Positions 1-64,000 of a stretch of 64,000 nt of DNA are shown here, one piece after another; the stretch's first letter is position 1, and each line of letters opens with the position of its first letter. The stretch comes from Corynebacterium jeikeium (GTDB taxonomy: Bacteria; Actinomycetota; Actinomycetes; Mycobacteriales; Mycobacteriaceae). Made by a program: the position numbers and the translations under genes. The notes under the pieces were generated by a model that searched no databases, was not told the DNA's origin, and saw only the letters and a list, made by a program, of their open reading frames with translations. The stretch spans positions 744,001 through 808,000 of the forward strand of contig CP033784.1 of the NCBI GenBank assembly GCA_003955985.1. The letters are read 5' to 3'.

Positions 1-3000
1 ACGTCGGATGCCGGCATTGGCAATCGGGTGATTGAGTTCACTGCGACTATGCTGAGTCCGGTTCTACCTGGTCAGGAAGTGAAATTCTCTGTCGAACGCC
101 GTGGTTTTGATGACCGTCCAGGCGCCGGTGAAGTCCGTGAAGTCACGGCCACAGTAGAGGGCGAGCTGGTACTGACTGCCACTGCTGTAATTGCCGCACC
201 GACGACTGCATATGTCTTCCCTGGCCAGGGAATTCAATCACAGGGGATGGGGCTGTCTGCCCGGACTCGCAGCGTAGCGGCCCGCCGCGTGTGGGACCAG
301 GCGGATGCGATGACCCGAGAGAAGCTTGGCTTTTCCGTACTGGCTATTGTTCGGGACAACCCGGTAGAGGTGGTTGTGGATGGTGTGCGCTATTTCCACC
401 CAGAAGGTGTCCTGAATCTGACTCAGTTCACCCAGGTTGCGATGGCGACGTTGGGGCTGGCGCAGGTTGCGGAGCTCCGTGAAGCAGGGCTGCTGGATGA
501 AACAGCTCACTTTGCGGGACACTCTGTCGGTGAGTACAACGCGCTGGCGGCTTTCGCTGGTGCGCTTGACGCAGATGCCGCGTTGGAGGTTGTCTACCGC
601 CGCGGTTTGACCATGCATGAACTGGTCGAACGTGATGAGCAGGGGAGGTCCAACTATGGTTTGTGCGCCCTGCGTCCGGACAAGATCGGCGTACGCGAGG
701 ACGAGGTCACTGAGTTTGTTAATCGGTTGTCGCAGGAAACCGGTGAGTTCCTCGAAGTCGTAAATCTCAACCTGGCAGGCAAGCAGTACGCCGTCGCCGG
801 CACCGTCGCGGGTCTTGCGGCACTGGCTGAACAGTGCGAGCGCCGCAGCTCGGACGGCAAGGGATACGTGCGTATCCCAGGTATTGATGTGCCATTCCAC
901 TCCAGTGTCCTACGCGACGGTGTGGATTCCTTCCGTAAACACTTGGAGCGGCTGCTGCCAGCGGAAATCACTCCAGAGCGCCTGGTGGGACGCTATATCC
1001 CGAATCTCACCGCGACCTCTTTTGAGCTGACTGAGAAGTTCGTCCGCCAGATGGCTGCAGTCGTCGACTCAGACATTTTGGAACAAATCCTTGCCGACTT
1101 TGATACTGCCGCTGAAAACCCGGCGCGCCTGGCCCGCATGTTGCTGGTCGAGTTACTGGCCTGGCAATTCTGCTCACCGGTGAGGTGGATCGAAACGCAG
1201 GATCTGCTGCTTGAGGATCTCGGCGTCAGCCGCATTATTGAAGTTGGTGTAGGTACAGCGCCCACACTGGCAAACCTGGCTGCCCGCACCTGCCAGTTGC
1301 CCCGTCACCGAAGCCGTGACATTCGAGTACTCAATCTCGAACGTGATGCTGATGCAGTGTTTATGCGCGACCAAATTCAGCCGGAAAAGACTGAGCTCGA
1401 GTCGGAGGTGACACCGGAGCAGGACACGGCGCAGGCTCTATCTGGAGCAGCGGGAGAAACAGGAGCAGCAGGAGCAGCGGAGCCGGCAGTATCTGTCGAC
1501 CAACTCGCGGCGACCGAACAGGCAACCACGATCACGAGTGCTGCCACTCCGGCTGCCGAAGTTGCTGATATCGCAGTCAGCCCGGCAGAAGCGTTGGAAG
1601 TTCTTATTTGCCAATGGACGAAGGTACGTCCCGACCAGCTCGGTGCCGCCGACTCCATTGAGACTCTGGTCGATGGAGTCTCATCTCGACGCAATCAACT
1701 GCTGCTCGATCTCGGAGTCGAATTCGACCTCGGTTCAATCGAAGGGGCCGCAGATGCGGAACTGGCTGATCTAAAGGACAAGATTGATAGCTTGGCCAGT
1801 GGATATTCCGCATTCGGCCCGATTCTCTCCGAAGCCATTGCCGACGGTATTCGCCGGATTACCGGTCCTGCCGGTGCAGGCGCGAATTACATCGATGACT
1901 ATGTGGCCGATGAATGGCAGCTCGGCAAGGGGTGGGCAACCGCAGTTAGCGCCGAGATCATGCTCGGTACTCGCGAGGGCGCATCCCTGCGCGGTGGTGA
2001 TCTTGCGCATCTGGCGCCGGCCGCCCCAACCAGTACTGCTGAACTCAACCAGCTGATCGATGAAGCAATCCTCGCGGTCGCCTCGCAACGAGGTGTATCT
2101 GTCGCTAAGCCGTCGGCAAGCGACAGTAGTGCTGGGATGGTCGACTCGGCTGCACTCACTGAGTTTGCAGATAAACTGACTGGTCAACGAGGAATTCTTG
2201 CCACCGCTGCACGCACGATTCTGGAGCAACTCGGCCACGAGATTACCGGTGCCATTGACTTCGATGCCGAAGACGCCGACAGCAACCTGGTAAATCTCGT
2301 CACTGCTGAACTCGGTGCGGACTGGCCGAAGCTGGTCACCCCGACGTTTACGCCCACCAAGGCAGTGCTGCTCGACGACCGCTGGGCCACCTCCCGCGAT
2401 GACCTAGCGCGCCTCTGGGCAGCCGCTGATGAAGACGTGGCTGAAACCGCGCCGGGCAGTATCCATGAAACCGCAGTCGAGCAGGCACAGTGGTGGGCTG
2501 CCAAGGCAGACGCGGCAGGGCGGACACAGTTGGCGAGTATCTACCGACAGCTGGCGGATGAGTCCATCACGAATGTGGACGAACTATCGATGAATGCCGA
2601 CATCGCTGTTGTGACCGGCGCATCGCCAAATTCGATTGGCTCCGCTGTGACTGCACAGTTGCTGTCTCAGGGAGCAACCGTTGTTGTCACTACCTCACGC
2701 CTGGGACATGAGCGCCTGAGCTTCTACAAGCAGCTCTACCGTATGCATGCGCAGGGCGAGGCGAAGCTGTGGGTGGTACCGGCGAACCTGTCCAGCTTCC
2801 AGGACCTGGATTCCCTTATCGACTGGATCGGAACCGAGCAGACTACGACGATTGGTGCGGAAGTGGTTGTGACCAAGCCTGCACTGTCACCGACGTTGCT
2901 ATTCCCGTTCGCGGCGCCTACGGTCTCAGGCTCGCTTGCCGATGCCGGTCCTGCGTCCGAGACCCAAATGCGTCTGCTTCTGTGGTCGGTGGAACGACTC

Positions 3001-5478
3001 ATCGCAGGGATGTCAGCACTCGGCGGGGACAATAATCTGCAGCATCGTTTGCATGTGGTGCTGCCGGGTTCACCGAACCGTGGTCGCTTCGGCGGTGATG
3101 GTGCCTATGGGGAAGCCAAGGCCGCACTCGACGCCGTGGTGGCGCGCTGGAATGTGGAGGACGCTTGGCGCACCCGCACCACTCTGGCTCATGCACAGAT
3201 TGGGTGGGTTCGAGGCACCAACCTGATGGGTGGAAACGACCCATTGGTTGCTGCAGTGGAAGCAAAGGGAGTACGCACCTTCTCCACCGAAGAAATGGCA
3301 GCTGAACTCATTGAGCTCGCGAGCTCGGAGGCTCGGAAGAAGGCACAAACCCGCCCGATTCAGGCCGATCTCACCGGCGGATTGGGTGACGTCGACCTCA
3401 ACATTGCGCAATTGGCGCAGGAGGCTGCACAGGCGGCTGCCCCAGCAGCTCAAAACTCTGAGATCTCTAGCGGGGCGCGCTCGCAGGAGCCGTCGTCAAG
3501 CCGTGCTTTGAGCGGCCTGCCAAGCCCACGCCGACCAATTGCGCAGACAACACCGACCTTTGGTGACATCGCAGCGGCTCTGGAGGACATGGTGGTCATC
3601 GTGGGCGCCGGTGAGCTTGGGCCGTACGGTTCTTCCCGGACGCGCTTTGAGGCTGAAGTTGATGATATTTCTGCAGCAGGAATTGTGGAATTAGCCTGGT
3701 CAATGGGGTTGATTTCCTATGAGGGTGGCTGGCGTGACGCCGACGGGCAACCGTTGGCAGAAAGCGACATTGCTTCGCGTTACCGCGATGAAGTGCTGGC
3801 GCGAGTTGGTGTGCGTCGTTACGCCGATGATGGCGATTTGGTTGATAATACGATGACTGAGCTGACCACGGTCTACCTGGATCGTGCGTTGAGCTTTGCT
3901 GTGCGTGACCGCGCGGCAGCGGAGACTTTTGTCAGTTCCAACCCGGACAACACCACTGCGAGCTTCGATGCCGAGACAGGGCAGTGGCTTGTGACACGAG
4001 CCGCTGGCACACCAGTGCAGGTTCCGCGCCGAATGGCGATGAGCCGCTATGTTGGCGGTCAAATTCCGCAGGGCTTTGACCCGGCACGATACGGTATTCC
4101 GGCAGACATGATGGACAATCTGGACCGCGTGAGCTTGTGGAACATTGTCTGTACTGTCGATGCCTTCTTGTCATCGGGCTTCAGCCCAGCGCAACTGCTG
4201 GAAGCGGTCAACCCGGCGCGAGTGTCGTCGACCCAGGGCACAGGTATTGGTGCGATGGAGTCGCTGCGCAGTCTCTACATCGACGGCCTGCTGGGGCAAC
4301 CGCGAGCCAATGACGTCCTGCAGGAGGCATTGCCAAATGTTATTGCCGCCCACGTTATGCAGTCTTATGTCGGTGGCTACGGGCAGATGATTCACCCTGT
4401 CGCAGCCTGTGCGACGGCAGCGGTGTCGGTGGAGGAGGGCGTCGACAAGATTGCCCTGGGTAAGGCAGATTTCGTTGTCGCAGGTGGCTTCGATGACCTA
4501 TCCACAGAGGGAATTACAGGTTTCGGCGACATGGCCGCCACAGCTGACTCCGCCACCATGGAAGACAAAGGCATCGACCATGAGTACTTCTCCAGGCCGA
4601 ACGATCGTCGACGCGGAGGCTTTGTGGAATCGCAAGGCGGTGGCACGGTGCTGTTGGCTCGCGGAGACATCGCTCGTGACATGGGGCTCCCCGTGCTCGG
4701 TGTCGTCGCATACGCCCAGTCCTTCGCCGACGGCGCGCACACGTCCATTCCGGCGCCGGGTTTGGGTGCGCTAGCGGCCGCTCAGGGCGGCGAGAAGTCT
4801 CGATTGGCTCGCGCACTTGCAGTACTCGATGTCACTGCGGATCAGGTCGCGGTGTTGTCCAAGCACGACACCTCGACCAATGCCAACGACCCAAATGAGT
4901 CCGAACTGCATGAACGCATTGCAGATGAACTCGGTCGCGAGCGCTCTAACCCGCTGTTGGTGGTCTCTCAGAAATCGCTGACGGGACACGCTAAGGGTGG
5001 TGCTGCAGCGTTCCAGATCATTGGTCTGACCCAGGTATTGCGCAGCGGCATTGTGCCAGGTAATCGATCGCTGGACTGCGTCGATCCCGCATTGGCTGCG
5101 CATTCGCGTCTGGTATGGCCAACGAAGGCAGTCAATTTCGGCAATACGTTGCCGCTGAAGGCTGGCTTTGTTACCTCGCTCGGGTTCGGACATGTCTCGG
5201 CACTGGTGGCAGTCGTCCATCCGGAAGCTTTCTACCAAGCGATAGTGCAGCACGATGGCGCTGAGGCTGCGGAGCGTTGGCGGTCCGCGGCGCACAACCG
5301 CGAAGCGGCTGGTCTGCGTCGCATTGATGAGGCTATTTACGGTGGGGAAGCTCTCTACGAGCGTCCACGCGAGCGAAACCTGGCGGACGGTGGTCGGTTC
5401 GGTTCACCCGCTGCATTGGAAAAGGCAGTTCTGCTTTCCGACGGCGCCCGTCTGATCGATGGTGTCCTCCAGCCATGA
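1..5478 (+). CDS. fas: Type I fatty acid synthase, C-terminal part (5' end outside window)
   Basis: Multifunctional FAS-I that builds long-chain acyl-CoA in the cytoplasm. The frame is open from base 1, so the enoyl reductase and most of the dehydratase lie upstream. Visible in order: the end of a MaoC-like hydratase (to about nt 200); the malonyl/palmitoyl transferase with FPGQG near 211-230 and the nucleophile motif GHSVGEYN near 517-540; an Ala/Glu-rich linker; the acyl carrier region with DGVSSRRNQ (Ser codons 1681-1686 are the likely phosphopantetheine site, by analogy to fungal FAS carriers); a ketoreductase Rossmann motif VTGASPNSIG near 2610-2640; and the ketosynthase with active Cys codon 4408-4410 (AACATA) and His codons 4864-4866 and 4987-4989 (TGHAKGG). 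The stop overlaps the acpS start by 4 nt, so the carrier-activating enzyme is translationally coupled. Confidence 0.96.
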   Translation, partial: TSDAGIGNRVIEFTATMLSPVLPGQEVKFSVERRGFDDRPGAGEVREVTATVEGELVLTATAVIAAPTTAYVFPGQGIQSQGMGLSARTRSVAARRVWDQADAMTREKLGFSVLAIVRDNPVEVVVDGVRYFHPEGVLNLTQFTQVAMATLGLAQVAELREAGLLDETAHFAGHSVGEYNALAAFAGALDADAALEVVYRRGLTMHELVERDEQGRSNYGLCALRPDKIGVREDEVTEFVNRLSQETGEFLEVVNLNLAGKQYAVAGTVAGLAALAEQCERRSSDGKGYVRIPGIDVPFHSSVLRDGVDSFRKHLERLLPAEITPERLVGRYIPNLTATSFELTEKFVRQMAAVVDSDILEQILADFDTAAENPARLARMLLVELLAWQFCSPVRWIETQDLLLEDLGVSRIIEVGVGTAPTLANLAARTCQLPRHRSRDIRVLNLERDADAVFMRDQIQPEKTELESEVTPEQDTAQALSGAAGETGAAGAAEPAVSVDQLAATEQATTITSAATPAAEVADIAVSPAEALEVLICQWTKVRPDQLGAADSIETLVDGVSSRRNQLLLDLGVEFDLGSIEGAADAELADLKDKIDSLASGYSAFGPILSEAIADGIRRITGPAGAGANYIDDYVADEWQLGKGWATAVSAEIMLGTREGASLRGGDLAHLAPAAPTSTAELNQLIDEAILAVASQRGVSVAKPSASDSSAGMVDSAALTEFADKLTGQRGILATAARTILEQLGHEITGAIDFDAEDADSNLVNLVTAELGADWPKLVTPTFTPTKAVLLDDRWATSRDDLARLWAAADEDVAETAPGSIHETAVEQAQWWAAKADAAGRTQLASIYRQLADESITNVDELSMNADIAVVTGASPNSIGSAVTAQLLSQGATVVVTTSRLGHERLSFYKQLYRMHAQGEAKLWVVPANLSSFQDLDSLIDWIGTEQTTTIGAEVVVTKPALSPTLLFPFAAPTVSGSLADAGPASETQMRLLLWSVERLIAGMSALGGDNNLQHRLHVVLPGSPNRGRFGGDGAYGEAKAALDAVVARWNVEDAWRTRTTLAHAQIGWVRGTNLMGGNDPLVAAVEAKGVRTFSTEEMAAELIELASSEARKKAQTRPIQADLTGGLGDVDLNIAQLAQEAAQAAAPAAQNSEISSGARSQEPSSSRALSGLPSPRRPIAQTTPTFGDIAAALEDMVVIVGAGELGPYGSSRTRFEAEVDDISAAGIVELAWSMGLISYEGGWRDADGQPLAESDIASRYRDEVLARVGVRRYADDGDLVDNTMTELTTVYLDRALSFAVRDRAAAETFVSSNPDNTTASFDAETGQWLVTRAAGTPVQVPRRMAMSRYVGGQIPQGFDPARYGIPADMMDNLDRVSLWNIVCTVDAFLSSGFSPAQLLEAVNPARVSSTQGTGIGAMESLRSLYIDGLLGQPRANDVLQEALPNVIAAHVMQSYVGGYGQMIHPVAACATAAVSVEEGVDKIALGKADFVVAGGFDDLSTEGITGFGDMAATADSATMEDKGIDHEYFSRPNDRRRGGFVESQGGGTVLLARGDIARDMGLPVLGVVAYAQSFADGAHTSIPAPGLGALAAAQGGEKSRLARALAVLDVTADQVAVLSKHDTSTNANDPNESELHERIADELGRERSNPLLVVSQKSLTGHAKGGAAAFQIIGLTQVLRSGIVPGNRSLDCVDPALAAHSRLVWPTKAVNFGNTLPLKAGFVTSLGFGHVSALVAVVHPEAFYQAIVQHDGAEAAERWRSAAHNREAAGLRRIDEAIYGGEALYERPRERNLADGGRFGSPAALEKAVLLSDGARLIDGVLQP

Positions 5479-5879
5479 TTGGCGTAGACCTCGTCTATAT
5501 TCCGGGCTTCGAAGAGCAGCTGAATATGCCAGGAAGTCAGTTCGCGCAGGCTGTTTTCACACCTGCGGAGCTACTGGTAGCTAGGCGCCGCGGAGCAGTC
5601 GGCGGCGCTCTGGCGCGTCACTTAGCGGGCCGCTGGGCTGCGAAGGAAGCCTTCATCAAGGCCTGGTCGCAGACTCTCTTCGGCAGCCAACCGCCGATTG
5701 CGCGCGATCAGCTGGACTGGCGGGAAATAGAGGTGCAGCCGGATGCCTACGGTCGCGTGAGCATCAGTCTCCACGGGGCTGTGAGCCGCCATTTCCACGA
5801 TCAGGAGTGGCAGCTGGGGCCGTCGTTAAGCATCTCGCACGACGGCGACTACGCAATCGCCGTCGTACGCTTGGACTAG
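5475..5879 (+). CDS. acpS: Holo-[acyl-carrier-protein] synthase (AcpS)
   Basis: 134 residues, normal for AcpS. It transfers 4'-phosphopantetheine from CoA to the carrier serine of FAS-I. The family signatures are visible: GVDLV at residues 3-7 (Mg-binding Asp) and RWAAKEAFIKAW near residues 52-63 with the metal-binding Glu, followed by LSISHDGDYAIAVV near the C-terminus. The ATG overlaps the fas stop as ATGA, so expression is coupled to its main substrate. The gene ends 12 bp before a convergent gene, with no clear terminator hairpin between them. Confidence 0.93.
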   Translation: MIGVDLVYIPGFEEQLNMPGSQFAQAVFTPAELLVARRRGAVGGALARHLAGRWAAKEAFIKAWSQTLFGSQPPIARDQLDWREIEVQPDAYGRVSISLHGAVSRHFHDQEWQLGPSLSISHDGDYAIAVVRLD

Positions 5880-5891
5880 CCCGGCGCCGTG

Positions 5892-7652
5892 CTAATCGAC
5901 GGACTTCTGACGGCGACCGACCAAGATGCCGGCACCGAAGATTAGCGCGCCCAGGATTGCGCCGGTTCCGGCGACTGCGGCGGTTTGGAGCGGGGAGTTG
6001 GTCGCGGCCTGCTGAGTCTGCACATCAACTTCGTCGAGGCCATTGCCGGAAGCGTTGGACTTTGCGGAAGCCTTGCCAGATGCCTTGGATGAGCCGCTGG
6101 CCTTGGACTCTCCGGTCTTGGAGGCACCGGTCTTCACAGCTTCTTCGCGTTCCTTGGCGGAGCCGCCGACGCTGAGGTCCGTGGCCGTGTCCTGGCTGCG
6201 GTCGGAGGAACCGTGAGCAGCAAAGGTGTAGAGTGCGCAGTCATTTTCGACGCAGTTGGCGGCCGATGTGACGGCCTCGACATTGAGCGTTGTGGAGAAG
6301 CTGCCGTCGGAGGACATCTGGGAGGTGCGGACAAACTCAGCGGCGGAGAAAGCATCAGCGTTGGTGGTGGAGAACTTGTTCTTCTCAGCCACTGCGACGT
6401 AGATGCCGTTGCCACTGGTCTTGAATCCGGTGCCGGAGACGGTAATTGGGGTGCTGCCCGATGGATTCAGTTCCGTGGTGGACAGGCTTACCGACGGGGT
6501 GCCGGTCGAGGAGCTGCTGCCGTTGGAGCTGCTGGAGCCGCTGGAGGCGCTGGTGCTACTCGTTCCACTAGACCCTGTGCTGCCACTGGTGCCGGAGCTT
6601 GCGCTGCCTGCGGACTGTGAGGAGCCACCGCCGGAGGGCAGGGTAGCGTCCTGCTTGGCAGCTCCGCCGGCAAACGATACCGCGGTCGCCGTGTCCTGGC
6701 TGCGGTCAGAAGAACCGTGAGCAGCAATGGTGTAGACCGAGCAAGCGTTCTGCATGCAGTCTGCCGTGCCGAACTTCGCGCTGACCGGAAGATCCACGCT
6801 GAAGCTGCCGTCGGACTTCAGGTTGCCGCGAGAGGTAGACACAAACTTGGTATCCGGGCCGAAGGAATCGGCGTTGGTCACATCCATCTGGTCATTTTGC
6901 GCGATACCGACGTAGATGCCCGGTCCAGAGGTCTTGAAACCCTTGCCTTCGACTCGAATGGTGTCGCCGCTCGGGTTCAAGTCTGAGGTCTTGGACAGGC
7001 TCACCGATGCGTTACCCCGTGACTGCGACGGTGACTGCGAGCCCGACTGTGACTGGGAGCCCGAACCAGCGCTCTGGCCACCGCTCGGCGCCGCGCCGGT
7101 GGAACCCTGCGATTGAGCAGCCTGGGAAGTAGCACCCGCCTTGAAGGTGATGGGGACCCACTGGTCATTGCTGCGGTCAGAAAGATTAGGGAACGCAGTA
7201 AAGGAGGCTACGTAGCACTGGGTAGAGGTGCAGTCGACATCGCCAAAGCTGGTCGCGACCTTCATCTCCTGCGTAAAACTTCCGTCCGCGCCAACCGTGA
7301 CCTTGGCCGCTTCGCCGTAGGTCGAAGGGTAGCCCGACTTTGGCTTCTCGATTGTCTGGGCCAGGTAAATATTTGCGTTAGCGGGGTAGCCGACTCCCTT
7401 GATGGTCACGGTGGCGCCGTCGGACAGATCGGTGGCAGGGGTCACGGAGAGCTGGCGCTCAGACTGATCGGTGCTGCCGCCGAGAAGGTCGCCGATGCCG
7501 GGGAGCGAACCGCCGAGCTGTCCAATCGATGGCAGTGACTGTGCCGATGCGGGGACTGCGGGTAAAAATCCCGTACTCACTACGATTGCCGAAGCTAAAA
7601 CAATAGAGCGGGGAAGCAGGCTCCGTCGGAAAGCGCCCTGCGTCGTGGACAT
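5892..7652 (-). CDS. Iron-regulated cell-surface protein with three repeated beta domains and C-terminal anchor
   Basis: 586 residues. A Sec signal peptide (residues 1-38, ending PASA-QS) leads to an exported protein. Three related domains of about 110-120 residues follow (about 40-155, 207-325, 385-495). Each has a LNPSG/LSDGATV start, a GIYVGIA or IYLAQ strand, a Cys pair (DC..TQCYVASF, ADCMQNACSVYTIA, ANCVENDCALYTFA) and a DRSQDTA-like end. Linkers are Ser/Gln- and Ser/Gly-rich. A Lys/Ala/Ser stretch, a membrane helix (about 550-575) and RRQK form the anchor. Similar repeats occur in corynebacterial HtaA-type heme-uptake surface proteins, but no canonical HtaA domain is obvious here. The ATG has an AGAGG Shine-Dalgarno 6 nt upstream. 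A DtxR-like box 89 bp upstream supports iron-repressed expression. Binding of heme is an inference. Confidence 0.8.
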   Translation of the reverse strand: MSTTQGAFRRSLLPRSIVLASAIVVSTGFLPAVPASAQSLPSIGQLGGSLPGIGDLLGGSTDQSERQLSVTPATDLSDGATVTIKGVGYPANANIYLAQTIEKPKSGYPSTYGEAAKVTVGADGSFTQEMKVATSFGDVDCTSTQCYVASFTAFPNLSDRSNDQWVPITFKAGATSQAAQSQGSTGAAPSGGQSAGSGSQSQSGSQSPSQSRGNASVSLSKTSDLNPSGDTIRVEGKGFKTSGPGIYVGIAQNDQMDVTNADSFGPDTKFVSTSRGNLKSDGSFSVDLPVSAKFGTADCMQNACSVYTIAAHGSSDRSQDTATAVSFAGGAAKQDATLPSGGGSSQSAGSASSGTSGSTGSSGTSSTSASSGSSSSNGSSSSTGTPSVSLSTTELNPSGSTPITVSGTGFKTSGNGIYVAVAEKNKFSTTNADAFSAAEFVRTSQMSSDGSFSTTLNVEAVTSAANCVENDCALYTFAAHGSSDRSQDTATDLSVGGSAKEREEAVKTGASKTGESKASGSSKASGKASAKSNASGNGLDEVDVQTQQAATNSPLQTAAVAGTGAILGALIFGAGILVGRRQKSVD

Positions 7653-7740
7653 GTGAACCTCTGATTCTGTTTGGGAGTTCCGGCGCAGGCGCGGCGAAAA
7701 ACAGGGAACCCCACCGCGCTGACCAGAGTAAAGCGTAAAC

Positions 7741-7759
7741 TAAGGCAAGCCTACCCTCC
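7741..7759 (-). promoter_or_regulatory. DtxR-like iron box
   Basis: The 19-mer TAAGGCAAGCCTACCCTCC matches 13 of 19 bases of the DtxR operator TTAGGTTAGCCTAACCTAA (15 if A/T swaps at the degenerate positions are allowed). It lies 89 bp upstream of the surface-protein ATG at 7652 and downstream of the TetR gene, so it most likely controls the surface protein. Confidence 0.65.
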
Positions 7760-7812
7760 GCGTATTGATAAGGGCAATAAATGCCCCTGCCGAGGTGGGC
7801 GAGGGGCGCTCT

Positions 7813-8472
7813 CTAGTCTGCGGCCTCCGCGACGCTCATGAGATAAGAGATTGTCATGCGTTTGATTTCCTGCACCGTCAGCTCGTAATGAGCTTCCCGC
7901 TCAGCATCGCTTCCCGGATGGTCCACCGCATAATTCAGCAGGGCGTACGTGGCGTTAATCATGAGGTCGGAGATGAAGTTCAGTTCCGCATCGCTTGACG
8001 ACGGCACCAGCGGGCGCAGCACCTTTGAAATCTCGTTGACCAGGCGTGACTTCGTATCTTCTGCAGTTGCGCGTGTGGCGGGCGTTGATTGAACAGCCAA
8101 CCATACGGCTCTTCTAGAAACGTCCTCGCGCCAGAGCTTTGCCAGGTGATCGATGAACTCCGAGAGAAACTCCGGCCATTTCAAGGTGGGGACTGTTTCT
8201 CCGAAACGTGAGACTTCCTCGATGACGGCCTCAGTGTCCTGACGGTCGAGCTCGCAGATCATCACATACTTGTTTGCGAAGAATTGGTAGAGCGTGCCAA
8301 TGGGGATATCTGCGATGCGAGCGACTTCGTCGAAAGTGAAAGACTCAAACCCGTGCTCGATGAGCACTGTGCGTGCCGAGCTGAGCATGCGTGCGTACCG
8401 CTCTCGGCTGCGTTGCTGAGCCGGAGTGCGACGGGGACGAAGAATATTCGGTGCGTCCTGGGATTGAGTCAC
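7813..8472 (-). CDS. TetR-family transcriptional regulator
   Basis: 219 residues with a GTG start. The N-terminal helix-turn-helix region reads FTFDEVARIADIPIGTLYQF (about residues 45-64), the standard TetR DNA-binding fold, after a basic RRTPAQQRSRERYARM stretch. The remaining helical domain would bind an unknown ligand. It lies upstream of the DtxR-boxed surface-protein gene on the same strand, but the iron box between them argues for separate control. The target is unknown; autoregulation or control of a neighbour is possible. Confidence 0.85.
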   Translation of the reverse strand: MTQSQDAPNILRPRRTPAQQRSRERYARMLSSARTVLIEHGFESFTFDEVARIADIPIGTLYQFFANKYVMICELDRQDTEAVIEEVSRFGETVPTLKWPEFLSEFIDHLAKLWREDVSRRAVWLAVQSTPATRATAEDTKSRLVNEISKVLRPLVPSSSDAELNFISDLMINATYALLNYAVDHPGSDAEREAHYELTVQEIKRMTISYLMSVAEAAD

Positions 8473-8547
8473 TACTACGAAACCGTCTAATCGGGATGAT
8501 GTGGGAGGAGAGTTTGGGGCCAGGGTCAGAGTAGGCCTTGCGGCTAG

Positions 8548-9075
8548 TTAGCTTTCGGAAGCCTGTGATTCCACACCCAAGTCACGCAGTACGCGCTGGA
8601 CGTGCCCCTTGGCGCGAACGTTGTACCAGGCCTTTTCAATTTCTCCATCGGCATTGACCAGGAAAGTCGAGCGGATGACGCCCTGGACAATCTTGCCGTA
8701 GTTCTTCTTCTCGCCGAAAGCGCCGAACGCGGTCATGGTTTCCTTGTCCGGATCGGACAGGAGGGTGAAGTTCAAGCCGTGGTCCTCACGGAACTTTGCG
8801 AGTTTCGCCGGCTTGTCCGGAGAAATACCTACGACAGGAATGCCGGCATCATTCAGGGCTGCGGATTCATCGCGGAAGTCGCATGCCTCAGTGGTGCAGC
8901 CTGGAGTGTTGGCCCGCGGGTAGAAGTAAATCAGCACGGGCTTGCCCGCGTAGTCCGACAGAGAAACCTGCTCTTCGGCGTCGTTGAGAAGAGTAAACGC
9001 TGGGGCGGGATTGCCAGGTTCCAGTCGGATGTTGTTCTGGCCGTATTCTTTGTCGCTGGAGGAAGAAGTAGTCAT
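8548..9075 (-). CDS. bcp: Thioredoxin-dependent peroxiredoxin, BCP/PrxQ type
   Basis: 175 residues. Cytoplasmic peroxidase that reduces H2O2 and organic peroxides using thioredoxin. The PrxQ signature YFYPRANTPGCTTEACDF (about residues 52-69) contains the peroxidatic Cys and the resolving Cys five residues later, as in E. coli Bcp. The C-terminus (KGHVQRVLRDL) is typical. The ATG at 9075 is preceded by TACGAT at a 6-nt gap and no Shine-Dalgarno, suggesting a leaderless transcript. It is divergent from the DUF3618 gene. Confidence 0.93.
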   Translation of the reverse strand: MTTSSSSDKEYGQNNIRLEPGNPAPAFTLLNDAEEQVSLSDYAGKPVLIYFYPRANTPGCTTEACDFRDESAALNDAGIPVVGISPDKPAKLAKFREDHGLNFTLLSDPDKETMTAFGAFGEKKNYGKIVQGVIRSTFLVNADGEIEKAWYNVRAKGHVQRVLRDLGVESQASES

Positions 9076-9081
9076 GGCTTA

Positions 9082-9087
9082 ATCGTA
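9082..9087 (-). promoter_or_regulatory. -10 element of bcp (leaderless)
   Basis: TACGAT on the minus strand lies 6 nt before the bcp ATG. Transcription starting 6-7 nt downstream would begin at or next to the start codon. Confidence 0.5.
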
Positions 9088-9225
9088 TCGACTCTGGAGC
9101 GGTGCGTGGCGACTCTGAAGCAATGCGTTGAGTTTTTCCCCGTGCTCGCCCACGTTGCTGTAGTGGAAGTGTTAGTCTTTTAGGCGAACAATCACTTTAG
9201 ATATTCAACTTTTTAGGGAGTTTAC

Positions 9226-9507
9226 GTGGCTCGCAGCATTGAAGATATCCAGCGCGATATTGAGCGTAACCGTAACCAGCTCGCCCGTACTCTGGATGAG
9301 CTAACCGTGCGAACGAATCCGAAGAACGTTGCGGATGACGCAAAGACCCGCGTTCTCGATGCTCTGAATGAGCCGAAGGTGCAGGCAGCACTGGGTGTCG
9401 TTGCCGCACTTGTTGTTGGCGGCATCGCAATGGGCATTCGTCGCAACCGTAACCGCAGCAAGGAAATCGACCGCATTCGCGAGATGATTGAGACTGCTGC
9501 TAAGTAG
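9226..9507 (+). CDS. DUF3618 family small membrane protein
   Basis: 93 residues starting at GTG 9226, with AGGGAG upstream as ribosome site. The N-terminal part SIEDIQRDIERNRNQLARTL is the DUF3618 signature (amphipathic, helical). One membrane helix follows near residues 63-80 (AALGVVAALVVGGIAMGI), then a basic tail. The function is unknown. In actinobacteria this family commonly sits next to bcp and the fas-acpS region, as here. Confidence 0.85.
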   Translation: MARSIEDIQRDIERNRNQLARTLDELTVRTNPKNVADDAKTRVLDALNEPKVQAALGVVAALVVGGIAMGIRRNRNRSKEIDRIREMIETAAK

Positions 9508-9521
9508 TTTTTCGGTAGTTA

Positions 9522-9562
9522 GCGCACGCGCTTCGGGTAGTTACCTGGGGCCGTGCGCTTTT
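9522..9562 (+). terminator. Probable terminator behind the DUF3618 gene
   Basis: A GCGCACG/CGTGCGC stem with a 23-nt loop is followed by TTTT, 14 bp after the stop codon. The large loop makes it a moderate call. Confidence 0.45.
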
Positions 9563-9643
9563 GCGTATCTAACCCTTGTTTGAGTCAGGCGTGGGGTGCG
9601 AGCGAGGGCTGCAAGTTGGCGCCTACGCTTGTTATGCAACAAA

Positions 9644-9677
9644 AAGACCGGGAGGGTATTTCTACCTTCCCGGTCTG
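9644..9677 (-). terminator. Terminator of tRNA-Lys
   Basis: Stem AGACCGGGAGGGTA/TACCTTCCCGGTCT with a 4-nt loop. Read on the minus strand it is followed by TTTTTG, directly behind the tRNA-Lys 3' end. Confidence 0.85.
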
Positions 9678-9682
9678 TATTG

Positions 9683-9755
<73 letters not shown>

Positions 9756-10407
9756 TTACTGTTTCCTGCTTGGTGCTCTCTGTGTGAGCTCCTCGCCGGC
9801 AACGAGAAGATATATAACCAGGTTTCTGATTGTTTGTAAAATCGGCTGGTCAGATGCTGTTTTTGAATTGATGTTTTTGCATGTTTTTTGAAAGGTTTTG
9901 CGCAACCGTTTGAAAAAAGTTCAAAAAAAGTTTGGAAATCCTCAAAGTGGGGTAGGGCCTGTATCAATGCCATCGACGTTGGGAGTGTGCATAGATGTCG
10001 GAGTTACGTTCGACAGTGTTCAGTAACGTCCGGAAGCGTCCGGTGGCACTTTTGAATAGCGAACTGATTACTTTTCGGTAACGCAGCTTCAAGGGGGCGC
10101 TGTTTTCCCAGGTCGGTTGAAGTGCCCCGGTTTTTTGGGGTTGCACAGCAATTTTCCAGAGGGTTAACTGTAGGAACCGTTGGGCTACTTTGCGTGCTGC
10201 GCCCTGTGAGGGGTTGATGACTGCGATTGGGCAGTCAATAAGGCTTTTCAGTTAGGGCGAGCGTTTTATCGGTGGCTAGTGCCGCTGCAGGGCAGTCTGA
10301 CCTTTTTCGAGGGCGCACCAGGGGCTGTAGCAGGACTCCGCTGTGTGTCGCAGTGTGTCCCCGGGACTTACTACTTAATAATTGCACTGTTGGAGTGAAG
10401 CACGATC
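9756..10407. other. Long intergenic region without a recognisable gene
   Basis: About 650 bp. The left part (9830-9950) is AT-rich with T- and A-tracts and should hold the tRNA-Lys promoter (minus strand). Around 9998-10045 there is a tandem CGTCCGGAAGCGTCCGG. The right part should hold the promoter and a long leader for the L,D-transpeptidase gene. I see no riboswitch fold and no convincing ORF. Confidence 0.5.
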
Positions 10408-11577
10408 ATGCGGCAATCTTTTAAGCGCCTGTCGATGGCGGTGGTGACATTTGCGACCACCATCTCGCTAGCTGCTTGTACCGTCGGCGGAGATAATGCC
10501 GAGCAGCAAGAGGCGGAGAAGCCAGACGTTGGTCTTGTCGCCAGTGTGAAGGACGACGCCACCGATGTTTCGGTGGTTGACCCGATTTCGGTTCAGGTGG
10601 AAGAGGGACATCGCCTGGACAAGGTTGTTATGACCAACCCTGAGGGCAAAGAGGTCAAGGGCAAGCTCGACTCCAGTGGTACCAAGTGGACCACTGCAGA
10701 ACCCCTGGGCTACTCAAAGACCTATGAGATTAACGCCACCTCGGGCACAGAAAAGCTGGCTACTTCTTTCACCACCATCGAGCCGATTTCTCAGGTAAAT
10801 GGTTACCTGTCCCCGCTGGATGGTTCCACCGTGGGTGTCGGTCAGACTATTGCTGTGAAGTTCAGCGCGAGTATTTCGGACCGCAAGGCTGCTGAGGAAG
10901 CAATTAAGGTGACCACCGAGCCTAAGGTGGAAGGCGCTTTCTACTGGCTGAATAACAGTGAGGTGCGCTGGCGTCCAAAGGAGTACTGGAAGCCGGGGAC
11001 CAAGGTTACCGTGAAGTCCGATATTTACGGCACGGATCTTGGTGACGATATGTACGGTGCGGAGTCCGCCGAAACCAGCTTCACTATCGGTGATGAAGTC
11101 ATTGCTATCGCTGATGATGCGACGAAGACCATGGTCATTAAGAAGAACGGTGAAGTCGTAAACTCCATGCCTATCTCTATGGGGTCGAATGTTCACCCGA
11201 CTCCGAATGGCCAGTACATCATCGGTGATCGCAACGAGACCATGGTGATGGACTCCCGTACCTACGGCCTGTCTCTGGAAAACGGTGGCTACGTCACGCC
11301 GGTTAACTACGCAACGCAGATGTCCTACTCCGGCATCTACGTCCACGGTGCACCGTGGTCAACGTGGGCACAGGGCAGCGTCAACCAGTCTCACGGCTGC
11401 ATCAACGTCACTGATGCTAACGCTAAGTGGTTCCTGGACAACACTAAGCGCGGTGACATCGTGATCGTGAAGAATACGATTGGTGAGACGCTCTCCGGTG
11501 TTGATGGACTCGGTGACTGGAACATCCCGTGGGAGACCTGGAAGAAGGGCAACGCCGACGAGACCAGCTCCTGGTAG
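10408..11577 (+). CDS. L,D-transpeptidase lipoprotein (YkuD domain)
   Basis: 389 residues. A peptidoglycan cross-linking enzyme that makes 3-3 bonds outside the membrane. A lipoprotein signal peptide ends in the lipobox LAAC (Cys near residue 24). Two Ig-like domains follow (about 40-125 and 125-235), as in mycobacterial LdtMt2. The catalytic YkuD domain begins near residue 240 and holds IYVHGAPW and the active-site SHGCINVT, with the nucleophilic Cys near residue 330. The ATG at 10408 follows GGAG at a workable distance. It stands alone between long spacers. The family assignment is firm; which Ldt paralogue it is cannot be said. Confidence 0.93.
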
Positions 11578-11629
11578 CTCATGTCCTCTTAGTGAGGCCA
11601 TCACTTAAGTCATACGGGTTAGTCCGTTC

Positions 11630-12313
11630 CTAATCACCCAACATTCCCAGCTCCTGCGCGCGAGCAACAGCCGCGGTGCGGGAGCTGACGCCTAGCTTGG
11701 TGAAAATATGTACCAGATGCGATTTCACAGTCGCTTCGGTGAGCACCAGCTGTTCTGCAATTTTTCTATTCGACATACCCCGCGCGACCAACTCGAGCAC
11801 TTCGAGTTCGCGCGGGGTTAGTGCTGTATTGGGGTTGCGCATCCGCCCCATCAAGCGCCCGGCCACTTGTGTGTTCAGCACGGTCTCGCCGCGAACGGCA
11901 CGACGGATACCATCGATGAGCTCCTCCGGAGCGGCATCCTTCAGCAGATAACCAACTGCGCCTGCGGTGACAGCGCCGAGCACATCGGAGTCCGAAGAAT
12001 AATTGGTCACCACCAACACTTCTGGGGCCTTTGCGCCGCGCCCGGCCAGTGCGCGGATGGCTGCGGTGGCATCAACTCCGCCTGCGCGGGTAGCAGTGCC
12101 AGGGGCCTCACCAAAGCGAAGGTCCATGAGTACCAGATCGATGTGGTCGCAAGAGTCGTCGTCAAGCGATGCGCGCACCTTCTCGACCGCCTCGTCGCCG
12201 CTGGCCGCCTCGCCAACCACGACGATATCCGGCGCCGATTCAACGACTGCGCGAAGACCAGCGCGGACGATGGGGTGATCGTCGGCGATGAGGACTCCGA
12301 TGGGCTTGGTCAC
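11630..12313 (-). CDS. chrA: Heme-responsive two-component response regulator, ChrA-like (NarL/LuxR)
   Basis: 227 residues. The receiver domain (DDHPIVRAGLRAVVESA at residues 11-27; phospho-acceptor Asp in LMDLRFG near residue 67; Lys in YLLKDAAPEE) is followed by a LuxR helix-turn-helix (TPRELEVLELVARGMSNRKI, then TEATVKSHLVHIF). The MDLRFG motif is shared with the corynebacterial heme regulators ChrA and HrrA. It follows the sensor kinase gene by 61 bp on the same strand, and the pair is divergent from an hrtBA-type exporter, the arrangement of ChrSA in C. glutamicum and C. diphtheriae. It should activate hrtBA when heme is in excess. The name rests on family and context; HrrA is the alternative. 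Confidence 0.78.
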   Translation of the reverse strand: MTKPIGVLIADDHPIVRAGLRAVVESAPDIVVVGEAASGDEAVEKVRASLDDDSCDHIDLVLMDLRFGEAPGTATRAGGVDATAAIRALAGRGAKAPEVLVVTNYSSDSDVLGAVTAGAVGYLLKDAAPEELIDGIRRAVRGETVLNTQVAGRLMGRMRNPNTALTPRELEVLELVARGMSNRKIAEQLVLTEATVKSHLVHIFTKLGVSSRTAAVARAQELGMLGD

Positions 12314-12374
12314 CTGGCTAACTCCTCGGGTGATGTGAATGGTCGTTTCCTACCTGCATACCAGGCGCGGGACT

Positions 12375-13580
12375 TTAAGAGGCGAGCTCGTGCGGGATGC
12401 TGACGCTGACACCGCAGCCACGCCCCGGTTCCGACTCGATGGTGAAGGTGCCGCCGAGCTTCTCCACGCGTCGGCGCGCGTTGGCGATCCCCACGCTGTC
12501 GTCGTTAGTTGGTGCGGTGGGGTCGAAGCCGATGCCGTTGTCGACGCAGTCGAGCAGAATCTCGTCGGGCTGGTAGGTCAGGGTGACACGGCAACGCGTG
12601 GCGTGTGCATGCTTGACGACGTTCGCCAAGCTCGCCTGGGCCACCCTGATGATGGTTGCTTCGACGGTGGCCGGCAGCCGCGTGGGTGTGCCGTCGACGC
12701 AGAAGCTGACAGCATCGCCCAGCACCGTGGAGGAGCAGACTTTCTCCAACGCACCGGATAGGTCTGCGCCTTCGAGGGGAGCCGGCTGAAGTGCTGCGAT
12801 GATGCGCCGGGTCTCGGCGAGATTGTCGGCCGCAACCTTGCGGGCGAGCTGTAGCGAATCCACCGAGGTCTGGTCATGCTGAGTGGGAGCACTTTTCATG
12901 CGGGACTCCACCGAATGCAGCAGCAGCTGGATGGAGGAAAGCCCCTGCGCCACGGTGTCATGAATATCGGCTGCGAGGCGTGCGCGTTCGTCCAGCTCAC
13001 CGGCACGACGGGACAGTGCTTCCGAGTGGGCGCGGGCAGCTGAGAGCTCCTCCAGCGCCTTGGTCTTTTCGATAGTCTCCTTCTGCAGGAGCCGGAACCC
13101 CAGCCCCACCGTGAGTACAAACGTCCCACCCAGAATGGGGCCGAGGACACCACCAAATGTTAGCGGAGTATGGATAGCGATGGCGCCAATTGCCGTCGCC
13201 GTTGTCGCCGCCACCATGATTACGGCCATAAGGCCGCCGGTTACCTGCAAAATTACGAAAAACAGTGGGAAAACCAGGAACGAGGCGTCCAGCGTTGCAA
13301 ACGCCAACGCCGCCCAGCACAGCAGCAGAATCACAAGCCAGCCCAACAGCAGGCCACGCGGCTTAGTCAGCGCGACCTCGTTGGCTACGTTGCCATGCCG
13401 AGCCCGACCAATCGGCCCGACCGAACCTGCGATGTACACCGCTAGAAAGCACGCCGCATAGGTGATGATTCGCCACTGCGGATCCGGAACCACGCATACC
13501 GCCAGCAGCACCAGCACCAAAACATCCAGGGCAAACCGCAGTAATTGCCAGCTGCGATTCAGGGTCTCAGGAGTATCCAC
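12375..13580 (-). CDS. chrS: Heme-responsive sensor histidine kinase, ChrS-like
   Basis: About 401 residues from GTG 13580 (start of VDTPETLN); an upstream in-frame start at 13670 would add 30 residues and overlap the divergent gene, so I prefer the shorter form. The N-terminal half holds several hydrophobic segments (about six membrane helices) without a large external domain, fitting sensing within the membrane as proposed for ChrS. The HisKA_3 phospho-acceptor is in ADIHDTVAQGLSSIQ. The HATPase domain has NVVKHAHATRC (N box), DNGIGFD (G1) and EPGRGCGVSVSIP (G2). Paired with the ChrA-like regulator. One GTCGTNAAGC copy lies inside, encoding VVK. Confidence 0.77.
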   Translation of the reverse strand: MDTPETLNRSWQLLRFALDVLVLVLLAVCVVPDPQWRIITYAACFLAVYIAGSVGPIGRARHGNVANEVALTKPRGLLLGWLVILLLCWAALAFATLDASFLVFPLFFVILQVTGGLMAVIMVAATTATAIGAIAIHTPLTFGGVLGPILGGTFVLTVGLGFRLLQKETIEKTKALEELSAARAHSEALSRRAGELDERARLAADIHDTVAQGLSSIQLLLHSVESRMKSAPTQHDQTSVDSLQLARKVAADNLAETRRIIAALQPAPLEGADLSGALEKVCSSTVLGDAVSFCVDGTPTRLPATVEATIIRVAQASLANVVKHAHATRCRVTLTYQPDEILLDCVDNGIGFDPTAPTNDDSVGIANARRRVEKLGGTFTIESEPGRGCGVSVSIPHELAS

Positions 13581-13711
13581 GCTCTCGAGCTTAGGGCAGT
13601 TCCACCTGCCAAAACACCGCTGACAAGCCGGAATTGTCAACATCAACCGAAAGTTGGAGACGAAGTTCAACCTCCCTGGCGATTAAATCCGCCTTTGAAT
13701 CCACGACCATA

Positions 13712-14746
13712 ATGAGTATGTACCAGTCAATGAAAGAACTTCGAGCCGCTCCAGGCCGTGCCGCACTGATCACCATCACCGTCGGCATGATTGCTGTGAT
13801 GGTCACGTTCCTCTCGGCTTTGGCTGCCGGACTGTCAGCCCAGTCCGTCTCCGCACTTGACGAGGTCTACGGCAAAAACGACGCCGTCGTCATCTCGGAG
13901 GGGGCTACGTCGCTGTCGTCGTCAAGCATCGGCGAGACGGCGCGAAAGAGCGTCCAGACGTGGGCGAACGATAACAACGCCACCATCCGCGATGTCTACG
14001 TCAGTCGTGCGCGCGTCGATGAAACGCCCGTCACCGTCATCTCCGACTTTTCGCTTAACGACGACCAGGTGGCCGTCACCGACGGTGTCAGTGAAACCGC
14101 CATTGCGGAAGGTGACTCGCTGACCCTGTCTGGCGCGATGGGCGAGCACGAGGCCACCGTTGCGCGCGTGGCGGGGGATAAGTGGTTGGACCACCAAGCG
14201 GTCATTTATGCCGGGCGCGGTGTGATGGAAGACCTGACACCGGGGCAGATGGTGCCGGCGGCGATGGTTGTCGACGAGTCTGCGACGCAGCTGCCGAATG
14301 TCCCGGAAGGAACAATTCTGCGCGACGGCGAGCGCAATAACCTGTCGGCTTCCTATCAGGGCGAGCAGACCTCGCTGAACGCGATGACCTCGATGCTGTA
14401 TGTGATTTCTGCGCTGGTGGTAGGCGCGTTCTTCACAGTGTGGACTGTTCAACGACTGCGTGGTGTGGCCATTTCCTCGGCGCTCGGTGCGTCCCGCTCC
14501 GTGCTGGTGGCTGACTCTCTGGCGCAGGTCCTGGCCGTGCTGGCAATCGGAGTCGGCGGCGGTGTTGCGGTGACTGCAGCGGCGGGCTGGGCTCTGCAGA
14601 GCGGCGACGTCATGCCAATTGTGGTCGATGCTTCCACGACCGTCGTGCCGGGGCTCATTCTGGCCGTGACCGGCGTAGTTGGTGCGCTGCTGGCACTGGT
14701 GCCGGTATTCCGCGTCGATCCGACCACCGCATTGGCGAATGCGTAG
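13712..14746 (+). CDS. hrtB: Heme exporter permease, HrtB-like (FtsX fold)
   Basis: 344 residues from ATG 13712 (MSMYQSMKEL). An earlier in-frame start at 13634 would run into the chrS promoter region. One membrane helix near residues 17-40, a periplasmic domain of about 200 residues, and three C-terminal helices (MLYVISALVVGAFFTVW, DSLAQVLAVLAIGVGG, STTVVPGLILAVTGVVGALL): the MacB/FtsX layout, and the length of HrtB. With the downstream ATPase it would pump heme out of the membrane. It is divergent from the ChrSA-like pair that should activate it. Two GTCGTNAAGC copies lie inside (13918 and 14053). Confidence 0.78.
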   Translation: MSMYQSMKELRAAPGRAALITITVGMIAVMVTFLSALAAGLSAQSVSALDEVYGKNDAVVISEGATSLSSSSIGETARKSVQTWANDNNATIRDVYVSRARVDETPVTVISDFSLNDDQVAVTDGVSETAIAEGDSLTLSGAMGEHEATVARVAGDKWLDHQAVIYAGRGVMEDLTPGQMVPAAMVVDESATQLPNVPEGTILRDGERNNLSASYQGEQTSLNAMTSMLYVISALVVGAFFTVWTVQRLRGVAISSALGASRSVLVADSLAQVLAVLAIGVGGGVAVTAAAGWALQSGDVMPIVVDASTTVVPGLILAVTGVVGALLALVPVFRVDPTTALANA

Positions 14747-14848
14747 TGGCTCGTTAGTACGGCCTAGCACGGCGGCTTCCCACAGAACACTCACATCGCG
14801 TTAATCATGCACAACCTGCAACTGAGGAATTGAGGAATTGAGGACAAA

Positions 14849-15643
14849 ATGACTACCTACATCGACAACCAGGCTCCCGTGGCACTCGCTCTAAAGAACA
14901 TCTCGCTGACCGTCCAAGATGGCGACAACAAACGCACCATTTTGGATGACATCTCGCTGAAGATCCGGGCAGGCGAGGTAGTGGGACTGGTCGGACCATC
15001 GGGTTCCGGCAAGTCGACTCTGTTGACCATCGCAGGTTGTTTGAAGAGTGCCGATACCGGACATGTCACGCTGTACTCCAACAAACAGGACGCGAACGGT
15101 GCAGGCGCGGACGAGAGTGCGGAAAGGAAGGCCATTGATTTGAGCGCTCGCGGCGCGGATGCTGCCAAGATTCGTCGCGAACACATCGGTATTGTTTTCC
15201 AGCAGCCGAATCTTCTGCCAGCGCTGACGGTTAAGCAGCAGCTCATCGCAATGCGGCGACTGGGCCGTGTTTTCGGGTGGCCCGCGGGTGGCCGTCGTGA
15301 AGCGGAGAAGCGCGCGGATGAGCTGCTAGAGGCAGTCGGACTGGCTGGGCTGGGAGAACGTCGCGTGAGCCAGCTTTCCGGTGGTCAGCAGGCGCGCGTC
15401 AATGTTGCGCGCGCACTGATGAATGAGCCGGAAGTGCTGCTAGTCGACGAACCGACCGCGGCTTTGGATCAGAAGAGTGCAGGGGCGGTGACGCGACTGA
15501 TTATGGATGTGACGCGGAAGATGGGTGTGGCCACCCTGTACATCACCCACGACCTGGGGCAGCTCCACGGTGCCGACCGAATCGTGGAGATGGTTGACGG
15601 CAAGCTGCAGTCCGCGGATGCAGGCTTGGTGGCTACTCGGTAG
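14849..15643 (+). CDS. hrtA: Heme exporter ATP-binding protein, HrtA-like
   Basis: 264 residues. ABC ATPase with Walker A GPSGSGKST (about residues 50-58), Q loop VFQQPN, signature LSGGQQARVNVARAL, Walker B VLLVDEPTAAL and H-loop ITHD. It belongs to the MacB/LolD group that pairs with FtsX-like permeases. A direct repeat GAGGAATTGAGGAATTGAGG precedes the ATG and supplies the ribosome site. It is 102 bp behind hrtB, so both form a two-gene export operon. The gene ends about 95 bp before the IS30-like element, so whatever originally lay downstream has been displaced. Confidence 0.8.
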   Translation: MTTYIDNQAPVALALKNISLTVQDGDNKRTILDDISLKIRAGEVVGLVGPSGSGKSTLLTIAGCLKSADTGHVTLYSNKQDANGAGADESAERKAIDLSARGADAAKIRREHIGIVFQQPNLLPALTVKQQLIAMRRLGRVFGWPAGGRREAEKRADELLEAVGLAGLGERRVSQLSGGQQARVNVARALMNEPEVLLVDEPTAALDQKSAGAVTRLIMDVTRKMGVATLYITHDLGQLHGADRIVEMVDGKLQSADAGLVATR

Positions 15644-15736
15644 TGACTATGGGGGAGGAGGCGGCATCGAAAAGGCTGGGTCAGATAACCACGCCGCCGG
15701 AAAGGCTCACATTTTTGGCCTTTAACCCCAGAAATT

Positions 15737-17281
15737 ACGGGCTGCAAATGTGAAACTGTGTGAGTTTATGACACTTTCGGGCTATTTTTCGGGCGGTAGG
15801 TTCAGGCGGTGAATGCATCACCACTTTCGACCAGGAGAAGTAGTGAAGCAAACCCGCCGAACGAAATACAGTGCCATCAAACCCATTGCGCTTCAACACA
15901 TCGCCAACGGGGCATCAGCAAGCGCAGTTGGACGTGAGTTAGGGATACCCTCACCAACTGTCAGGCGGTGGGCGCGACAAGCCGGAATTGCGATTCAGCA
16001 CCAATCGCACTGCCCGAAGGTCTCGATGATGCATAAGCATCGCGTGATCTACGAGATGCTTATGGCCGGCTCATATAGTGTTGCCGAGATTGCCGCGCAG
16101 GCTGGGGTGTGCACAACCACGGTGTATAACCGGCGGGCTAGTTTAACCACTATGAATACCCGCAGTCGGATAACACCTGGTGATGTATCTCGTGTTGGCG
16201 CTGGTCGGCGGCTAGGGCTGACGGAACGCTTACTTATTGCCGATTGCCTGCGGGCAGGTCATTCGCACCGGCGTATCGCCCAGATAGTCTGTCGTAGTCA
16301 ATCCACTATCAGTCGTGAAATCGCACGCAACAGCGTCGATGGTATCTACGATGCCTATCACGCTGATCAGGCCAGCCGCGGGCGTCTTGCTCGTCCAAAG
16401 CCGCGCAAACTCGATGACAATCGATTTTTGCGCGCCCAGGTTGTCAATCTGCTCAACCGTGGCGCCTCGCCGCGTCAGGCCAGTGGCAGGTTGGCTGCAC
16501 TGTGGGGTGATAATACGTCCATGACTATTAGCCACGAGTCGATTTACCAGGCCCTTTACGTACAAGGGGCAGGCAGCTTGCGCAAAGAACTTGTGTTTGA
16601 AAAGTCCTGCCGGACTACCCGGCCAGGGCGTAAACCCCGCTCGCTTCTCGCAGGGGTGCCCAAGCCACGTGGAAAACGCTGGACTCATGATGCCAATATT
16701 TCACTTCGCCCAGCCGAAGCCAATGATCGTGCGGTACCCGGTCATTGGGAAGGCGATTTGATTATTGGCGCAGATGGCACCAGTGCTTTAGCGACGTTGG
16801 TGGAACGCCGCAGCAGGTTTGTGCTGCTCGGCAGGCTCGGCACTGACCATACTGCCGCCAGTGTCAATGAGGTGATGGTACGGATGATTCGTCGGCTCAA
16901 AGAGTCGATGGACACCACGATTTCGACGTTGACCTGGGATCAGGGAGTGGAGTTTGCCAAACACACGGAGTTTTCTGTCGCGGAGAATATCCAGGTGTTT
17001 TTCGCCGATCCGCATTCGCCGTGGCAGCGAGGTAGCAATGAGCGGATGAACCGGGATATCCGGTTTTATTTCCCCAAAGGCACCAACTTTACCGATGTCA
17101 CCGACCAAGAGGTCGCCGAGGCGGAAGCATTGCTGAATAACCGGCCGCGAGTAGTACTCGACGGGTTAACTCCTCGGGAGGTAATCTCTGGTGTTATCCA
17201 TGATGCAATGACCGCCTGACCCTACCAGGCCATTTTTGTCATAAACGCAGTCAGTAACTTGGATTGGCCCGCCGCCGCCAA
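15737..17281 (+). mobile_element. IS30-family insertion sequence
   Basis: About 1.55 kb with one transposase gene. The imperfect inverted ends are visible: left AACTGTGTGAGTTTATGAC (15754-15772) against the reverse complement of the right end TACTGACTGCGTTTATGAC, 15 of 19 identical. The outer limits are set by comparison with a second, internally deleted copy at 59586-59694, which shares ACGGGCTGCAAATGTG on the left and CCGCC.CCAA on the right. Exact ends and the target duplication are uncertain by a few bases. IS1249 copy 1 sits only 8 bp beyond the right end. Confidence 0.8.
15843..17219 (+). CDS. IS30-family transposase
   Basis: 458 residues from GTG 15843, which has AGGAGAAG just upstream; a further in-frame start at 15813 lacks such a site. 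Two N-terminal helix-turn-helix units are visible (ASAVGRELGIPSPTVRRWAR; SVAEIAAQAGVCTTTVYNRR) before the usual IS30 HTH (LIADCLRAGHSHRRIAQIVC, then SQSTISREI). The DDE core follows: Asp in GHWEGDLIIGADG, Asp in TWDQGVEF, Glu in SPWQRGSNERMNRDIR. The extra N-terminal HTH makes it longer than classical IS30 transposases (about 380 residues). The reading frame is intact, so the element may be active. Confidence 0.93.
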   Translation: MKQTRRTKYSAIKPIALQHIANGASASAVGRELGIPSPTVRRWARQAGIAIQHQSHCPKVSMMHKHRVIYEMLMAGSYSVAEIAAQAGVCTTTVYNRRASLTTMNTRSRITPGDVSRVGAGRRLGLTERLLIADCLRAGHSHRRIAQIVCRSQSTISREIARNSVDGIYDAYHADQASRGRLARPKPRKLDDNRFLRAQVVNLLNRGASPRQASGRLAALWGDNTSMTISHESIYQALYVQGAGSLRKELVFEKSCRTTRPGRKPRSLLAGVPKPRGKRWTHDANISLRPAEANDRAVPGHWEGDLIIGADGTSALATLVERRSRFVLLGRLGTDHTAASVNEVMVRMIRRLKESMDTTISTLTWDQGVEFAKHTEFSVAENIQVFFADPHSPWQRGSNERMNRDIRFYFPKGTNFTDVTDQEVAEAEALLNNRPRVVLDGLTPREVISGVIHDAMTA

Positions 17282-17346
17282 CCATAAAGGGTTAAGTAGC
17301 AAAAAGTGTGTCTGACTTTCAGCATTACTGCTGATTAGGCTGGGTA

Positions 17347-17389
17347 AATCGGGCGGATATAAGCATCAAGACCTTATATCCGCCCGATT
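17347..17389 (+). other. Perfect hairpin at the 5' end of the IS1249 copy 1 transposase frame
   Basis: A 17-bp perfect stem AATCGGGCGGATATAAG/CTTATATCCGCCCGATT with a 9-nt loop ends 1 nt before GTG 17391. Copy 2 has a differently sequenced but similar stem at the same place (45318-45361). It could block translation of transcripts that enter from outside, a control known from other insertion sequences; that role here is inference. Confidence 0.6.
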
Positions 17390-17390
17390 A

Positions 17391-18641
17391 GTGTTCAATC
17401 CACCGGAATGGCACCCGCATGTGCTAATCGGGGGTTGGTGTGCTTTCCGGGTGAGTAAAAACAGACCACGATGCCCGATATGCGCTGGGCAAATGAAGAA
17501 AAACGGAACCACTTCTAAAGGCACAACCAGGTGGCGATGCAAGGACCCGAACTGCGGCAGTTCCACGACACGAACCCGCACCGACCGCACGCAGACCCGC
17601 GACTTTAAAGCCTTCGTCTCTTATGCCACCTCCACAGCAACGTTGTCTGAACTCGCCCAGCAACAAGGGGTAAGCCGTTGGACACTTGACCGCCGATTCA
17701 AACCGTTCTGGCTCATCGACATCCCCAACGACGGTGACCCACAGCGCATCTACGACCAGATCTTCATCGACGGTACCTACACCGCCGCCGGATGCTTGCT
17801 CGTCGCAGCCAGCCACGACCACGTCATCGCATGGCACTGGACCAAACACGAAACCGCCCACGCCTACACGCAGCTACTCCGCAAAATCGCTGAGCCGCTC
17901 TGCGTCGTCCTCGACGGCGGACAAGGCGCACTTACTGCGATTAAAGCCTGCTGGCCGAACGCGATAATCCAACGATGCCTCGTCCATGCGCAACGCGTCA
18001 TCCGCCGCTACACCACATCACGACCACGCACCGACGCCGGCAAAGCCATCTACGCCCTGGCGTTGAAACTGACCCGTATCACCACACTCGACCAGGCACG
18101 GGAGTGGACGCTGCGTCTGCACGACTTCGGACAGGTATTCAAAGCATTCCTCAACGAGAAAACGCCCGTGTCAAAAGAGCGCCGCACACTCAACAACCAG
18201 TGGGAATGGACCCATCTGCGAGTTCGCAAGGCATACAACTCCCTGCTGCACCTCTCACGGAAAGGATGGCTGTTTACCTACCTGCAGCCACCACCAGAAG
18301 CACTCGAACCACAGCGCTGGGCATCAACAACCAACAGTCTGGAAGGCGGCGTCAACGCCCAGCTCAAACGCATCGCCGACGCGCATCGCGGCAGGTCCGG
18401 GGAGCGCCAACGAAAAATGCTCGAGTGGTACCTGCACTCGAAAACGCAGCTGCCTGACGACCCGCTAAAGATCGCCAGGCAGTGCAATTTCGGCCAAGAT
18501 CAACTCGCCAAAGTCAACGATCTTGTCGAAGAAGACCACAACAAAGCCGACCATGAAACAGGCCGACCAGCCTTCTACGACAACGCTATCCCAACCGAAT
18601 ACCAACACAACATAGGAATCCGGAAAGGGCCCATGAGATAA
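17391..18641 (+). CDS. IS1249-like transposase (IS256 family), copy 1
   Basis: 416 residues from GTG 17391. The frame is open further up to 17316, and the upstream residues (IRLGKSGGYKHQDLISAR) are conserved with copy 2, so the true start may be a rare CTG/TTG near 17328. The N-terminus has a Zn-ribbon (CPICAGQMKKNG, then WRCKDPNCG), then an HTH, and the DDE core: Asp in FIDGTYTAAG, Asp in CVVLDGGQGA, Glu in TTNSLEGGVNAQLK. The 3' half is almost identical in DNA to copy 2, the 5' half clearly diverged. No internal stop. Confidence 0.92.
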   Translation: MFNPPEWHPHVLIGGWCAFRVSKNRPRCPICAGQMKKNGTTSKGTTRWRCKDPNCGSSTTRTRTDRTQTRDFKAFVSYATSTATLSELAQQQGVSRWTLDRRFKPFWLIDIPNDGDPQRIYDQIFIDGTYTAAGCLLVAASHDHVIAWHWTKHETAHAYTQLLRKIAEPLCVVLDGGQGALTAIKACWPNAIIQRCLVHAQRVIRRYTTSRPRTDAGKAIYALALKLTRITTLDQAREWTLRLHDFGQVFKAFLNEKTPVSKERRTLNNQWEWTHLRVRKAYNSLLHLSRKGWLFTYLQPPPEALEPQRWASTTNSLEGGVNAQLKRIADAHRGRSGERQRKMLEWYLHSKTQLPDDPLKIARQCNFGQDQLAKVNDLVEEDHNKADHETGRPAFYDNAIPTEYQHNIGIRKGPMR

Positions 18642-18730
18642 AAAGGGCCCACCCGGCGACACACCGAGCGGACACACTTTTTGCTACTTAACCCACCATA
18701 AACGCAGTTGCTAAGGCGGAAACACAAAAA

Positions 18731-18759
18731 CCCTCGGCCCGGAAAAACCTGGCCGAGGG
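18731..18759 (-). terminator. Terminator of tRNA-His
   Basis: Stem CCCTCGGCC/GGCCGAGGG; on the minus strand it is followed by TTTTTG. It lies about 10 bp behind the tRNA-His 3' end. Confidence 0.85.
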
Positions 18760-18768
18760 TTCTACTTG

Positions 18769-18843
18769 GGGTGACTGACGGGACTCGAACCCGCGACACC
18801 CAGGATCACAACCTGGTGCTCTACCAACTGAACTACAGTCACC
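18769..18843 (-). tRNA. tRNA-His (anticodon GTG)
   Basis: Minus strand: GGTGACTG...CAGTCACC acceptor with the His-specific extra 5' G, anticodon loop TTGTGAT (anticodon GTG) in a CCAGG/CCTGG stem, and T loop TTCGAGT. The orn gene lies upstream on the same strand. Confidence 0.95.
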
Positions 18844-18984
18844 ATTACCGCATTAAAGGAGCTGTATTCTCAGCTCATCTCTGCAGCGAACTATATGGTA
18901 GCCCACAGTGGGCTGGAAACAAAAACAGCAGGTCAACCCGGATAAATTTGGGAAAGGGTGGGGTTTGGGTCGTCGTAAAGCGAG

Positions 18985-19638
18985 CTAGCCGCGAATCTCA
19001 CCGTACTTTTCCGTCGATTCCTTGCTTGCGGCAGAAATAGCGTCGCCTTCGGGGCCGGGGTGGGGCAGAAGCATGGCGCGGCGGTAGTAGTCCAGCTCGC
19101 GGATCGACTCCTTGATATCTGCAAGAGCTCGGTGAGCGAGACCCTTTTCTGGAGCGCCCTTGAGGACCTGGGGGTACCAGCGGCGGGCAAGTTCCTTGAA
19201 GGAAGAGACATCAATCATGCGGTAGTGCAGGTGCTGGTCGAGCTCTGGCATGTAGCGGTGGATGAACTTGCGGTCGGAGGCAATCGAGTTGCCTGCCAGT
19301 GGGGCGGTGCGCGGCTCGGGAACCCACTGACGGATGTAGTCCAAAACAGCCTGTTCGGCGTCGGCGACATTAGTCTTGCTGTCGCGAATTTCCTGATCCA
19401 GGCCGGACTTCGCATGCATCTTGGTGACGAAATCATCCATCTGCGCCAATTCGGTCTCGGACGCGTGCACGACGATGTCCACGCCTTCCCCGAGGACGTT
19501 GAGGTTGGCATCGGTGACGAGAGCCGCGATTTCGACAATGACGTGGCGCTCGGGTTCGAGGCCCGTCATCTCACAGTCAATCCACACGATGCGGTCGAGC
19601 TCAGGGGAGAGCTTGAGATCGGGATCGGGCTGAGCCAT
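18985..19638 (-). CDS. orn: Oligoribonuclease (3'-5' exonuclease)
   Basis: 217 residues from ATG 19638, preceded by AAAGGTG at 6 nt; the frame extends upstream but without a ribosome site. It degrades di- to pentanucleotides, including pGpG, to mononucleotides. The DEDDh motifs are all visible: WIDCEMTGL (about residue 21), the second motif [11 protein letters not shown], and [14 protein letters not shown] with His and Asp. The length is slightly above the E. coli enzyme because of a short C-terminal tail. A GTCGTAAAGC motif lies just behind the stop (18972-18981). Confidence 0.95.
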
Positions 19639-19919
19639 GATTTCACCTTTCGCTGAGATTCGGCATGATTCGGCAGTGCGCCTCATTTTGTGCCCGGACT
19701 GGGCTGTGGGCACACGCTGACTACGCCCAGCTTAGCGATGTGGATTGTGCTGTGGTCGGGCGTGTGGATTGCCGTGTGGTTTGTGGAGCGAATTGTGGGG
19801 GAAACGAAATTAACTGGAACGAAAGATCTTAGAATTGGGCAACGGGGCATGAACTAAATCGACCTATTTGCCTGATAAAATTACTTCTGAGTTCGGATTC
19901 CAACGGGAGAAATAGTTAC

Positions 19920-20564
19920 ATGGATGAGACGAGGCGTGTTGGCGACGCTGCTCAAAGCACCACCGCGGCACAGAAACCATCCGTCGATGATGTCATCATT
20001 GCCGCTGCGCGCGAAAGCGTAATGACTGTGGGCTTGCGTAGGACTTCGATTGCAGAAATTGCTCGCAAGGCAGGAGTTTCGCGTCCGACCGTATATCGTC
20101 GATACGCTGACATTGGTGAGCTTCTGGGGGAAGTGACCAACCGCGAAATCCTGCACATGCTTGAGGGGCTCCGCTATGTCCCTGGCGATTCGCGCGCTCG
20201 CATGTTGCTGCGTATTCGAATCGTCGTTCAACGCATCATCGAAAGTGACTTTTTCCCTGGCCTGGTCAAGACAGATCCCGACCGTGTCTTAGAAGCGCTC
20301 ACTGGAGAGATGAGCGATACACAGCTGGAAATTGTGGAGAAATTCATTCTCCCCGGTGTCCGTCACGGGCAGGAAGACGGCACTATTCGCGAGCACGATC
20401 CATATCTGCTGGCGCGCAACATTTACCGTCTGATTCAGACGATGGTGCTGGTGTGGCGCCCGGATGGCAAGGACGCGACGCTAGACAAGGAATCTGTCGA
20501 AGAGGTCGTCGACATGGTTGACCGCTACTTGCGCCCGGATCCTGCGGATAACAAGAAGAACTAA
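19920..20564 (+). CDS. TetR-family transcriptional regulator
   Basis: 214 residues from ATG 19920, with GGAGAAA upstream. HTH at about residues 37-65: RRTSIAEIARKAGVSRPTVY, followed by RRYADIGELL. The C-terminal domain is a TetR ligand-binding helical bundle with a patch FFPGLVKTDPDRVLEALTGE. No obvious target gene is adjacent, because the downstream DNA is an integrated island. The ligand is unknown. Confidence 0.88.
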   Translation: MDETRRVGDAAQSTTAAQKPSVDDVIIAAARESVMTVGLRRTSIAEIARKAGVSRPTVYRRYADIGELLGEVTNREILHMLEGLRYVPGDSRARMLLRIRIVVQRIIESDFFPGLVKTDPDRVLEALTGEMSDTQLEIVEKFILPGVRHGQEDGTIREHDPYLLARNIYRLIQTMVLVWRPDGKDATLDKESVEEVVDMVDRYLRPDPADNKKN

Positions 20565-20571
20565 GAAGTAA

Positions 20572-20616
20572 AAACCCGCCTGCATCTGGTATAAAACCAG
20601 TTCAGGCGGGTTATTT
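20572..20616. terminator. Bidirectional terminator (tetR and original tRNA-Arg)
   Basis: Stem AACCCGCCTG/CAGGCGGGTT around an inner TGGT/ACCA stem, with ATTTTT on the plus side. It ends the TetR gene. Its right arm AACCAGTTCAGGCGGG resembles the terminator next to the intact tRNA-Arg (24762-24806), so it was probably that tRNA's original terminator before the island entered. Confidence 0.75.
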
Positions 20617-20618
20617 TT

Positions 20619-20642
20619 GCGCCCCCAGAAGGATTCGAACCC
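20619..20642 (-). repeat. Attachment-site repeat: 3' end of tRNA-Arg left behind by island integration
   Basis: The 24 bases GCGCCCCCAGAAGGATTCGAACCC are identical to 24812-24835, the 3' end of the intact tRNA-Arg. The rest of the tRNA is missing here. This is the distal att copy expected from site-specific integration into a tRNA 3' end. Confidence 0.88.
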
Positions 20643-20773
20643 ACCTGGAAAACCCCAACTACCTGTATGAACAGGGCAAATAGGCGCCACCCCACGACAT
20701 TCCCACGACACCTGAACTAGAAAGCGACGGGCAGATTTAACCTACCTGGCTATCACCAAGCAGATTCGATACC

Positions 20774-20950
20774 TTATGCGACAGTATCGAGGTTGTCTTC
20801 CTTGAGTTCTACGTAGATATCTAGGCTCATTGCGGCAGAGTGGTGGCCGGGCTGGCGCTGTTCAATCCTTGGGTTAGCGCCGCTGCCTTTCGTCAGTCCC
20901 CCGCAGGCCGTGCGGCATCACATACGCGTTCCGTATTCCTTCATCACCCG
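20774..20950 (-). pseudogene. Tyrosine recombinase (phage integrase), C-terminal remnant
   Basis: On the minus strand, ending at TAA 20774-20776, the frame reads GANPRIEQRQPGHHSAAM and then SLDIYVELKEDNLDTVA. This matches the integrase C-terminus, with the GHxS box and the catalytic Tyr in LDIY. Further upstream, in another frame, PHGLRGT corresponds to the conserved HxLR box. The pieces are separated by frameshift or deletion, and no complete catalytic domain remains. The position beside the att repeat is where an integrase is expected. Confidence 0.8.
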
Positions 20951-20959
20951 CTCAAGATC

Positions 20960-21121
20960 TCAGTAATACCAATCCGGCTCACTCGGCGTCGGCAACGGGT
21001 CACCATCAATCGCAAGCCACAGAAACGCATCCGGAAACTCATCCTTCAAATGTGGCTTTAGCCTCCGCGTGATCCGCTTCGGCGCCGCCACCATCAGCTG
21101 CTCATAGATCTTCGGCGTGCC
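20960..21121 (-). pseudogene. Coding remnant, unknown family
   Basis: Open minus-strand frame ending with TGA 20960-20962: it contains KIYEQLMVAAPKRITRRLKP, then HLKDEFPDAFLWLAIDGDPL and PTPSEPDWYY. Composition and codon use look like real protein, but no start is present. Further up, in a different frame, PSKPEAAKMYLAAERVKKLD (about 21250-21335) is another protein-like fragment ending in TAG. I do not recognise either. Confidence 0.4.
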
Positions 21122-21525
21122 GGTAATGACCTCTCACCGAACTGTCACGGCGCTTCGCTCCACATGCATACGACCGCGCAGAACAAAAACGTCACGTACT
21201 CGCAGTACCGTCACCTTGCTCTACTACAGTCCGGCGGTTGCCAGAAGCGAGATGGGCTCAGCGCGCTTGGAGTCTTTGTCTAGTTTCTTGACCCGCTCAG
21301 CGGCCAGGTACATCTTGGCAGCTTCCGGTTTGCTCGGCAGGCCCACACCACGGCCAGCGCCATTTCACCGGCTGCGACATCGAGAACTTTTTGCAGACAG
21401 CTATGAGCTTTCCTCACCGTGGCCGCCCCAACGCTGAAAGTTGACGGCAGGTTTTGCACATCCGAGCGTTTAATCTGGCCAAACTGCTAAACCTCAGTAC
21501 GGCTCCACATGAACACGCGACGCGT

Positions 21526-21690
21526 TCATCTCTTGCGGAAGCCTTGATCTGGCTGGGTAGTGCCGTCTGGTGCGCGGTAGTGGTCCTTCGGCACTGAGCC
21601 TTTTTGCTTTCTGTATTGTTCACGCTTGCCGAGGGCAGTGGGATGGTTCTTGAGGTGCGTCCGTTCGCTACGTAGTTGATCCGTGCGCGG
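21526..21690 (-). pseudogene. Possible coding remnant, unknown family
   Basis: Minus-strand frame ending in TGA 21526-21528 with a protein-like tail: LRSERTHLKNHPTALGKREQ then YRKQKGSVPKDHYRAPDGTT. The frame stays open upstream for some distance without a credible start or ribosome site. It lies between the integrase remnant and the DUF3800 unit, and may be the end of a lost phage or plasmid gene. Confidence 0.3.
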
Positions 21691-21815
21691 ACTGATGTCA
21701 CTACTGGGGCTCAGTCTGTTACGCGCCAGGGTTCGCAGGCGGAGTCTGCATCGGTCATGTTGGGGCGCGTTAGGTGGTGTCCTTTGCGTAGTTTTTCTGG
21801 TGTGGGTAAAATGAG

Positions 21816-21884
21816 GTTGAAACCGGCGATAAGTCCTCCAGGGGAGGACTTCCCACCCTGATAGGTGAGATAGCCGGTTTCAGC
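21816..21884 (-). ncRNA. Three-way-junction RNA fold behind the DUF3800 gene (candidate DUF3800-type RNA motif)
   Basis: A closing stem of 12 bp (GTTGAAACCGGC 21816-21827 with GCCGGTTTCAGC 21873-21884, one G-T pair) encloses two hairpins. One is AAGTCCTCC/GGAGGACTT (21831-21839 with 21843-21851), 9 bp with a 3-nt loop; the other is CACC/GGTG (21854-21857 with 21864-21867) with a 6-nt loop. It starts 4 bp behind the DUF3800 stop codon on the same strand. No strong U-run follows, so it is not a plain terminator. Several structured RNA families named after DUF3800 are known to sit beside such genes; whether this is one of them needs a covariance search. Confidence 0.55.
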
Positions 21885-21888
21885 ATGT

Positions 21889-22557
21889 CTAAGGCATTCC
21901 CCAGGGCGTGAAAGTACTAGCAAGAGTTGGCTCGATACACGGCTTGTACCAAGAGCATTTTTTGCCTTCAAGATGTCGCTGCACTGCCCATAATCCGTAA
22001 TCAGCAACTTGGAGCCCCCAGGCTGATTGTGATGTCCATACACACAAGGTGATGTTTCGTTTAATTTGTTGGCAGACGTCGTGGACCGCCTCGAATGCGG
22101 CCTTTCGAATTCCTTTGGTTCCGAACTCGGCCACGATTACGAAAAGCTCATCCTCAGGTCGGGATACCTGTAGTGCAATCTCCTTTAAGTGCAGGTACCA
22201 CGCCATCTTGTATAAACGCATAGGTCCTGCTTGCTTAACAGATTCGTAAGCGTTGGATTTGTAGAGAAAGGTTGTGTCGAACCGTGGCGCTTGTCTTTTG
22301 ATTTCTTGAAACATTTCATTGCGGGTCCGCGCGGAATCATCGACAGCGTGGAAGCCCCTAGTGAGCTTCATATTTTGTTTTGCGCACTGAGCCCTTAGAT
22401 GAAGCCCCTGGAGCAGATTGTCGCCGTGATGATCTGTGCTGAAGGTTGCGGTGCCGAAACCGAAGTATGTTGAGGCGCCACCACCCTGGGGGTTAGGTGT
22501 TCCTGTGTAGTCGAGGTTTCCTGTTTCGTCAGCGTAAAGATAGACACGTTTTGCCAA
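21889..22557 (-). CDS. DUF3800 family protein
   Basis: 222 residues starting at ATG 22557. The N-terminal motif YLYADETGNLDY is the DUF3800 signature (predicted RNase H-like fold with a first acidic residue), and the C-terminal LQVADYGLWAVQRHLEGK supplies the late conserved Asp. The function is not known; the family is common on mobile elements and near defence genes. It is the first complete gene inside the tRNA-Arg island, last in a row of four minus-strand genes, and is followed at once by a strongly folded RNA. The reading frame is intact in an otherwise decayed island, which suggests it is kept by selection or arrived recently. Confidence 0.8.
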   Translation of the reverse strand: MAKRVYLYADETGNLDYTGTPNPQGGGASTYFGFGTATFSTDHHGDNLLQGLHLRAQCAKQNMKLTRGFHAVDDSARTRNEMFQEIKRQAPRFDTTFLYKSNAYESVKQAGPMRLYKMAWYLHLKEIALQVSRPEDELFVIVAEFGTKGIRKAAFEAVHDVCQQIKRNITLCVWTSQSAWGLQVADYGLWAVQRHLEGKKCSWYKPCIEPTLASTFTPWGMP

Positions 22558-22667
22558 TGGGATCTCACCTTGTTGAGCGCACTATTTGTTTCCGTCGATA
22601 CTGCGGGGGCGTAGGAGTGGGGCGCTCCCTGATGCTGTATCGGATTGAGCGCCTCTTCCCATTACCG

Positions 22668-23069
22668 TTAATCCTCAAGCAAACCCAATTCACGAGCATC
22701 AGACGGCTTAAAATTCCGCATCTGCTCGTCATCCCAATTCTGCTCCCGGTACTTATTCCACAGCCACCCACTGCATGACCCGTCACCCGCAGCGTCAATC
22801 TCCAGGTTCTCTCCGCCGATAGCCTCGGCGCCCTCCAGATGCAGCATCCCCTTCATCGCAGCCTTGTAATCTGCATGCGAGTAATCATCTTTGTTAGTAA
22901 GGATCTCTGTAAACACCTGCTGTGCTGCCGCGTCATCCTTAAGTGCCCGGCTGCATAGAAGAGATGCGTATGCATCGCGTTCGTCTTCAGCGCTTGCCCA
23001 TTCGTCAGTGCCACAGGCGCTGACGAGAATCGTGGTTAATAATGCGCCTGCGAGGAATTTCTTATTCAT
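22668..23069 (-). CDS. Small lipoprotein, unknown function
   Basis: 133 residues from ATG 23069 (MNKKFLAGAL); an ATG 12 nt earlier at 23081 is equally possible. The signal peptide ends in lipobox LVSAC, so the mature protein is a lipid-anchored protein of about 115 residues facing outward. It has three further Cys (SLLCSRALKD, DGSCSGWLW) and a C-terminus KPSDARELGLLED. No family recognised. A ten-base G run (C on the coding strand) lies 15-24 nt before the upstream ATG. Located in the tRNA-Arg island with another lipoprotein and a membrane protein. Confidence 0.7.
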   Translation of the reverse strand: MNKKFLAGALLTTILVSACGTDEWASAEDERDAYASLLCSRALKDDAAAQQVFTEILTNKDDYSHADYKAAMKGMLHLEGAEAIGGENLEIDAAGDGSCSGWLWNKYREQNWDDEQMRNFKPSDARELGLLED

Positions 23070-23095
23070 GTGAATCGTCATTCTAGATAAGGGAA

Positions 23096-23105
23096 GGGGG
23101 GGGGG
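23096..23105. repeat. Homopolymer G(10) tract upstream of a lipoprotein gene
   Basis: Ten consecutive G on the plus strand, that is C(10) in the leader or promoter of the lipoprotein gene on the minus strand. Such tracts often vary in length by slippage and could tune expression. Confidence 0.6.
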
Positions 23106-23117
23106 AGAGAGACGGCC

Positions 23118-23519
23118 TTACTTTTCGTGGACATATACATCGAGCACTTTGTATCCGTCGGAGCCGAATACGATGATGTTTGGACATTCAAACGTCATCC
23201 GCACCGGTGTCCCGAATCCATTTGGGAAGTCAGCTTCACCAGTTACACGAACAGCGTGGTTGGAATTTTCTACAGGAGAATGTTCCACGTCGTAGTCAAC
23301 GATTCTCGCGCCCCCAGGGTATTTAGCGCGGTTGATGACCTGCTCCTTGCAATCATCAACTGAGGCGTCGATATCACCGGCGATGCGCTTTGCCTCGTAT
23401 AACACCACACCGAAAAATACGAGGGCGAGAACGATTAGCACCGTCAGTAAGATGAACCACCAGCGCTTATAGAACGGCTTCCTTGCGGCGGCTTGCGTAG
23501 TGCGGTCTTCGAAAGTCAT
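23118..23519 (-). CDS. Single-pass membrane protein, unknown function
   Basis: 133 residues. A short basic cytoplasmic N-terminus, one membrane helix (about residues 20-42, WWFILLTVLIVLALVFFGVV) and an outside domain of about 90 residues with two Cys (DDCKEQVINRAKYPGGARI; MTFECPNIIVFG). The tail VLDVYVHEK ends a beta-rich domain. I do not recognise the family. The gene sits 14 bp behind the Ser/Thr-rich lipoprotein gene on the same strand, suggesting one transcript. Confidence 0.7.
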   Translation of the reverse strand: MTFEDRTTQAAARKPFYKRWWFILLTVLIVLALVFFGVVLYEAKRIAGDIDASVDDCKEQVINRAKYPGGARIVDYDVEHSPVENSNHAVRVTGEADFPNGFGTPVRMTFECPNIIVFGSDGYKVLDVYVHEK

Positions 23520-23533
23520 TGCGTTTCCTTTGT

Positions 23534-24154
23534 TTATTGAGAGCGCCAGCGGGCTTGGCCGTCCGGGCCGGCGGAGCAGGTCATAGGTGTGCCGTTCTTA
23601 CTGACTCCTGTTCCTCCTCCTGAACAGTAAGCGCCTGGGGTTACGTAGTATTCTTGCTGTTCAGGAGCCGGCGCGGCGGGAGCCGGAGCTGGTTCTGGTG
23701 TCGCCGCCGGCTGCTGCGCCATCATCTGGGAGGCGCACTGCTGCGTCCAGCCGCTTGAACCGTCGGTGAAGAATGTTGTCCCGGTCTCATGCAAAGCGGG
23801 GTCGCCGCAGGATGCCACGGTTTTGTTCATTTCAGATGGTTCTGCTTGGCCTGGGGCTTCGGTATACCCGGTTGGGCGTGCGGACGTGGACTCACCTCCA
23901 CGGGGCGAAGAGGTAGGTTCGGTGGTGTGCTCGAGGGTGGGGTTGGGGCTGTTCTTTGGGCTTGATGATTCAGACGGAGAATCAGTGGTGGATTCAGTGG
24001 ACGTGGTGCTTGACGGCGAGGGCGTTGATGTCGAGCTGGTCGACATGTTGCTGCTTGATGGGGAGGGGTCGTTGTTTGATCCGCAGGCAGCGGCGAACGG
24101 AATTGCAACACAGGCTGCGATGATGAGGACTCGTTTGGCGGTGTGGGCGGCCAT
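23534..24154 (-). CDS. Ser/Thr/Pro-rich lipoprotein
   Basis: 206 residues from ATG 24154. The signal peptide ends in lipobox FAAAC (Cys near 24). Then comes a low-complexity Ser/Thr/Pro stalk (about 30-105), a short Cys-containing domain (VASCGDPALHETG, then SSGWTQQCASQ), a Pro/Ala spacer and a C-terminal patch YCSGGGTGVSKNGTPMTCS. The stalk suggests that the small domain is held away from the membrane. First gene of the island's minus-strand row (24154 to 21889), ahead of a membrane protein, a second lipoprotein and DUF3800. Prophage-carried lipoproteins can exclude other phages, but nothing here proves it. Confidence 0.72.
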   Translation of the reverse strand: MAAHTAKRVLIIAACVAIPFAAACGSNNDPSPSSSNMSTSSTSTPSPSSTTSTESTTDSPSESSSPKNSPNPTLEHTTEPTSSPRGGESTSARPTGYTEAPGQAEPSEMNKTVASCGDPALHETGTTFFTDGSSGWTQQCASQMMAQQPAATPEPAPAPAAPAPEQQEYYVTPGAYCSGGGTGVSKNGTPMTCSAGPDGQARWRSQ

Positions 24155-24260
24155 CGCATGATTCCTTTCTTGGCGTTCTTTATGACTGCCCTTATTCTGC
24201 GTTAAGGTGAATGGTTTTCAATCTTTGACCACACGACGGGGGTAAATTTGACCTCAAAAC

Positions 24261-24479
24261 CTAGTGTAAAACACCCCCGATACGTCGCCCGCCGCATGTT
24301 CGTGTTCTCTCGAGCAGTTCTCGCCACACTGGCAGTAGCTGAGTGGCGACATCAAATTCCCGGGCTATGGCCCCAGTGGCTGGTTCGTAGATTGCTTCCG
24401 CTGCAGCGTACTTGGTATGGGAGATGAGTAGCCCGGCAGCTATCTGGGCTGCGGAATATTCTGCTCTGGTGTCGAATGC
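24261..24479 (-). pseudogene. Coding remnant, possibly of a DUF222/13E12-type HNH protein
   Basis: Minus-strand frame of 72 codons ending in TAG 24261-24263. It contains AEYSAAQIAAGLLISHTKYA then AAEAIYEPATGAIAREFDVA and LLPVWRELLERT. The alternation of Ala-rich helices resembles the N-terminal domain of DUF222/13E12 proteins. The upstream part is shifted into another frame (RRYIRARELAQAPRSG). No start and no HNH part. The family suggestion is weak; that it is degraded coding DNA is likely. Confidence 0.35.
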
Positions 24480-24613
24480 GGGTTACCAGAGCGGGGTGCT
24501 TGAGCCAGTTCACGGGCTCGGATGTAGCGCCGGTTTGCGGCACCAAGTGTGGGAGATTCGCAGGCGCTACCGACAGCCAGGAATCCACCGACCGAGAACT
24601 AATGAAGAGCCGT

Positions 24614-24670
24614 TGCCCCGCTGGTTTGAGCTGTTCGGGATTTCCGAACAGCTGGCCGGTGGGGCACCTT
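24614..24670 (+). terminator. Strong hairpin, terminator-like on the plus strand
   Basis: An outer stem TGCCCC/GGGGCA encloses AGCTGTTCGG/CCGAACAGCT; CCTTTTT follows. No intact plus-strand gene ends here, so it may be left over from a lost gene of the island. Confidence 0.45.
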
Positions 24671-24761
24671 TTTCATGCCCAAAATCCGCTGCATTTCCGC
24701 TGCATTTAAACCAACAAGAGCCAATCTGAGCCTACATTAGCGGGGGTAGTTAGATAGGGTA

Positions 24762-24806
24762 AACCCCCGCCTGAACTCGTAAAACACCAGTTCAAGACGG
24801 GGGTAG
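24762..24806 (-). terminator. Terminator of tRNA-Arg
   Basis: On the minus strand: ACCCCCG.. TTGAACT / AGTTCA ..CGGGGGT with TTT after it, directly behind the tRNA 3' end. It was brought in by the island together with the tRNA 3' end. Confidence 0.65.
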
Positions 24807-24812
24807 AAAACG

Positions 24813-24885
24813 CGCCCCCAGAAGGATTCGAACCCTCGACCAATCGGGTAGAAGCCGACTGCTCTGTCCACTGAGCTATGGAGGC
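24813..24885 (-). tRNA. tRNA-Arg (anticodon TCT)
   Basis: Acceptor GCCTCCA/TGGGGGC, D arm GCTCAGTGGACAGAGC, anticodon loop CTTCTAC (TCT), T arm AGGGTTCGAATCCTT, discriminator G, no encoded CCA. Its 3' 24 bases are repeated at 20619-20642, marking it as the integration site of the island to its left. Confidence 0.94.
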
Positions 24886-24958
24886 TAGCTAAGAAAAGCA
24901 TTGTAGCGTCTCTAATGTAGCCAATCACAACCGGTTCTGTTCTAGGGACTTTGGTCGC

Positions 24959-24964
24959 TAAGCT
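24959..24964 (+). promoter_or_regulatory. -10 element of the CopD/CtaG-like gene (leaderless)
   Basis: TAAGCT with a 7-nt gap to ATG 24972; no Shine-Dalgarno. Confidence 0.45.
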
Positions 24965-24971
24965 TAGGGCT

Positions 24972-27119
24972 ATGACTGCCACGACCAAGGCCGAGACCTC
25001 TCCGCCTGTTAGCAAGGATAAGAAAGTCCGTAAATCTGCTGGTTGGTACGTTGTTTTTGTACTTATCGGCGGCGTTCTAGCTGGTTTGCTCTCGATGGCG
25101 TTCAACATGGATTCGCGCGCCACGTTGGGTATTCCCGATCCCGGCACAATCACCACCTTCGGGTTCCCGTTCGCGAAGGCGGCCGGTGAGCTGCTCGCAT
25201 GCCTCGGTGTCGGTTCGTTTATGCTCGCCGCTTTCGGTACGAAGCAGCGTGCCGACGGCACTTTAGGCCTTGACGGCTACACGGCATCCCGCACGGGTAT
25301 GTGGGCCATGCTCGGCTGGGGCCTCATGGCCTTGATGGAGATTCCGCTGGTGCTCTCCGATGTGTCGGGCCAGCCGCTGTCGACGACGATTCAGCTGAGT
25401 AACTGGGCTGTGTCGTTGGAGCAGACCAAGGAGGGCTTGGCGTGGCTGTGGGTAGCTATTTTTGCGGGCATTGTGGCGCTTGGTTCATCGCTGACTCGTA
25501 AGTGGATTTGGCAGCCGGTGTTCTTCGCCATCAGCTTGGTGTCGATGATGCCGCTGGCGGTTGTAAGCCACAATGCCTCCGGTGGTGCCCATGACTACGG
25601 CACTAACTCCTACATCTGGCACTTGACCTTCACTGTGTTTTGGGTCGGCGGTTTGATGGCGCTGGTTGGCCACGCGCGTCGTCGCGGTGAATGGATGCCA
25701 GAGGTAGTGAAGCGCTATTCTTTCGTGGCGTTGGTGGCTTTCATCGCCATGTCTGCCTCCGGCTTCATTAACGCAGCCATCAACATTGACTGGTCTGACC
25801 TGGTCAGCAACAACTACGGCATCATGGTGCTGGTCAAGGCCGTTCTCACTATCTTGCTGGGCCTATGCGGCTATGTGCACCGCAAGATCACCATTCCGGA
25901 GATTGAGCGCGCTCAGTCGAATCGTCCATTCTGGCGTCTGGCCATTGTCGAGGTCATCATCATGGCGCTGACAATCGGCGTTGCCGTAGCTCTGGGCCGT
26001 ACTCCGCCGCCACCGAATTTCTCTGAGCAGGCCGGCGGTGAGGGCCTGCCGTCGATTACGCAGATGCAGGTCAAGCTCGGTTACAACCTGGAGATCCCAT
26101 TCGGTTGGGAGGCCATGTTCACGCAGTGGCGCTTTGACATCTTCTTCGGCTCTGCCGCCATCATTGCCGCGTGGATTTACTTGTACTGGCTCTACTTGCT
26201 GAAGAAGCGCGGCGGTACCTGGCCGCTGTCCAACACCCTGTGGTGGCTCGCCGGCTGTGCCACGCTGCTGTTTACTTCGTGCAGCGCGCTGGGCGTGTAC
26301 ATGCCGGCTCTGTTCTCGGTTCACATGATCGCCCACATGCTTTACTCCATGGGCATTCCGGTCATGCTGGTCCTGGGCGGTCCAGTTACGCTCGCGCTGC
26401 GTGCGCTGAAGCCGGCCGGCCGCGATGGTCTGCCTGGTATTCGTGAGTGGCTGGTGGTCTTCATCAACAACCCGGTGTCGCGTTTCCTCACGCACCCGGT
26501 TGTGGCAACGGTGCAGTTCGTCGCGGGCTTTTACCTGCTCTACATGACACCGATTTACGACTTCCTGGCTGATGAGCACGCGGGCCACGTGTTCATGAAC
26601 ATCCACTTCTTGATCTCCGGTTACATCTTCTACTGGGTCATTATCGGTGTCGATGCTGCACCACAGCAGATTGAGCCGTCGGTCAAGCTGGTCACGCTGA
26701 TGGGGTCGTTGCCGTTCCACGCTTGGTTCGGTATTTCGCTGATGCAGTCGCAGCAGGTGCTTGCCGAGACCTACTACGCCAGCCTGGATCTCCCTTGGGC
26801 AGTGAATCTCCTGGAAGATCAGAACGTTGGTGGTGCCGTCGCGTGGGCTGCCGGTGAGGTTCCGCTCTACATCGTCACCGTTGCGCTGTTTGTACAGTGG
26901 CGGCGTTCCGATGAAAAGGATGCAGCCCGCTACGACCGCGTCGCAGACCGCAACAATGATGAGGAGTTGGCCGCTTACAACGAAATGCTCGCTCGCATGA
27001 GCCAGCAGGTCGGTGTTGGTGGCGAGGATGAGCGCGATTACTACACCTCGGAGGTTGACGCGCAGCATCCGGTGCACATGGATAATCCGATCGATGCCTC
27101 GAAGAGGCGCGGAAGGTAG
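24972..27119 (+). CDS. Polytopic membrane protein, CopD domain fused to CtaG/Caa3 assembly-factor domain
   Basis: 715 residues from ATG 24972; the upstream in-frame GTG 24951 lies before the likely -10. The N-terminal half has about nine membrane helices with the CopD-like stretch NSYIWHLTFTVFWVGGLMAL near residue 220. The C-terminal half carries the CtaG (Caa3 assembly factor) stretch with HMIAHMLYSMGIPVMLVLGG and GHVFMNIHFLISGYIFYWVI; the His and Met residues could bind copper. A long charged cytoplasmic tail ends the protein. This two-domain form is standard in mycobacteria and corynebacteria. A role in copper delivery to cytochrome oxidase or in copper uptake is inferred from the domains only. 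Confidence 0.88.
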   Translation: MTATTKAETSPPVSKDKKVRKSAGWYVVFVLIGGVLAGLLSMAFNMDSRATLGIPDPGTITTFGFPFAKAAGELLACLGVGSFMLAAFGTKQRADGTLGLDGYTASRTGMWAMLGWGLMALMEIPLVLSDVSGQPLSTTIQLSNWAVSLEQTKEGLAWLWVAIFAGIVALGSSLTRKWIWQPVFFAISLVSMMPLAVVSHNASGGAHDYGTNSYIWHLTFTVFWVGGLMALVGHARRRGEWMPEVVKRYSFVALVAFIAMSASGFINAAINIDWSDLVSNNYGIMVLVKAVLTILLGLCGYVHRKITIPEIERAQSNRPFWRLAIVEVIIMALTIGVAVALGRTPPPPNFSEQAGGEGLPSITQMQVKLGYNLEIPFGWEAMFTQWRFDIFFGSAAIIAAWIYLYWLYLLKKRGGTWPLSNTLWWLAGCATLLFTSCSALGVYMPALFSVHMIAHMLYSMGIPVMLVLGGPVTLALRALKPAGRDGLPGIREWLVVFINNPVSRFLTHPVVATVQFVAGFYLLYMTPIYDFLADEHAGHVFMNIHFLISGYIFYWVIIGVDAAPQQIEPSVKLVTLMGSLPFHAWFGISLMQSQQVLAETYYASLDLPWAVNLLEDQNVGGAVAWAAGEVPLYIVTVALFVQWRRSDEKDAARYDRVADRNNDEELAAYNEMLARMSQQVGVGGEDERDYYTSEVDAQHPVHMDNPIDASKRRGR

Positions 27120-27120
27120 C

Positions 27121-27151
27121 GTCGTTAAGCTGATTTTGCATGCTTGACGAC
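27121..27151. repeat. Inverted pair of the GTCGTNAAGC motif
   Basis: GTCGTTAAGC (27121-27130) and GCTTGACGAC (27142-27151) face each other over 11 bp, starting 2 bp behind the stop codon of the CopD/CtaG-like gene. They could form a 10-bp stem with one mismatch. Confidence 0.7.
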
Positions 27152-27188
27152 GAGGATTGCCGCGACTTCGCCCCTCAACTTCATACGT

Positions 27189-27235
27189 AGCCTGTGGATA
27201 GTTGTCTTTTCGACAAACTTATCCACAGGCTTTTT
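27189..27235 (+). terminator. Terminator hairpin built from two inverted DnaA-box-like sequences
   Basis: AGCCTGTGGATAGTTGTC (27189-27206) pairs with GACAAACTTATCCACAGGCT (27212-27231) with a 2-nt bulge, followed by TTTTT. The right arm holds a perfect DnaA box TTATCCACA (27219-27227); the left arm is an 8 of 9 box in opposite orientation. It can end the CopD/CtaG gene. The DnaA box may be coincidental or functional. Confidence 0.75.
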
Positions 27236-27351
27236 ATGTACCTCTTTCATTTGTTTCTCGAAGCCGGAAAAGTAATTGGCACGGCACGAATGAGACACCT
27301 TCGAATTATTCGGCCGCAGTAGGTAAACGCTTTCTTTGGGGGAGGAGCCCG

Positions 27352-27912
27352 ATGTCTGAGGCAGTTATTACCGTGGTGGGCAATGTGGTCCATCATGTGG
27401 AAAATCGAAATACCAATTCTGGGGCAAAGGTCTGCAAGTTTTCTGTGGCATCCAGCAAGTCATGGAAGGGGGAGAATGGTTGGGAGCAGTCGGAGACGTC
27501 ATATTTTGATGTTGAATGTTGGGGCAAGCTCGCCGAGAACGTGAATAACACGGTGTGGAAGGGCCAAGCCGTCATTGTCCACGGTCACGTTCGTACGGAT
27601 CGCTGGGAGGGCGATGATGGTACGAAGCATCAGCGCCAGAAGATCATTGCTAAGGCGGTAGGTCCGAATCTGCGCCGTCACCTGGCAACGGTGAAGACTA
27701 TGACTGAGAAGCCGCATGAGTCGCCGACTGGTCTTGGTGAGTCATCGACTGGGGATTCGGAAGCTTCGGTTACTGAGACAGTTGCGTCTCAGGCCGGGGC
27801 CGTGCGCACCTTCACTGCTAGTACGGGCGGCGCTGGTGAGGCGGGGAACACAGGTGCAGCTAGTTCGGAGCAGCGAGAAATGGCTGATGCAGGAGTCAGT
27901 GCGCCGTTCTAA
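27352..27912 (+). CDS. ssb: Single-stranded DNA-binding protein paralogue
   Basis: 186 residues from ATG 27352, with a strong GGAGGAG site 6 nt upstream; the frame is open earlier but shows no coding character. An OB fold covers residues 1-110: ITVVGNVVHHVENRNTNSG, SYFDVECWGKLAENVNNTVW, GQAVIVHGHVRTDRW. The C-terminal 70 residues are Ser/Thr/Ala/Gly-rich and end in DAGVSAPF; the acidic DDDIPF-like tip of the main replicative SSB is missing, so this is more likely a secondary SSB. A DnaA-box hairpin lies 115 bp upstream. Not in an obvious operon. Confidence 0.87.
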   Translation: MSEAVITVVGNVVHHVENRNTNSGAKVCKFSVASSKSWKGENGWEQSETSYFDVECWGKLAENVNNTVWKGQAVIVHGHVRTDRWEGDDGTKHQRQKIIAKAVGPNLRRHLATVKTMTEKPHESPTGLGESSTGDSEASVTETVASQAGAVRTFTASTGGAGEAGNTGAASSEQREMADAGVSAPF

Positions 27913-28197
27913 CCCAGGAGCCAGTACATCGTTGTAGAGCGGAATGAGGGGGAGCCGCTGAAAGAGCGGAAAGAGGGGAGGGGTAATTACTGCACGTGAG
28001 GTGACGCTGCTGAGAAAGGGGAGGGATCGCATACGATTCGGCAGCGTTATCTCGCAGCTAGTTTTGCTAGGAGCCTGGCAGAGATTTTGGTGGGAAAGGA
28101 TTGCGGGTACGCCCATGTAGATTGTGCCTTTTGGTTCCTATGCGTAACCTCTACAGGGATTGCTTATTTCCTTTCTACGAGGGGACGAAATTCCACC
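27913..28197. other. Purine-rich spacer and leader before ettA
   Basis: 285 bp without a gene. 27945-28020 is G/A-rich with two GGGGAGGG strings. The promoter of ettA is probably near 28140-28170, but no clear -35/-10 pair can be fixed. Confidence 0.4.
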
Positions 28198-29868
28198 ATG
28201 GGTGAGTTCATCTACCAGATGAAAAACGTGCGCAAGGCGCACGGCGATAAGGTTATTCTCGACAACGTCACCATGGCGTTTTACCCGGGCGCAAAGATCG
28301 GCGTGGTCGGTCCGAACGGCGCAGGTAAGTCGTCGATTCTGAAGATTATGGCTGGCCTTGATCAGCCGAGTAACGGTGAAGCTTTCCTGGAGCCGGGCGC
28401 CACTGTCGGCATCCTGCTGCAGGAGCCTCCGCTGAATGAGGAGAAGACCGTTCGCGGCAACGTCGAGGAGGGCCTCGGCGACATCTTCGAGAAGAAGGCT
28501 CGTTTTGAAGCCATCGCCGAGGAGATGGCCACCAATTACACCGACGAGCTCATGGAAGAAATGGGCAAGCTCCAGGAGGAGCTCGACGCCGCTGATGCTT
28601 GGGAGCTGGATTCCAAGATTGAGCAGGCAATGGATGCGCTTCGCTGCCCGCCGGCGGACGAGCCGGTTACTCACCTCTCCGGTGGTGAGCGTCGTCGTGT
28701 AGCACTGGCAAAGCTGCTGCTCTCCGAGCCGGACCTGCTGCTTCTCGACGAGCCGACTAACCACCTGGACGCCGAGTCTGTGCTGTGGCTCGAGCAGCAC
28801 CTGGCTAAGTACCCGGGTGCCGTCCTGGCCGTGACCCACGACCGTTACTTCCTGGATCACGTCGCTGGCTGGATCTGTGAGGTCGACCGCGGCAAGCTCT
28901 ACCCGTACGAGGGCAATTACTCGACTTACCTGGAGAAGAAGGCTGAGCGCCTCGAGGTTGCAGGTAAGAAGGACGCCAAGCTGCAGAAGCGCCTGAAGGA
29001 CGAGCTGGCGTGGGTCCGCTCGGGTCAGAAGGCTCGCCAGGCCAAGAACAAGGCCCGTCTGGAGCGCTACGAGCAGATGGTGGAGGAAGCCGAGCAGTAC
29101 AAGAAGCTCGACTTCGAAGAGATCCAGATTCCGACCCCGCCGCGCCTGGGTAACCAGGTTGTTGAGGTCAAGGACCTGGAGAAGGGCTTCGATGGCCGCG
29201 TCCTGATTAAGGACCTGTCGTTCACCCTGCCGCGTAACGGCATCGTCGGTGTGATTGGCCCGAACGGTGTGGGTAAGTCCACCCTGTTCAAGACCATCGT
29301 GGGTCTGGAGCAGCCGGATTCCGGTGAGGTCAAGGTCGGTCAGACTGTTCAGCTCAGCTACGTTGACCAGGGTCGTGAAAACATCGATCCGGAAAAGACC
29401 GTCTGGGAGGTTGTCTCTGATGGTCTCGACTACATCGTGGTCGGCCAGAACGAGATGCCGTCTCGTGCGTACCTGTCTGCATTCGGTTTCAAGGGTGCGG
29501 ACCAGCAGAAGCCGTCGAAGGTTCTCTCCGGTGGTGAGCGCAACCGTCTGAACCTCGCGCTGACCCTGAAGCAGGGCGGTAACCTGATCCTCCTGGATGA
29601 GCCGACTAACGACCTTGACGTCGAAACCCTGTCTTCGCTGGAAAACGCACTGCAGAACTTCCCGGGCTGTGCCGTGGTCATTTCCCACGACCGTTGGTTC
29701 CTGGACCGCACCTGTACCCACATCCTCGCATGGGAAGGCAACTTCGAAGAGGGCAAGTGGTTCTGGTTCGAGGGCAACTTCGAGGGCTACGAGAAGAACA
29801 AGATTGAGCGTTACGGCGAGGAGGCTGCACGCCCGTCGCGCGTCACGCACCGTCGCCTGACCCGATAA
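28198..29868 (+). CDS. ettA: Energy-dependent translational throttle protein EttA (ABC-F ATPase)
   Basis: 556 residues from ATG 28198 (MGEFIYQMKNV), matching the family length (E. coli EttA 555). Soluble ABC-F protein that binds the ribosomal E site and gates elongation by energy state. Two ATPase domains: Walker A GPNGAGKSS (about residue 40) and GPNGVGKST (about 357); signatures LSGGERRRVALAKLL and LSGGERNRLNLALTL; Walker B LLLLDEPTNHLD and LILLDEPTNDLD. Between the first domain's halves sits the arm, and between the domains the linker KDELAWVRSGQKARQAKNKA typical of EttA. No membrane segments. Codon use is strongly biased, as in highly expressed genes. Confidence 0.95.
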   Translation: MGEFIYQMKNVRKAHGDKVILDNVTMAFYPGAKIGVVGPNGAGKSSILKIMAGLDQPSNGEAFLEPGATVGILLQEPPLNEEKTVRGNVEEGLGDIFEKKARFEAIAEEMATNYTDELMEEMGKLQEELDAADAWELDSKIEQAMDALRCPPADEPVTHLSGGERRRVALAKLLLSEPDLLLLDEPTNHLDAESVLWLEQHLAKYPGAVLAVTHDRYFLDHVAGWICEVDRGKLYPYEGNYSTYLEKKAERLEVAGKKDAKLQKRLKDELAWVRSGQKARQAKNKARLERYEQMVEEAEQYKKLDFEEIQIPTPPRLGNQVVEVKDLEKGFDGRVLIKDLSFTLPRNGIVGVIGPNGVGKSTLFKTIVGLEQPDSGEVKVGQTVQLSYVDQGRENIDPEKTVWEVVSDGLDYIVVGQNEMPSRAYLSAFGFKGADQQKPSKVLSGGERNRLNLALTLKQGGNLILLDEPTNDLDVETLSSLENALQNFPGCAVVISHDRWFLDRTCTHILAWEGNFEEGKWFWFEGNFEGYEKNKIERYGEEAARPSRVTHRRLTR

Positions 29869-29990
29869 TCTGTTTCGCGCGAATCTGATTTTTGCCAACG
29901 GCAAAGTCCGGAACCTTGTGGACTGGCTCGCACCAGTGCACAGGTCCCGGGCTTTCGCGTATTCGCAGGCTCGTAGCTCCAGAAAACGCC

Positions 29991-29996
29991 TATAGT
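29991..29996 (+). promoter_or_regulatory. -10 element of the thioesterase gene (leaderless)
   Basis: TATAGT with a 7-nt gap to ATG 30004; no ribosome-binding site in the gap. Confidence 0.5.
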
Positions 29997-30003
29997 TCTG
30001 GGT

Positions 30004-30447
30004 ATGACTGAATCAGCACCATTTCGTACCAACGTCGCTATCCGCTGGTCTGATTTCGATCAGTATGGCCACGCCAACAACACCGCTTTCCTGGAATACG
30101 CCCAGCAGGCTCGTCTGGACTTTGTGATGCGCGGTCTCGGCGGCGGGGCAGGGATGCCTGCGGCAGTGGTGCGTCGCCTGGAGATTGACTACGTCCGCGC
30201 TATTTTGCCGGACACCCAGGAAGTTGTGGTTGAGACCGAGATCATCAACTTCGGTCGCACCTCTTTCACACTTCGCCAGACAATCTCCGACCAGCATGAT
30301 CACATCGTTGCTGTGCTCGAAACCGTGATGGTGATGTTTGATCTCAAGACTGCGAAGGCAGTCGAGCTCTCCCCGTCTGCCCGCCGTGAACTGGAGCGTT
30401 TTGCAGCTCCCGCAATCGAAGACAACAAGGAAGACCAGGACAAGTAA
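30004..30447 (+). CDS. Hot-dog-fold acyl-CoA thioesterase (YbgC/4HBT type)
   Basis: 147 residues. It contains the 4-hydroxybenzoyl-CoA thioesterase motif RWSDFDQYGHANNTAFLEYA (about residues 14-33) with the catalytic Asp, then RLDFVMRGLG, and a second strand region RLEIDYVRAILPDTQEVVVE. It hydrolyses acyl-CoA thioesters; the true substrate is unknown. It lies 6 bp upstream of the next gene, forming a two-gene operon, and is read from a leaderless start (TATAGT, 7-nt gap). Confidence 0.88.
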   Translation: MTESAPFRTNVAIRWSDFDQYGHANNTAFLEYAQQARLDFVMRGLGGGAGMPAAVVRRLEIDYVRAILPDTQEVVVETEIINFGRTSFTLRQTISDQHDHIVAVLETVMVMFDLKTAKAVELSPSARRELERFAAPAIEDNKEDQDK

Positions 30448-30453
30448 TTCGCC

Positions 30454-31257
30454 GTGACCACTTCTCATCCCGCTGCCGAGCTGACCTTTGGCACTCCCGA
30501 TGCCCTGAAGAATCTGGGTGTCCTGGCCCATAAGGCCTACGCCCTCGACGAGAGCACGTTGCTACGCATCCGAGCACGTAAGACCGCCGCCGCTGGTATC
30601 AGTTCCTCGTCGGCACCTAACGCTGCGCCCGCAATGTCGCAGGTATGGGTGAAGACCCCAATCGGCCCGCTCGCCATGCGCACGATTGCGCTGCACGCGC
30701 TTCCCGACGACATCATCGTCACCGCCGCGGAGATTAAAGACATCGCAGTGCGTGCCTTTGCGCAGGCAAAAACTGCTGAGGACGAAGAGGAGAAAGAAGC
30801 TTCGCTCACCGCGATGCCATACCGCGTGCATGCGCAGTCGGCGTCCTCCTGGCCGGGATTCCTGCCAGTGCCGGAAGGATGGCAGGTTGTCGACTATGTT
30901 CCAGCGACTGCTTTCCGGACTCTCGAGAAGCAGGGGCGCGCGGTCGCCGTCGAATCTTCCGGCCCGATGGGCATGCCACCGTCTCTGCTGGACCAAAAGG
31001 TTCTCACTGTCAGCGGCGGTACCGGTGAAGCCACTGTTGATACAGGGGAGGGGCAGTCGCAGGCGACGTCGAAAAGCGTCGTGGACGTGACCATGCGGGA
31101 CGTGTTTGCGCTGTGCACGATGGGCTTCATCCCGGAGCAACCGGATGAAAAAGAGCCGGTGCGCGTGTCCGCAAAGGGACGGTGGCACCGGCTGGATGGG
31201 CGGTTTGGCTCGATCTTTACGCTCGAGTCCTTTGGCGTACTGCCGCTGCTGAACTAG
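30454..31257 (+). CDS. Conserved hypothetical protein of Corynebacteriales
   Basis: 267 residues from GTG 30454, 6 bp behind the thioesterase stop and thus co-transcribed. No signal peptide or membrane helix. Recognisable parts are LGVLAHKAYALDESTLLRIR near residue 20, QVWVKTPIGPLAMRTIAL near 65, an acidic patch EDEEEKEA near 115, SWPGFLPVPEGWQVVDYVPA near 135 and the C-terminal RWHRLDGRFGSIFTLESFGV. These look like blocks of an actinobacteria-specific family that I know only as hypothetical. The constant pairing with a thioesterase is the only functional hint. Confidence 0.75.
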   Translation: MTTSHPAAELTFGTPDALKNLGVLAHKAYALDESTLLRIRARKTAAAGISSSSAPNAAPAMSQVWVKTPIGPLAMRTIALHALPDDIIVTAAEIKDIAVRAFAQAKTAEDEEEKEASLTAMPYRVHAQSASSWPGFLPVPEGWQVVDYVPATAFRTLEKQGRAVAVESSGPMGMPPSLLDQKVLTVSGGTGEATVDTGEGQSQATSKSVVDVTMRDVFALCTMGFIPEQPDEKEPVRVSAKGRWHRLDGRFGSIFTLESFGVLPLLN

Positions 31258-31275
31258 CGGCGCAGGGCCTAATTC

Positions 31276-31674
31276 CTACTGGGCGTCGAAGCGGTTGATG
31301 AGCATGTCAGCAACCTGCACCATGTGGTTCCACATGGCTTCGCGCTGGGGGCGGGGGAGCTCGTCATCGGAAATGTCTGCGAGTGAGGCGCTCATGATTT
31401 CCAGCCAGCGGTCGCGTTCGGCCTCGCCGATGGAAAACGGCATGTGGCGCATGCGCAGGCGCGGATGACCACGCTGTTCGCTGTAGGTGTGCGGCCCGCC
31501 CCAGTACTGGACGAGAAACATACGTAGTCGATCCTCGGCGCCCTCCCAGTCATCGCTGGGGTACATCGGGCCGATGAGGTCATCGGAACGCATGCGCGTG
31601 TAAAAACCATGGACGATGCGATTGAAGACATCCTCGCCGCCGACGGAGTCAAAGAGCGTCTGAGAAGTTGTCAT
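31276..31674 (-). CDS. glbO: Truncated hemoglobin, group II (GlbO)
   Basis: 132 residues, the size of 2-on-2 globins. The family signature FYTRMRSDDLIGPMYP and WEGAEDRLRMFLVQYWGGP is visible, with proximal His in RLRMRHMPFSIGEAERDRWL and Trp in the G helix, as in mycobacterial trHbO. It binds heme and O2/NO in the cytoplasm. Convergent with the preceding gene (18 bp apart). The ATG at 31674 has TAGACT at a 7-nt gap, suggesting a leaderless mRNA. Confidence 0.93.
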   Translation of the reverse strand: MTTSQTLFDSVGGEDVFNRIVHGFYTRMRSDDLIGPMYPSDDWEGAEDRLRMFLVQYWGGPHTYSEQRGHPRLRMRHMPFSIGEAERDRWLEIMSASLADISDDELPRPQREAMWNHMVQVADMLINRFDAQ

Positions 31675-31681
31675 GGCACCA

Positions 31682-31687
31682 AGTCTA
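31682..31687 (-). promoter_or_regulatory. -10 element of glbO (leaderless)
   Basis: TAGACT on the minus strand, 7 nt before the ATG. Confidence 0.5.
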
Positions 31688-31741
31688 TCGACTTGATGCC
31701 ACGAAAACGATAACGGCCAAAGTGCCGGCCGAAATCACTTG

Positions 31742-34444
31742 TTACTTCGCGTCGAACTCGCGGGCGCGAAGAGCGAGCTTCACCAGGAACTGCTGCTCAG
31801 AGATGATGCGCTTGACCGGCGATGCAGTCTCGTCGCTGTCGAGCAGACGTTGAGCGGCTGCAATTGCCTCATCACTGATCTCCCAGGTGGGGTAGAAGCC
31901 CTCGAGCAGCGTCTGTGCCGTCTCGGATGAGAACTGCTTCCACCAGCTGTTGGCAACAGCGAAGAAGTGCTCCGACAGTGAGGTTGCCGACTGCTCCGCG
32001 TTGATGGTGGCGCGGGAGTCGTCGTCAAGCGCCTGCGCGAGCACTGCACCCGAGCCCGGCGCGTTGAAGCCGGCCAGCAGGTGGCGAATGACAAGGTTCG
32101 ATGGGGCGTCGTCGCCGGAGACAGTCGCCTCAGCCCAGACGCGGGACTTGTTGGCGAGCGTCGGCACGGAGGCGCGGCAGGCGATGGCGGCCTGTGCGCC
32201 GAGTGCTGAATTGTCGGTCTTTTCAAGCTCTGCGATGGCCTCCTCGCCTTCGAGACCAGCGGAAACCAGAGCCTTCAAGGCGCGCCACTGCATGTCGGTG
32301 TCGACAGTGACAGCGGGGAAGCCAGCCTTGTCGGCGTCGCCGGCGTAGATGGCGCGCAGTGCGTCGGCGACGTCGCTATTCGACGAGCCCACGGTAGCCA
32401 GAGCGTTAACGAAAACCAGGGCGCGGTCGGCGTCGGTTTCCTTCTTCGCGTAGTCCAACAGACCCTGAGCCAGCAGATCGCGGCCGGTGGACTCGGCCCA
32501 CTGAGGATCGGCGTAGACGTTGACGGCGCTGACCGCCTGAGCGATGACGCGCTCCAAGACGGAGAGCTTATCCTCGCCCGGGATGCCGCGAAGCACCAGG
32601 TTGACGAAGTCGCGAGCGCGCATCTGGCCTGCGCGAACCATCTGCCAGGTGGCGGACCAGCACAGTGTGCGCGCCATCGAATCGGTGAAAGCGCCGATGT
32701 TGTCGATGACGGTGGCAAGCGAGCCTTCGTCCAGGCGAATCATGCTGTAGGTGAGGTCGTCGTCGTTAACCAGCACGACGTCGCCAACTGGTGTGTCGAC
32801 CAGATCTGGGACATCGGTGCGGGCACCGCGGACGTCGATTTCCACGCGCTTGGTGCGCTCAAGTACAGCGTCCGCGCCGGTGCCGCGCAGGTTGTAGATG
32901 CCCACTGCGATTCGGTGATCACGGAGTTCACCGGCACCCGGCTCGGCGCCTTCCTGCGTGACTGCGAAGGAGGTGTACTTGCCGTCCTCTTGATGGAACT
33001 CTGGCGCCAGGGTGGTGATGCCGGTGGTGGTCAGCCACTGATCGGCCCAGCCAGACAGATCGCGACCGGAGGCCTCGGAGAGCGCCTCCAACAGATCCGC
33101 GAAGGTGGCGTTGCCAAAGCGGTGGCGGGAAAAGTGAAGACGAGCACCGGCGAGGAAGGCGTCCTGACCAACGTAGGCGGCCAGCTGCTTGAGGGTGGAC
33201 GCGCCCTTGGCGTAGGTGATGCCGTCGAAGTTCTGCTCGACGGTGTCAATGTCGCTGGCATCGGCGGCAATCGGGTGCGTCGACGGCAGCTGATCCTGCT
33301 TGTAGGCCCAGGCCTTCTCTACGTTGGCGAAGGTGGTCCAGGCGTGGCTGTAATCGGAAACCTCAACCTGTGCGGCGGCAGCCGACCAGGTAGCGAAGGA
33401 CTCGTTGAGCCAGAGATCATCCCACCACTGCATGGTGACCAAATCGCCGAACCACATGTGAGCCATCTCGTGCAGGATGGTGTCGTTGCGGCGCTCGTAG
33501 AGGTAATGGGTGGGCTTGGAACGAAAGACGTACTCGTCGCGGATGGTCACGCAGCCGGCGTTTTCCATCGCACCCATGTTGTATTCCGGGCAGAAGATCT
33601 GGTCGTACTTGCCGAACGGGTAGGGCTCGCCGAAGTGCTTGGCGTAGAAGTCGAAGCCTTCCTTGGTCTCCTTGAACAGAGTGTCGGCATCGAGGTACTC
33701 GGCGATGGACTGGCGGCAGTAGATTCCTAGCGGAATGGTCAGCTCGCCGTCCGGCTGGTGCTCGGCAGGGGTTTCCGGGTGCGGTGCGACAGTGCCGGTC
33801 CACGAGTCAGTGACCTCGTGCCACGGGCCCGCACAGACTGCGACGAGGTACGTCGACAGCGGAACATCCACTGAGAAGTCGAAGGTGTCGGCCTCATTGC
33901 CGTGGACATCGGTGGTGGTGCCGGTCTTGGCTACCGAGTTGGAAATAACCTTCCAGCCCTTCGGCGCCACGACGTGGATGGAGTACGTCGCCTTCAAATC
34001 CGGCTGGTCAAAGCAGGCGAACACGCGCTTGGCATCGGCAGTTTCAAACTGCGAGTACAGGTAGGTTTCGCCATCGGCGGGATCCTGGAAGCGGTGAATG
34101 CCCTGGCCGTTATTGGTGTAACGACAGTCCGCATCGATAACGACGGTGTGGTCACCTTCGGTCAGGTCTACGTTAATGCCGGTCTCGCTGTCATAGCGAG
34201 CGGCCTCCGTGGCATCGACGCCGTCGATGGTCACACTCTTGACAACCGCATCACGCAGGTCAATAAAGGTGGAACCAGCGCGCTTCGCTTTCAGAGAAAT
34301 TGTGGTCTTGGAAGCGAATGTTGGTGCGCTGTGCTGCCCACCGACCGGTGCGGTCGTAAGGTCGAGGGAGATGTCGTAGTGGGACACCTCGAGCATGGCC
34401 GCACGGTCGGCGGCCTCGGTCCTGGTTAGGTTCGTGGAAGTCAT
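31742..34444 (-). CDS. pepN: Aminopeptidase N (M1 family zinc metallopeptidase)
   Basis: 900 residues from ATG 34444 (MTSTNLTRTEA); the frame continues upstream, but the residues there look non-coding and TACACT with a 6-nt gap marks the start as leaderless. Removes N-terminal residues from peptides in the cytoplasm. Substrate motif GAMENAG (about residue 296) and zinc site HEMAHMWFGDL...WLNESFA with the third ligand Glu 18 residues on. The C-terminal ERAP1-like helical domain is present to the end (ALRAREFDAK). A GTCGTCAAGC copy lies inside, reading LDDD in this gene. It is upstream of glbO on the same strand, 67 bp apart. Confidence 0.95.
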   Translation of the reverse strand: MTSTNLTRTEAADRAAMLEVSHYDISLDLTTAPVGGQHSAPTFASKTTISLKAKRAGSTFIDLRDAVVKSVTIDGVDATEAARYDSETGINVDLTEGDHTVVIDADCRYTNNGQGIHRFQDPADGETYLYSQFETADAKRVFACFDQPDLKATYSIHVVAPKGWKVISNSVAKTGTTTDVHGNEADTFDFSVDVPLSTYLVAVCAGPWHEVTDSWTGTVAPHPETPAEHQPDGELTIPLGIYCRQSIAEYLDADTLFKETKEGFDFYAKHFGEPYPFGKYDQIFCPEYNMGAMENAGCVTIRDEYVFRSKPTHYLYERRNDTILHEMAHMWFGDLVTMQWWDDLWLNESFATWSAAAAQVEVSDYSHAWTTFANVEKAWAYKQDQLPSTHPIAADASDIDTVEQNFDGITYAKGASTLKQLAAYVGQDAFLAGARLHFSRHRFGNATFADLLEALSEASGRDLSGWADQWLTTTGITTLAPEFHQEDGKYTSFAVTQEGAEPGAGELRDHRIAVGIYNLRGTGADAVLERTKRVEIDVRGARTDVPDLVDTPVGDVVLVNDDDLTYSMIRLDEGSLATVIDNIGAFTDSMARTLCWSATWQMVRAGQMRARDFVNLVLRGIPGEDKLSVLERVIAQAVSAVNVYADPQWAESTGRDLLAQGLLDYAKKETDADRALVFVNALATVGSSNSDVADALRAIYAGDADKAGFPAVTVDTDMQWRALKALVSAGLEGEEAIAELEKTDNSALGAQAAIACRASVPTLANKSRVWAEATVSGDDAPSNLVIRHLLAGFNAPGSGAVLAQALDDDSRATINAEQSATSLSEHFFAVANSWWKQFSSETAQTLLEGFYPTWEISDEAIAAAQRLLDSDETASPVKRIISEQQFLVKLALRAREFDAK

Positions 34445-34450
34445 GCGACA

Positions 34451-34456
34451 AGTGTA
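34451..34456 (-). promoter_or_regulatory. -10 element of pepN (leaderless)
   Basis: TACACT on the minus strand, 6 nt before the ATG at 34444. Confidence 0.5.
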
Positions 34457-34536
34457 ACCACGACCCCGGATTGGGAATCGGGCAGTAGCGTGGTGGGCGG
34501 GGTGACCTCGACTTCCTCGCTCATTGCGTGTCGATT

Positions 34537-34571
34537 CGGGCGGTCGATTGGCGGTCGATTGGCGGTCGATT
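34537..34571. repeat. Three tandem copies of GGCGGTCGATT
   Basis: The 11-mer GGCGGTCGATT is repeated three times head to tail between pepN and the SMI1/KNR4 gene, about 60 bp before the latter's start. It could be a binding site array or a slippage product. Confidence 0.7.
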
Positions 34572-34618
34572 GAGCGAGATTTTGGCTTCTTTGGCATGCG
34601 AGCAAAGCCGAACGTGAA

Positions 34619-34624
34619 TACACT
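34619..34624 (+). promoter_or_regulatory. -10 element of the SMI1/KNR4 gene (leaderless)
   Basis: TACACT with a 7-nt gap to ATG 34632, nearly the same sequence as the pepN start on the other strand. Confidence 0.45.
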
Positions 34625-34631
34625 TCGTTTC

Positions 34632-35162
34632 ATGTACGAACTCAGTGATGATGCAAGCAAGGTTGAACGGGTCAACGCGGCGTGGGATCGCATTGAAGCA
34701 AAGCTTGGCGACGATGCTTTGGAGGCCCCGGCGACAGAAGCGGAACTGGATCAGCTTGAGGCTGACCTCGGAGTAAAGCTGCCAGACTACGTGCGAGCTT
34801 CGTGGCTGCGGCACGCGTCTGTGGACGGTGAGCCGTGGGACGGTGGCTGGATTGCACCGCCTAAGTCGATTCTGAATGACTACAAGCTGTGGACTCAGCT
34901 GCAGGCCGACGGCGAGTTCGATGACTTTGAAGCCGAAAGCATGGACAGCGCCGACTCGGATGGCAAGTGGTATCACGAGGCATGGATTCCACTGGTCATG
35001 GACTTCGGCGGAAACAACTACTGTCTGGACATGCGCTCGGGGAAGATGGTCTCCATGGACCACGAGGTGGGCTCGGAGTTCCTGGACTACGCCGACTGGC
35101 CTGCCTACCTGGAGGCTGCCGCTGATTCCCTGGAGGCTACGGGCTTGCCCTGGAACGGTTAG
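34632..35162 (+). CDS. SMI1/KNR4 (SUKH) family protein
   Basis: 176 residues from ATG 34632; two earlier in-frame ATGs (34524, 34596) lie before the -10 and the triple repeat, so the short form is preferred. The SUKH pattern is visible: ATEAELDQLEADLGVKLPDY near residue 37, VRASWLRHASVDGEPWDGGW, then HEAWIPLVMDFGGNNYCLDM near 120 and a C-terminal DWPAYLEAAADSLEA. In bacteria the superfamily includes immunity proteins against contact-dependent toxins, but many members are stand-alone housekeeping-like proteins. No toxin gene is nearby, so the role is open. Divergent from pepN. Confidence 0.82.
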   Translation: MYELSDDASKVERVNAAWDRIEAKLGDDALEAPATEAELDQLEADLGVKLPDYVRASWLRHASVDGEPWDGGWIAPPKSILNDYKLWTQLQADGEFDDFEAESMDSADSDGKWYHEAWIPLVMDFGGNNYCLDMRSGKMVSMDHEVGSEFLDYADWPAYLEAAADSLEATGLPWNG

Positions 35163-35310
35163 GTAGGCGATTTAGACGGCGCCCGATGGGGGAGCCAGTT
35201 AACACCAGGTCCGGTAGAACTTCGGACCCATCCGAATTCATGAATGCGAGCCGAAAAAATCCGCCCTATAGTCGTTGATAAGTCAATCAATGCTTTAGGA
35301 GGACTTTCAC

Positions 35311-35955
35311 ATGAGCAATCGAGACAAGGTCACTTTTTACTTCGACGTTTCCTGCCCGTTTTGCTGGGTGACGTCGCGCTGGATTAAGGAAGTCGAAAAG
35401 GTCCGCGACATCGAGATCGAGTGGAAGCCGATGAGCCTGTCGGTGCTCAATGAAGGCCGCGATGAACTGCCGGAAGATTACAAGTTCATGATGCAGTGCA
35501 ACTGGACCCCGGCACGCCTGTTCAACGCCGTGTTCTCCCAGGATGGCCAGGAGGCCGTCGACAAGCTCTACACCGCGCTGGGCACGAAGATTCACAACGA
35601 AAACCGCATCGATCGCCATGCGCATGTCGACGAGCCGGAGCACGCATTCGACGAGCTGATTAAGGAAGCCCTCGCAGAGGTTGGACTGCCGGAAGAGCGC
35701 CTGGCACAGGCCCTGACTACCGAGTTCGATGAGCTCATGCGTGAAAACCACGCAGAGGCCATGAAGGAGGTCGGCAACGACGTCGGCACTCCGGTGGTCA
35801 AGCTCAACGACGTTGCCTTCTTCGGTCCGGTGCTTACCCGTATCCCACGCGGCGAAGAAGCCGGCAAGATTTTCGACGGCTCGGTTGCCGTCGCCAGCTA
35901 CCCGTACTTCTTCGAAATTAAGCGCTCCCGGACTGAGGACCCGCGCTTCGACTAA
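35311..35955 (+). CDS. DsbA-like oxidoreductase, mycothiol-dependent nitroreductase/mycoredoxin type (Rv2466c family)
   Basis: 214 residues behind a strong AGGAGG site. Thioredoxin fold with the active motif CPFCW at residues 14-18 (DVSCPFCWVTSRWI) and a helical insertion; the cis-Pro loop is GTPVVKLNDVAFFGPVL. CPWC/CPFC-type DsbA-like cytosolic proteins of this length in actinobacteria use mycothiol as the reductant. No signal peptide, so it works in the cytoplasm. Substrate not known. Convergent with the radical SAM gene (27 bp between stops). Confidence 0.85.
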   Translation: MSNRDKVTFYFDVSCPFCWVTSRWIKEVEKVRDIEIEWKPMSLSVLNEGRDELPEDYKFMMQCNWTPARLFNAVFSQDGQEAVDKLYTALGTKIHNENRIDRHAHVDEPEHAFDELIKEALAEVGLPEERLAQALTTEFDELMRENHAEAMKEVGNDVGTPVVKLNDVAFFGPVLTRIPRGEEAGKIFDGSVAVASYPYFFEIKRSRTEDPRFD

Positions 35956-35982
35956 GAAAGCAGTAGCAGCTGGGGCGCGCAG

Positions 35983-37263
35983 TTAGGAGAGCTGACCCGC
36001 TCCGGCTCCAGCATTCTGCCCGGTAGAGGCCTGCCGTTCTTCTTCGCTCATGGCAGCCCACCGTGGCGGGATGTAGATGCAGGTCGGGTCGGATGCGGTG
36101 TAATCCCCGGTCAACGCGTACGCTGTCGACCGGGACCCACCGCATACGCTGTGGTATTCACAGACGCTGCACTTTCCATGCCAATTGTCCGGATCGCGAA
36201 GGGCCTTGAACGCCGGCGAGTTCGAATAGATTTCCTGGAATGGCGTGGCCTTCACATTTCCGCAGTGAAGCGGCAGGAAGCCATTGGGGTAGACGTCGCC
36301 GATGTGGTCAATGAAGGCAAAACCTGACCCGGAATTGACGGCCATGGGGGAGCGCGGGCGACGTGGCTTTTCCGGCACAGCACCGAGCAGCTTTGTCGTT
36401 TCCTCGGTCAAGTAACGGTAGAGCTCGCCGCCCTCATAGGGTGGCAGCCCCTTTTCCTTCGCTTCCTCCTGCTGCATGACGACGCGCCGATACTGCGGCG
36501 CCTCCGTCGTCTTAATGGCAATTCGGTTGGACACATCAGACAACCAGTGCAGAACATCCTCGCGTTCCTCCGGTGACAATGCGCCCAAATCCGCACCGCG
36601 ACCAGTGGGAACGAGGAAAAAGACGTACCACATCTTGGCCTGCATCTCCATGACGGTCTTCAGCAGCGCTGGCGCCTCATGAATATTTCCCTTGGTCAGG
36701 GTCGAGTTAATCTGCAGCCGGTAACCGGCCTCGTTGATGTGCGGAGCCATTTCGAGCGTCTTTTCAAAAGTGCCCGAAAATCCACGGAACTTGTCATGGG
36801 TCTGGGCAGTCGCGCCATCGAGCGACATGGACATCGCCTTGCCACCGGCCTCACGCAGTGACTGAATCCGCTCTGGCGTGAGCCGCGGCGTCACCGATGG
36901 AGATAGCGACATATTCAGGCCCTGCTCCGTGCCGAATCGCACCAATTCTTCCAGGTCATCACGCTCAAAAGGATCACCGCCGGTGAGCACTACAAGCGGC
37001 TTCGGCTTGCTATACGACGCCAAGGTCTCCAGCAGCATCTTGCCCTCGGTGGTCGAAAGCTGGTGAGGATGCGGCTCGTGCTGCGCATCTGCACGGCAGT
37101 GCTTGCAGACTAAGCCACAAGCCCGCGTGACCTCCCAAATGACAATAAATGGTTTCTTGTTGATGTCATGCCGAACCGTTCGCACCACCGGTGCGTGATG
37201 ATTCCCATGGGAGCCATGGGCTTCAGGATCGACTTGGAAGTGAGCTTGCGGCGCAGGAGACAC
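35983..37263 (-). CDS. Radical SAM/SPASM domain protein (TIGR04053-like)
   Basis: About 426 residues from GTG 37263 (VSPAPQAHFQ); the frame runs on upstream into the rpiB promoter, where coding character is lost. The radical SAM cluster motif is TRACGLVCKHCRAD (Cys spaced CxxxCxxC: Cys-Gly-Leu-Val-Cys-Lys-His-Cys) near residue 45, with VVLTGGDPFERDDLEEL as the SAM-binding GGxP region. The C-terminal SPASM part has LPLHCGNVKATPF, GKCSVCEYHSVCGGSRSTAY and DPTCIY for auxiliary clusters. Related proteins process peptides or heme-like cofactors; no precursor peptide or maturation partner is seen next to it. Function unknown. Confidence 0.85.
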   Translation of the reverse strand: MSPAPQAHFQVDPEAHGSHGNHHAPVVRTVRHDINKKPFIVIWEVTRACGLVCKHCRADAQHEPHPHQLSTTEGKMLLETLASYSKPKPLVVLTGGDPFERDDLEELVRFGTEQGLNMSLSPSVTPRLTPERIQSLREAGGKAMSMSLDGATAQTHDKFRGFSGTFEKTLEMAPHINEAGYRLQINSTLTKGNIHEAPALLKTVMEMQAKMWYVFFLVPTGRGADLGALSPEEREDVLHWLSDVSNRIAIKTTEAPQYRRVVMQQEEAKEKGLPPYEGGELYRYLTEETTKLLGAVPEKPRRPRSPMAVNSGSGFAFIDHIGDVYPNGFLPLHCGNVKATPFQEIYSNSPAFKALRDPDNWHGKCSVCEYHSVCGGSRSTAYALTGDYTASDPTCIYIPPRWAAMSEEERQASTGQNAGAGAGQLS

Positions 37264-37403
37264 GGTAAAAGCACCCAATTTCCGGTTTCGAAGGCGTGCT
37301 GAAACGCAAATACAGTCACTTTTCACCCTATTCGGCTGCGCAGGAGACGTCGTCAAGCAATACCTAAAACGGGTGCAGGCGCCGTGGAATCCGTGGGAAC
37401 CGC

Positions 37404-37409
37404 TAAACT
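37404..37409 (+). promoter_or_regulatory. -10 element of rpiB (leaderless)
   Basis: TAAACT with a 7-nt gap to ATG 37417. A GTCGTCAAGC motif lies 46 bp upstream. Confidence 0.55.
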
Positions 37410-37416
37410 TGCTGCC

Positions 37417-37890
37417 ATGCGTATTTACCTTGGTGCAGACCACGCCGGTTTTGAGATGAAGAACCTGATTAAGGCCCACCTGGAGAAGGCTGGCCACGAC
37501 GTCGTTGATTGCGGCGCTCACACCTACGACCCTGCAGATGATTACCCAGCATTCTGCATTGAGGCGGCTTCCCGTACCGTCGCTGATCCGGGCAGCCTGG
37601 GCATCGTGCTCGGCGGTTCCGGCAACGGCGAGCAGATTGCTGCTAACAAGGTCAAGGGCGCTCGTTGTGCGCTGGCTTGGTCGGTGGAGACCGCAAAGCT
37701 CGCCCGCGAGCACAACAATGCTCAGCTGATCGGCCTCGGCGGTCGTATGCACTCTGAGGAAGAGGCCCTGGCTATCGTCGATGCTTTCGTCTCCCAGCCG
37801 TGGAGCGAGGAGGAGCGTCACCAGCGCCGCATCGACATTCTGGCAGAGTACGAAAAGACTGGCGTTGCCCCGGAGCTGCCAGAAGCTTAA
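37417..37890 (+). CDS. rpiB: Ribose-5-phosphate isomerase B
   Basis: 157 residues from ATG 37417. Interconverts ribose-5-phosphate and ribulose-5-phosphate in the pentose phosphate pathway. The LacA/RpiB signature is clear: YLGADHAGFEMKN at residues 4-16 (His for ring opening), GIVLGGSGNGEQIAANKVKG near 66-85 with the region that holds Cys in E. coli but Ser in actinobacteria, and ARCALAWSVETAKLAREHNN. Ends with a terminator. An upstream in-frame GTG at 37384 precedes the -10 and is unlikely. Confidence 0.95.
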   Translation: MRIYLGADHAGFEMKNLIKAHLEKAGHDVVDCGAHTYDPADDYPAFCIEAASRTVADPGSLGIVLGGSGNGEQIAANKVKGARCALAWSVETAKLAREHNNAQLIGLGGRMHSEEEALAIVDAFVSQPWSEEERHQRRIDILAEYEKTGVAPELPEA

Positions 37891-37925
37891 AGGGATTGCT
37901 GTTCGCTATCTGTTGATAGGAATAA

Positions 37926-37969
37926 AAAAGGGGTCTGGTTCCAGAAAACTCTGGGACCAGACCTTTTTT
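37926..37969 (+). terminator. Terminator of rpiB
   Basis: GGTCTGGTTCCAGA/TCTGGGACCAGACC with a 4-nt loop, flanked by AAAAAA and TTTTTT. Confidence 0.92.
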
Positions 37970-37997
37970 CATGTGTAGACGGAGTAGGAATTGTCGT

Positions 37998-38615
37998 ATG
38001 ACAAATCAAGAAGCGCATCGCCGAGTAACTGTTGTGCTATTCCCCGGGTTCGAGCTCTTGGACGTATTTGGACCGGTTGGCCTTTTTGGCCATGTCCCAG
38101 AGATTGAGGTCGAATATGTCGCCAACATTGCTGGTCCGATAACCAGCGCTCAGGGGGCGCAGGTTATCGCCACACGTTGTGCCACTGACCTCGAAACGGT
38201 CGATATTCTTCTAGTTCCTGGTGGAGCCGGGAGTAGAACACTAGTTGACGATGCAGAGTTTTTGGACTGGCTCAACAACCTCGGATCCCGGGCGCGGTTA
38301 GTGGCATCGGTTTGCACAGGTTCCGCACTGCTTGCTGCGGCTGGGCTTCTTGAAGGAAAGCGGGCAACTAGTAATAAGTTGGCTTTTGATTGGGCTACCT
38401 CGTTCGGAAACGAAGTGACGTGGGTGAAAGCGGCTCGATGGGTTGAAGACGGAGATCGCTGGAGCTCATCAGGAGTCGCAGCAGGTATGGATATGGCTGT
38501 TGCTTTAATTAGCAGCATCCTTGGCAAGGAAGCTGGTCGATTCGCCGCCAGAAAAATTGAGTATCGGCCTCAGACAGACGGCACTGTCGATCCTTTTGCG
38601 GATTTAGCGAAATAG
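37998..38615 (+). CDS. DJ-1/PfpI family protein (ThiJ, isonitrile hydratase-like)
   Basis: 205 residues from ATG 37998, with AGGA about 9 nt upstream. The flavodoxin-like fold shows LFPGFELLDVFGPVGLFG near residue 16 (Glu at the DJ-1 acidic position), DILLVPGGAGSRTL near 70, and the nucleophile elbow VASVCTGSALLAAAGLLEGK near 102 with the reactive Cys. Closest in layout to InhA/isonitrile hydratase-like proteins rather than to proteases. Substrate unknown. Single gene between the rpiB terminator and a convergent gene. Confidence 0.87.
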   Translation: MTNQEAHRRVTVVLFPGFELLDVFGPVGLFGHVPEIEVEYVANIAGPITSAQGAQVIATRCATDLETVDILLVPGGAGSRTLVDDAEFLDWLNNLGSRARLVASVCTGSALLAAAGLLEGKRATSNKLAFDWATSFGNEVTWVKAARWVEDGDRWSSSGVAAGMDMAVALISSILGKEAGRFAARKIEYRPQTDGTVDPFADLAK

Positions 38616-38631
38616 CGGCGCCGGGCTTTTT

Positions 38632-39513
38632 CTAAATATCGAAACCGTCGAATCCGCCGTCGAAAAATCCGCCGCCGTCGCCGCCGCCGTCGCCGCCACC
38701 GAAGAGGCCGTCGAAGAAGCCTCCGCCGTCGCCTGCGTCACCGGCATCTGCACCGCCGCCACCGAAGTCGCCGCCAAGGTCATCTCCACCGAAATCGTCG
38801 CCACCGAAGTCTTCGGCTCCAAAGTCCTCGGTGCCGCCGAAGTCGTCAGCGCCGGTGCCCATGCCGCTGGCGAACTCATCAGCGCCGTAGGCAACACCGG
38901 CCATACCGTGGAAGAGGGTAGAGAACAGCAGCATCGAGCCTGCGGTCCAGACACCGGTGCGGAGCGCGGACTTCCACCATGGCTCGGAGTACCAACCGGC
39001 CGGAACCGGACGGCCAGCGACACGACCACCGGGGTAGTAGTTCGGAGTTTCCGGGGTGGCGTATGGAGAGGCGGTAACCGAGTGGCCTTCGTGCTCAATG
39101 GTGCGAGTTTCGGTCACAGAACCAGCGGCCTTCTGCCCCTCCAGCGGTGGCAGTGTCGGCCCCGCCGGCAGGCCCATAATTTCGCGAGCCGCATTGATGT
39201 AGTGCAGGCCCTCCAGCGCCGATTCGCGGGCCATTCGCGCCTGTGCCGGGGTGCGCGCAGTAGAAATCTGCGAGGAAGCGGCATTGTAGCGCTCGGATGC
39301 GTCAGCAAGAGCCTGCGTGGAAGCCGAATCGGTGCCAGCCAGGTTCAATACCTGTGAGCCCAGTCGCTCAATCCATCGGCGGGCGTCTGCGACGGCGTCT
39401 TCCAATTGATTGTTCTGGCGAGCATCAAAGGCCCTGTTAGAGCGGTTTTGAGCCATCGACGCGATGATAATTGCGCCGCCGACGGTGATCGCGATCAGGA
39501 TTAAAGCCCCCAT
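38632..39513 (-). CDS. Membrane protein with Gly/Asp/Phe-rich C-terminal tail (DUF1542-like)
   Basis: 293 residues. An N-terminal membrane anchor (GALILIAITVGGAIIIASM), a helical segment (residues 25-115) with RRWIERLGSQVLNLAG, STQALADASERYNAASSQIS and ARMARESALEGLHYINAARE, a Pro-rich middle with RPVPAGWYSEPWWKSALRTG, a second hydrophobic segment, and a tail of about 75 residues made of EDFGGDDFGG and GGGDGGG repeats. Corynebacterial relatives are annotated as DUF1542 proteins; the function is unknown. The repeated tail codons (GGCGGCGACGG-like) could slip. Confidence 0.75.
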   Translation of the reverse strand: MGALILIAITVGGAIIIASMAQNRSNRAFDARQNNQLEDAVADARRWIERLGSQVLNLAGTDSASTQALADASERYNAASSQISTARTPAQARMARESALEGLHYINAAREIMGLPAGPTLPPLEGQKAAGSVTETRTIEHEGHSVTASPYATPETPNYYPGGRVAGRPVPAGWYSEPWWKSALRTGVWTAGSMLLFSTLFHGMAGVAYGADEFASGMGTGADDFGGTEDFGAEDFGGDDFGGDDLGGDFGGGGADAGDAGDGGGFFDGLFGGGDGGGDGGGFFDGGFDGFDI

Positions 39514-39587
39514 GGGCTAGGCCTCCAAAAAGGAAATTGCGGGTACTGCTTGTAATTACTTGAGATAACGCATGTAGAGCGAAAAAA

Positions 39588-39631
39588 GTTCCCGAGCTTA
39601 CATATCTGTCCGACAGATGTAGCTCGGGAAC
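39588..39631 (-). terminator. Terminator of the small HTH gene
   Basis: GTTCCCGAGCT/AGCTCGGGAAC with an inner ATCTGTC/GACAGAT stem; TTTTTT follows on the minus strand. Confidence 0.88.
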
Positions 39632-39659
39632 CAGGAAATGATTGGGTATGGGTAGGTAT

Positions 39660-39893
39660 CTATGATTCGGCGGAGTCGGTGCTCTTGGTGCGGCTCTTCC
39701 GATTGGCGTGCCATGCGCGAACTTCTTCGGAATCCCACAGGGTCAACCCATGAAGCTTCGCGACGGGTTCAGGAGCCTTCTTGCGGCCAGCGTAGCTGGT
39801 GAAAGTGCCACGTGCGGTGCCGGAAAAAGCAGCGCATTCGACCGCGGTCCATAGTTCGTGTCCAGTATCGGCATCGATAATGGTGGGCTTCAT
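39660..39893 (-). CDS. Small winged-HTH (AlpA/excisionase-like) DNA-binding protein, native copy
   Basis: 77 residues. Helix-turn-helix from LWTAVECAAFSGTARGTFTS to YAGRKKAPEPVAKL and DSEEVRAWHANR: the pattern of MerR/AlpA-type small proteins in which a recognition helix is followed by a Pro-containing wing. A paralogue (44918-45130) with about two thirds identity sits at the other side of the GC-rich island, in both cases just downstream of a tRNA-Gly sequence. The ATG is leaderless (TACTCT, 7-nt gap). Targets unknown. Confidence 0.78.
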   Translation of the reverse strand: MKPTIIDADTGHELWTAVECAAFSGTARGTFTSYAGRKKAPEPVAKLHGLTLWDSEEVRAWHANRKSRTKSTDSAES

Positions 39894-39900
39894 GGTGCCC

Positions 39901-39906
39901 AGAGTA
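39901..39906 (-). promoter_or_regulatory. -10 element of the small HTH gene (leaderless)
   Basis: TACTCT on the minus strand, 7 nt before ATG 39893. Confidence 0.5.
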
Positions 39907-39976
39907 CCCGTAGCACTGGATCCTGAACAGAGGTCAGAAGAATTTCTGGTCCCCGGACGTCGGCTCAGAAAGTAAA

Positions 39977-39999
39977 AACCGGGAGCAATGCGCCCGGTT
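39977..39999 (-). terminator. Terminator of the former tRNA-Gly
   Basis: AACCGGG/CCCGGTT with a 9-nt loop and TTTTT on the minus strand, directly behind the tRNA-Gly remnant. Confidence 0.75.
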
Positions 40000-40002
40000 G
40001 CG

Positions 40003-40051
40003 TGGAGGGGATGACGGGAATCGAACCCGCGTCTTCAGCTTAGAAGGCTGA
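40003..40051 (-). pseudogene. 3' part of a tRNA-Gly (broken; anticodon position reads TCT)
   Basis: 49 bases match 46731-46779, the 3' two thirds of the intact tRNA-Gly including CCA, with a single difference at 40042 that changes the anticodon from TCC to TCT. The D arm and 5' acceptor strand are missing; the sequence continues with unrelated CAAGTGGGG. It cannot be a working tRNA. It marks the left edge of the GC-rich island. Confidence 0.85.
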
Positions 40052-40258
40052 CAAGTGGGGTTCCTAACGTGATTTTTGATTTTTTTTTGGGGGGGGGACA
40101 TCGTCAACAACGGGCCGGGGCTCCGATTCGTTCCAGGGGGAGCGGATTTTTCGCGAACGATCCGGTTGCTCTACTCGGTTGCTTTACGACGACCCCGTCG
40201 ACGCGCGAAACCCATAATATTTTGTTTGAAAACCAAAAACTAGGCGTGATGTGTGACA
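40052..40258. other. Left junction of the GC-rich island, non-coding
   Basis: About 205 bp. It starts with CAAGTGGGGTTCCTAACG, then T(9)G(8) at 40080-40096, then GC-rich DNA with one GTCGTNAAGC motif (40181-40190, minus orientation). No gene seen. The homopolymer pair may be a natural scar or an assembly weak point. Confidence 0.4.
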
Positions 40259-40264
40259 TAGGAT
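40259..40264 (+). promoter_or_regulatory. -10 element of the GH1 gene (leaderless)
   Basis: TAGGAT with a 6-nt gap to ATG 40271. Confidence 0.45.
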
Positions 40265-40270
40265 GTCGGC

Positions 40271-41794
40271 ATGTCAACCAATGTGCCTGCCAATGACCGA
40301 ACTCTCCATCCTCAGCCGCGCACGTCGCCGCTCGCGAAGCCGTTGCATCACGACGTCGATCTGCGGGGTCTGCTGATCGGCACGGCGTCGGCCGCCGGGC
40401 AGATCGAGGGCGGTGACGAGAACAACGACTGGTTCGATTGGGCCCGCGAGCCCGGCAACATCGCCGATGGTTCGACCCCGCTGCGCGCCACCGACCACTG
40501 GAACCGGTGGCGGGAGGACAACGAGCTCATGGCGTCGCTGGGTCTGCCCATCGCTCGCATCGGCGTGGAGTGGGCGCGTATCGAACCGCGGCCGGGGGAG
40601 TTCGACCATGCGGTGCTGGATCGCTACCGTGAGGAGATTGCCGACCTGCGGGACAAGGGGATTCGTCCGCTGGTGACGCTCCATCACTTCGTCAATCCGC
40701 TCTGGTTCGCTCGGCGCGGCGGCTTCACCTCCGATGAATCGCCGGCGGCTTTCCTGCGCTATGCGGAGACGACCGTGCGGGCGCTCGACGACCTCGTCGA
40801 CGAGTGGATCACCGTCAACGAGCCGAACGTGTACGCCACCCAGGCGCACATGTTCCGCTCGGGCCCGCCGGGCAACCGCTCGTGGGGCGACACGATGGCC
40901 GTGCTGCGCAACATGGCGGTGTCCCACATCCGCGGTTACGAGGTCATCCACGGCATCCAGGGGGATCGGGCGAAGGTCGGCATCGCCCACCACGCACGGG
41001 CGTTCGCGCCGCGCAATCCGCGCAACCCCATCCACCGCGGCCTGGCGCGGATCAATCGGCATCTGTTCCAGGACATCGTCGCCGACGCGCATCTGGCGGG
41101 GAAGTTCCATCCGCTGCTGGGCGGGGCGAAGGTCGGCCGCGGGTTGCCGTCGGGCCGCCACCACGACTTCCTGGGCCTGAACTACTACTCGCGCACGGCC
41201 GTCGACAAGTTCGACGACGGCACCTTCGTCGGGGCTCCGGTCAACGACCTCGGGTGGGAAATCCACCCCGAGGGCCTGGTCGAATGCGCCCGCGACCTGA
41301 ACGAGCGTTTCGGCGGACCGGTCTGGATCACCGAAAACGGCACCTGCGATCTCGGCGATCTGGAGCTGTCGGTCGGTGGCGTGGACGCGGGCGTCGAAAA
41401 GCCGAATCCGGCCGGGGACTACGCCAACCCGGACGCCGGGGCTGCCGACCGCAGGCTGGAGTCGTTCCGGCCGCGGTTCATCCTGGAGCACCTGCGGGCC
41501 ATCGCCGAGTCGGACGTGCCCATCGAGCGCTGGTACCACTGGTGCTTCGTGGACAACTGGGAATGGGCCGACGGCGAAGAGCCGCGATTCGGCATCGTCC
41601 ACCTGGACTACGAGACGCAGGAACGGACGATGAAGCCGTCGGGCCACCTGCTGGCCGAGCTGGCCCGCACCGGGCGGATCACCCCGGAGCTGCACCGGCG
41701 CTACACCGCAGGCCGTCGTTACCCCGTCGCGGACGAACACACCGACCCCAACGTGCGGGCGCAGCCGCCGGAGCCGGATGGGGTGCAGGGATGA
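40271..41794 (+). CDS. Glycoside hydrolase family 1 (beta-glucosidase-like)
   Basis: 507 residues. A retaining beta-glycosidase of the cytoplasm. GH1 landmarks: SAAGQIEGGDENNDWFDWAR near the N-terminus, RIGVEWARIEPRPGEFD, acid/base Glu in WITVNEPNVYA (about residue 183), LGLNYYSRTAVD, nucleophile Glu in VWITENGTCDLG (about residue 358) and WYHWCFVDNWEWADGEEPRF. An insertion after the nucleophile (LSVGGVDAGVEKPNPAGDYA) is unusual. It overlaps the MFS gene by 4 bp (ATGA), so the carrier probably brings in the glycoside. Codon use is far more GC-rich than in genes outside the island. Confidence 0.93.
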   Translation: MSTNVPANDRTLHPQPRTSPLAKPLHHDVDLRGLLIGTASAAGQIEGGDENNDWFDWAREPGNIADGSTPLRATDHWNRWREDNELMASLGLPIARIGVEWARIEPRPGEFDHAVLDRYREEIADLRDKGIRPLVTLHHFVNPLWFARRGGFTSDESPAAFLRYAETTVRALDDLVDEWITVNEPNVYATQAHMFRSGPPGNRSWGDTMAVLRNMAVSHIRGYEVIHGIQGDRAKVGIAHHARAFAPRNPRNPIHRGLARINRHLFQDIVADAHLAGKFHPLLGGAKVGRGLPSGRHHDFLGLNYYSRTAVDKFDDGTFVGAPVNDLGWEIHPEGLVECARDLNERFGGPVWITENGTCDLGDLELSVGGVDAGVEKPNPAGDYANPDAGAADRRLESFRPRFILEHLRAIAESDVPIERWYHWCFVDNWEWADGEEPRFGIVHLDYETQERTMKPSGHLLAELARTGRITPELHRRYTAGRRYPVADEHTDPNVRAQPPEPDGVQG

Positions 41795-43098
41795 GCTCCT
41801 CCGAACACGCCGGCTCCTCCGAACGCGCCATCTCCGACGTCGGGCGTTTCACCGCCGACCCCGCCCAGCGCACGCCGGTGACCACCGGCTGGATCGTGCG
41901 GTACGGCCTGCTGTACCTGGGGCAGAACATCTCGTGGGCAGCGCCGACGCAGCTGTTGTTGGCGCAGCAGATCCTCATCTGGCATCCGGGGGAGAAGGAG
42001 GAGAAGTTCGCGCTCCTCATGGCGGTCGGCGGGTTCTTCTCCATCATCGGGCATCCGCTGGCCGGGTGGTTGTCGGACCGCACGGACACGCGCTGGGGCC
42101 GCCGCGCCCCGTGGATCCTCTTCGGCGGGCTGGCGGCGGCCGGGTCGCTGGTGTTCCTGGGCGCCGCGCCGGGCTTCATGGCGTTGACCATCGGGTGGGC
42201 GGTGTTCCAGCTGGCCATCGCGGCGTCAATCAACGCGGCCCAGGCGGTGGCGCCGGATACGGTGCCGGACAATCAGTACGGCGTGGTCTCGGGTGTGCTG
42301 GGGCTGACGTACACCCTCGGCGTGGTGCTGGGCACCGTCGTGGCCACGGTGTTCGACCTGGGGCTGGCGTACATCGTCACCGCGGCGCTGCTGCTGGTGC
42401 TCATCGGCCAGTTCCTGCCGGGCTTCCGCGACGTGTCCCGGGTGCGGTCGCAGGCGGCCGCATCTCCGGTGCTTGACGACGCCGGCGGGGACGCTGACGC
42501 CGTGGTGCCCGCCGTCGCCGAGGTGCCCGGAGGGCTCTACCGCGACTTCACGTGGGTGTTCATCGCCCGGTTCCTGGTGACCACGGGCAACTCGGTCGCG
42601 TTGTTCTACCTGTTCTATTACCTGCGCGATCACATCGGCCACCCCGATCCGGATGCCGGCGTACTCGTCCTCACCGGCGCGTATGCCCTGTGCGTCATCG
42701 TCACCGCGATCCTGTCGGGCAAAGTGTCCGACAAGATGGGCAAGCGCCGGGTGTTCGTGGCGTTGTCGTCGATGGGCGTCGCCGGGGCCTGCGCGATCAT
42801 GGCGTTCGCCGGGAGCTTCGCCATGGTCGTCGGCGCGGCGGTGCTGTTGGGTCTGTCGTGGGGCGTGTTCATGGCCGTCGATCAGGCCCTGATCAACCAG
42901 GTGCTGCCCAAGGCCGATGAGCGCGGGCGTGACGTGGGCGTCATGAACCTCGCCGTCGCCGGCCCGAACATGGCCGCCCCGGTGCTCGCCGCCTTCGCGT
43001 TGGCGAACCTCGGCGGGTACCCCGGCCTGTACGTTTTCGCGGGCGCGCTCACCGCCGTCGGTGCGGTGCTGGTGTACCGGGTGCGGTCCGTGCCCTGA
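41791..43098 (+). CDS. Major facilitator superfamily transporter, probable glycoside carrier
   Basis: 435 residues from ATG 41791, coupled to the GH1 stop. About 12 membrane helices. MFS loop 2-3 motif GWLSDRTDTRWGRRAPWILF and the equivalent half-site ILSGKVSDKMGKRRVFV in the second half. The pattern resembles glycoside/pentoside:cation symporter-like MFS members. The central loop (residues 215-240) is acidic and contains a GTCGTNAAGC motif (42471-42480). Substrate inferred only from pairing with the glycosidase. GC-rich codon use as in its neighbours. Confidence 0.9.
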   Translation: MSSSEHAGSSERAISDVGRFTADPAQRTPVTTGWIVRYGLLYLGQNISWAAPTQLLLAQQILIWHPGEKEEKFALLMAVGGFFSIIGHPLAGWLSDRTDTRWGRRAPWILFGGLAAAGSLVFLGAAPGFMALTIGWAVFQLAIAASINAAQAVAPDTVPDNQYGVVSGVLGLTYTLGVVLGTVVATVFDLGLAYIVTAALLLVLIGQFLPGFRDVSRVRSQAAASPVLDDAGGDADAVVPAVAEVPGGLYRDFTWVFIARFLVTTGNSVALFYLFYYLRDHIGHPDPDAGVLVLTGAYALCVIVTAILSGKVSDKMGKRRVFVALSSMGVAGACAIMAFAGSFAMVVGAAVLLGLSWGVFMAVDQALINQVLPKADERGRDVGVMNLAVAGPNMAAPVLAAFALANLGGYPGLYVFAGALTAVGAVLVYRVRSVP

Positions 43099-43214
43099 TC
43101 TCCGTGCGTTGAACAGCGTGCGGCCGGTGCCTTAATCTTCGTGCCTTGAACGGCGTGCGGTCGGCGTTACGGTTTGATACCGTTCGTTGCAGTCGATGAA
43201 AGGTGTTTATCCCC

Positions 43215-44879
43215 GTGCGCCCCACGAAGAAGTTGTCCCCCGCCGCATTCGGCGCAGCGTCCCCCGCCGTCTCCTCTGTGGAGACCGGTGCCGAGGCCCG
43301 GTCCGCGAGCCGAGTCTCAGCGGCCCCGTCGTCCCGGACGTCCTTCGTCCGCAGGGCGTTGGCCCCGGTCACGGCGCTCGCGCTGGCGGGCACGTTGCTG
43401 TCGGTGCCGCAGGCGTCGGCCGGCGGCTCCGCCGGTCCGGCCGATCTCGGCGGGTTGGACTGGGGCGCGTGCCCGACCGCGGCGATGACCGCGCCGGGCA
43501 CCGTGTGCGCGGACATCGACGTGCCACGTGATTATTCCGACCCGGAGGGCGCGACGATTTCCCTCACTGTCAGCCGGGTTCCGGCGACGGGGGAGCGCCG
43601 TGGCGTCATCGCAGGCAATCCGGGCGGCCCCGGCGGCGACGCGTTGGGAATGTTCTCCGACGAGGCCGTGAGGATGCCGACCGCCGTCCGGGAGCACTTC
43701 GACCTCATCGCCGTCGAGCCGCGCGGCCTGGCCTGGGGCACCCCGCTGAACTGCAACGTGGCGGACATCCCGATGACGGGTCTGCTCTCCGGGCAGGTCG
43801 GCGCGATGTACGCCTCCTGCGAAGCCAATGAACCGGGATACGCGGCGACCATCACCACGGAGAACACCGCTCGCGATCTCAACCATGTCCGCGACGTGCT
43901 CGGCCAGGACGTCATGCACCTCTACGGCCTGTCCTACGGCACGGATCTGATGAGCACGTACGCGACCCTGTTCCCGGACAAGACGGGCCGGATGGTGCTG
44001 GATTCCTCGGTCGATCCTGCCGACCGTTACTTTCGGCTCGGAGACTCGCGCGAGCCGTGGCGCCGCGAGGCTCTCAACGCGATGTTCCAGTGGATCGCCG
44101 ACCGTGACGACGAGTACGGCCTGGGCACCACCGCCCTGCAGGTGTACGCGCGCTGGTCGCAGCGCATCAACGAGGAGGTTGGCGCGCCGGGTCAGGTCTA
44201 CCCGCCGCCGACGCAGGTGGGCGACGTGCCCGCCGCCTTCGCCGACGACCCGGAGGCGTTCATGCAGCTGGCCGACGGCGTTCTGCCCGTCGCGTGGCGC
44301 AGCCATTCCTTCGCGGCGAACCTGATGCGCCCCGGCGCCGGCAATCAGTCGGTGCTGCTGCAGCAGACCTTCGCGGCGACGTACTCGGAGAGCATGTGGC
44401 CCGACATCGCCGACGCCGTGGTCACCGGCGAGGTGGAGACCCCCGAACTACCCGAGGGCGTGACCCCGGAAGACATGATGGCGCAGACCGAGGCGATGGG
44501 AACCATCGAGCGGGCGATCATCTGCAACGACAACGTCACCGCCGCCGACCCGTCCCGCATTCCCCGCACGTACCTCGACCAGTTCACCGGCGGCGACATC
44601 TTCCGCCTCAACGCCGATGCGCTGTCGTCGGGGCAGCTATGCCTCGGCTGGCCGGGGCAGGGCGCTGCCGTGGAACTCAGCGGCGACGCCCTCGAGTCGA
44701 AGCCGCTGCTGCTCCACTACGACCGCGATGCGGCGGTGACCGGCACGGGCGGCCGCGCGATGCAGGCGGTCATGGGCGGCGAGCTCATCGAGCTGCCGGG
44801 CCACGGCCACGGCGTGCTCGTCGCCCACAACGACGCCGACGAGATCGCCAACGTCGTCGCCGCCCACTACTTGGGCTGA
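43215..44879 (+). CDS. Secreted alpha/beta hydrolase, tripeptidyl-aminopeptidase type
   Basis: 554 residues from GTG 43215 (GAAAGG upstream); a GTG at 43203 is also in frame. A long N-terminus, then a twin-Arg-free signal segment FVRRALAPVTALALAGTLLS ending VPQASAGG. Catalytic landmarks: oxyanion loop IAGNPGGPGGDALGM, HFDLIAVEPRGLAWGTPLNC, nucleophile LYGLSYGTDLM (Ser near residue 240), and the C-terminal TAP-like domain with LPGHGHGVLVA holding the His. Paired Cys (ACPTAAMTAPGTVC; CNVADIP...ASCEAN) suit an exported enzyme. Probably cleaves N-terminal peptides; substrate unknown. Part of the GC-rich island. Confidence 0.87.
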   Translation: MRPTKKLSPAAFGAASPAVSSVETGAEARSASRVSAAPSSRTSFVRRALAPVTALALAGTLLSVPQASAGGSAGPADLGGLDWGACPTAAMTAPGTVCADIDVPRDYSDPEGATISLTVSRVPATGERRGVIAGNPGGPGGDALGMFSDEAVRMPTAVREHFDLIAVEPRGLAWGTPLNCNVADIPMTGLLSGQVGAMYASCEANEPGYAATITTENTARDLNHVRDVLGQDVMHLYGLSYGTDLMSTYATLFPDKTGRMVLDSSVDPADRYFRLGDSREPWRREALNAMFQWIADRDDEYGLGTTALQVYARWSQRINEEVGAPGQVYPPPTQVGDVPAAFADDPEAFMQLADGVLPVAWRSHSFAANLMRPGAGNQSVLLQQTFAATYSESMWPDIADAVVTGEVETPELPEGVTPEDMMAQTEAMGTIERAIICNDNVTAADPSRIPRTYLDQFTGGDIFRLNADALSSGQLCLGWPGQGAAVELSGDALESKPLLLHYDRDAAVTGTGGRAMQAVMGGELIELPGHGHGVLVAHNDADEIANVVAAHYLG

Positions 44880-44917
44880 CCGGTCATGCCGGGCTGACCG
44901 GTCCGAGATTGGGCCGG

Positions 44918-45130
44918 CTACTTGCCCTTCGCCTCGTGGCCTTTCTGCCACTCGCGCACGTCGTCGGAGTTCCGCGGGTTCAGCCCGTGGAGCTTCGCCG
45001 CCGGCACCGGCGCTTTGCCACGGCCCGCATAGCTGGTGAACGTGCCGCGCGCGGTACCGGTGAACTCCGCGCATTCGGCGACGGTCCACAGCTCGACGCC
45101 GGTGTCCTTGTCGATGATGCGAGGATTCAT
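44918..45130 (-). CDS. Small winged-HTH (AlpA/excisionase-like) protein, island copy
   Basis: 70 residues from ATG 45130 (MNPRIIDKDTG); a longer frame to 45175 adds residues without match to the paralogue. Core LWTVAECAEFTGTARGTFTS then YAGRGKAPVPAAKLHGLNPR is about two thirds identical to the native copy at 39660-39893, but its codons are much more GC-rich. It therefore came with the island from a GC-richer relative that keeps the same order tRNA-Gly then HTH gene. IS1249 copy 2 now separates it from the intact tRNA-Gly. Confidence 0.78.
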   Translation of the reverse strand: MNPRIIDKDTGVELWTVAECAEFTGTARGTFTSYAGRGKAPVPAAKLHGLNPRNSDDVREWQKGHEAKGK

Positions 45131-45297
45131 GCCGCCGGGACTAGTTGTGCGTGACGACGGCAAAAGACCCGACATGACAGTGCCACCGACTTGTTACCGA
45201 CGCTGTATGAAACCGTGACGCGCGCACGCGGTCGTGACATGCCTGTGACGGATTTCGGGGGTTAAGTGACAAAAAGTGTGTCTGATTTTCAGCCTAT

Positions 45298-46611
45298 TTG
45301 CTGGTCAGGCCGCATAAAACGGGCTTATATAAGGTTCCAGACCTTATTCAGGCCCGTTTCTTGCTCAATCCACCGGAATGGCTCCTGCATGTGGTAACAG
45401 GGGCCTGGTTGTCTTTCTGGGTGACTCCAAACAGACCCCGATGCCCTATATGCGCTGGGCAAATGAAGAAAAACGGCACCACAACCAAAGGGACAACCAG
45501 GTGGCGATGCAAAAACCCTGACTGCGGATGCTCAACAACACGACACCGCCCCGATCAGACCCACACCCGGGATTTCAAAGCGTTTCACACCTACGTCACC
45601 GGCACTGCTTCTTTAACCAAGGTGGCCGACACCTTGAATGTCTCCCGGCGCACACTCGACCGCCGGTTCACCTCATTGTGGCTTATCGATGTCCCTAACA
45701 CCCCCGATCCCAACCGGGTCTACGACCAAATCTTCATCGACGGCACCTACACCGACGCTGGCTGCTTACTTGTGGCAGCCAGCCACGACCACGTCATCGC
45801 ATGGCACTGGACACAACGCGAAACCGCCCACGCCTACACCCAACTACTCAAAAACATCGCCCCACCACTATGCGTTGTCCTCGACGGTGGCCAAGGCGCC
45901 TACTCAGCAATCAAAACCTGCTGGCCAACCACCCGCATCCAACGCTGCCTTGTCCATGCCCAACGCGTGGTCCGTCGCTACACCACCAGCCGTCCACGCA
46001 CCGACGCAGGCAAAGCTATCTACGCCCTGGCGTTGAAACTGACCCGTATCGCCACACTCGACCAGGCACGGGAGTGGACGCTGCGCCTGCATGACTTCGG
46101 ACAGGTATTCAAAGCATTCCTCAACGAAAAAACACCCCTCCCCAAAGAACGCCGCACCCTCAACAACCAGTGGGAATGGACCCACCTGCGAGTTCGCAAG
46201 GCATACAACTCACTGCTGCACCTATCGCGCAATAACTGGCTGTTTACCTACCTGCAGCCACCACCAGAAGCACTCGAACCACAGCGCTGGGCATCAACAA
46301 CCAACAGTCTGGAAGGCGGCGTCAACGCCCAGCTCAAACGCATCGCCGACGCGCATCGCGGCAGGTCCGGGGAACGCCAACGCAAAATGCTCGAGTGGTA
46401 CCTGCACTCGAAAACGCAACTGCCTGACGACCCGCTAAAGATCGCCAGGCAGTGCAATTACGGACAAGATCAACTCGCCAAAGTCAACGATCTTGTCCCA
46501 GAAGACCACAACAAAGCCGACCACGAAACAGGACGACCAGCCTTCTACGACAACGCTATCCCAACCGAATACCAACACAACATAGGAATCCGGAAAGGGC
46601 CCATGAGATAA
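45298..46611 (+). CDS. IS1249-like transposase (IS256 family), copy 2
   Basis: 437 residues from TTG 45298, or 416 from TTG 45361, which lines up with GTG 17391 of copy 1. Residues between the two (VRPHKTGLYKVPDLIQAR) align with the frame upstream of copy 1, favouring the long form. Same domains as copy 1: Zn-ribbon CPICAGQMKKNG/WRCKNPDCG, HTH KVADTLNVSRRTLDRRF, DDE residues in FIDGTYTDAG, CVVLDGGQGA and TTNSLEGGVNAQLK. No stop codons, so it may be active. Confidence 0.92.
   Translation: MLVRPHKTGLYKVPDLIQARFLLNPPEWLLHVVTGAWLSFWVTPNRPRCPICAGQMKKNGTTTKGTTRWRCKNPDCGCSTTRHRPDQTHTRDFKAFHTYVTGTASLTKVADTLNVSRRTLDRRFTSLWLIDVPNTPDPNRVYDQIFIDGTYTDAGCLLVAASHDHVIAWHWTQRETAHAYTQLLKNIAPPLCVVLDGGQGAYSAIKTCWPTTRIQRCLVHAQRVVRRYTTSRPRTDAGKAIYALALKLTRIATLDQAREWTLRLHDFGQVFKAFLNEKTPLPKERRTLNNQWEWTHLRVRKAYNSLLHLSRNNWLFTYLQPPPEALEPQRWASTTNSLEGGVNAQLKRIADAHRGRSGERQRKMLEWYLHSKTQLPDDPLKIARQCNYGQDQLAKVNDLVPEDHNKADHETGRPAFYDNAIPTEYQHNIGIRKGPMR
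45318..45361 (+). other. Hairpin at the 5' end of the IS1249 copy 2 transposase frame
   Basis: AAACGGGC..TAAGG pairs with CCTTA..GGCCCGTTT around a short internal loop, in the same place as the perfect stem of copy 1 but with a different sequence. Confidence 0.5.
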
Positions 46612-46696
46612 AAAGGGCCCACCCGGCGACACACCGAGCGGACACACTTTTTGTCACTTAACCCGATTTCGGGACGGATCCCGTCAAAAAGAAGAA

Positions 46697-46722
46697 CACC
46701 CTCCGACGCTGGCCGGAGGGTG
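46697..46722 (-). terminator. Terminator of tRNA-Gly
   Basis: CACCCTCCG/CGGAGGGTG with an 8-nt loop just behind the tRNA-Gly CCA; T-rich on the minus strand. Confidence 0.8.
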
Positions 46723-46730
46723 CTTTCACA

Positions 46731-46805
46731 TGGAGGGGATGACGGGAATCGAACCCGCGTCTTCAGCTTGGAAGGCTGAGGTATTAGCCACTATACGACA
46801 TCCCC
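46731..46805 (-). tRNA. tRNA-Gly (anticodon TCC)
   Basis: GGGGATG/CATCCCC acceptor, D arm GTATAGTGGCTAATAC, anticodon stem TCAGC/GCTGA with loop CTTCCAA (TCC), T arm CGGGTTCGATTCCCG, T73 and encoded CCA. Its 3' 49 bases are repeated, with one change, at 40003-40051. Confidence 0.95.
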
Positions 46806-47367
46806 ATAGACAGAATTCCGGCTTAGACGCTCAATCATCTCCACCAGACCGTGTCTTGGTACAAGGCATATTAACCCGTTAATGCGCACATACAAAAATC
46901 GATGCCAGGTTTTTCTCGAAGGCTTTAAAGAAAAGTGGCTGTGGCCGGGAAAAACAGAAAATGAAGCTAAAGCAACGTGGGGTATGTGAAACAGGCGTAT
47001 AGCCGTTGATTACACTGTCACACGACTCAACAAAGGGGCAGTCGTTTGAGAGGCTTCTTTGGGGAGTCGGCCGACGAATGGAGTGTTTGCAGTAAACGAG
47101 GCCGCCAAAAGCAGTGCCGAGGTGATGCAAACGCCCTGTGATATGCATGGTTTTCATGAAACCGGTAGTAGTTGGCAGGTTGGCTCTCGATGGCGTCGTA
47201 AAGCGTTTTCAGACAGAGCATTAGCCTGGTTGAACGCGTGGTTTTGTGATTTCATTAATCGTCAGGTAAATCTATACGGGTCCGTTGTGGAAACGCGATT
47301 TCGCGACTATGAGGGCCCCGGTGCAGATGCTCCAAAGGGGTTTCTGCTAGGTTTCGAATGACGCATA
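46806..47367. other. Intergenic region without a recognisable gene
   Basis: About 560 bp between tRNA-Gly and tRNA-Pro. AT-richer than its surroundings at 46850-46960, where the tRNA-Gly promoter (minus strand) should be. One GTCGTAAAGC motif at 47195-47204. Short open frames have no ribosome sites or recognisable residues, so I call none. Confidence 0.5.
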
Positions 47368-47444
47368 CGGGGTATGGCGCAGCTTGGTAGCGCGTCCGCT
47401 TTGGGAGCGGAAGGCCGTGGGTTCAAATCCCGCTACCCCGACCA
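47368..47444 (+). tRNA. tRNA-Pro (anticodon TGG)
   Basis: CGGGGTA/TACCCCG acceptor, D arm GCGCAGCTTGGTAGCGC, anticodon stem TCCGC/GCGGA with loop TTTGGGA (TGG), T arm GTGGGTTCAAATCCCGC, encoded ACCA. It lies 60 bp upstream of tig, the usual place in actinobacteria. Confidence 0.96.
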
Positions 47445-47503
47445 GTATCACGGGCACTCCCGTGGTCTATGAATTAATCATCGAGTTGCAGGAGAGTGCA
47501 CCA

Positions 47504-48880
47504 GTGAAGTCTTCCGTTGAGAAGCTCAATGAGACCCGAGTGAAGATTACCGTCGAGGTCCCGTTTGATGAGCTGAAGCCAGAGTTCGACAATGCCTACA
47601 AGGCACTGGCTCAGCAGGTCCAGATTCCAGGCTTCCGTAAGGGCAAGGCACCGGCAAAGCTGATTGAGGCCCGCTTCGGCCGCGGCCCAATCCTGGAGCA
47701 GGTGCTCAACGACATGGTTCCGTCCCGCTACGACGAGGTCGTTCGCGAGGAGGACCTGAAGGTTATCGGTCAGCCTGAGGTTGACATCACCAAGCTGGAA
47801 GATGGCGAGCTCGTTGAGTTCACCGCTGAGGTCGACGTCCGCCCGGAGATCGAGCTGCCGAAGTTCGAGGACATCGCAGTTGAGGTTGACCCACTGGTCG
47901 CCGACGAGGAAGCTGTTGAGGCTGAGCTGCAGAATCTGCTCGCTCGCTTCGGCACCCTGACCGGCGTCGAGCGCGCAGTCGAGAAGGACGACTTCGTCTC
48001 CATCGACCTGTCCGCCACCATCGACGGCGAAGAGCTGGAAGAGGCTTCCACCGAGGGGCTGTCCTACCAGGTTGGCTCCGATGACCTGATTGACGGCCTG
48101 GATGACGCTGTTGTCGGCCTGTCCCAGGGCGAGTCCAAGGAGTTCACCACCAAGCTGGTTGCTGGCGAGCACGAGGGCGAGGACGCTCAGGTCACCGTTA
48201 CCGTTCAGTCCGTCAAGGTCCGCGAGCTGCCGGAAGCTGACGACGACTTCGCTCAGATGGCTTCCGAGTTCGACACCATCGACGAGCTGAAGGAAGACCT
48301 GGCCCGCCAGGTCGAGAACACCAAGAAGGGTGAGCAGGCTCAGCAGGTTCGCGACAAGGTTCTGGCTGCCGCTATGGAGCAGACCACCATCGCTCTGCCG
48401 GAGGGCGTTGTCAAGGAGCAGGTCGAGGGCCAGCTGCAGCAGCTGCTGGGGCAGTTCGGCGGCGACGAGAAGGTTCTGAACTCTATGCTGGAGGCTCAGG
48501 GCACCACCCGCGAGCAGTTCGACGAGGACTCCAAGAAGTCCGCTGAGGAAGCTGTTCGCACCCAGCTGTTCCTGGATGCACTGGCTGAGGAGATCCAGCC
48601 GGACGTTTCCCAGCAGGAACTCACCGACCACATCCTGTTCACTGCTCAGTCCTACGGCATGGACCCGAACCAGTTCATCCAGCAGATTCAGCAGTCCGGC
48701 CAGCTCGGCAACCTGTTTGCAGACGTTCGCCGCGGCAAGGCTCTGGCCACCTCGATCCTGAAGGCTTCCGCCAAGGACACTGAGGGCAACGAAATCGATC
48801 TGAACGAGTACTTCGGTGAGGTCGAAGCTGAGGCTGAGAAGGCTGAGTCCGACAAGGCTGAGGACAACTCGGCTGAGTAA
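47504..48880 (+). CDS. tig: Trigger factor (ribosome-associated chaperone and prolyl isomerase)
   Basis: 458 residues from GTG 47504, with AGGAGAG 8 nt upstream. The ribosome-binding signature GFRKGKAP is near residue 45 in an N-terminal domain ([20 protein letters not shown]). The FKBP-like PPIase domain follows ([20 protein letters not shown], then [20 protein letters not shown]), and the long helical C-terminal domain ends in an acidic [18 protein letters not shown] tail. Helps nascent chains fold. Upstream of the clpP operon, as usual. Very strong codon bias. Confidence 0.96.
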
Positions 48881-48929
48881 GCCCCGCCGTTAGCGCGACG
48901 CATTCCTTATGCTGCAACGCTTATAGCGA

Positions 48930-48964
48930 ACAAGGGCCGTTCCTGAAACAAAGGGACGGCCCTT
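48930..48964 (+). terminator. Terminator of tig
   Basis: AAGGGCCGTTCC/GGGACGGCCCTT followed by TT; lies between tig and clpP1. Confidence 0.85.
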
Positions 48965-49020
48965 TTCGTTACCCTCTAGTGAACGACAAACTCGCACACG
49001 TACGAAGAAGGAGTACACAG

Positions 49021-49593
49021 ATGAGCGATAACGCCCAGATGTCGACGAACACGGTTTTCGACAAGCTGCTCAAGGAGCGCATTATTTGGCTGGGTGAGCA
49101 GGTCGACGACGAGATTGCCAACAAGCTCTGCGGTCAGATGCTGCTCCTGGCAGCTGAGGACCCGGAGGCGGATATCTCGCTGTACATTAACTCCCCGGGT
49201 GGCTCCGTCACCGCCGGCATGGCCATTTACGACACCATGCAGTTTGTTCCGTGCGACGTGGCTACCTACGGCATGGGCTTGGCAGCTTCCATGGGTCAGT
49301 TCCTGCTCGCCGCAGGTGCTAAGGGCAAGCGTTACGCACTGCCGCACGCCCGCATTATGATGCACCAGCCATCTGCAGGTATTGGCGGTACCGCATCCGA
49401 CATCACCATTCAGGCTGAGCAGTTCGCTGCCACCAAGAAGGAGATGGCTCGTCTGATTGCGCAGCACACCGGTCAGCCGGTCGAGCGCATTGAGGAAGAC
49501 TCGGACCGCGACCGCTGGTTTACCGCAGCTGAGGCTAAGGAATACGGCCTGGTTGACCACGTCGTGACCGCTCTCAAGGACACCGCACGCTAA
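49021..49593 (+). CDS. clpP1: ATP-dependent Clp protease proteolytic subunit 1
   Basis: 190 residues from ATG 49021, with AAGGAG at 8 nt; an earlier in-frame GTG at 48979 has no such site. Serine peptidase ring of the Clp protease. Catalytic Ser in [16 protein letters not shown] (about residue 94), His in [14 protein letters not shown], Asp in the following helix ([18 protein letters not shown]). In actinobacteria ClpP1 and ClpP2 form a mixed tetradecamer; clpP2 follows after 40 bp. Confidence 0.95.
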
Positions 49594-49633
49594 AAGCGGA
49601 CAGTAGCGAATAATTAGAGGCGATTTAATCAAC

Positions 49634-50263
49634 ATGGAGATGAACAATATGCAGATGCCGCAGTCGCGCTACGTGCTTCCTTCTTTCGTGGAGCACTCCA
49701 GCTTTGGTGCTAAGGAATCCAACCCATACAACAAGCTCTTCGAAGAGCGCATTATCTTCCTCGGCTCCCAGGTCGATGACACCGCCGCTAACGACATCAT
49801 GGCGCAGTTGCTGGTGCTTGAGGGCCTGGACCCGGATCGTGACATCACGATGTACATCAATTCCCCAGGCGGCTCCTTCACCTCGCTGATGGCCATCTAC
49901 GACACGATGCAGTACGTGCGTCCCGACGTGCAGACCGTGTGCCTGGGCCAGGCTGCCTCCGCGGCAGCCGTGCTGCTCGCTGCGGGTGCACCGGGTAAGC
50001 GTGCAGCTCTGCCGAATGCGCGCGTGCTCATTCACCAGCCGGCTACCCAGGGAATCCAGGGCCAGGTTTCCGACCTGGAGATTCAGGCGAACGAAATCGA
50101 GCGCATGCGCAAGCTGATGGAGGAGACGTTGGCTCGCCACTCCGGTCGCACTGCAGAGCAGATCCGCAAGGACACCGACCGTGACAAGATCCTGACCGCT
50201 GAAGAGGCCGTCGAGTACGGCATCATCGACCAGGTCTTCGAGTACCGCAAGCACAACGCCTAA
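49634..50263 (+). CDS. clpP2: ATP-dependent Clp protease proteolytic subunit 2
   Basis: 209 residues from ATG 49634. Catalytic Ser in CLGQAASAAAVLLAAG, His in NARVLIHQPATQGIQG, Asp in QIRKDTDRDKILTAEEAVEY. The hydrophobic-pocket residues and the longer N-terminal segment (QMPQSRYVLPSFVEHSSFGA) fit ClpP2, which docks the ATPase ClpX. In one operon with clpP1. A start at the second or third ATG (49640 or 49649) cannot be excluded. Confidence 0.95.
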   Translation: MEMNNMQMPQSRYVLPSFVEHSSFGAKESNPYNKLFEERIIFLGSQVDDTAANDIMAQLLVLEGLDPDRDITMYINSPGGSFTSLMAIYDTMQYVRPDVQTVCLGQAASAAAVLLAAGAPGKRAALPNARVLIHQPATQGIQGQVSDLEIQANEIERMRKLMEETLARHSGRTAEQIRKDTDRDKILTAEEAVEYGIIDQVFEYRKHNA

Positions 50264-50436
50264 ATGGGGACATGGTCTCTTTGGAGTGCTGCGCACTGGC
50301 CGTCGTAAAGCACCGGGCGAGATCGCGTGAAATTCGCCTCGCCCCTGGCGTGGAAGCCGGTATTTGCGCACACTCACGGTAGGCTGGTCTGAAGCAGTTA
50401 TTGGCAACGAAGCGGAAAGGCGGCGGCGGGAGCCTC

Positions 50437-51699
50437 ATGGCGCGTATGCAAGAAAGTGCGGATTTGCTGAAGTGCTCTTTCTGTGGAAAGAGTCAGAAGC
50501 AGGTCAAAAAGCTGATTGCCGGACCTGGTGTGTACATCTGTAATGAGTGCATCGAGCTCTGCAACGAGATTATTGAAGAGGAGCTCAACACCGGCGGCGA
50601 GGCAACTGGCAACGACGACCGCCTGCCGCGTCCGATGGAAATTCGCGACTTCCTCGATGAGTACGTCATCGGCCAGGACATGGCAAAGCGCACCCTAGCC
50701 GTCGCGGTCTACAACCACTACAAGCGCCTTCGTGCTGCAGAGACCAAGTCGGACAACGACGTCGAGCTACAGAAGTCGAACATTCTCTTGCTGGGGCCGA
50801 CAGGCTGTGGCAAGACCTACCTGGCACAGACGCTGGCTCGCAAGCTGGATGTGCCGTTCGCAATCGCTGACGCCACCAGCCTGACCGAGGCCGGCTATGT
50901 CGGTGAGGACGTGGAGAACATCCTGCTGAAGTTGCTGCAGGCTACTGATTTCGACGTCGAGAAGGCGCAGCGCGGCATCATTTACGTCGATGAGATTGAC
51001 AAGATCTCGCGTAAGTCTGAAAACACCTCTATCACTCGCGATGTCTCCGGTGAAGGTGTGCAGCAGGCGCTGCTGAAGATTCTCGAGGGAACCGTAGCCG
51101 CCGTGCCCCCGCAGGGTGGGCGCAAGCTGCCAAACCAGGAGTTCATTCAGTTCGACACCTCCAATGTCCTGTTCATCGTCGCCGGTGCGTTTGCCGGTCT
51201 GGAGAAGGTCGTGCAGGAGCGTGTCGGTAAGAAGGGGCTGGGCTTCGGCGCAGATGTCACCTCGGCTAACGACGCGGATATGAAGGATCCATTCCGCGAC
51301 GTGCTGCCGGAGGACCTCGTTCGATTCGGCCTGATCCCTGAGTTCATTGGTCGCCTGCCCGTCATCGCATCGGTCACCAACCTCGATGAGGACGCGCTGG
51401 TTCGCGTACTCACCGAGCCCAAGAACTCCCTGGTCCGCCAATACCAGCACCTGTTCGACATGGATGGTGTGCGCCTCACCATCGACGACGAGGCACTGCG
51501 CGCCATTGCTGCCAAGGCGATTAGCCGCAATACCGGCGCCCGTGGTCTGCGCGGCATCATGGAAGAAATCTTGGTTCCCGTGATGTTCGACGTACCAGAG
51601 CGTGACGACGTTGCGGAGGTCATTGTCCACAAGGAATGCATCACGGACGGTGCAGCGCCAGAACTCGTTGAACGCAGCGCGGACAAGAAGACTGCGTAA
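50437..51699 (+). CDS. clpX: ATP-dependent Clp protease ATP-binding subunit ClpX
   Basis: 420 residues from ATG 50437 ([11 protein letters not shown]), with GGGAG just upstream; the frame is open back to 50401. AAA+ unfoldase that feeds ClpP1P2. N-terminal zinc domain with [11 protein letters not shown] and [11 protein letters not shown], Walker [15 protein letters not shown] (about residue 120), Walker [11 protein letters not shown], sensor and pore loop GYVGEDVE, C-terminal [13 protein letters not shown]. The 173-bp gap to clpP2 contains a GTCGTAAAGC motif (50302-50311) and probably its own promoter. Confidence 0.96.
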
Positions 51700-51708
51700 A
51701 GGTAGCTG

Positions 51709-51744
51709 AAAACCCGGTTAGAGCGCCTGCTCTAACCGGGTTTT
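51709..51744 (+). terminator. Terminator of clpX
   Basis: AAAACCCGGTTAGAGC/GCTCTAACCGGGTTTT with a 4-nt loop; near symmetric, so it may also serve the convergent TetR gene. Confidence 0.93.
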
Positions 51745-51761
51745 GATGTCTGTGTGGAGCC

Positions 51762-52547
51762 CTAGTCGTCCATGCCGTAGATGTCGCGGTAATCCGGGGC
51801 ATCATCAGCAGCCAAGTCCTGAGTCTCTGGGTTGGGCTGATCGCCATAGACCTCTGCGCCAAGCGCGGACGAGTTCGCGCCATGGGAGGCCAGCAAGGAA
51901 GTGTACGAGCTTCCCGGTTCGTTGCGAGGCGAGGATGTCAACAGGCTGGTCACGGTGTCCTGTGCGAACTCACGCAGCTTGTCCGACAGCACCGTCGACT
52001 GCATTTCAATGCCGTAGAGGTTTTCAAAAGTCCGTTGGTGCAGGGTGGGGAAGGTGGCCAGTGAGAGCACGAGAATATAAAGATCAAGTGCGGAAATGTC
52101 AGTGCGGAATGCACCGTAATCGCGGCCGAGCAACAAGATGCGGTCAAACTCCAAAACAATTGGGCTCTGACCACCAAGCCCAGTCACGCCTTCTAGCGGC
52201 AGGACCGGATGTAGGTTTTCCTGGATGATGAACCGCACGGCGAGCGGGTTCGCCGAGAAGTAGTCATAGATAACACCGACCACATGCTGCAGGGCTTCCA
52301 CCGGCACATTGGAGTGCGGGCGCAGGTCGTCGTCGTCAGGCCTTACGGTCTCCAGCACATGTGCCCACGTCGCCCTGTAGAGTCCCAACTTGTCACCACA
52401 GTGGTAGTGAAGCATGCGCTTGGAGACACCAGAGGCGGCAGCAATGGCATCCAAACGGGCATCTGCATACCCCTTTGCGGTGAATTCTTGAAGTGCTGCC
52501 ACCAAGACTGCATGGGGGATTGCATCAGAGGAGCCTGGAGACTTCAT
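51762..52547 (-). CDS. TetR-family transcriptional regulator
   Basis: 261 residues from ATG 52547, with AAAGGA 5 nt upstream. HTH: FTAKGYADARLDAIAAASGV then SKRMLHYHCGDKLGLY (about residues 22-58). A long ligand domain and an unusually acidic C-terminal tail of about 55 residues (NPETQDLAADDAPDYRDIYG) that typical TetR proteins lack. Convergent with clpX and divergent from mdh, with about 230 bp in between. Target unknown. Confidence 0.87.
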   Translation of the reverse strand: MKSPGSSDAIPHAVLVAALQEFTAKGYADARLDAIAAASGVSKRMLHYHCGDKLGLYRATWAHVLETVRPDDDDLRPHSNVPVEALQHVVGVIYDYFSANPLAVRFIIQENLHPVLPLEGVTGLGGQSPIVLEFDRILLLGRDYGAFRTDISALDLYILVLSLATFPTLHQRTFENLYGIEMQSTVLSDKLREFAQDTVTSLLTSSPRNEPGSSYTSLLASHGANSSALGAEVYGDQPNPETQDLAADDAPDYRDIYGMDD

Positions 52548-52696
52548 GAAAATCCTTTGCTTGGACTAGAGAGAGACTAAGGGGTTTTGGCTATCTAACG
52601 GGGGTGAAATTGGTCAGTCGCGGACTTCTTTCTAGTGAAATGAGTACACGACCGTAAGTCATGCCTAATGCTATCCGTTTTTCAGAAATGGCCTGA

Positions 52697-53761
<1,065 letters not shown>

Positions 53762-53787
53762 GAGCTGTTCAACGGCCGTTTAGAGGC

Positions 53788-53822
53788 GCTCTCTTGTGAT
53801 GATTTCACAAGAGAGCGTTTTT
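53788..53822 (+). terminator. Terminator of mdh
   Basis: CGCTCTCTTGTG/CACAAGAGAGCG with a 7-nt loop followed by TTTTTATTTT. Confidence 0.95.
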
Positions 53823-53961
53823 ATTTTGCGCGGTAATCGCGGTTTGGCTCGGAGCGGGAGAAAGGCTTGAATTAGGCGGTGTATAAGTCGCTGATGGCAG
53901 ATATGGGTGGGGCGCAAGGGCCGTCGTAAAGCCCCTGGAAAACCAAATCCGGGCAAGGCGC

Positions 53962-53967
53962 TAAGAT
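53962..53967 (+). promoter_or_regulatory. -10 element of valS (leaderless)
   Basis: TAAGAT with a 7-nt gap to GTG 53975. A GTCGTAAAGC motif lies 30 bp upstream (53923-53932). Confidence 0.5.
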
Positions 53968-53974
53968 GTGACGC

Positions 53975-56710
53975 GTGACTGAGAACAACGTGGACCTAAA
54001 CAGAGCAGATAAGTTGCCCAAGTCGTGGAACCCGGCTGACGTGGAGTCGGACCTGTACCAGGGCTGGGTAGACGCTGGCTATTTCGAGGCTGATCCGTCT
54101 AGCTCCAAGCCGGCTTACTCTATTGTGCTGCCCCCGCCGAATGTGACGGGTCAGCTGCACATGGGCCACGCACTGGACCACACTTTGATGGATGCGCTGG
54201 TGCGCCGTAAGCGCATGCAGGGCTACGAGGTGCTGTGGCTGCCGGGTATGGACCACGCGGGTATCGCAACGCAGACCAAGGTCGAGGCGATGCTGAAGGA
54301 GTCCGAAGGTAAGGACCGCTTCGATTACGGCCGCGAGGAATTCGTGGAGAAGGTCTGGGAGTGGAAGCACGATTACGGCGGACGTATCGGCAACCAGATG
54401 CGCCAGATTGGTGACTCCCTGGATTGGTCACGTGAGCGCTTCACTCTGGACGAGGGCCTGTCCCGTGCGGTTCAGACGATTTTTAAGGAACTGTTTGACC
54501 GCGGCCTGATTTACCGCGCCAAGCGCATGGTCAACTGGTCGCCAGTGCTGCAGACTGCAATCTCGGATATTGAGGTCAAGTACGAGGACGCTGAAGGCGA
54601 GCTCGTGTCTTTCCGCTACGGCGATGGGGAGGACTCCATTGTTGTGGCGACGACTCGTGTGGAGACGATGCTGGGTGACGTGGCAATTGCCGTGCACCCG
54701 GAGGATGAGCGCTACACGCACCTGGTGGGCAAGGTTCTGGACCACCCGTTCCGCGAGGACCTGAAGATTCAGGTCATCGCCGATGACTACGTGGACCGCG
54801 AGTTCGGTACCGGCGCGGTGAAGATCACGCCGGCGCACGATCCGAATGACTTCGCTATGGGCCAGCGCCACGACCTGGATATGCCGGAGGTCATCGACAC
54901 CACTGGCCGTATCTTCAACACTGGCACGCGTTTCGACGGCATGGATCGTGCAGAGGCCCGTACTGCGCTGACGGAGGCGCTGCGTGAGCAGGGACGCATT
55001 GTCAAGGAGATTCGCCCGTATGTTCACTCGGTTGGTCACTCGGAGCGCTCGGGTGAGCCGATTGAGCCGCTGCTGAGCTTGCAGTGGTTCGTTAAGGTCG
55101 ATGAGCTGGCCAAGATGTCCGGCGATGCTGTTCGCGAGGGCGACACGGTTATTCACCCGGCTTCGCAGGAGCCGCGCTGGTTCGACTGGGTCGATGACAT
55201 GCACGACTGGTGTATTTCCCGTCAGCTGTGGTGGGGCCACCGCATCCCGATCTGGTACGGCCCGAATGGCGAGGTCGTCTGTGTCGGCCCGGATGATGAG
55301 GTCCCGACGGGCGACGGCTGGACGCAGGATCCGGATGTGCTGGATACCTGGTTCTCCTCTGCGCTGTGGCCGTTTTCCACGATGGGTTGGCCGGACGCCA
55401 CCCCAGAGCTGGAGAAGTTCTACCCGACATCCGTGCTGGTCACCGGCTACGACATTCTGTTCTTCTGGGTCGCGCGCATGATGATGTTCTCGACCTTTGC
55501 TGCCACCCTGCCTGATTCACCGCTGGGCAAGGGTCGCGACGGTCGTCCGCAGGTGCCGTTCAAGGATGTCTTCCTGCACGGTCTGGTCCGCGATGAGCAG
55601 GGTCGCAAGATGTCGAAGTCTCTCGGCAACGGCATTGACCCGCTGGACTGGGTGCGTGATTACGGTGCGGACGCACTTCGCTTCACGCTGGCTCGTGGCG
55701 CTAACCCGGGCTCTGACCTGCCGGTCGGTAACGACGCCGCACAGAGCTCCCGTAACTTCGCTACCAAGCTGTTCAACGCCACCCGCTTTGCACTGATGAA
55801 CGGTGCCCACGTGGGCGAGCTGCCGGACCGTGACCAGCTCACCGACACCGACCGCTGGATCTTGGACCGCCTGGAACAGGTCCGCGCCGAAGTCGACTCT
55901 GCGCTGGATAAGTACGAGTTCTCCAAGGCCAACGAGGCCCTCTACCACTTCGCATGGGACGAGGTCTGTGACTGGTACCTGGAGATGACCAAGGTTGACT
56001 TCCCACGCCTGAATGACGGCGAGACCATGACCGAGGAGCAGGCCGCCCGAGCCGCCTCCACTCGTCTGGTTCTAGGCCGCGTGCTGGATACGCTACTGCG
56101 TCTGCTACACCCGTCCATGCCGTTCGTCACGGAGACGCTGTGGAAGGCGCTTACCGACGGCGCGGAGGGCTTCGAGGACTCTCTGGTTATTTCCGCCTGG
56201 CCGGATGCAACCATGACCACCGACGGCGCTGCTGTTGATGAGGTTGCCGCACGTCGTATTGCCGATGCCCAGAAGTTGGTCACCGAGCTGCGTCGTTTCC
56301 GCAATGACCAGGGTGTGAAGCCGTCGCAGCGCGTGCCGGCACGCATGAACCTGGCGGATGCTGATCTGACTGCTCAGGAAGAGATGATTCGTTCGCTGGC
56401 TCGTGCTGAGGCACCGGAGGACGGCTTCACCGCTACCGCTTCCATTGAGGTGCGCCTGTCTCAGGCCACGGTCCTGATCGAGCTGGATACCTCCGGCACC
56501 GTCGACGTGGCCGCTGAACGCAAGCGCCTGGAAAAAGACCTGGCCAAGGCCGAGAAGGAACTGGCCGGCACCGAAAAGAAGCTCGGCAACGAGGCCTTCT
56601 TGTCCAAGGCTCCGGAGCAGGTCGTGGAGAAGATCAAGACTCGCCACCAGTTCGCACTGGAGGAAATTGACCGCATTAAGGCTCGTTTGGAGGGACTTCC
56701 GCAGGCATGA
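53975..56710 (+). CDS. valS: Valyl-tRNA synthetase
   Basis: 911 residues from GTG 53975. Class Ia synthetase that charges tRNA-Val and edits Thr. HIGH-type motif in [20 protein letters not shown] (about residue 50), editing domain with [25 protein letters not shown] motif in [20 protein letters not shown] (about residue 547), anticodon-binding helical domain, and a C-terminal coiled coil ([20 protein letters not shown]) as in bacterial ValRS. The stop overlaps the folC start as ATGA, so valS, folC and DUF4233 form one coupled operon. Confidence 0.96.
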
Positions 56711-58440
56711 CCGAACCACGGGATATCGAACCTCGGGGTGCTGAATCACACGATGAGATTGCAGGGGAGATTCGTTTGAATCTTGGTGGCGGCGACGATT
56801 CGGTGACGCAGGAAGAGTCTGCGCTGCGAGAGGAGTCCACTGCAGCGCCTGAGTTCGAATTCGATCCGGCTGACTCCCAGATCGTCGAGGACCTCGAACC
56901 TCGCGAAATCGCCGGTGTGATGGCTGATGACCGCATGCCCGATGACATGCGCCTCGGTGAGGTCTCCGTGTCCGAGGAAGGCCTGAGCCTGCCGGTGGAT
57001 GTGGATCGCCCAGTCAATGAGCCGGCTCCGCTGGAGGCCACCGCCGAGGAGCTGCGCGAGCTCGCAGAGGTGGAAGCCGAGCTGGATCAGCGCTGGCCGG
57101 AGACCAAGATTGACCCGTCGCTCGAGCGAATCGAGATGCTGATGGACATCCTTGGCCATCCTGAGCGTGCCACTCCGGTCATTCACGTTGCCGGCACGAA
57201 TGGCAAGACTTCCACTGTGCGCATGATTGAGTCGCTGGTGCGCGCTCTCGGTCGTCGCACCGGCCGCACCACCAGTCCGCATCTGCAGCTGGTTACCGAG
57301 CGCATCGCCATCGATGGCCAGCCCATTCATCCACGCGATTACGTGCGCATCTGGCGCGAGATTCAGCCCTACGTGGAAATGGTTGACGCCAAGTCCGCCG
57401 AAAAGGGCGGCCCGCAGATGAGTAAGTTCGAGGTCCTCACGGCCATGGCCTACGCTGCCTTCACCGACGCTCCTGTCGATGTCGCCGTGGTGGAAGTCGG
57501 CATGGGTGGCACATGGGATGCGACCAACGTGGTGGAGGCCGACGTGGCAGTCATCTGCCCAATCGGTCTCGATCACACGGAGTACCTCGGCGATACCCTG
57601 GCTGAAATCGCTTCTGAGAAGGCCGGCATCATCAAGTCGCGGTGGAACAAGGACGACTTGCTCACGCCACCGGACAATGTCGCCATTGTCGGCGAGCAAG
57701 AGCCGGAAGCAATGGACGTCGTTTTGCGACGTGCCGTGGAAATGGACGCCTCCGTCGCCCGCGCTGGAGTTGAGTACGGCGTCGTCAGTCATCAGCTGGC
57801 GGTCGGCGGGCAGAACCTGACGCTCAAGGGCCTGGCCGGCGAGTATGACGACATCCATCTGCCGCTGCACGGTCCGCATCAGGCGCGTAACGCAGCCACA
57901 GCACTGGCTGCGGTGGAGGCGTTCTTCGGCGCAGGTCCGGGGCGTCCGCTCAACATTGATGCGGTTCGCGAAGGCTTTGCGACGGTCGCATCGCCCGGCC
58001 GCCTGGAGCGCGTGCGTTCGACCCCGACGGTGTTTATCGATGCCGCCCACAATCCGCACGGTGCCCGTGCGCTACGCACGGCCCTCTCCGCTGAGTTCGA
58101 CTTCCGCCGTGTGATTGGTGTGCTGTCGGTGCTGGGGGAGAAGGATGCTCGTGGGCTGCTGGTGGAGCTGGAGCCTTACTTCGAAGAAGTGGTTATTACC
58201 CAGAACACATCGCCGCGTGCGCTGCACTACGACGACCTGGCTGACCTCGCGGAGGAGATTTTCGGCGAGGAGCGCGTGCATCGCGTACCGACTCTGCCGT
58301 CCGCCGTTGAGCTAGCTGTAGCGCTGGCTGAGGAAACCGACACCGGAGACGGTATTGTCTCTGGTTCCGGTGTGATCGTCACTGGATCTGTTGTCACTGC
58401 GGGCGAAGCCCGGACACTATTTGGAAAGGACCCGCAATGA
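56707..58440 (+). CDS. folC: Folylpolyglutamate synthase/dihydrofolate synthase, with acidic N-terminal extension
   Basis: 577 residues, about 130 longer than typical FolC. Adds glutamates to folates (and makes dihydrofolate). The first 130 residues are acidic and without a known fold ([39 protein letters not shown]). The catalytic Mur-ligase part follows: [21 protein letters not shown]-loop [16 protein letters not shown] near residue 160, [36 protein letters not shown], and C-terminal [14 protein letters not shown]. The start is fixed by the ATGA overlap with valS; an internal start after the extension would lack that coupling. Confidence 0.94.
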
Positions 58441-58952
58441 GCGAATCTCAGGCGAGCCAGCCACAGGGCAATGGCGCGGAGGATTACACCGCTGCCGACC
58501 GCGAGGCCCTGCGCGCCTACCGCGAGGGGCGTGACCTGAGTGAGGGCGGCAAGTATGGCCCGCTCGGTGCGGGACACGATCCGGCTAAGGACCCGCTGAA
58601 GGGTCTGCGCGGTGTTATGTCCGGCACGCTGATTATGCAGGCTATCTCGGTGCTGCTTGGTCTGACTGTGGTCACGCGCATTCCCGACGGTCAGATTAAC
58701 CAGACCTTCTCGGTTACGTACATCACCATCCTGGGCCTGGCTCTGATTGCGATGGCTTTCCTGCAGAAGCAGCCCTGGGCGCTGAAGGCCAACATTGTAC
58801 TGCAGGTCTTTGGTGTGCTGGCTATTTTCACACACGTGTCGATGGGCGTGGTGGGTATCTTCTTCGCACTAGTGTGGGCCTACATTCTGCACCTGCGGAA
58901 GAACCTCATCCAGCGTATGGAGCGCGGTCTGTTGACCACCCAGCACTCGTAG
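58437..58952 (+). CDS. DUF4233 family membrane protein
   Basis: 171 residues, overlapping folC by 4 bp (ATGA). A soluble N-terminus of about 55 residues (TAADREALRAYREGRDLSEG), then DPLKGLRGVMSGTLIMQAIS and about four membrane helices with a DUF4233 pattern (INQTFSVTYITILGLALIAM). It is conserved directly behind folC in actinobacteria; the function is unknown, and a role linked to folate is only suggested by the operon. Confidence 0.9.
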   Translation: MSESQASQPQGNGAEDYTAADREALRAYREGRDLSEGGKYGPLGAGHDPAKDPLKGLRGVMSGTLIMQAISVLLGLTVVTRIPDGQINQTFSVTYITILGLALIAMAFLQKQPWALKANIVLQVFGVLAIFTHVSMGVVGIFFALVWAYILHLRKNLIQRMERGLLTTQHS

Positions 58953-58979
58953 ATCTCCCGCGCTCGTAGTCGCGACTTT

Positions 58980-59017
58980 CACCCCGCTGCACCACCACTC
59001 CGGTGCAGCGGGGTTTG
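58980..59017 (+). terminator. Terminator of the valS-folC-DUF4233 operon
   Basis: CCCCGCTGCACC/GGTGCAGCGGGG with a short loop, followed by TTTGT. Confidence 0.88.
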
Positions 59018-59023
59018 TCATAG

Positions 59024-59029
59024 TATGAT
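59024..59029 (+). promoter_or_regulatory. -10 element of ndk (leaderless)
   Basis: TATGAT with a 7-nt gap to ATG 59037; it lies right behind the operon terminator. Confidence 0.55.
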
Positions 59030-59036
59030 GCTCACC

Positions 59037-59447
59037 ATGACTGAACGTACTCTTATTCTGATCAAGCCGGACGGCGTTTCCCGCGGTCTGGTCGGCGAAG
59101 TTATCTCCCGCATTGAGCGTAAGGGCCTGAAGCTGGTCGCGCTTGACCTCCGTGTTGCTGACGAGGCAACTGCGAAGGAGCACTACGCAGAGCACGTCGA
59201 TAAGCCGTTCTTTGGTGAGCTGGTTGATTTCATCACCTCTGCACCGCTGGTCGCTGGTGTTATCGAGGGCCCGAACGCAATCGCTGCTTGGCGTCAGCTT
59301 GCTGGCGGCACCAACCCGGTTGAGGCCGCAACTCCGGGCTCCATTCGCGGTGACTTCGCACTTGAGGTTGCTAACAACGTTGTTCACGGTTCCGATTCTC
59401 CGGAGTCCGCTGAGCGCGAGATTGGTATTTGGTTCCCGAACCTCTAA
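59037..59447 (+). CDS. ndk: Nucleoside diphosphate kinase
   Basis: 136 residues from ATG 59037 ([13 protein letters not shown]). Moves the gamma phosphate from ATP to other NDPs through a phospho-His. Landmarks: [20 protein letters not shown] at the N-terminus, [40 protein letters not shown] and active His in [18 protein letters not shown] start codon 12 nt earlier is before the likely transcription start. Ends in a clear terminator. Confidence 0.96.
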
Positions 59448-59487
59448 ACGTTGACGGTTCAGCATTGACCCGTGAGCGTTGAACTGG

Positions 59488-59531
59488 CGCCGAACTGAGC
59501 AAGCAATTGTTTGCCGGTTCGGCGCTTTTTG
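59488..59531 (+). terminator. Terminator of ndk
   Basis: GCGCCGAAC/GTTCGGCGC with an internal loop (GAGC..GTTTGCCG), followed by TTTTT. Confidence 0.85.
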
Positions 59532-59585
59532 CTTGTCGACGACCGTGGGGCGGCCCTTCAGCGGGCTGCACGTGTGAATGCGGGC

Positions 59586-59694
59586 ACGGGCTGCAAATGT
59601 GAAACTGTAGGAGTTTATGACACTTTCCGGCAATTTTTCAGGCCATTTCTGTCATAAACGCAGTCAGTAACTCGGATTGGCCCGCCGCCACCAA
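59586..59694. mobile_element. 109-bp transposase-less derivative of the IS30-like element (MITE-like)
   Basis: It has both ends of the element at 15737-17281 and nothing in between: left ACGGGCTGCAAATGTGAAAC, AGTTTATGACACTTTC, then directly AGGCCATTT and the right end GTCATAAACGCAGTCAGTAA with GGATTGGCCCGCCGCC. Only a few bases differ from the full copy. It lies in the ndk-rne spacer and could be moved by the intact transposase. Confidence 0.82.
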
Positions 59695-60018
59695 TGTCGG
59701 TGCGCGCCACCTGCTCGATATGTGCGACAATGGACAGCAGCAGTAGTGCCCGGGAGTTCGCTCCGGCGGATGAAATATGCCGCATGTGATCGCTGAATCC
59801 CCGAGTCAGCCGGTAGGCCTGCCAATAAGACTTTCATAATTGTTCATCGTTTTCGGCCCTCTATCTGCGCATTTGGCGCAAATGAAGTGGCTGTCGCAAC
59901 ATCGTTGCTCCGCCTGGTTTCCAAGGCCACAACGGATGTAGGCGCACATGGAATGACAAAGAGTGTGCTTCCTGTTGTCGGGTTTTGCGTGGTGGGGTGT
60001 CAAGGAGAAACAAATACA
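59695..60018 (+). other. Leader region of rne
   Basis: About 325 bp without a gene. It should hold the rne promoter and a long 5' leader, a common place for RNase E autoregulation, but I see no defined fold or operator. Confidence 0.4.
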
Positions 60019-63000
60019 GTGGCAAATTTCAGCCAGGATGTTGTCGCTAAGGCACGCGAATTTGATCGTGAGTCAGCGGCTCTGAAAACCCGAGTCCACC
60101 ACCTGGCCAAGAGCTTGGGGTTGACCTCGAAGGAAACCATCGAAGCACTGGGGCACGCGGGGATCGTCGTAAAGTCCGCTGCGTCCACCATTAATCAAAA
60201 TCAGCTCGACGCAGTGCTGAATTTCATCGGTGATCATCCAGAGGATGCCTCGCTTGACGACGGATCCGCTGCGACCAAGCCAACCGGCGAAAAGCCAGCC
60301 GCGAAGGAAAAACAGTCGGCAGGTAAGCCGAACGCGGCAGATGAGAAGTCGGACGAGCAAACTGCAGCTAAGTCCGAGAAGAAGCCAGCTGCGAAGAAGA
60401 GCGGCAAGAAGTCGGCTGCGAAGAAGGCCACAAAGAAGGCTGCGCCGAAGGCAGCCAAGAGCGAAGCGGAGTCGGACGCAGCGCCTGCCGAGGAAGTGAC
60501 CGAGAAGAAGGACACCAAGAAGGCCTCGGCTAGAAAATCCTCGGCAAAGCAGAGCGCAGAGAAGCAGAGCGCAGAGAAGCAGAGCACGACTAAGAAGCGA
60601 GCAACGCGTAAGCGGGCTGTGAAGAAGACCGCTGGCGCTCCGGAAGAAACCGCTGCGAAGGACGAGCAGAAGGACTCGAACTCGGTCGTCGAGGAAGCTG
60701 TTGAGGCTGTCGTTCAGTCGTCGTCGAAGAAGGCTGCAGACAAGAATGCTTCCGATAAGAAGGCTGCCGACACCGTAGCCGAGACCGCTGAGAAAACCTC
60801 CGCTGAGGAAGCTTCCGCCGAAGCACCTGCTGCAAAGAGCGCTGCAGTGACCACACGTCGTGGCCGCCGAGTTCGCCGTGCGGTCCGCACGACCAGCGCT
60901 CCAGTGGCAGAGGAAGCTCAGGAAGCGCAAGAGCCGCAGAAAACGCAAGAGCCGCAGGATACGCAGGCAACTCAGAGCGAAGCCCTGCAAGACATCGAGC
61001 CGCCGGTAGTCCCGGAGCCGCCGGTTGCGGAAGAGCAGACCGCGTTTGCGCCTATCTTCCTGGCGCCGCAGGCTGTCCCGGCTACGGCCAAGAATTCGGC
61101 CACCGAGGATGCAGCTTCAGCTGACAACGGGGCCTCCAACCAGGGCACCGATGACAACGCGGGGGAGGGGCAGGACGGCTCGTCGTCAAGCGAAACGGAG
61201 CGTCAGCCGCGCCCGCGTCGTCGCCGTCGTGGACGTGGGCGTCGTAATGATGACGCGCAACAGGCGGAGAAGACCACCGAAAACACAGAGCGCGAGGAAG
61301 AGGAAACCCGCGAAGAGGTCGAGGAACCGCAGGCGATTAAGGGATCGACTCGCCTGGAGGCGCAGCGACGTCGCCGTATCGAGCGTCGTGAGGAATCGCG
61401 CAAGCGCCATGTAATCTCGGAGGCGGAATTCCTGGCTCGTCGTGAGTCGGTGGAGCGCACGATGGTGGTGCGTGAGCGCAAGCGCCATGACCACGCGGGC
61501 ATTGTCACTGAGGTGGGTGTGCTGGAAGATGACCTGCTGGTCGAGCACTTCGTTACCTCTGACACGCAGACCACGCAGATCGGCAATATCTACCTCGGTC
61601 GCGTGCAGAACGTCCTGCCCAGCATGGAAGCGGCGTTCATCGATATCGGAACCGACCGCAACGGTGTCATTTACGTAGGTGACCTGAACTGGAAGCTGCT
61701 GGGCACGAAGTCGCGTTCGCGCAAGATTGAACATGCGCTGAAGGCCGGCGACCAGATTTTGGTCCAGGTGTCCAAGGACCCGATTGGTCACAAGGGTGCG
61801 CGTCTGACCACCCACATTTCGATGGCTGGTCGATTCCTGGTGTACGTGCCGGGCGGCCGGAGCGCGGGTATTTCCCGCAAGCTGCCGGAGCCGGAGCGCA
61901 AGCGCCTGAAGTCGATTCTGAGCGAGGTTACGCCGGAGGGCTCGGGCACGATTATCCGTACCGCAGCCGAGGGTGTGTCCAAGGAGGCCATCGAGGCCGA
62001 CATCAAGCGCTTGGAGTCGCAGTGGCAGGAGATCTGGGAAGCCTCCGAGGCAGCGAAGGCGAAGCGTGGAGCAAAGCCGATTGCGCTGTACGAAGAGCCA
62101 GACATGCTGGTCAAGGTCGTCCGCGACGTCTTCAACGAGGACTTCTCGCGTCTCGTGGTGGAGGGCGATCGCCCGTGGAACACAGTGACGGACTACATCG
62201 GCGACCTGGCACCAGAGCTGGAGCCGCGACTGCAGCGCTACTTCGCCAAGGAGCACGGCGGCGCTGATGTCTTCGAGCACTTCCGCATCGATGAGCAGCT
62301 GGCCAAGGCACTCGACCGCAAGGTCTGGCTGCCTTCGGGCGGCACGCTGGTCATCGACCGCACCGAGGCCATGACGGTCATCGACGTCAACACCGGTAAG
62401 TTCACCGGCGCTGGCGGAAACCTGGAAGAGACGGTCACTCGCAACAACCTGGAGGCCGCTGAGGAAATCGTCCGCCAGATGCGTCTGCGCGATCTGGGCG
62501 GCATGATTGTCGTCGATTTTATCGACATGATGCTGCCGGAAAACCAGGACTTGGTGCTGCGCCGTCTGAAGGAGGCCCTGGGCCGCGACCGCTCGCGTCA
62601 CGAGGTCTCCGAGGTCACCTCGCTCGGCCTCGTCCAGATGACTCGCAAGCGTCTGGGCACAGGCCTGCTGGAGACCTTCTCCACGCCGTGTAGCTGCTGC
62701 AATGGCCGCGGTCTGATTATCCACATCGATCCGGTTGAGCAGGACAATCAGGGCCGTGGCCACAAGAATGGCCGTCGCAACGACGAGCAGGACAAGTCCA
62801 AGCGCCGCAACAAGTCGCGCTCGGAGCACAATCCGGCCAACCACCCGGCCGCGCTGGCCATGCACCGCGATCAGAGCGACCAGGCAGGCTCTTCCAAGGC
62901 AACGCGTGACGACGACACGGAGACCAACCAGCGCGATAAGGACGCAGCCGACAAGCGTGTCGCAGCTGCTGTCGAAGCTGTCATCGTCTCTTCTGAGAAC

Positions 63001-64000
63001 GATGAGCCGAAGCCGCCGCGTCGTCGCCGGGTTCGTAAGAGCCAGGGCCGAAACGATGAGCAGCGACAGAACGGCCGTGGCCGTCAGGAGCGCCGCGAGC
63101 GTACTGAGCAATCGGAGAACTCCAATGACCTGGCTGCTCTGGCTGCCGCAGCTGTTGCGGAAGCCCGTGAGAAGGACCCAGAGGAGCCGTCGGATGACCG
63201 TTACATGCCGCAGGAGGGGCAGCGCCGCCGCCGTCGGGCTACGCGTCGCCGTGTAGCGGAGCATGTTGCCGTTGATTCGGCTGCACGCGACGCTGATGAC
63301 CGCGACGAAGAATATGGTGATCGTCGCAAGCGTTCGGAGCGCCCGACCCGTGCTGAGCGTGCCGAGCGCACCGATAACGGTGGAGGCCGTGGCGACGCTG
63401 AACGCTCCAGCAGCGCTAGCGCTCGACATCGCCGTCGTCGCGCTGTGCGTCGTACTGCTGTGGATGAAACCACTGCGCCTCAGGCTGGGTCTCAGGCAGC
63501 TTCCACCACAGATGTGAGGGAGCCAGCCAGGAATGGCAAGGGCGGCAACGCTAACAAGACCGGTAAGGCTGTGGCCGAGGAGTCCCAGACCTATGAGGAG
63601 GCGAAGGAGGCGTTCGAGCGTTCTCCACGCCGTCGTCGTCCGACGCGCGGTAACTCTCGCTCGGATCGCGCACCGCGCCGCGAGGACTTCGAGTCCACTA
63701 AGCCAAAGGCGGACGCTGAAGGCAGCAAGGGCGGAGATCGTGCGAAAGACAACCGCGATGACAGCAACCGCAGCACCAACCGCAGCGCCAACCGCAGTGG
63801 CGGTGGACGCCGCTCGGGCAAGTCACGGGTTGAGGTCGTAGCGGTCCAGGGCACGGGAGCTCGCCGTAATCGCCGTCGGGCGGTGCGCAGGGTCTCGTCG
63901 CAAAGCGATGCCGGAGCGACTGCGCCGAAGCAGCGACAGGGCGCTTCAAACCGCGCTACTAAGCCAGAGCAGAAGCAGGCTAATCGCGGTGCTGCGGCGC
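60019..64000 (+). CDS. rne: Ribonuclease E/G with long N- and C-terminal arms (3' end outside window)
   Basis: 1327 codons are visible from GTG 60019 (AAGGAG about 11 nt upstream); the frame is still open at the window end. Main endonuclease of RNA processing and decay. Residues about 24-72 (TRVHHLAKSLGLTSKETIEA, then VVKSAASTI) resemble the IF2_N domain of translation factor IF-2. A Lys/Ala/Glu-rich, histone-like arm follows to about residue 485 with SAEKQ repeats. The catalytic part begins at HAGIVTEVGVLEDDLLVEHF, with the S1 stretch GNIYLGRVQNVLPSMEAAFI, Mg-binding Asp in MTVIDVNTGKFTG and MIVVDFIDMMLPE, and the zinc link CSCCNGRG (about residue 892). The C-terminal arm is Arg/Asp-rich and low complexity. 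Two GTCGTNAAGC copies lie in the N-terminal arm. Confidence 0.94.
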   Translation, partial: MANFSQDVVAKAREFDRESAALKTRVHHLAKSLGLTSKETIEALGHAGIVVKSAASTINQNQLDAVLNFIGDHPEDASLDDGSAATKPTGEKPAAKEKQSAGKPNAADEKSDEQTAAKSEKKPAAKKSGKKSAAKKATKKAAPKAAKSEAESDAAPAEEVTEKKDTKKASARKSSAKQSAEKQSAEKQSTTKKRATRKRAVKKTAGAPEETAAKDEQKDSNSVVEEAVEAVVQSSSKKAADKNASDKKAADTVAETAEKTSAEEASAEAPAAKSAAVTTRRGRRVRRAVRTTSAPVAEEAQEAQEPQKTQEPQDTQATQSEALQDIEPPVVPEPPVAEEQTAFAPIFLAPQAVPATAKNSATEDAASADNGASNQGTDDNAGEGQDGSSSSETERQPRPRRRRRGRGRRNDDAQQAEKTTENTEREEEETREEVEEPQAIKGSTRLEAQRRRRIERREESRKRHVISEAEFLARRESVERTMVVRERKRHDHAGIVTEVGVLEDDLLVEHFVTSDTQTTQIGNIYLGRVQNVLPSMEAAFIDIGTDRNGVIYVGDLNWKLLGTKSRSRKIEHALKAGDQILVQVSKDPIGHKGARLTTHISMAGRFLVYVPGGRSAGISRKLPEPERKRLKSILSEVTPEGSGTIIRTAAEGVSKEAIEADIKRLESQWQEIWEASEAAKAKRGAKPIALYEEPDMLVKVVRDVFNEDFSRLVVEGDRPWNTVTDYIGDLAPELEPRLQRYFAKEHGGADVFEHFRIDEQLAKALDRKVWLPSGGTLVIDRTEAMTVIDVNTGKFTGAGGNLEETVTRNNLEAAEEIVRQMRLRDLGGMIVVDFIDMMLPENQDLVLRRLKEALGRDRSRHEVSEVTSLGLVQMTRKRLGTGLLETFSTPCSCCNGRGLIIHIDPVEQDNQGRGHKNGRRNDEQDKSKRRNKSRSEHNPANHPAALAMHRDQSDQAGSSKATRDDDTETNQRDKDAADKRVAAAVEAVIVSSENDEPKPPRRRRVRKSQGRNDEQRQNGRGRQERRERTEQSENSNDLAALAAAAVAEAREKDPEEPSDDRYMPQEGQRRRRRATRRRVAEHVAVDSAARDADDRDEEYGDRRKRSERPTRAERAERTDNGGGRGDAERSSSASARHRRRRAVRRTAVDETTAPQAGSQAASTTDVREPARNGKGGNANKTGKAVAEESQTYEEAKEAFERSPRRRRPTRGNSRSDRAPRREDFESTKPKADAEGSKGGDRAKDNRDDSNRSTNRSANRSGGGRRSGKSRVEVVAVQGTGARRNRRRAVRRVSSQSDAGATAPKQRQGASNRATKPEQKQANRGAAA

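What the first reader, a model, noticed from the sequence alone, without database searches (positions are those of the whole stretch)
3492..61191. Strongly over-represented 10-mer GTCGTNAAGC, about one per 3 kb
I count 20 exact copies (13 plus, 7 minus). With nine fixed bases, about 0.5 is expected on both strands of 64 kb at even base composition. Coding copies use different frames: Ser-Ser-Ser (fas, TetR 7813, hrtB, rne), Leu-Asp-Asp (chrA, pepN, MFS, rne), Val-Val-Lys (chrS), Arg-Arg-Glu-Ala (hrtA). DNA, not protein, is therefore selected. Seven copies are intergenic, including all five with A at the variable position. The GC-rich island has it too, so its donor shares the signal. It could be a chromosome-organisation site (KOPS or SMC-loading type), a recombination hot spot like Chi, or an uptake-like sequence. 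I know of no described role.
Basis: partly seen in the sequence, partly recalled or inferred. Interest (0 to 1): 0.78.

Follow-up and report, generated by a model that had tools for sequence, protein, structure and literature searches.

The report
Uptake-like DNA watermark in Corynebacterium genomes
Most Corynebacterium chromosomes examined carry hundreds to nearly two thousand copies of one short DNA word, spelled in two dialects by related species and largely missing from the plasmids examined, which looks like the self-DNA label that some bacteria use to choose which DNA to take up.

Summary
The 20 copies of GTCGTNAAGC are a subset of CGTCGNNAAGC: 36 in the window and 1574 in its 2.53 Mb genome, against 66 for the reversed word. 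It far exceeds a synonymous-codon shuffle (214 versus 14.6) and has no replichore polarity (131:149). Of 201 Corynebacterium genomes, 139 have at least 280 copies, 10 more use a second spelling, CATCGNNAAGC, 3 have remnants and 49 have neither. Between two sister genomes, 15 of 21 mapped sites stand in the other spelling and none in the same one. Nine plasmids of motif-rich species carry it 16 times more thinly than chromosomal samples. RecC is absent from all 201 genomes. A DNA uptake sequence fits best. Com, DprA and Tad-pilus genes are present almost everywhere, so they do not explain which genomes have the motif. The reading protein was not found, and uptake is untested. My literature searches found no description of it.

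The parts
2111..2121 (+). site CGTCGGCAAGC
5433..5443 (-). site CGTCGGAAAGC
6486..6496 (-). site CGTCGGTAAGC
7624..7634 (+). site CGTCGGAAAGC
28740..28750 (-). site CGTCGAGAAGC
30699..30709 (-). site CGTCGGGAAGC
31067..31077 (+). site CGTCGAAAAGC
34703..34713 (-). site CGTCGCCAAGC
35556..35566 (+). site CGTCGACAAGC
39755..39765 (-). site CGTCGCGAAGC
41392..41402 (+). site CGTCGAAAAGC
56149..56159 (-). site CGTCGGTAAGC
57974..57984 (-). site CGTCGCAAAGC
59195..59205 (+). site CGTCGATAAGC
59531..59541 (-). site CGTCGACAAGC
63896..63906 (+). site CGTCGCAAAGC

Best explanation
CGTCGNNAAGC (with a CATCGNNAAGC dialect) is a DNA uptake sequence of Corynebacterium. A surface DNA receptor, not identified here, binds it, so that DNA of the own kind is preferred for import; the most likely importer is the Tad pilus with ComEA and ComEC, followed by DprA and RecA. 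Each import followed by recombination favours copies that match the receptor, so perfect sites build up over the whole chromosome on both strands. When the receptor's preference shifts by one base, the set of sites is rewritten in place. Shown: the enrichment, the exact 5-2-4 architecture, selection at DNA level, symmetry, dialects, in-place rewriting in one pair of sister clades, restriction to the genus within the order sample, thinness on nine plasmids, and presence of the import genes.
For: Copy number of the DUS/USS order: 1574 in 2.53 Mb against 66 for the reversed word. Asymmetric 11-mer with exact spacer; single-base variants are little enriched except at position 9. Coding and non-coding densities are alike; codon-shuffle excess 214 versus 14.6. 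No replichore polarity (131:149); spacing slightly more even than random (CV 0.875 versus 0.985, 2.1% of 2000 simulations as low). Patchy within the genus: 139 + 10 of 201 genomes carry a dialect, 3 have remnants, 49 have neither. No comparable enrichment in the 149 genomes outside the genus. Dialects: in G006 and G110 the top word is CATCGNNAAGC. Of 27 CGTCG sites of G004, 21 could be mapped to G006: 15 read CATCGNNAAGC, 0 CGTCGNNAAGC, 6 neither. Of 20 G006 sites, 18 were mapped to G004: 15 CGTCG, 0 CATCG, 3 neither. In random 11-mers the 8 other fixed positions are all kept in 76 of 308 mapped. Over all pairs of the two clades: 270 of 424 and 270 of 364. Nine plasmids of motif-rich species: 10 sites in 292.6 kb, against 159 in 295.5 kb of chromosome. 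ComEC in 200, TadA in 197 and DprA in 201 of 201 genomes.
Against: No transformation data exist here, and no receptor was found. ComEC, Tad and DprA are present in genomes without the motif too, so the machinery does not predict the motif. Dialect-linked columns are no commoner in pilins or ComE proteins (TadE 1, TadF 0, Flp 0, ComEA 2, ComEC 8) than in unrelated neighbours (HolA 3, helicase 4, DegV 15). Divergence does not drop near the sites: 0.086 at 8-60 bp, 0.072 beyond 800 bp. Close pairs, common for DUS and USS, are rare: 6 of 259 gaps are 80 bp or less, 5 of them in opposite orientation. Between more distant genomes few sites could be mapped and none was kept (G110 to G143: 4 of 11 mapped; G110 to G004: 2 of 11). 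G001 and G113 are rich although their ComEC match is split. Only 10 of the 49 motif-free genomes were scanned, in part, for another word.
Confidence: 0.62

Rival explanations
1. A recombination hot-spot word (Chi-like) read by an actinobacterial end-processing enzyme such as AdnAB.
For: The word is frequent and dispersed on chromosomes, and nine plasmids largely lack it, as they may lack Chi.
Against: RecC is absent from 201 of 201 genomes. There is no orientation bias (131:149), unlike Chi in E. coli (recalled). It is longer than known Chi words (recalled). A dialect swap at nearly every kept site would need separate selection at each. AdnAB itself was not searched.
Confidence: 0.12
2. A chromosome-organising or polar site (KOPS, SMC or nucleoid-protein binding).
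For: Dispersed, slightly even spacing; thin on plasmids.
Against: No replichore polarity, which speaks against a KOPS-type role. 49 of 201 genomes of one genus have neither spelling, although housekeeping DNA translocases are expected there (recalled). Dialect switching of hundreds of sites is unusual for such sites (recalled).
Confidence: 0.1
3. A self-recognition mark used by a defence system to spare the chromosome, rather than by DNA import.
For: The mark is on chromosomes and thin on nine plasmids; it is patchy between species and has dialects.
Against: No defence gene was linked to the motif, but none was searched for. Simple restriction systems protect by methylation and do not enrich a 9-base word (recalled).
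Confidence: 0.1
4. A by-product of codon or amino-acid bias, or of a repeat family.
For: 124 of 214 coding copies fall in one frame, Leu-X-Asp.
Against: Synonymous shuffles give 14.6 against 214. Non-coding density is similar. Flanks show only a weak G-rich trend. Kept sites switch dialect together.
Confidence: 0.02

Closest known systems
DNA uptake sequence (DUS) of Neisseriaceae and its dialects (Frye et al. 2013, PMC3630211, passages read)
   Same: About 10-12 nt, one to several thousand copies, dialects between related species, some family members without it.
   Different: Other phylum; unrelated sequence; bipartite 5-2-4 with a variable spacer; close inverted pairs rare; no ComP-like receptor found; function untested.
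Uptake signal sequence (USS) of Pasteurellaceae (PMC12616744, passages read)
   Same: Short enriched word, also with subtypes.
   Different: Different sequence and host phylum. [quoted passage not shown]
Flp/Tad-pilus DNA uptake of Micrococcus luteus (PMC6370729 and PMC6667448, seen in search listings only)
   Same: Same phylum (recalled); the same Flp/Tad kind of pilus may import DNA.
   Different: I saw no mention of a preferred DNA word in what the listings show.
KOPS and Chi (recalled)
   Same: Dispersed, non-palindromic, over-represented words.
   Different: Both are usually strand-biased relative to replication (recalled); this word is not. RecC is absent.

Membership tests
DNA uptake sequence (DUS/USS) | 9-12 nt word enriched to about a thousand or more copies | tested here: met
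   1574 copies against 66 control in this genome; 139 of 201 genomes have at least 280
DNA uptake sequence (DUS/USS) | dispersed on both strands without replication polarity | tested here: met
   131:149 in 464 kb of this genome
DNA uptake sequence (DUS/USS) | species dialects differing by few bases | tested here: met
   CGTCG versus CATCG, swapped in place between sister clades
DNA uptake sequence (DUS/USS) | depleted on mobile DNA | tested here: met
   10 sites in 292.6 kb of 9 plasmids; 159 in 295.5 kb of chromosome; phages not tested
DNA uptake sequence (DUS/USS) | host has competence pilus and import genes | tested here: met
   ComEC 200, TadA 197, DprA 201 of 201; not discriminating, also present without the motif
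DNA uptake sequence (DUS/USS) | a surface receptor that binds the word | tested here: inconclusive
   no dialect-linked change above control in TadE, TadF, Flp, ComEA, ComEC
DNA uptake sequence (DUS/USS) | word raises uptake or transformation | not testable with these tools
   needs an uptake assay
DUS/USS (frequent, not defining) | many inverted pairs acting as terminators | tested here: not met
   6 of 259 gaps are 80 bp or less, 5 of them in opposite orientation
KOPS | orientation follows the replichore | tested here: not met
   131:149
Chi (RecBCD) | RecBCD enzyme present | tested here: not met
   RecC PF04257 in 0 of 201; E. coli control rings
Chi (RecBCD) | orientation bias towards replication | tested here: not met
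   131:149

The most novel reading that the evidence does not exclude
Sequence-specific DNA uptake exists outside the Proteobacteria. Corynebacterium, many species of which live on human skin and mucosa (recalled), labels its core chromosome with a two-part word read by a Tad-pilus-based importer.
Probability: 0.55. Interest if true: 0.93.

Novelty: new variant of a known kind. Interest (0 to 1): 0.86.

Why it matters
If the reading is right, this is the first uptake sequence outside Neisseriaceae and Pasteurellaceae (the only families named as having one in PMC12616744, passages read), in another phylum and probably with another kind of pilus. It would imply that natural transformation is frequent in a genus that I do not recall being described as naturally competent (one search listed no such paper), help explain how its core genes are shared, and give a handle to find the receptor. 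Close sister clades with opposite dialects make the question of how uptake words and receptors co-evolve directly testable.

Tried and rejected
Rejected with data: codon bias, KOPS, RecBCD Chi.

Tried without result. (1) Presence of ComEC, T2SSF (193 of 201), TadA or DprA does not cleanly separate genomes with and without the motif. (2) In Tad loci of 20 genomes and comEC loci of 30 genomes I saw no gene cluster present in all motif genomes and absent from all motif-free ones. (3) Dialect-linked columns in TadE, TadF, Flp, ComEA and ComEC are not above those in neighbouring unrelated proteins. (4) No drop of divergence near sites; it is lowest beyond 800 bp. (5) No other enriched word of this kind was found in 10 of the 49 motif-free genomes, 14 to 100 kb each; G119 shows a weak CGTCGNNGAG excess that codon use at 68% GC may explain. 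(6) Literature: searches listed no description of this word in Corynebacterium. For PMC5217627 I read the abstract and passages, not the supplements; the passages give only CRISPR pairs for three Corynebacterium genomes. Most subscription papers are not held.

Limits: genes were called by a simple codon-usage script, which leaves 24% of bases non-coding, probably too many. The replichore boundary (1.33 Mb) is my reading of GC skew in the samples. The tree rests on three proteins by a short search, and several long branches are unsure. The 200 other genomes are a draw from a larger genus. Chromosomal samples compared with plasmids are partly orthologous loci of related species, so not independent.
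Full report
What was checked. The 20 exact GTCGTNAAGC copies are in the window at the stated places, with 0.60 expected from shuffles. In the whole genome (2,528,170 bases, window at C1:744001-808000) there are 668, against 49 for the reversed word.

What the motif really is. All 20 copies are preceded by C; over 110 sampled copies the preceding base is C in 99%. A scan of gapped words with eight masks over 464 kb of the same genome (the window plus 20 stretches of 20 kb) puts CGTCGNNAAGC far ahead, 280 against 8.8 expected. The two blocks are separated by exactly two bases: 280 copies, against 8-16 for spacers of 0-1 or 3-7. Spacer use is uneven: GC 56, TC 53, AC 29, TA 27 and so on. The 27 single-base variants sum to 274 against 184 expected. 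Position 9 is clearly relaxed, with CGTCGNNACGC at 53 against 8.8, while variants of position 1 are rarer than expected, 5 against 19.4. The same relaxation is seen in G027, G016 and, in the other dialect, G143. A weak G-rich flank reaches to base -17, also at non-coding sites. The genome holds 767 + 807 copies against 35 + 31 for the reversed word, one per 1.6 kb; the window holds 36.

It is selected as DNA. Density is 0.61 per kb in called genes and 0.58 per kb outside (214 and 65 sites, 1 overlapping). Shuffling synonymous codons within 298 genes leaves a mean of 14.6 of 214 copies (maximum 26 in 100 shuffles). There is a preferred frame in genes, Leu-X-Asp (124 of 214), as expected of a word that must fit into proteins. 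Orientation does not follow replication (131 leading, 149 lagging), and spacing is somewhat more even than random (CV 0.875 against 0.985 with SD 0.058; 2.1% of 2000 simulations as low; gaps under 300 bp 32 against 47). Only 6 of 259 gaps are 80 bp or less; 5 of these pairs are in opposite orientation, one of them at window 27120-27152.

Where it occurs. Of 201 genomes of the genus, including this one, 139 have at least 280 copies, 62 have fewer than 140 and none lies between. In the other 149 genomes of the order sample (55 further genera) the word shows no comparable enrichment; the highest ratio to the reversed control is 1.64. Named carriers of the CGTCG spelling, by samples of about 23 kb, include C. 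striatum, C. minutissimum, C. tuberculostearicum, C. propinquum, C. pseudodiphtheriticum and C. silvaticum; C. phoceense has 7 CATCG sites and 1 CGTCG; C. ulceribovis (3), C. marambiense (1) and others have few.

Dialects. Two genomes with few CGTCG copies, G006 and G110, have CATCGNNAAGC as their most enriched word, 46 and 43 copies per 100 kb against 2.4 and 2.2. Counted over the genus, 10 of the 62 low genomes carry 625-1184 copies of CATCGNNAAGC, 3 carry 159-213, and 49 carry neither word in such numbers. G142 is mixed, with 1337 CATCG and 352 CGTCG. The 7 genomes of the G004 clade use CGTCG but keep 118-152 CATCG copies, more than most CGTCG genomes. In the tree they sit inside the CATCG group, so they appear to have switched back; this rests on three proteins and is not certain.

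The switch is in place. The G004 clade (CGTCG) and the G006 clade (CATCG) are about 78-81% identical around the sites. From the comEC and Tad loci, 27 CGTCG sites of G004 were taken: 21 could be mapped to G006, of which 15 read CATCGNNAAGC, none CGTCGNNAAGC and 6 neither. Of 20 G006 sites, 18 were mapped to G004: 15 CGTCGNNAAGC, none CATCGNNAAGC, 3 neither. As a control, 400 random 11-mers were drawn, 308 mapped, and all 8 of the other fixed positions were kept in 76. Over all genome pairs of the two clades, which repeat the same sites, the figures are 270 of 424 and 270 of 364, with 0 and 12 unswitched; within the CGTCG clade 800 of 922 are kept. So old sites are kept and one base is changed at nearly all of them. 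Between more distant genomes the test has no power: 4 of 11 G110 sites mapped to G143 and 2 of 11 to G004, none kept; of 10 CATCG sites of G142, 8 mapped to G004 with 4 switched and 4 lost. An in-place switch is what a change of taste of one reader would do. It is hard to explain by separate selection at each site and easy to explain by biased import and recombination; that step is inference.

Plasmids. Nine plasmids of motif-rich species, three of them cut at 50 kb, hold 10 sites in 292.6 kb (4.6 expected by a Markov model), against 159 in 295.5 kb of chromosome from the same group of species. Seven of the 10 lie at 5.8-13.1 kb of pTP10: by its annotation two in the tetAB genes and five at 9.7-13.3 kb, three of these in mshC. 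That this stretch came from a chromosome is my inference. Two more lie at 15.4-15.8 kb of a C. striatum plasmid, at an aminoglycoside acetyltransferase and a sensor kinase gene, and one in mobF of the C. kefirresidentii plasmid. In the window, the gaps at 15.3-19.0 kb and 42.5-47.2 kb hold transposase genes. The 19.0-27.1 kb gap holds three small ORFs without a Pfam match and a DUF3800 gene, but also ordinary genes (exonuclease, TetR regulator, CopD/CtaG protein), so it is not simply an island.

Machinery. ComEC is found in 200 of 201 genomes, TadA in 197 (the other four are fragmented assemblies; a few matches are weak or split, and some listed matches include a stop codon that I did not examine), and DprA in 201. 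TadE, TadF and Flp were found in 30 of 30 Tad loci and ComEA in 29 of 30 comEC loci by a loose search. This makes import possible but does not tell who has the motif. Of 37 genomes whose best TadA match is weaker than 1e-140 (the four without a match not counted), 30 lack the motif, 3 have 280-301 copies and 4 are richer with very weak or split matches (G021, G100, G111, G118); this may be ancestry only. The only genome without a ComEC match (G200, 90% complete) is one of the three with remnants, and one motif-free genome (G194) has a stop in ComEC, but G001, G111 and G113 carry 1618, 495 and 1152 copies with a split ComEC match. RecC is absent from all 201.

Interpretation. The set of features (density, symmetry, dialects, in-place rewriting, thinness on plasmids, patchiness within one genus, import genes at hand) is that of an uptake sequence. 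[quoted passage not shown] PMC3630211 (passages read) describes the dialects of Neisseriaceae. Not shown: that these cells take up DNA, that the word matters for it, and which protein reads it. I therefore put 0.62 on an uptake sequence and keep recombination, chromosome-organisation and defence readings open.

Noticed in passing
window:15813-18641: An IS30-like transposase (15813-17219) and a mutator/IS256-like transposase (17391-18641) next to each other; a further mutator-like one at 45298-46611. None contains a site.
   Followed up: partly
window:21889-24154: DUF3800 gene and three small ORFs without Pfam match inside the longest site-free gap (18982-27119).
   Followed up: no
L081-L090, L109-L114 (comEC loci): A gene that reads like a Dam-type adenine methylase (recalled, no family search run) and a companion gene, perhaps a restriction system, lie near comEC in several genomes; companion cluster in 8 of 8 CATCG, 4 of 15 CGTCG and 1 of 7 motif-free genomes.
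   Followed up: no
L103: In G088 (1692 copies) no comEA was found in the comEC locus; other genes stand next to comEC.
   Followed up: no
G119 loci L053-L055, L077, L117: Weak excess of CGTCGNNGAG words in a motif-free genome of 68% GC; codon use or another dialect.
   Followed up: partly
G072, G083, G200: Three genomes with 159-213 CATCG copies, possibly decaying sets; T2SSF was not found in G072 (TadA was) and ComEC not in G200.
   Followed up: no
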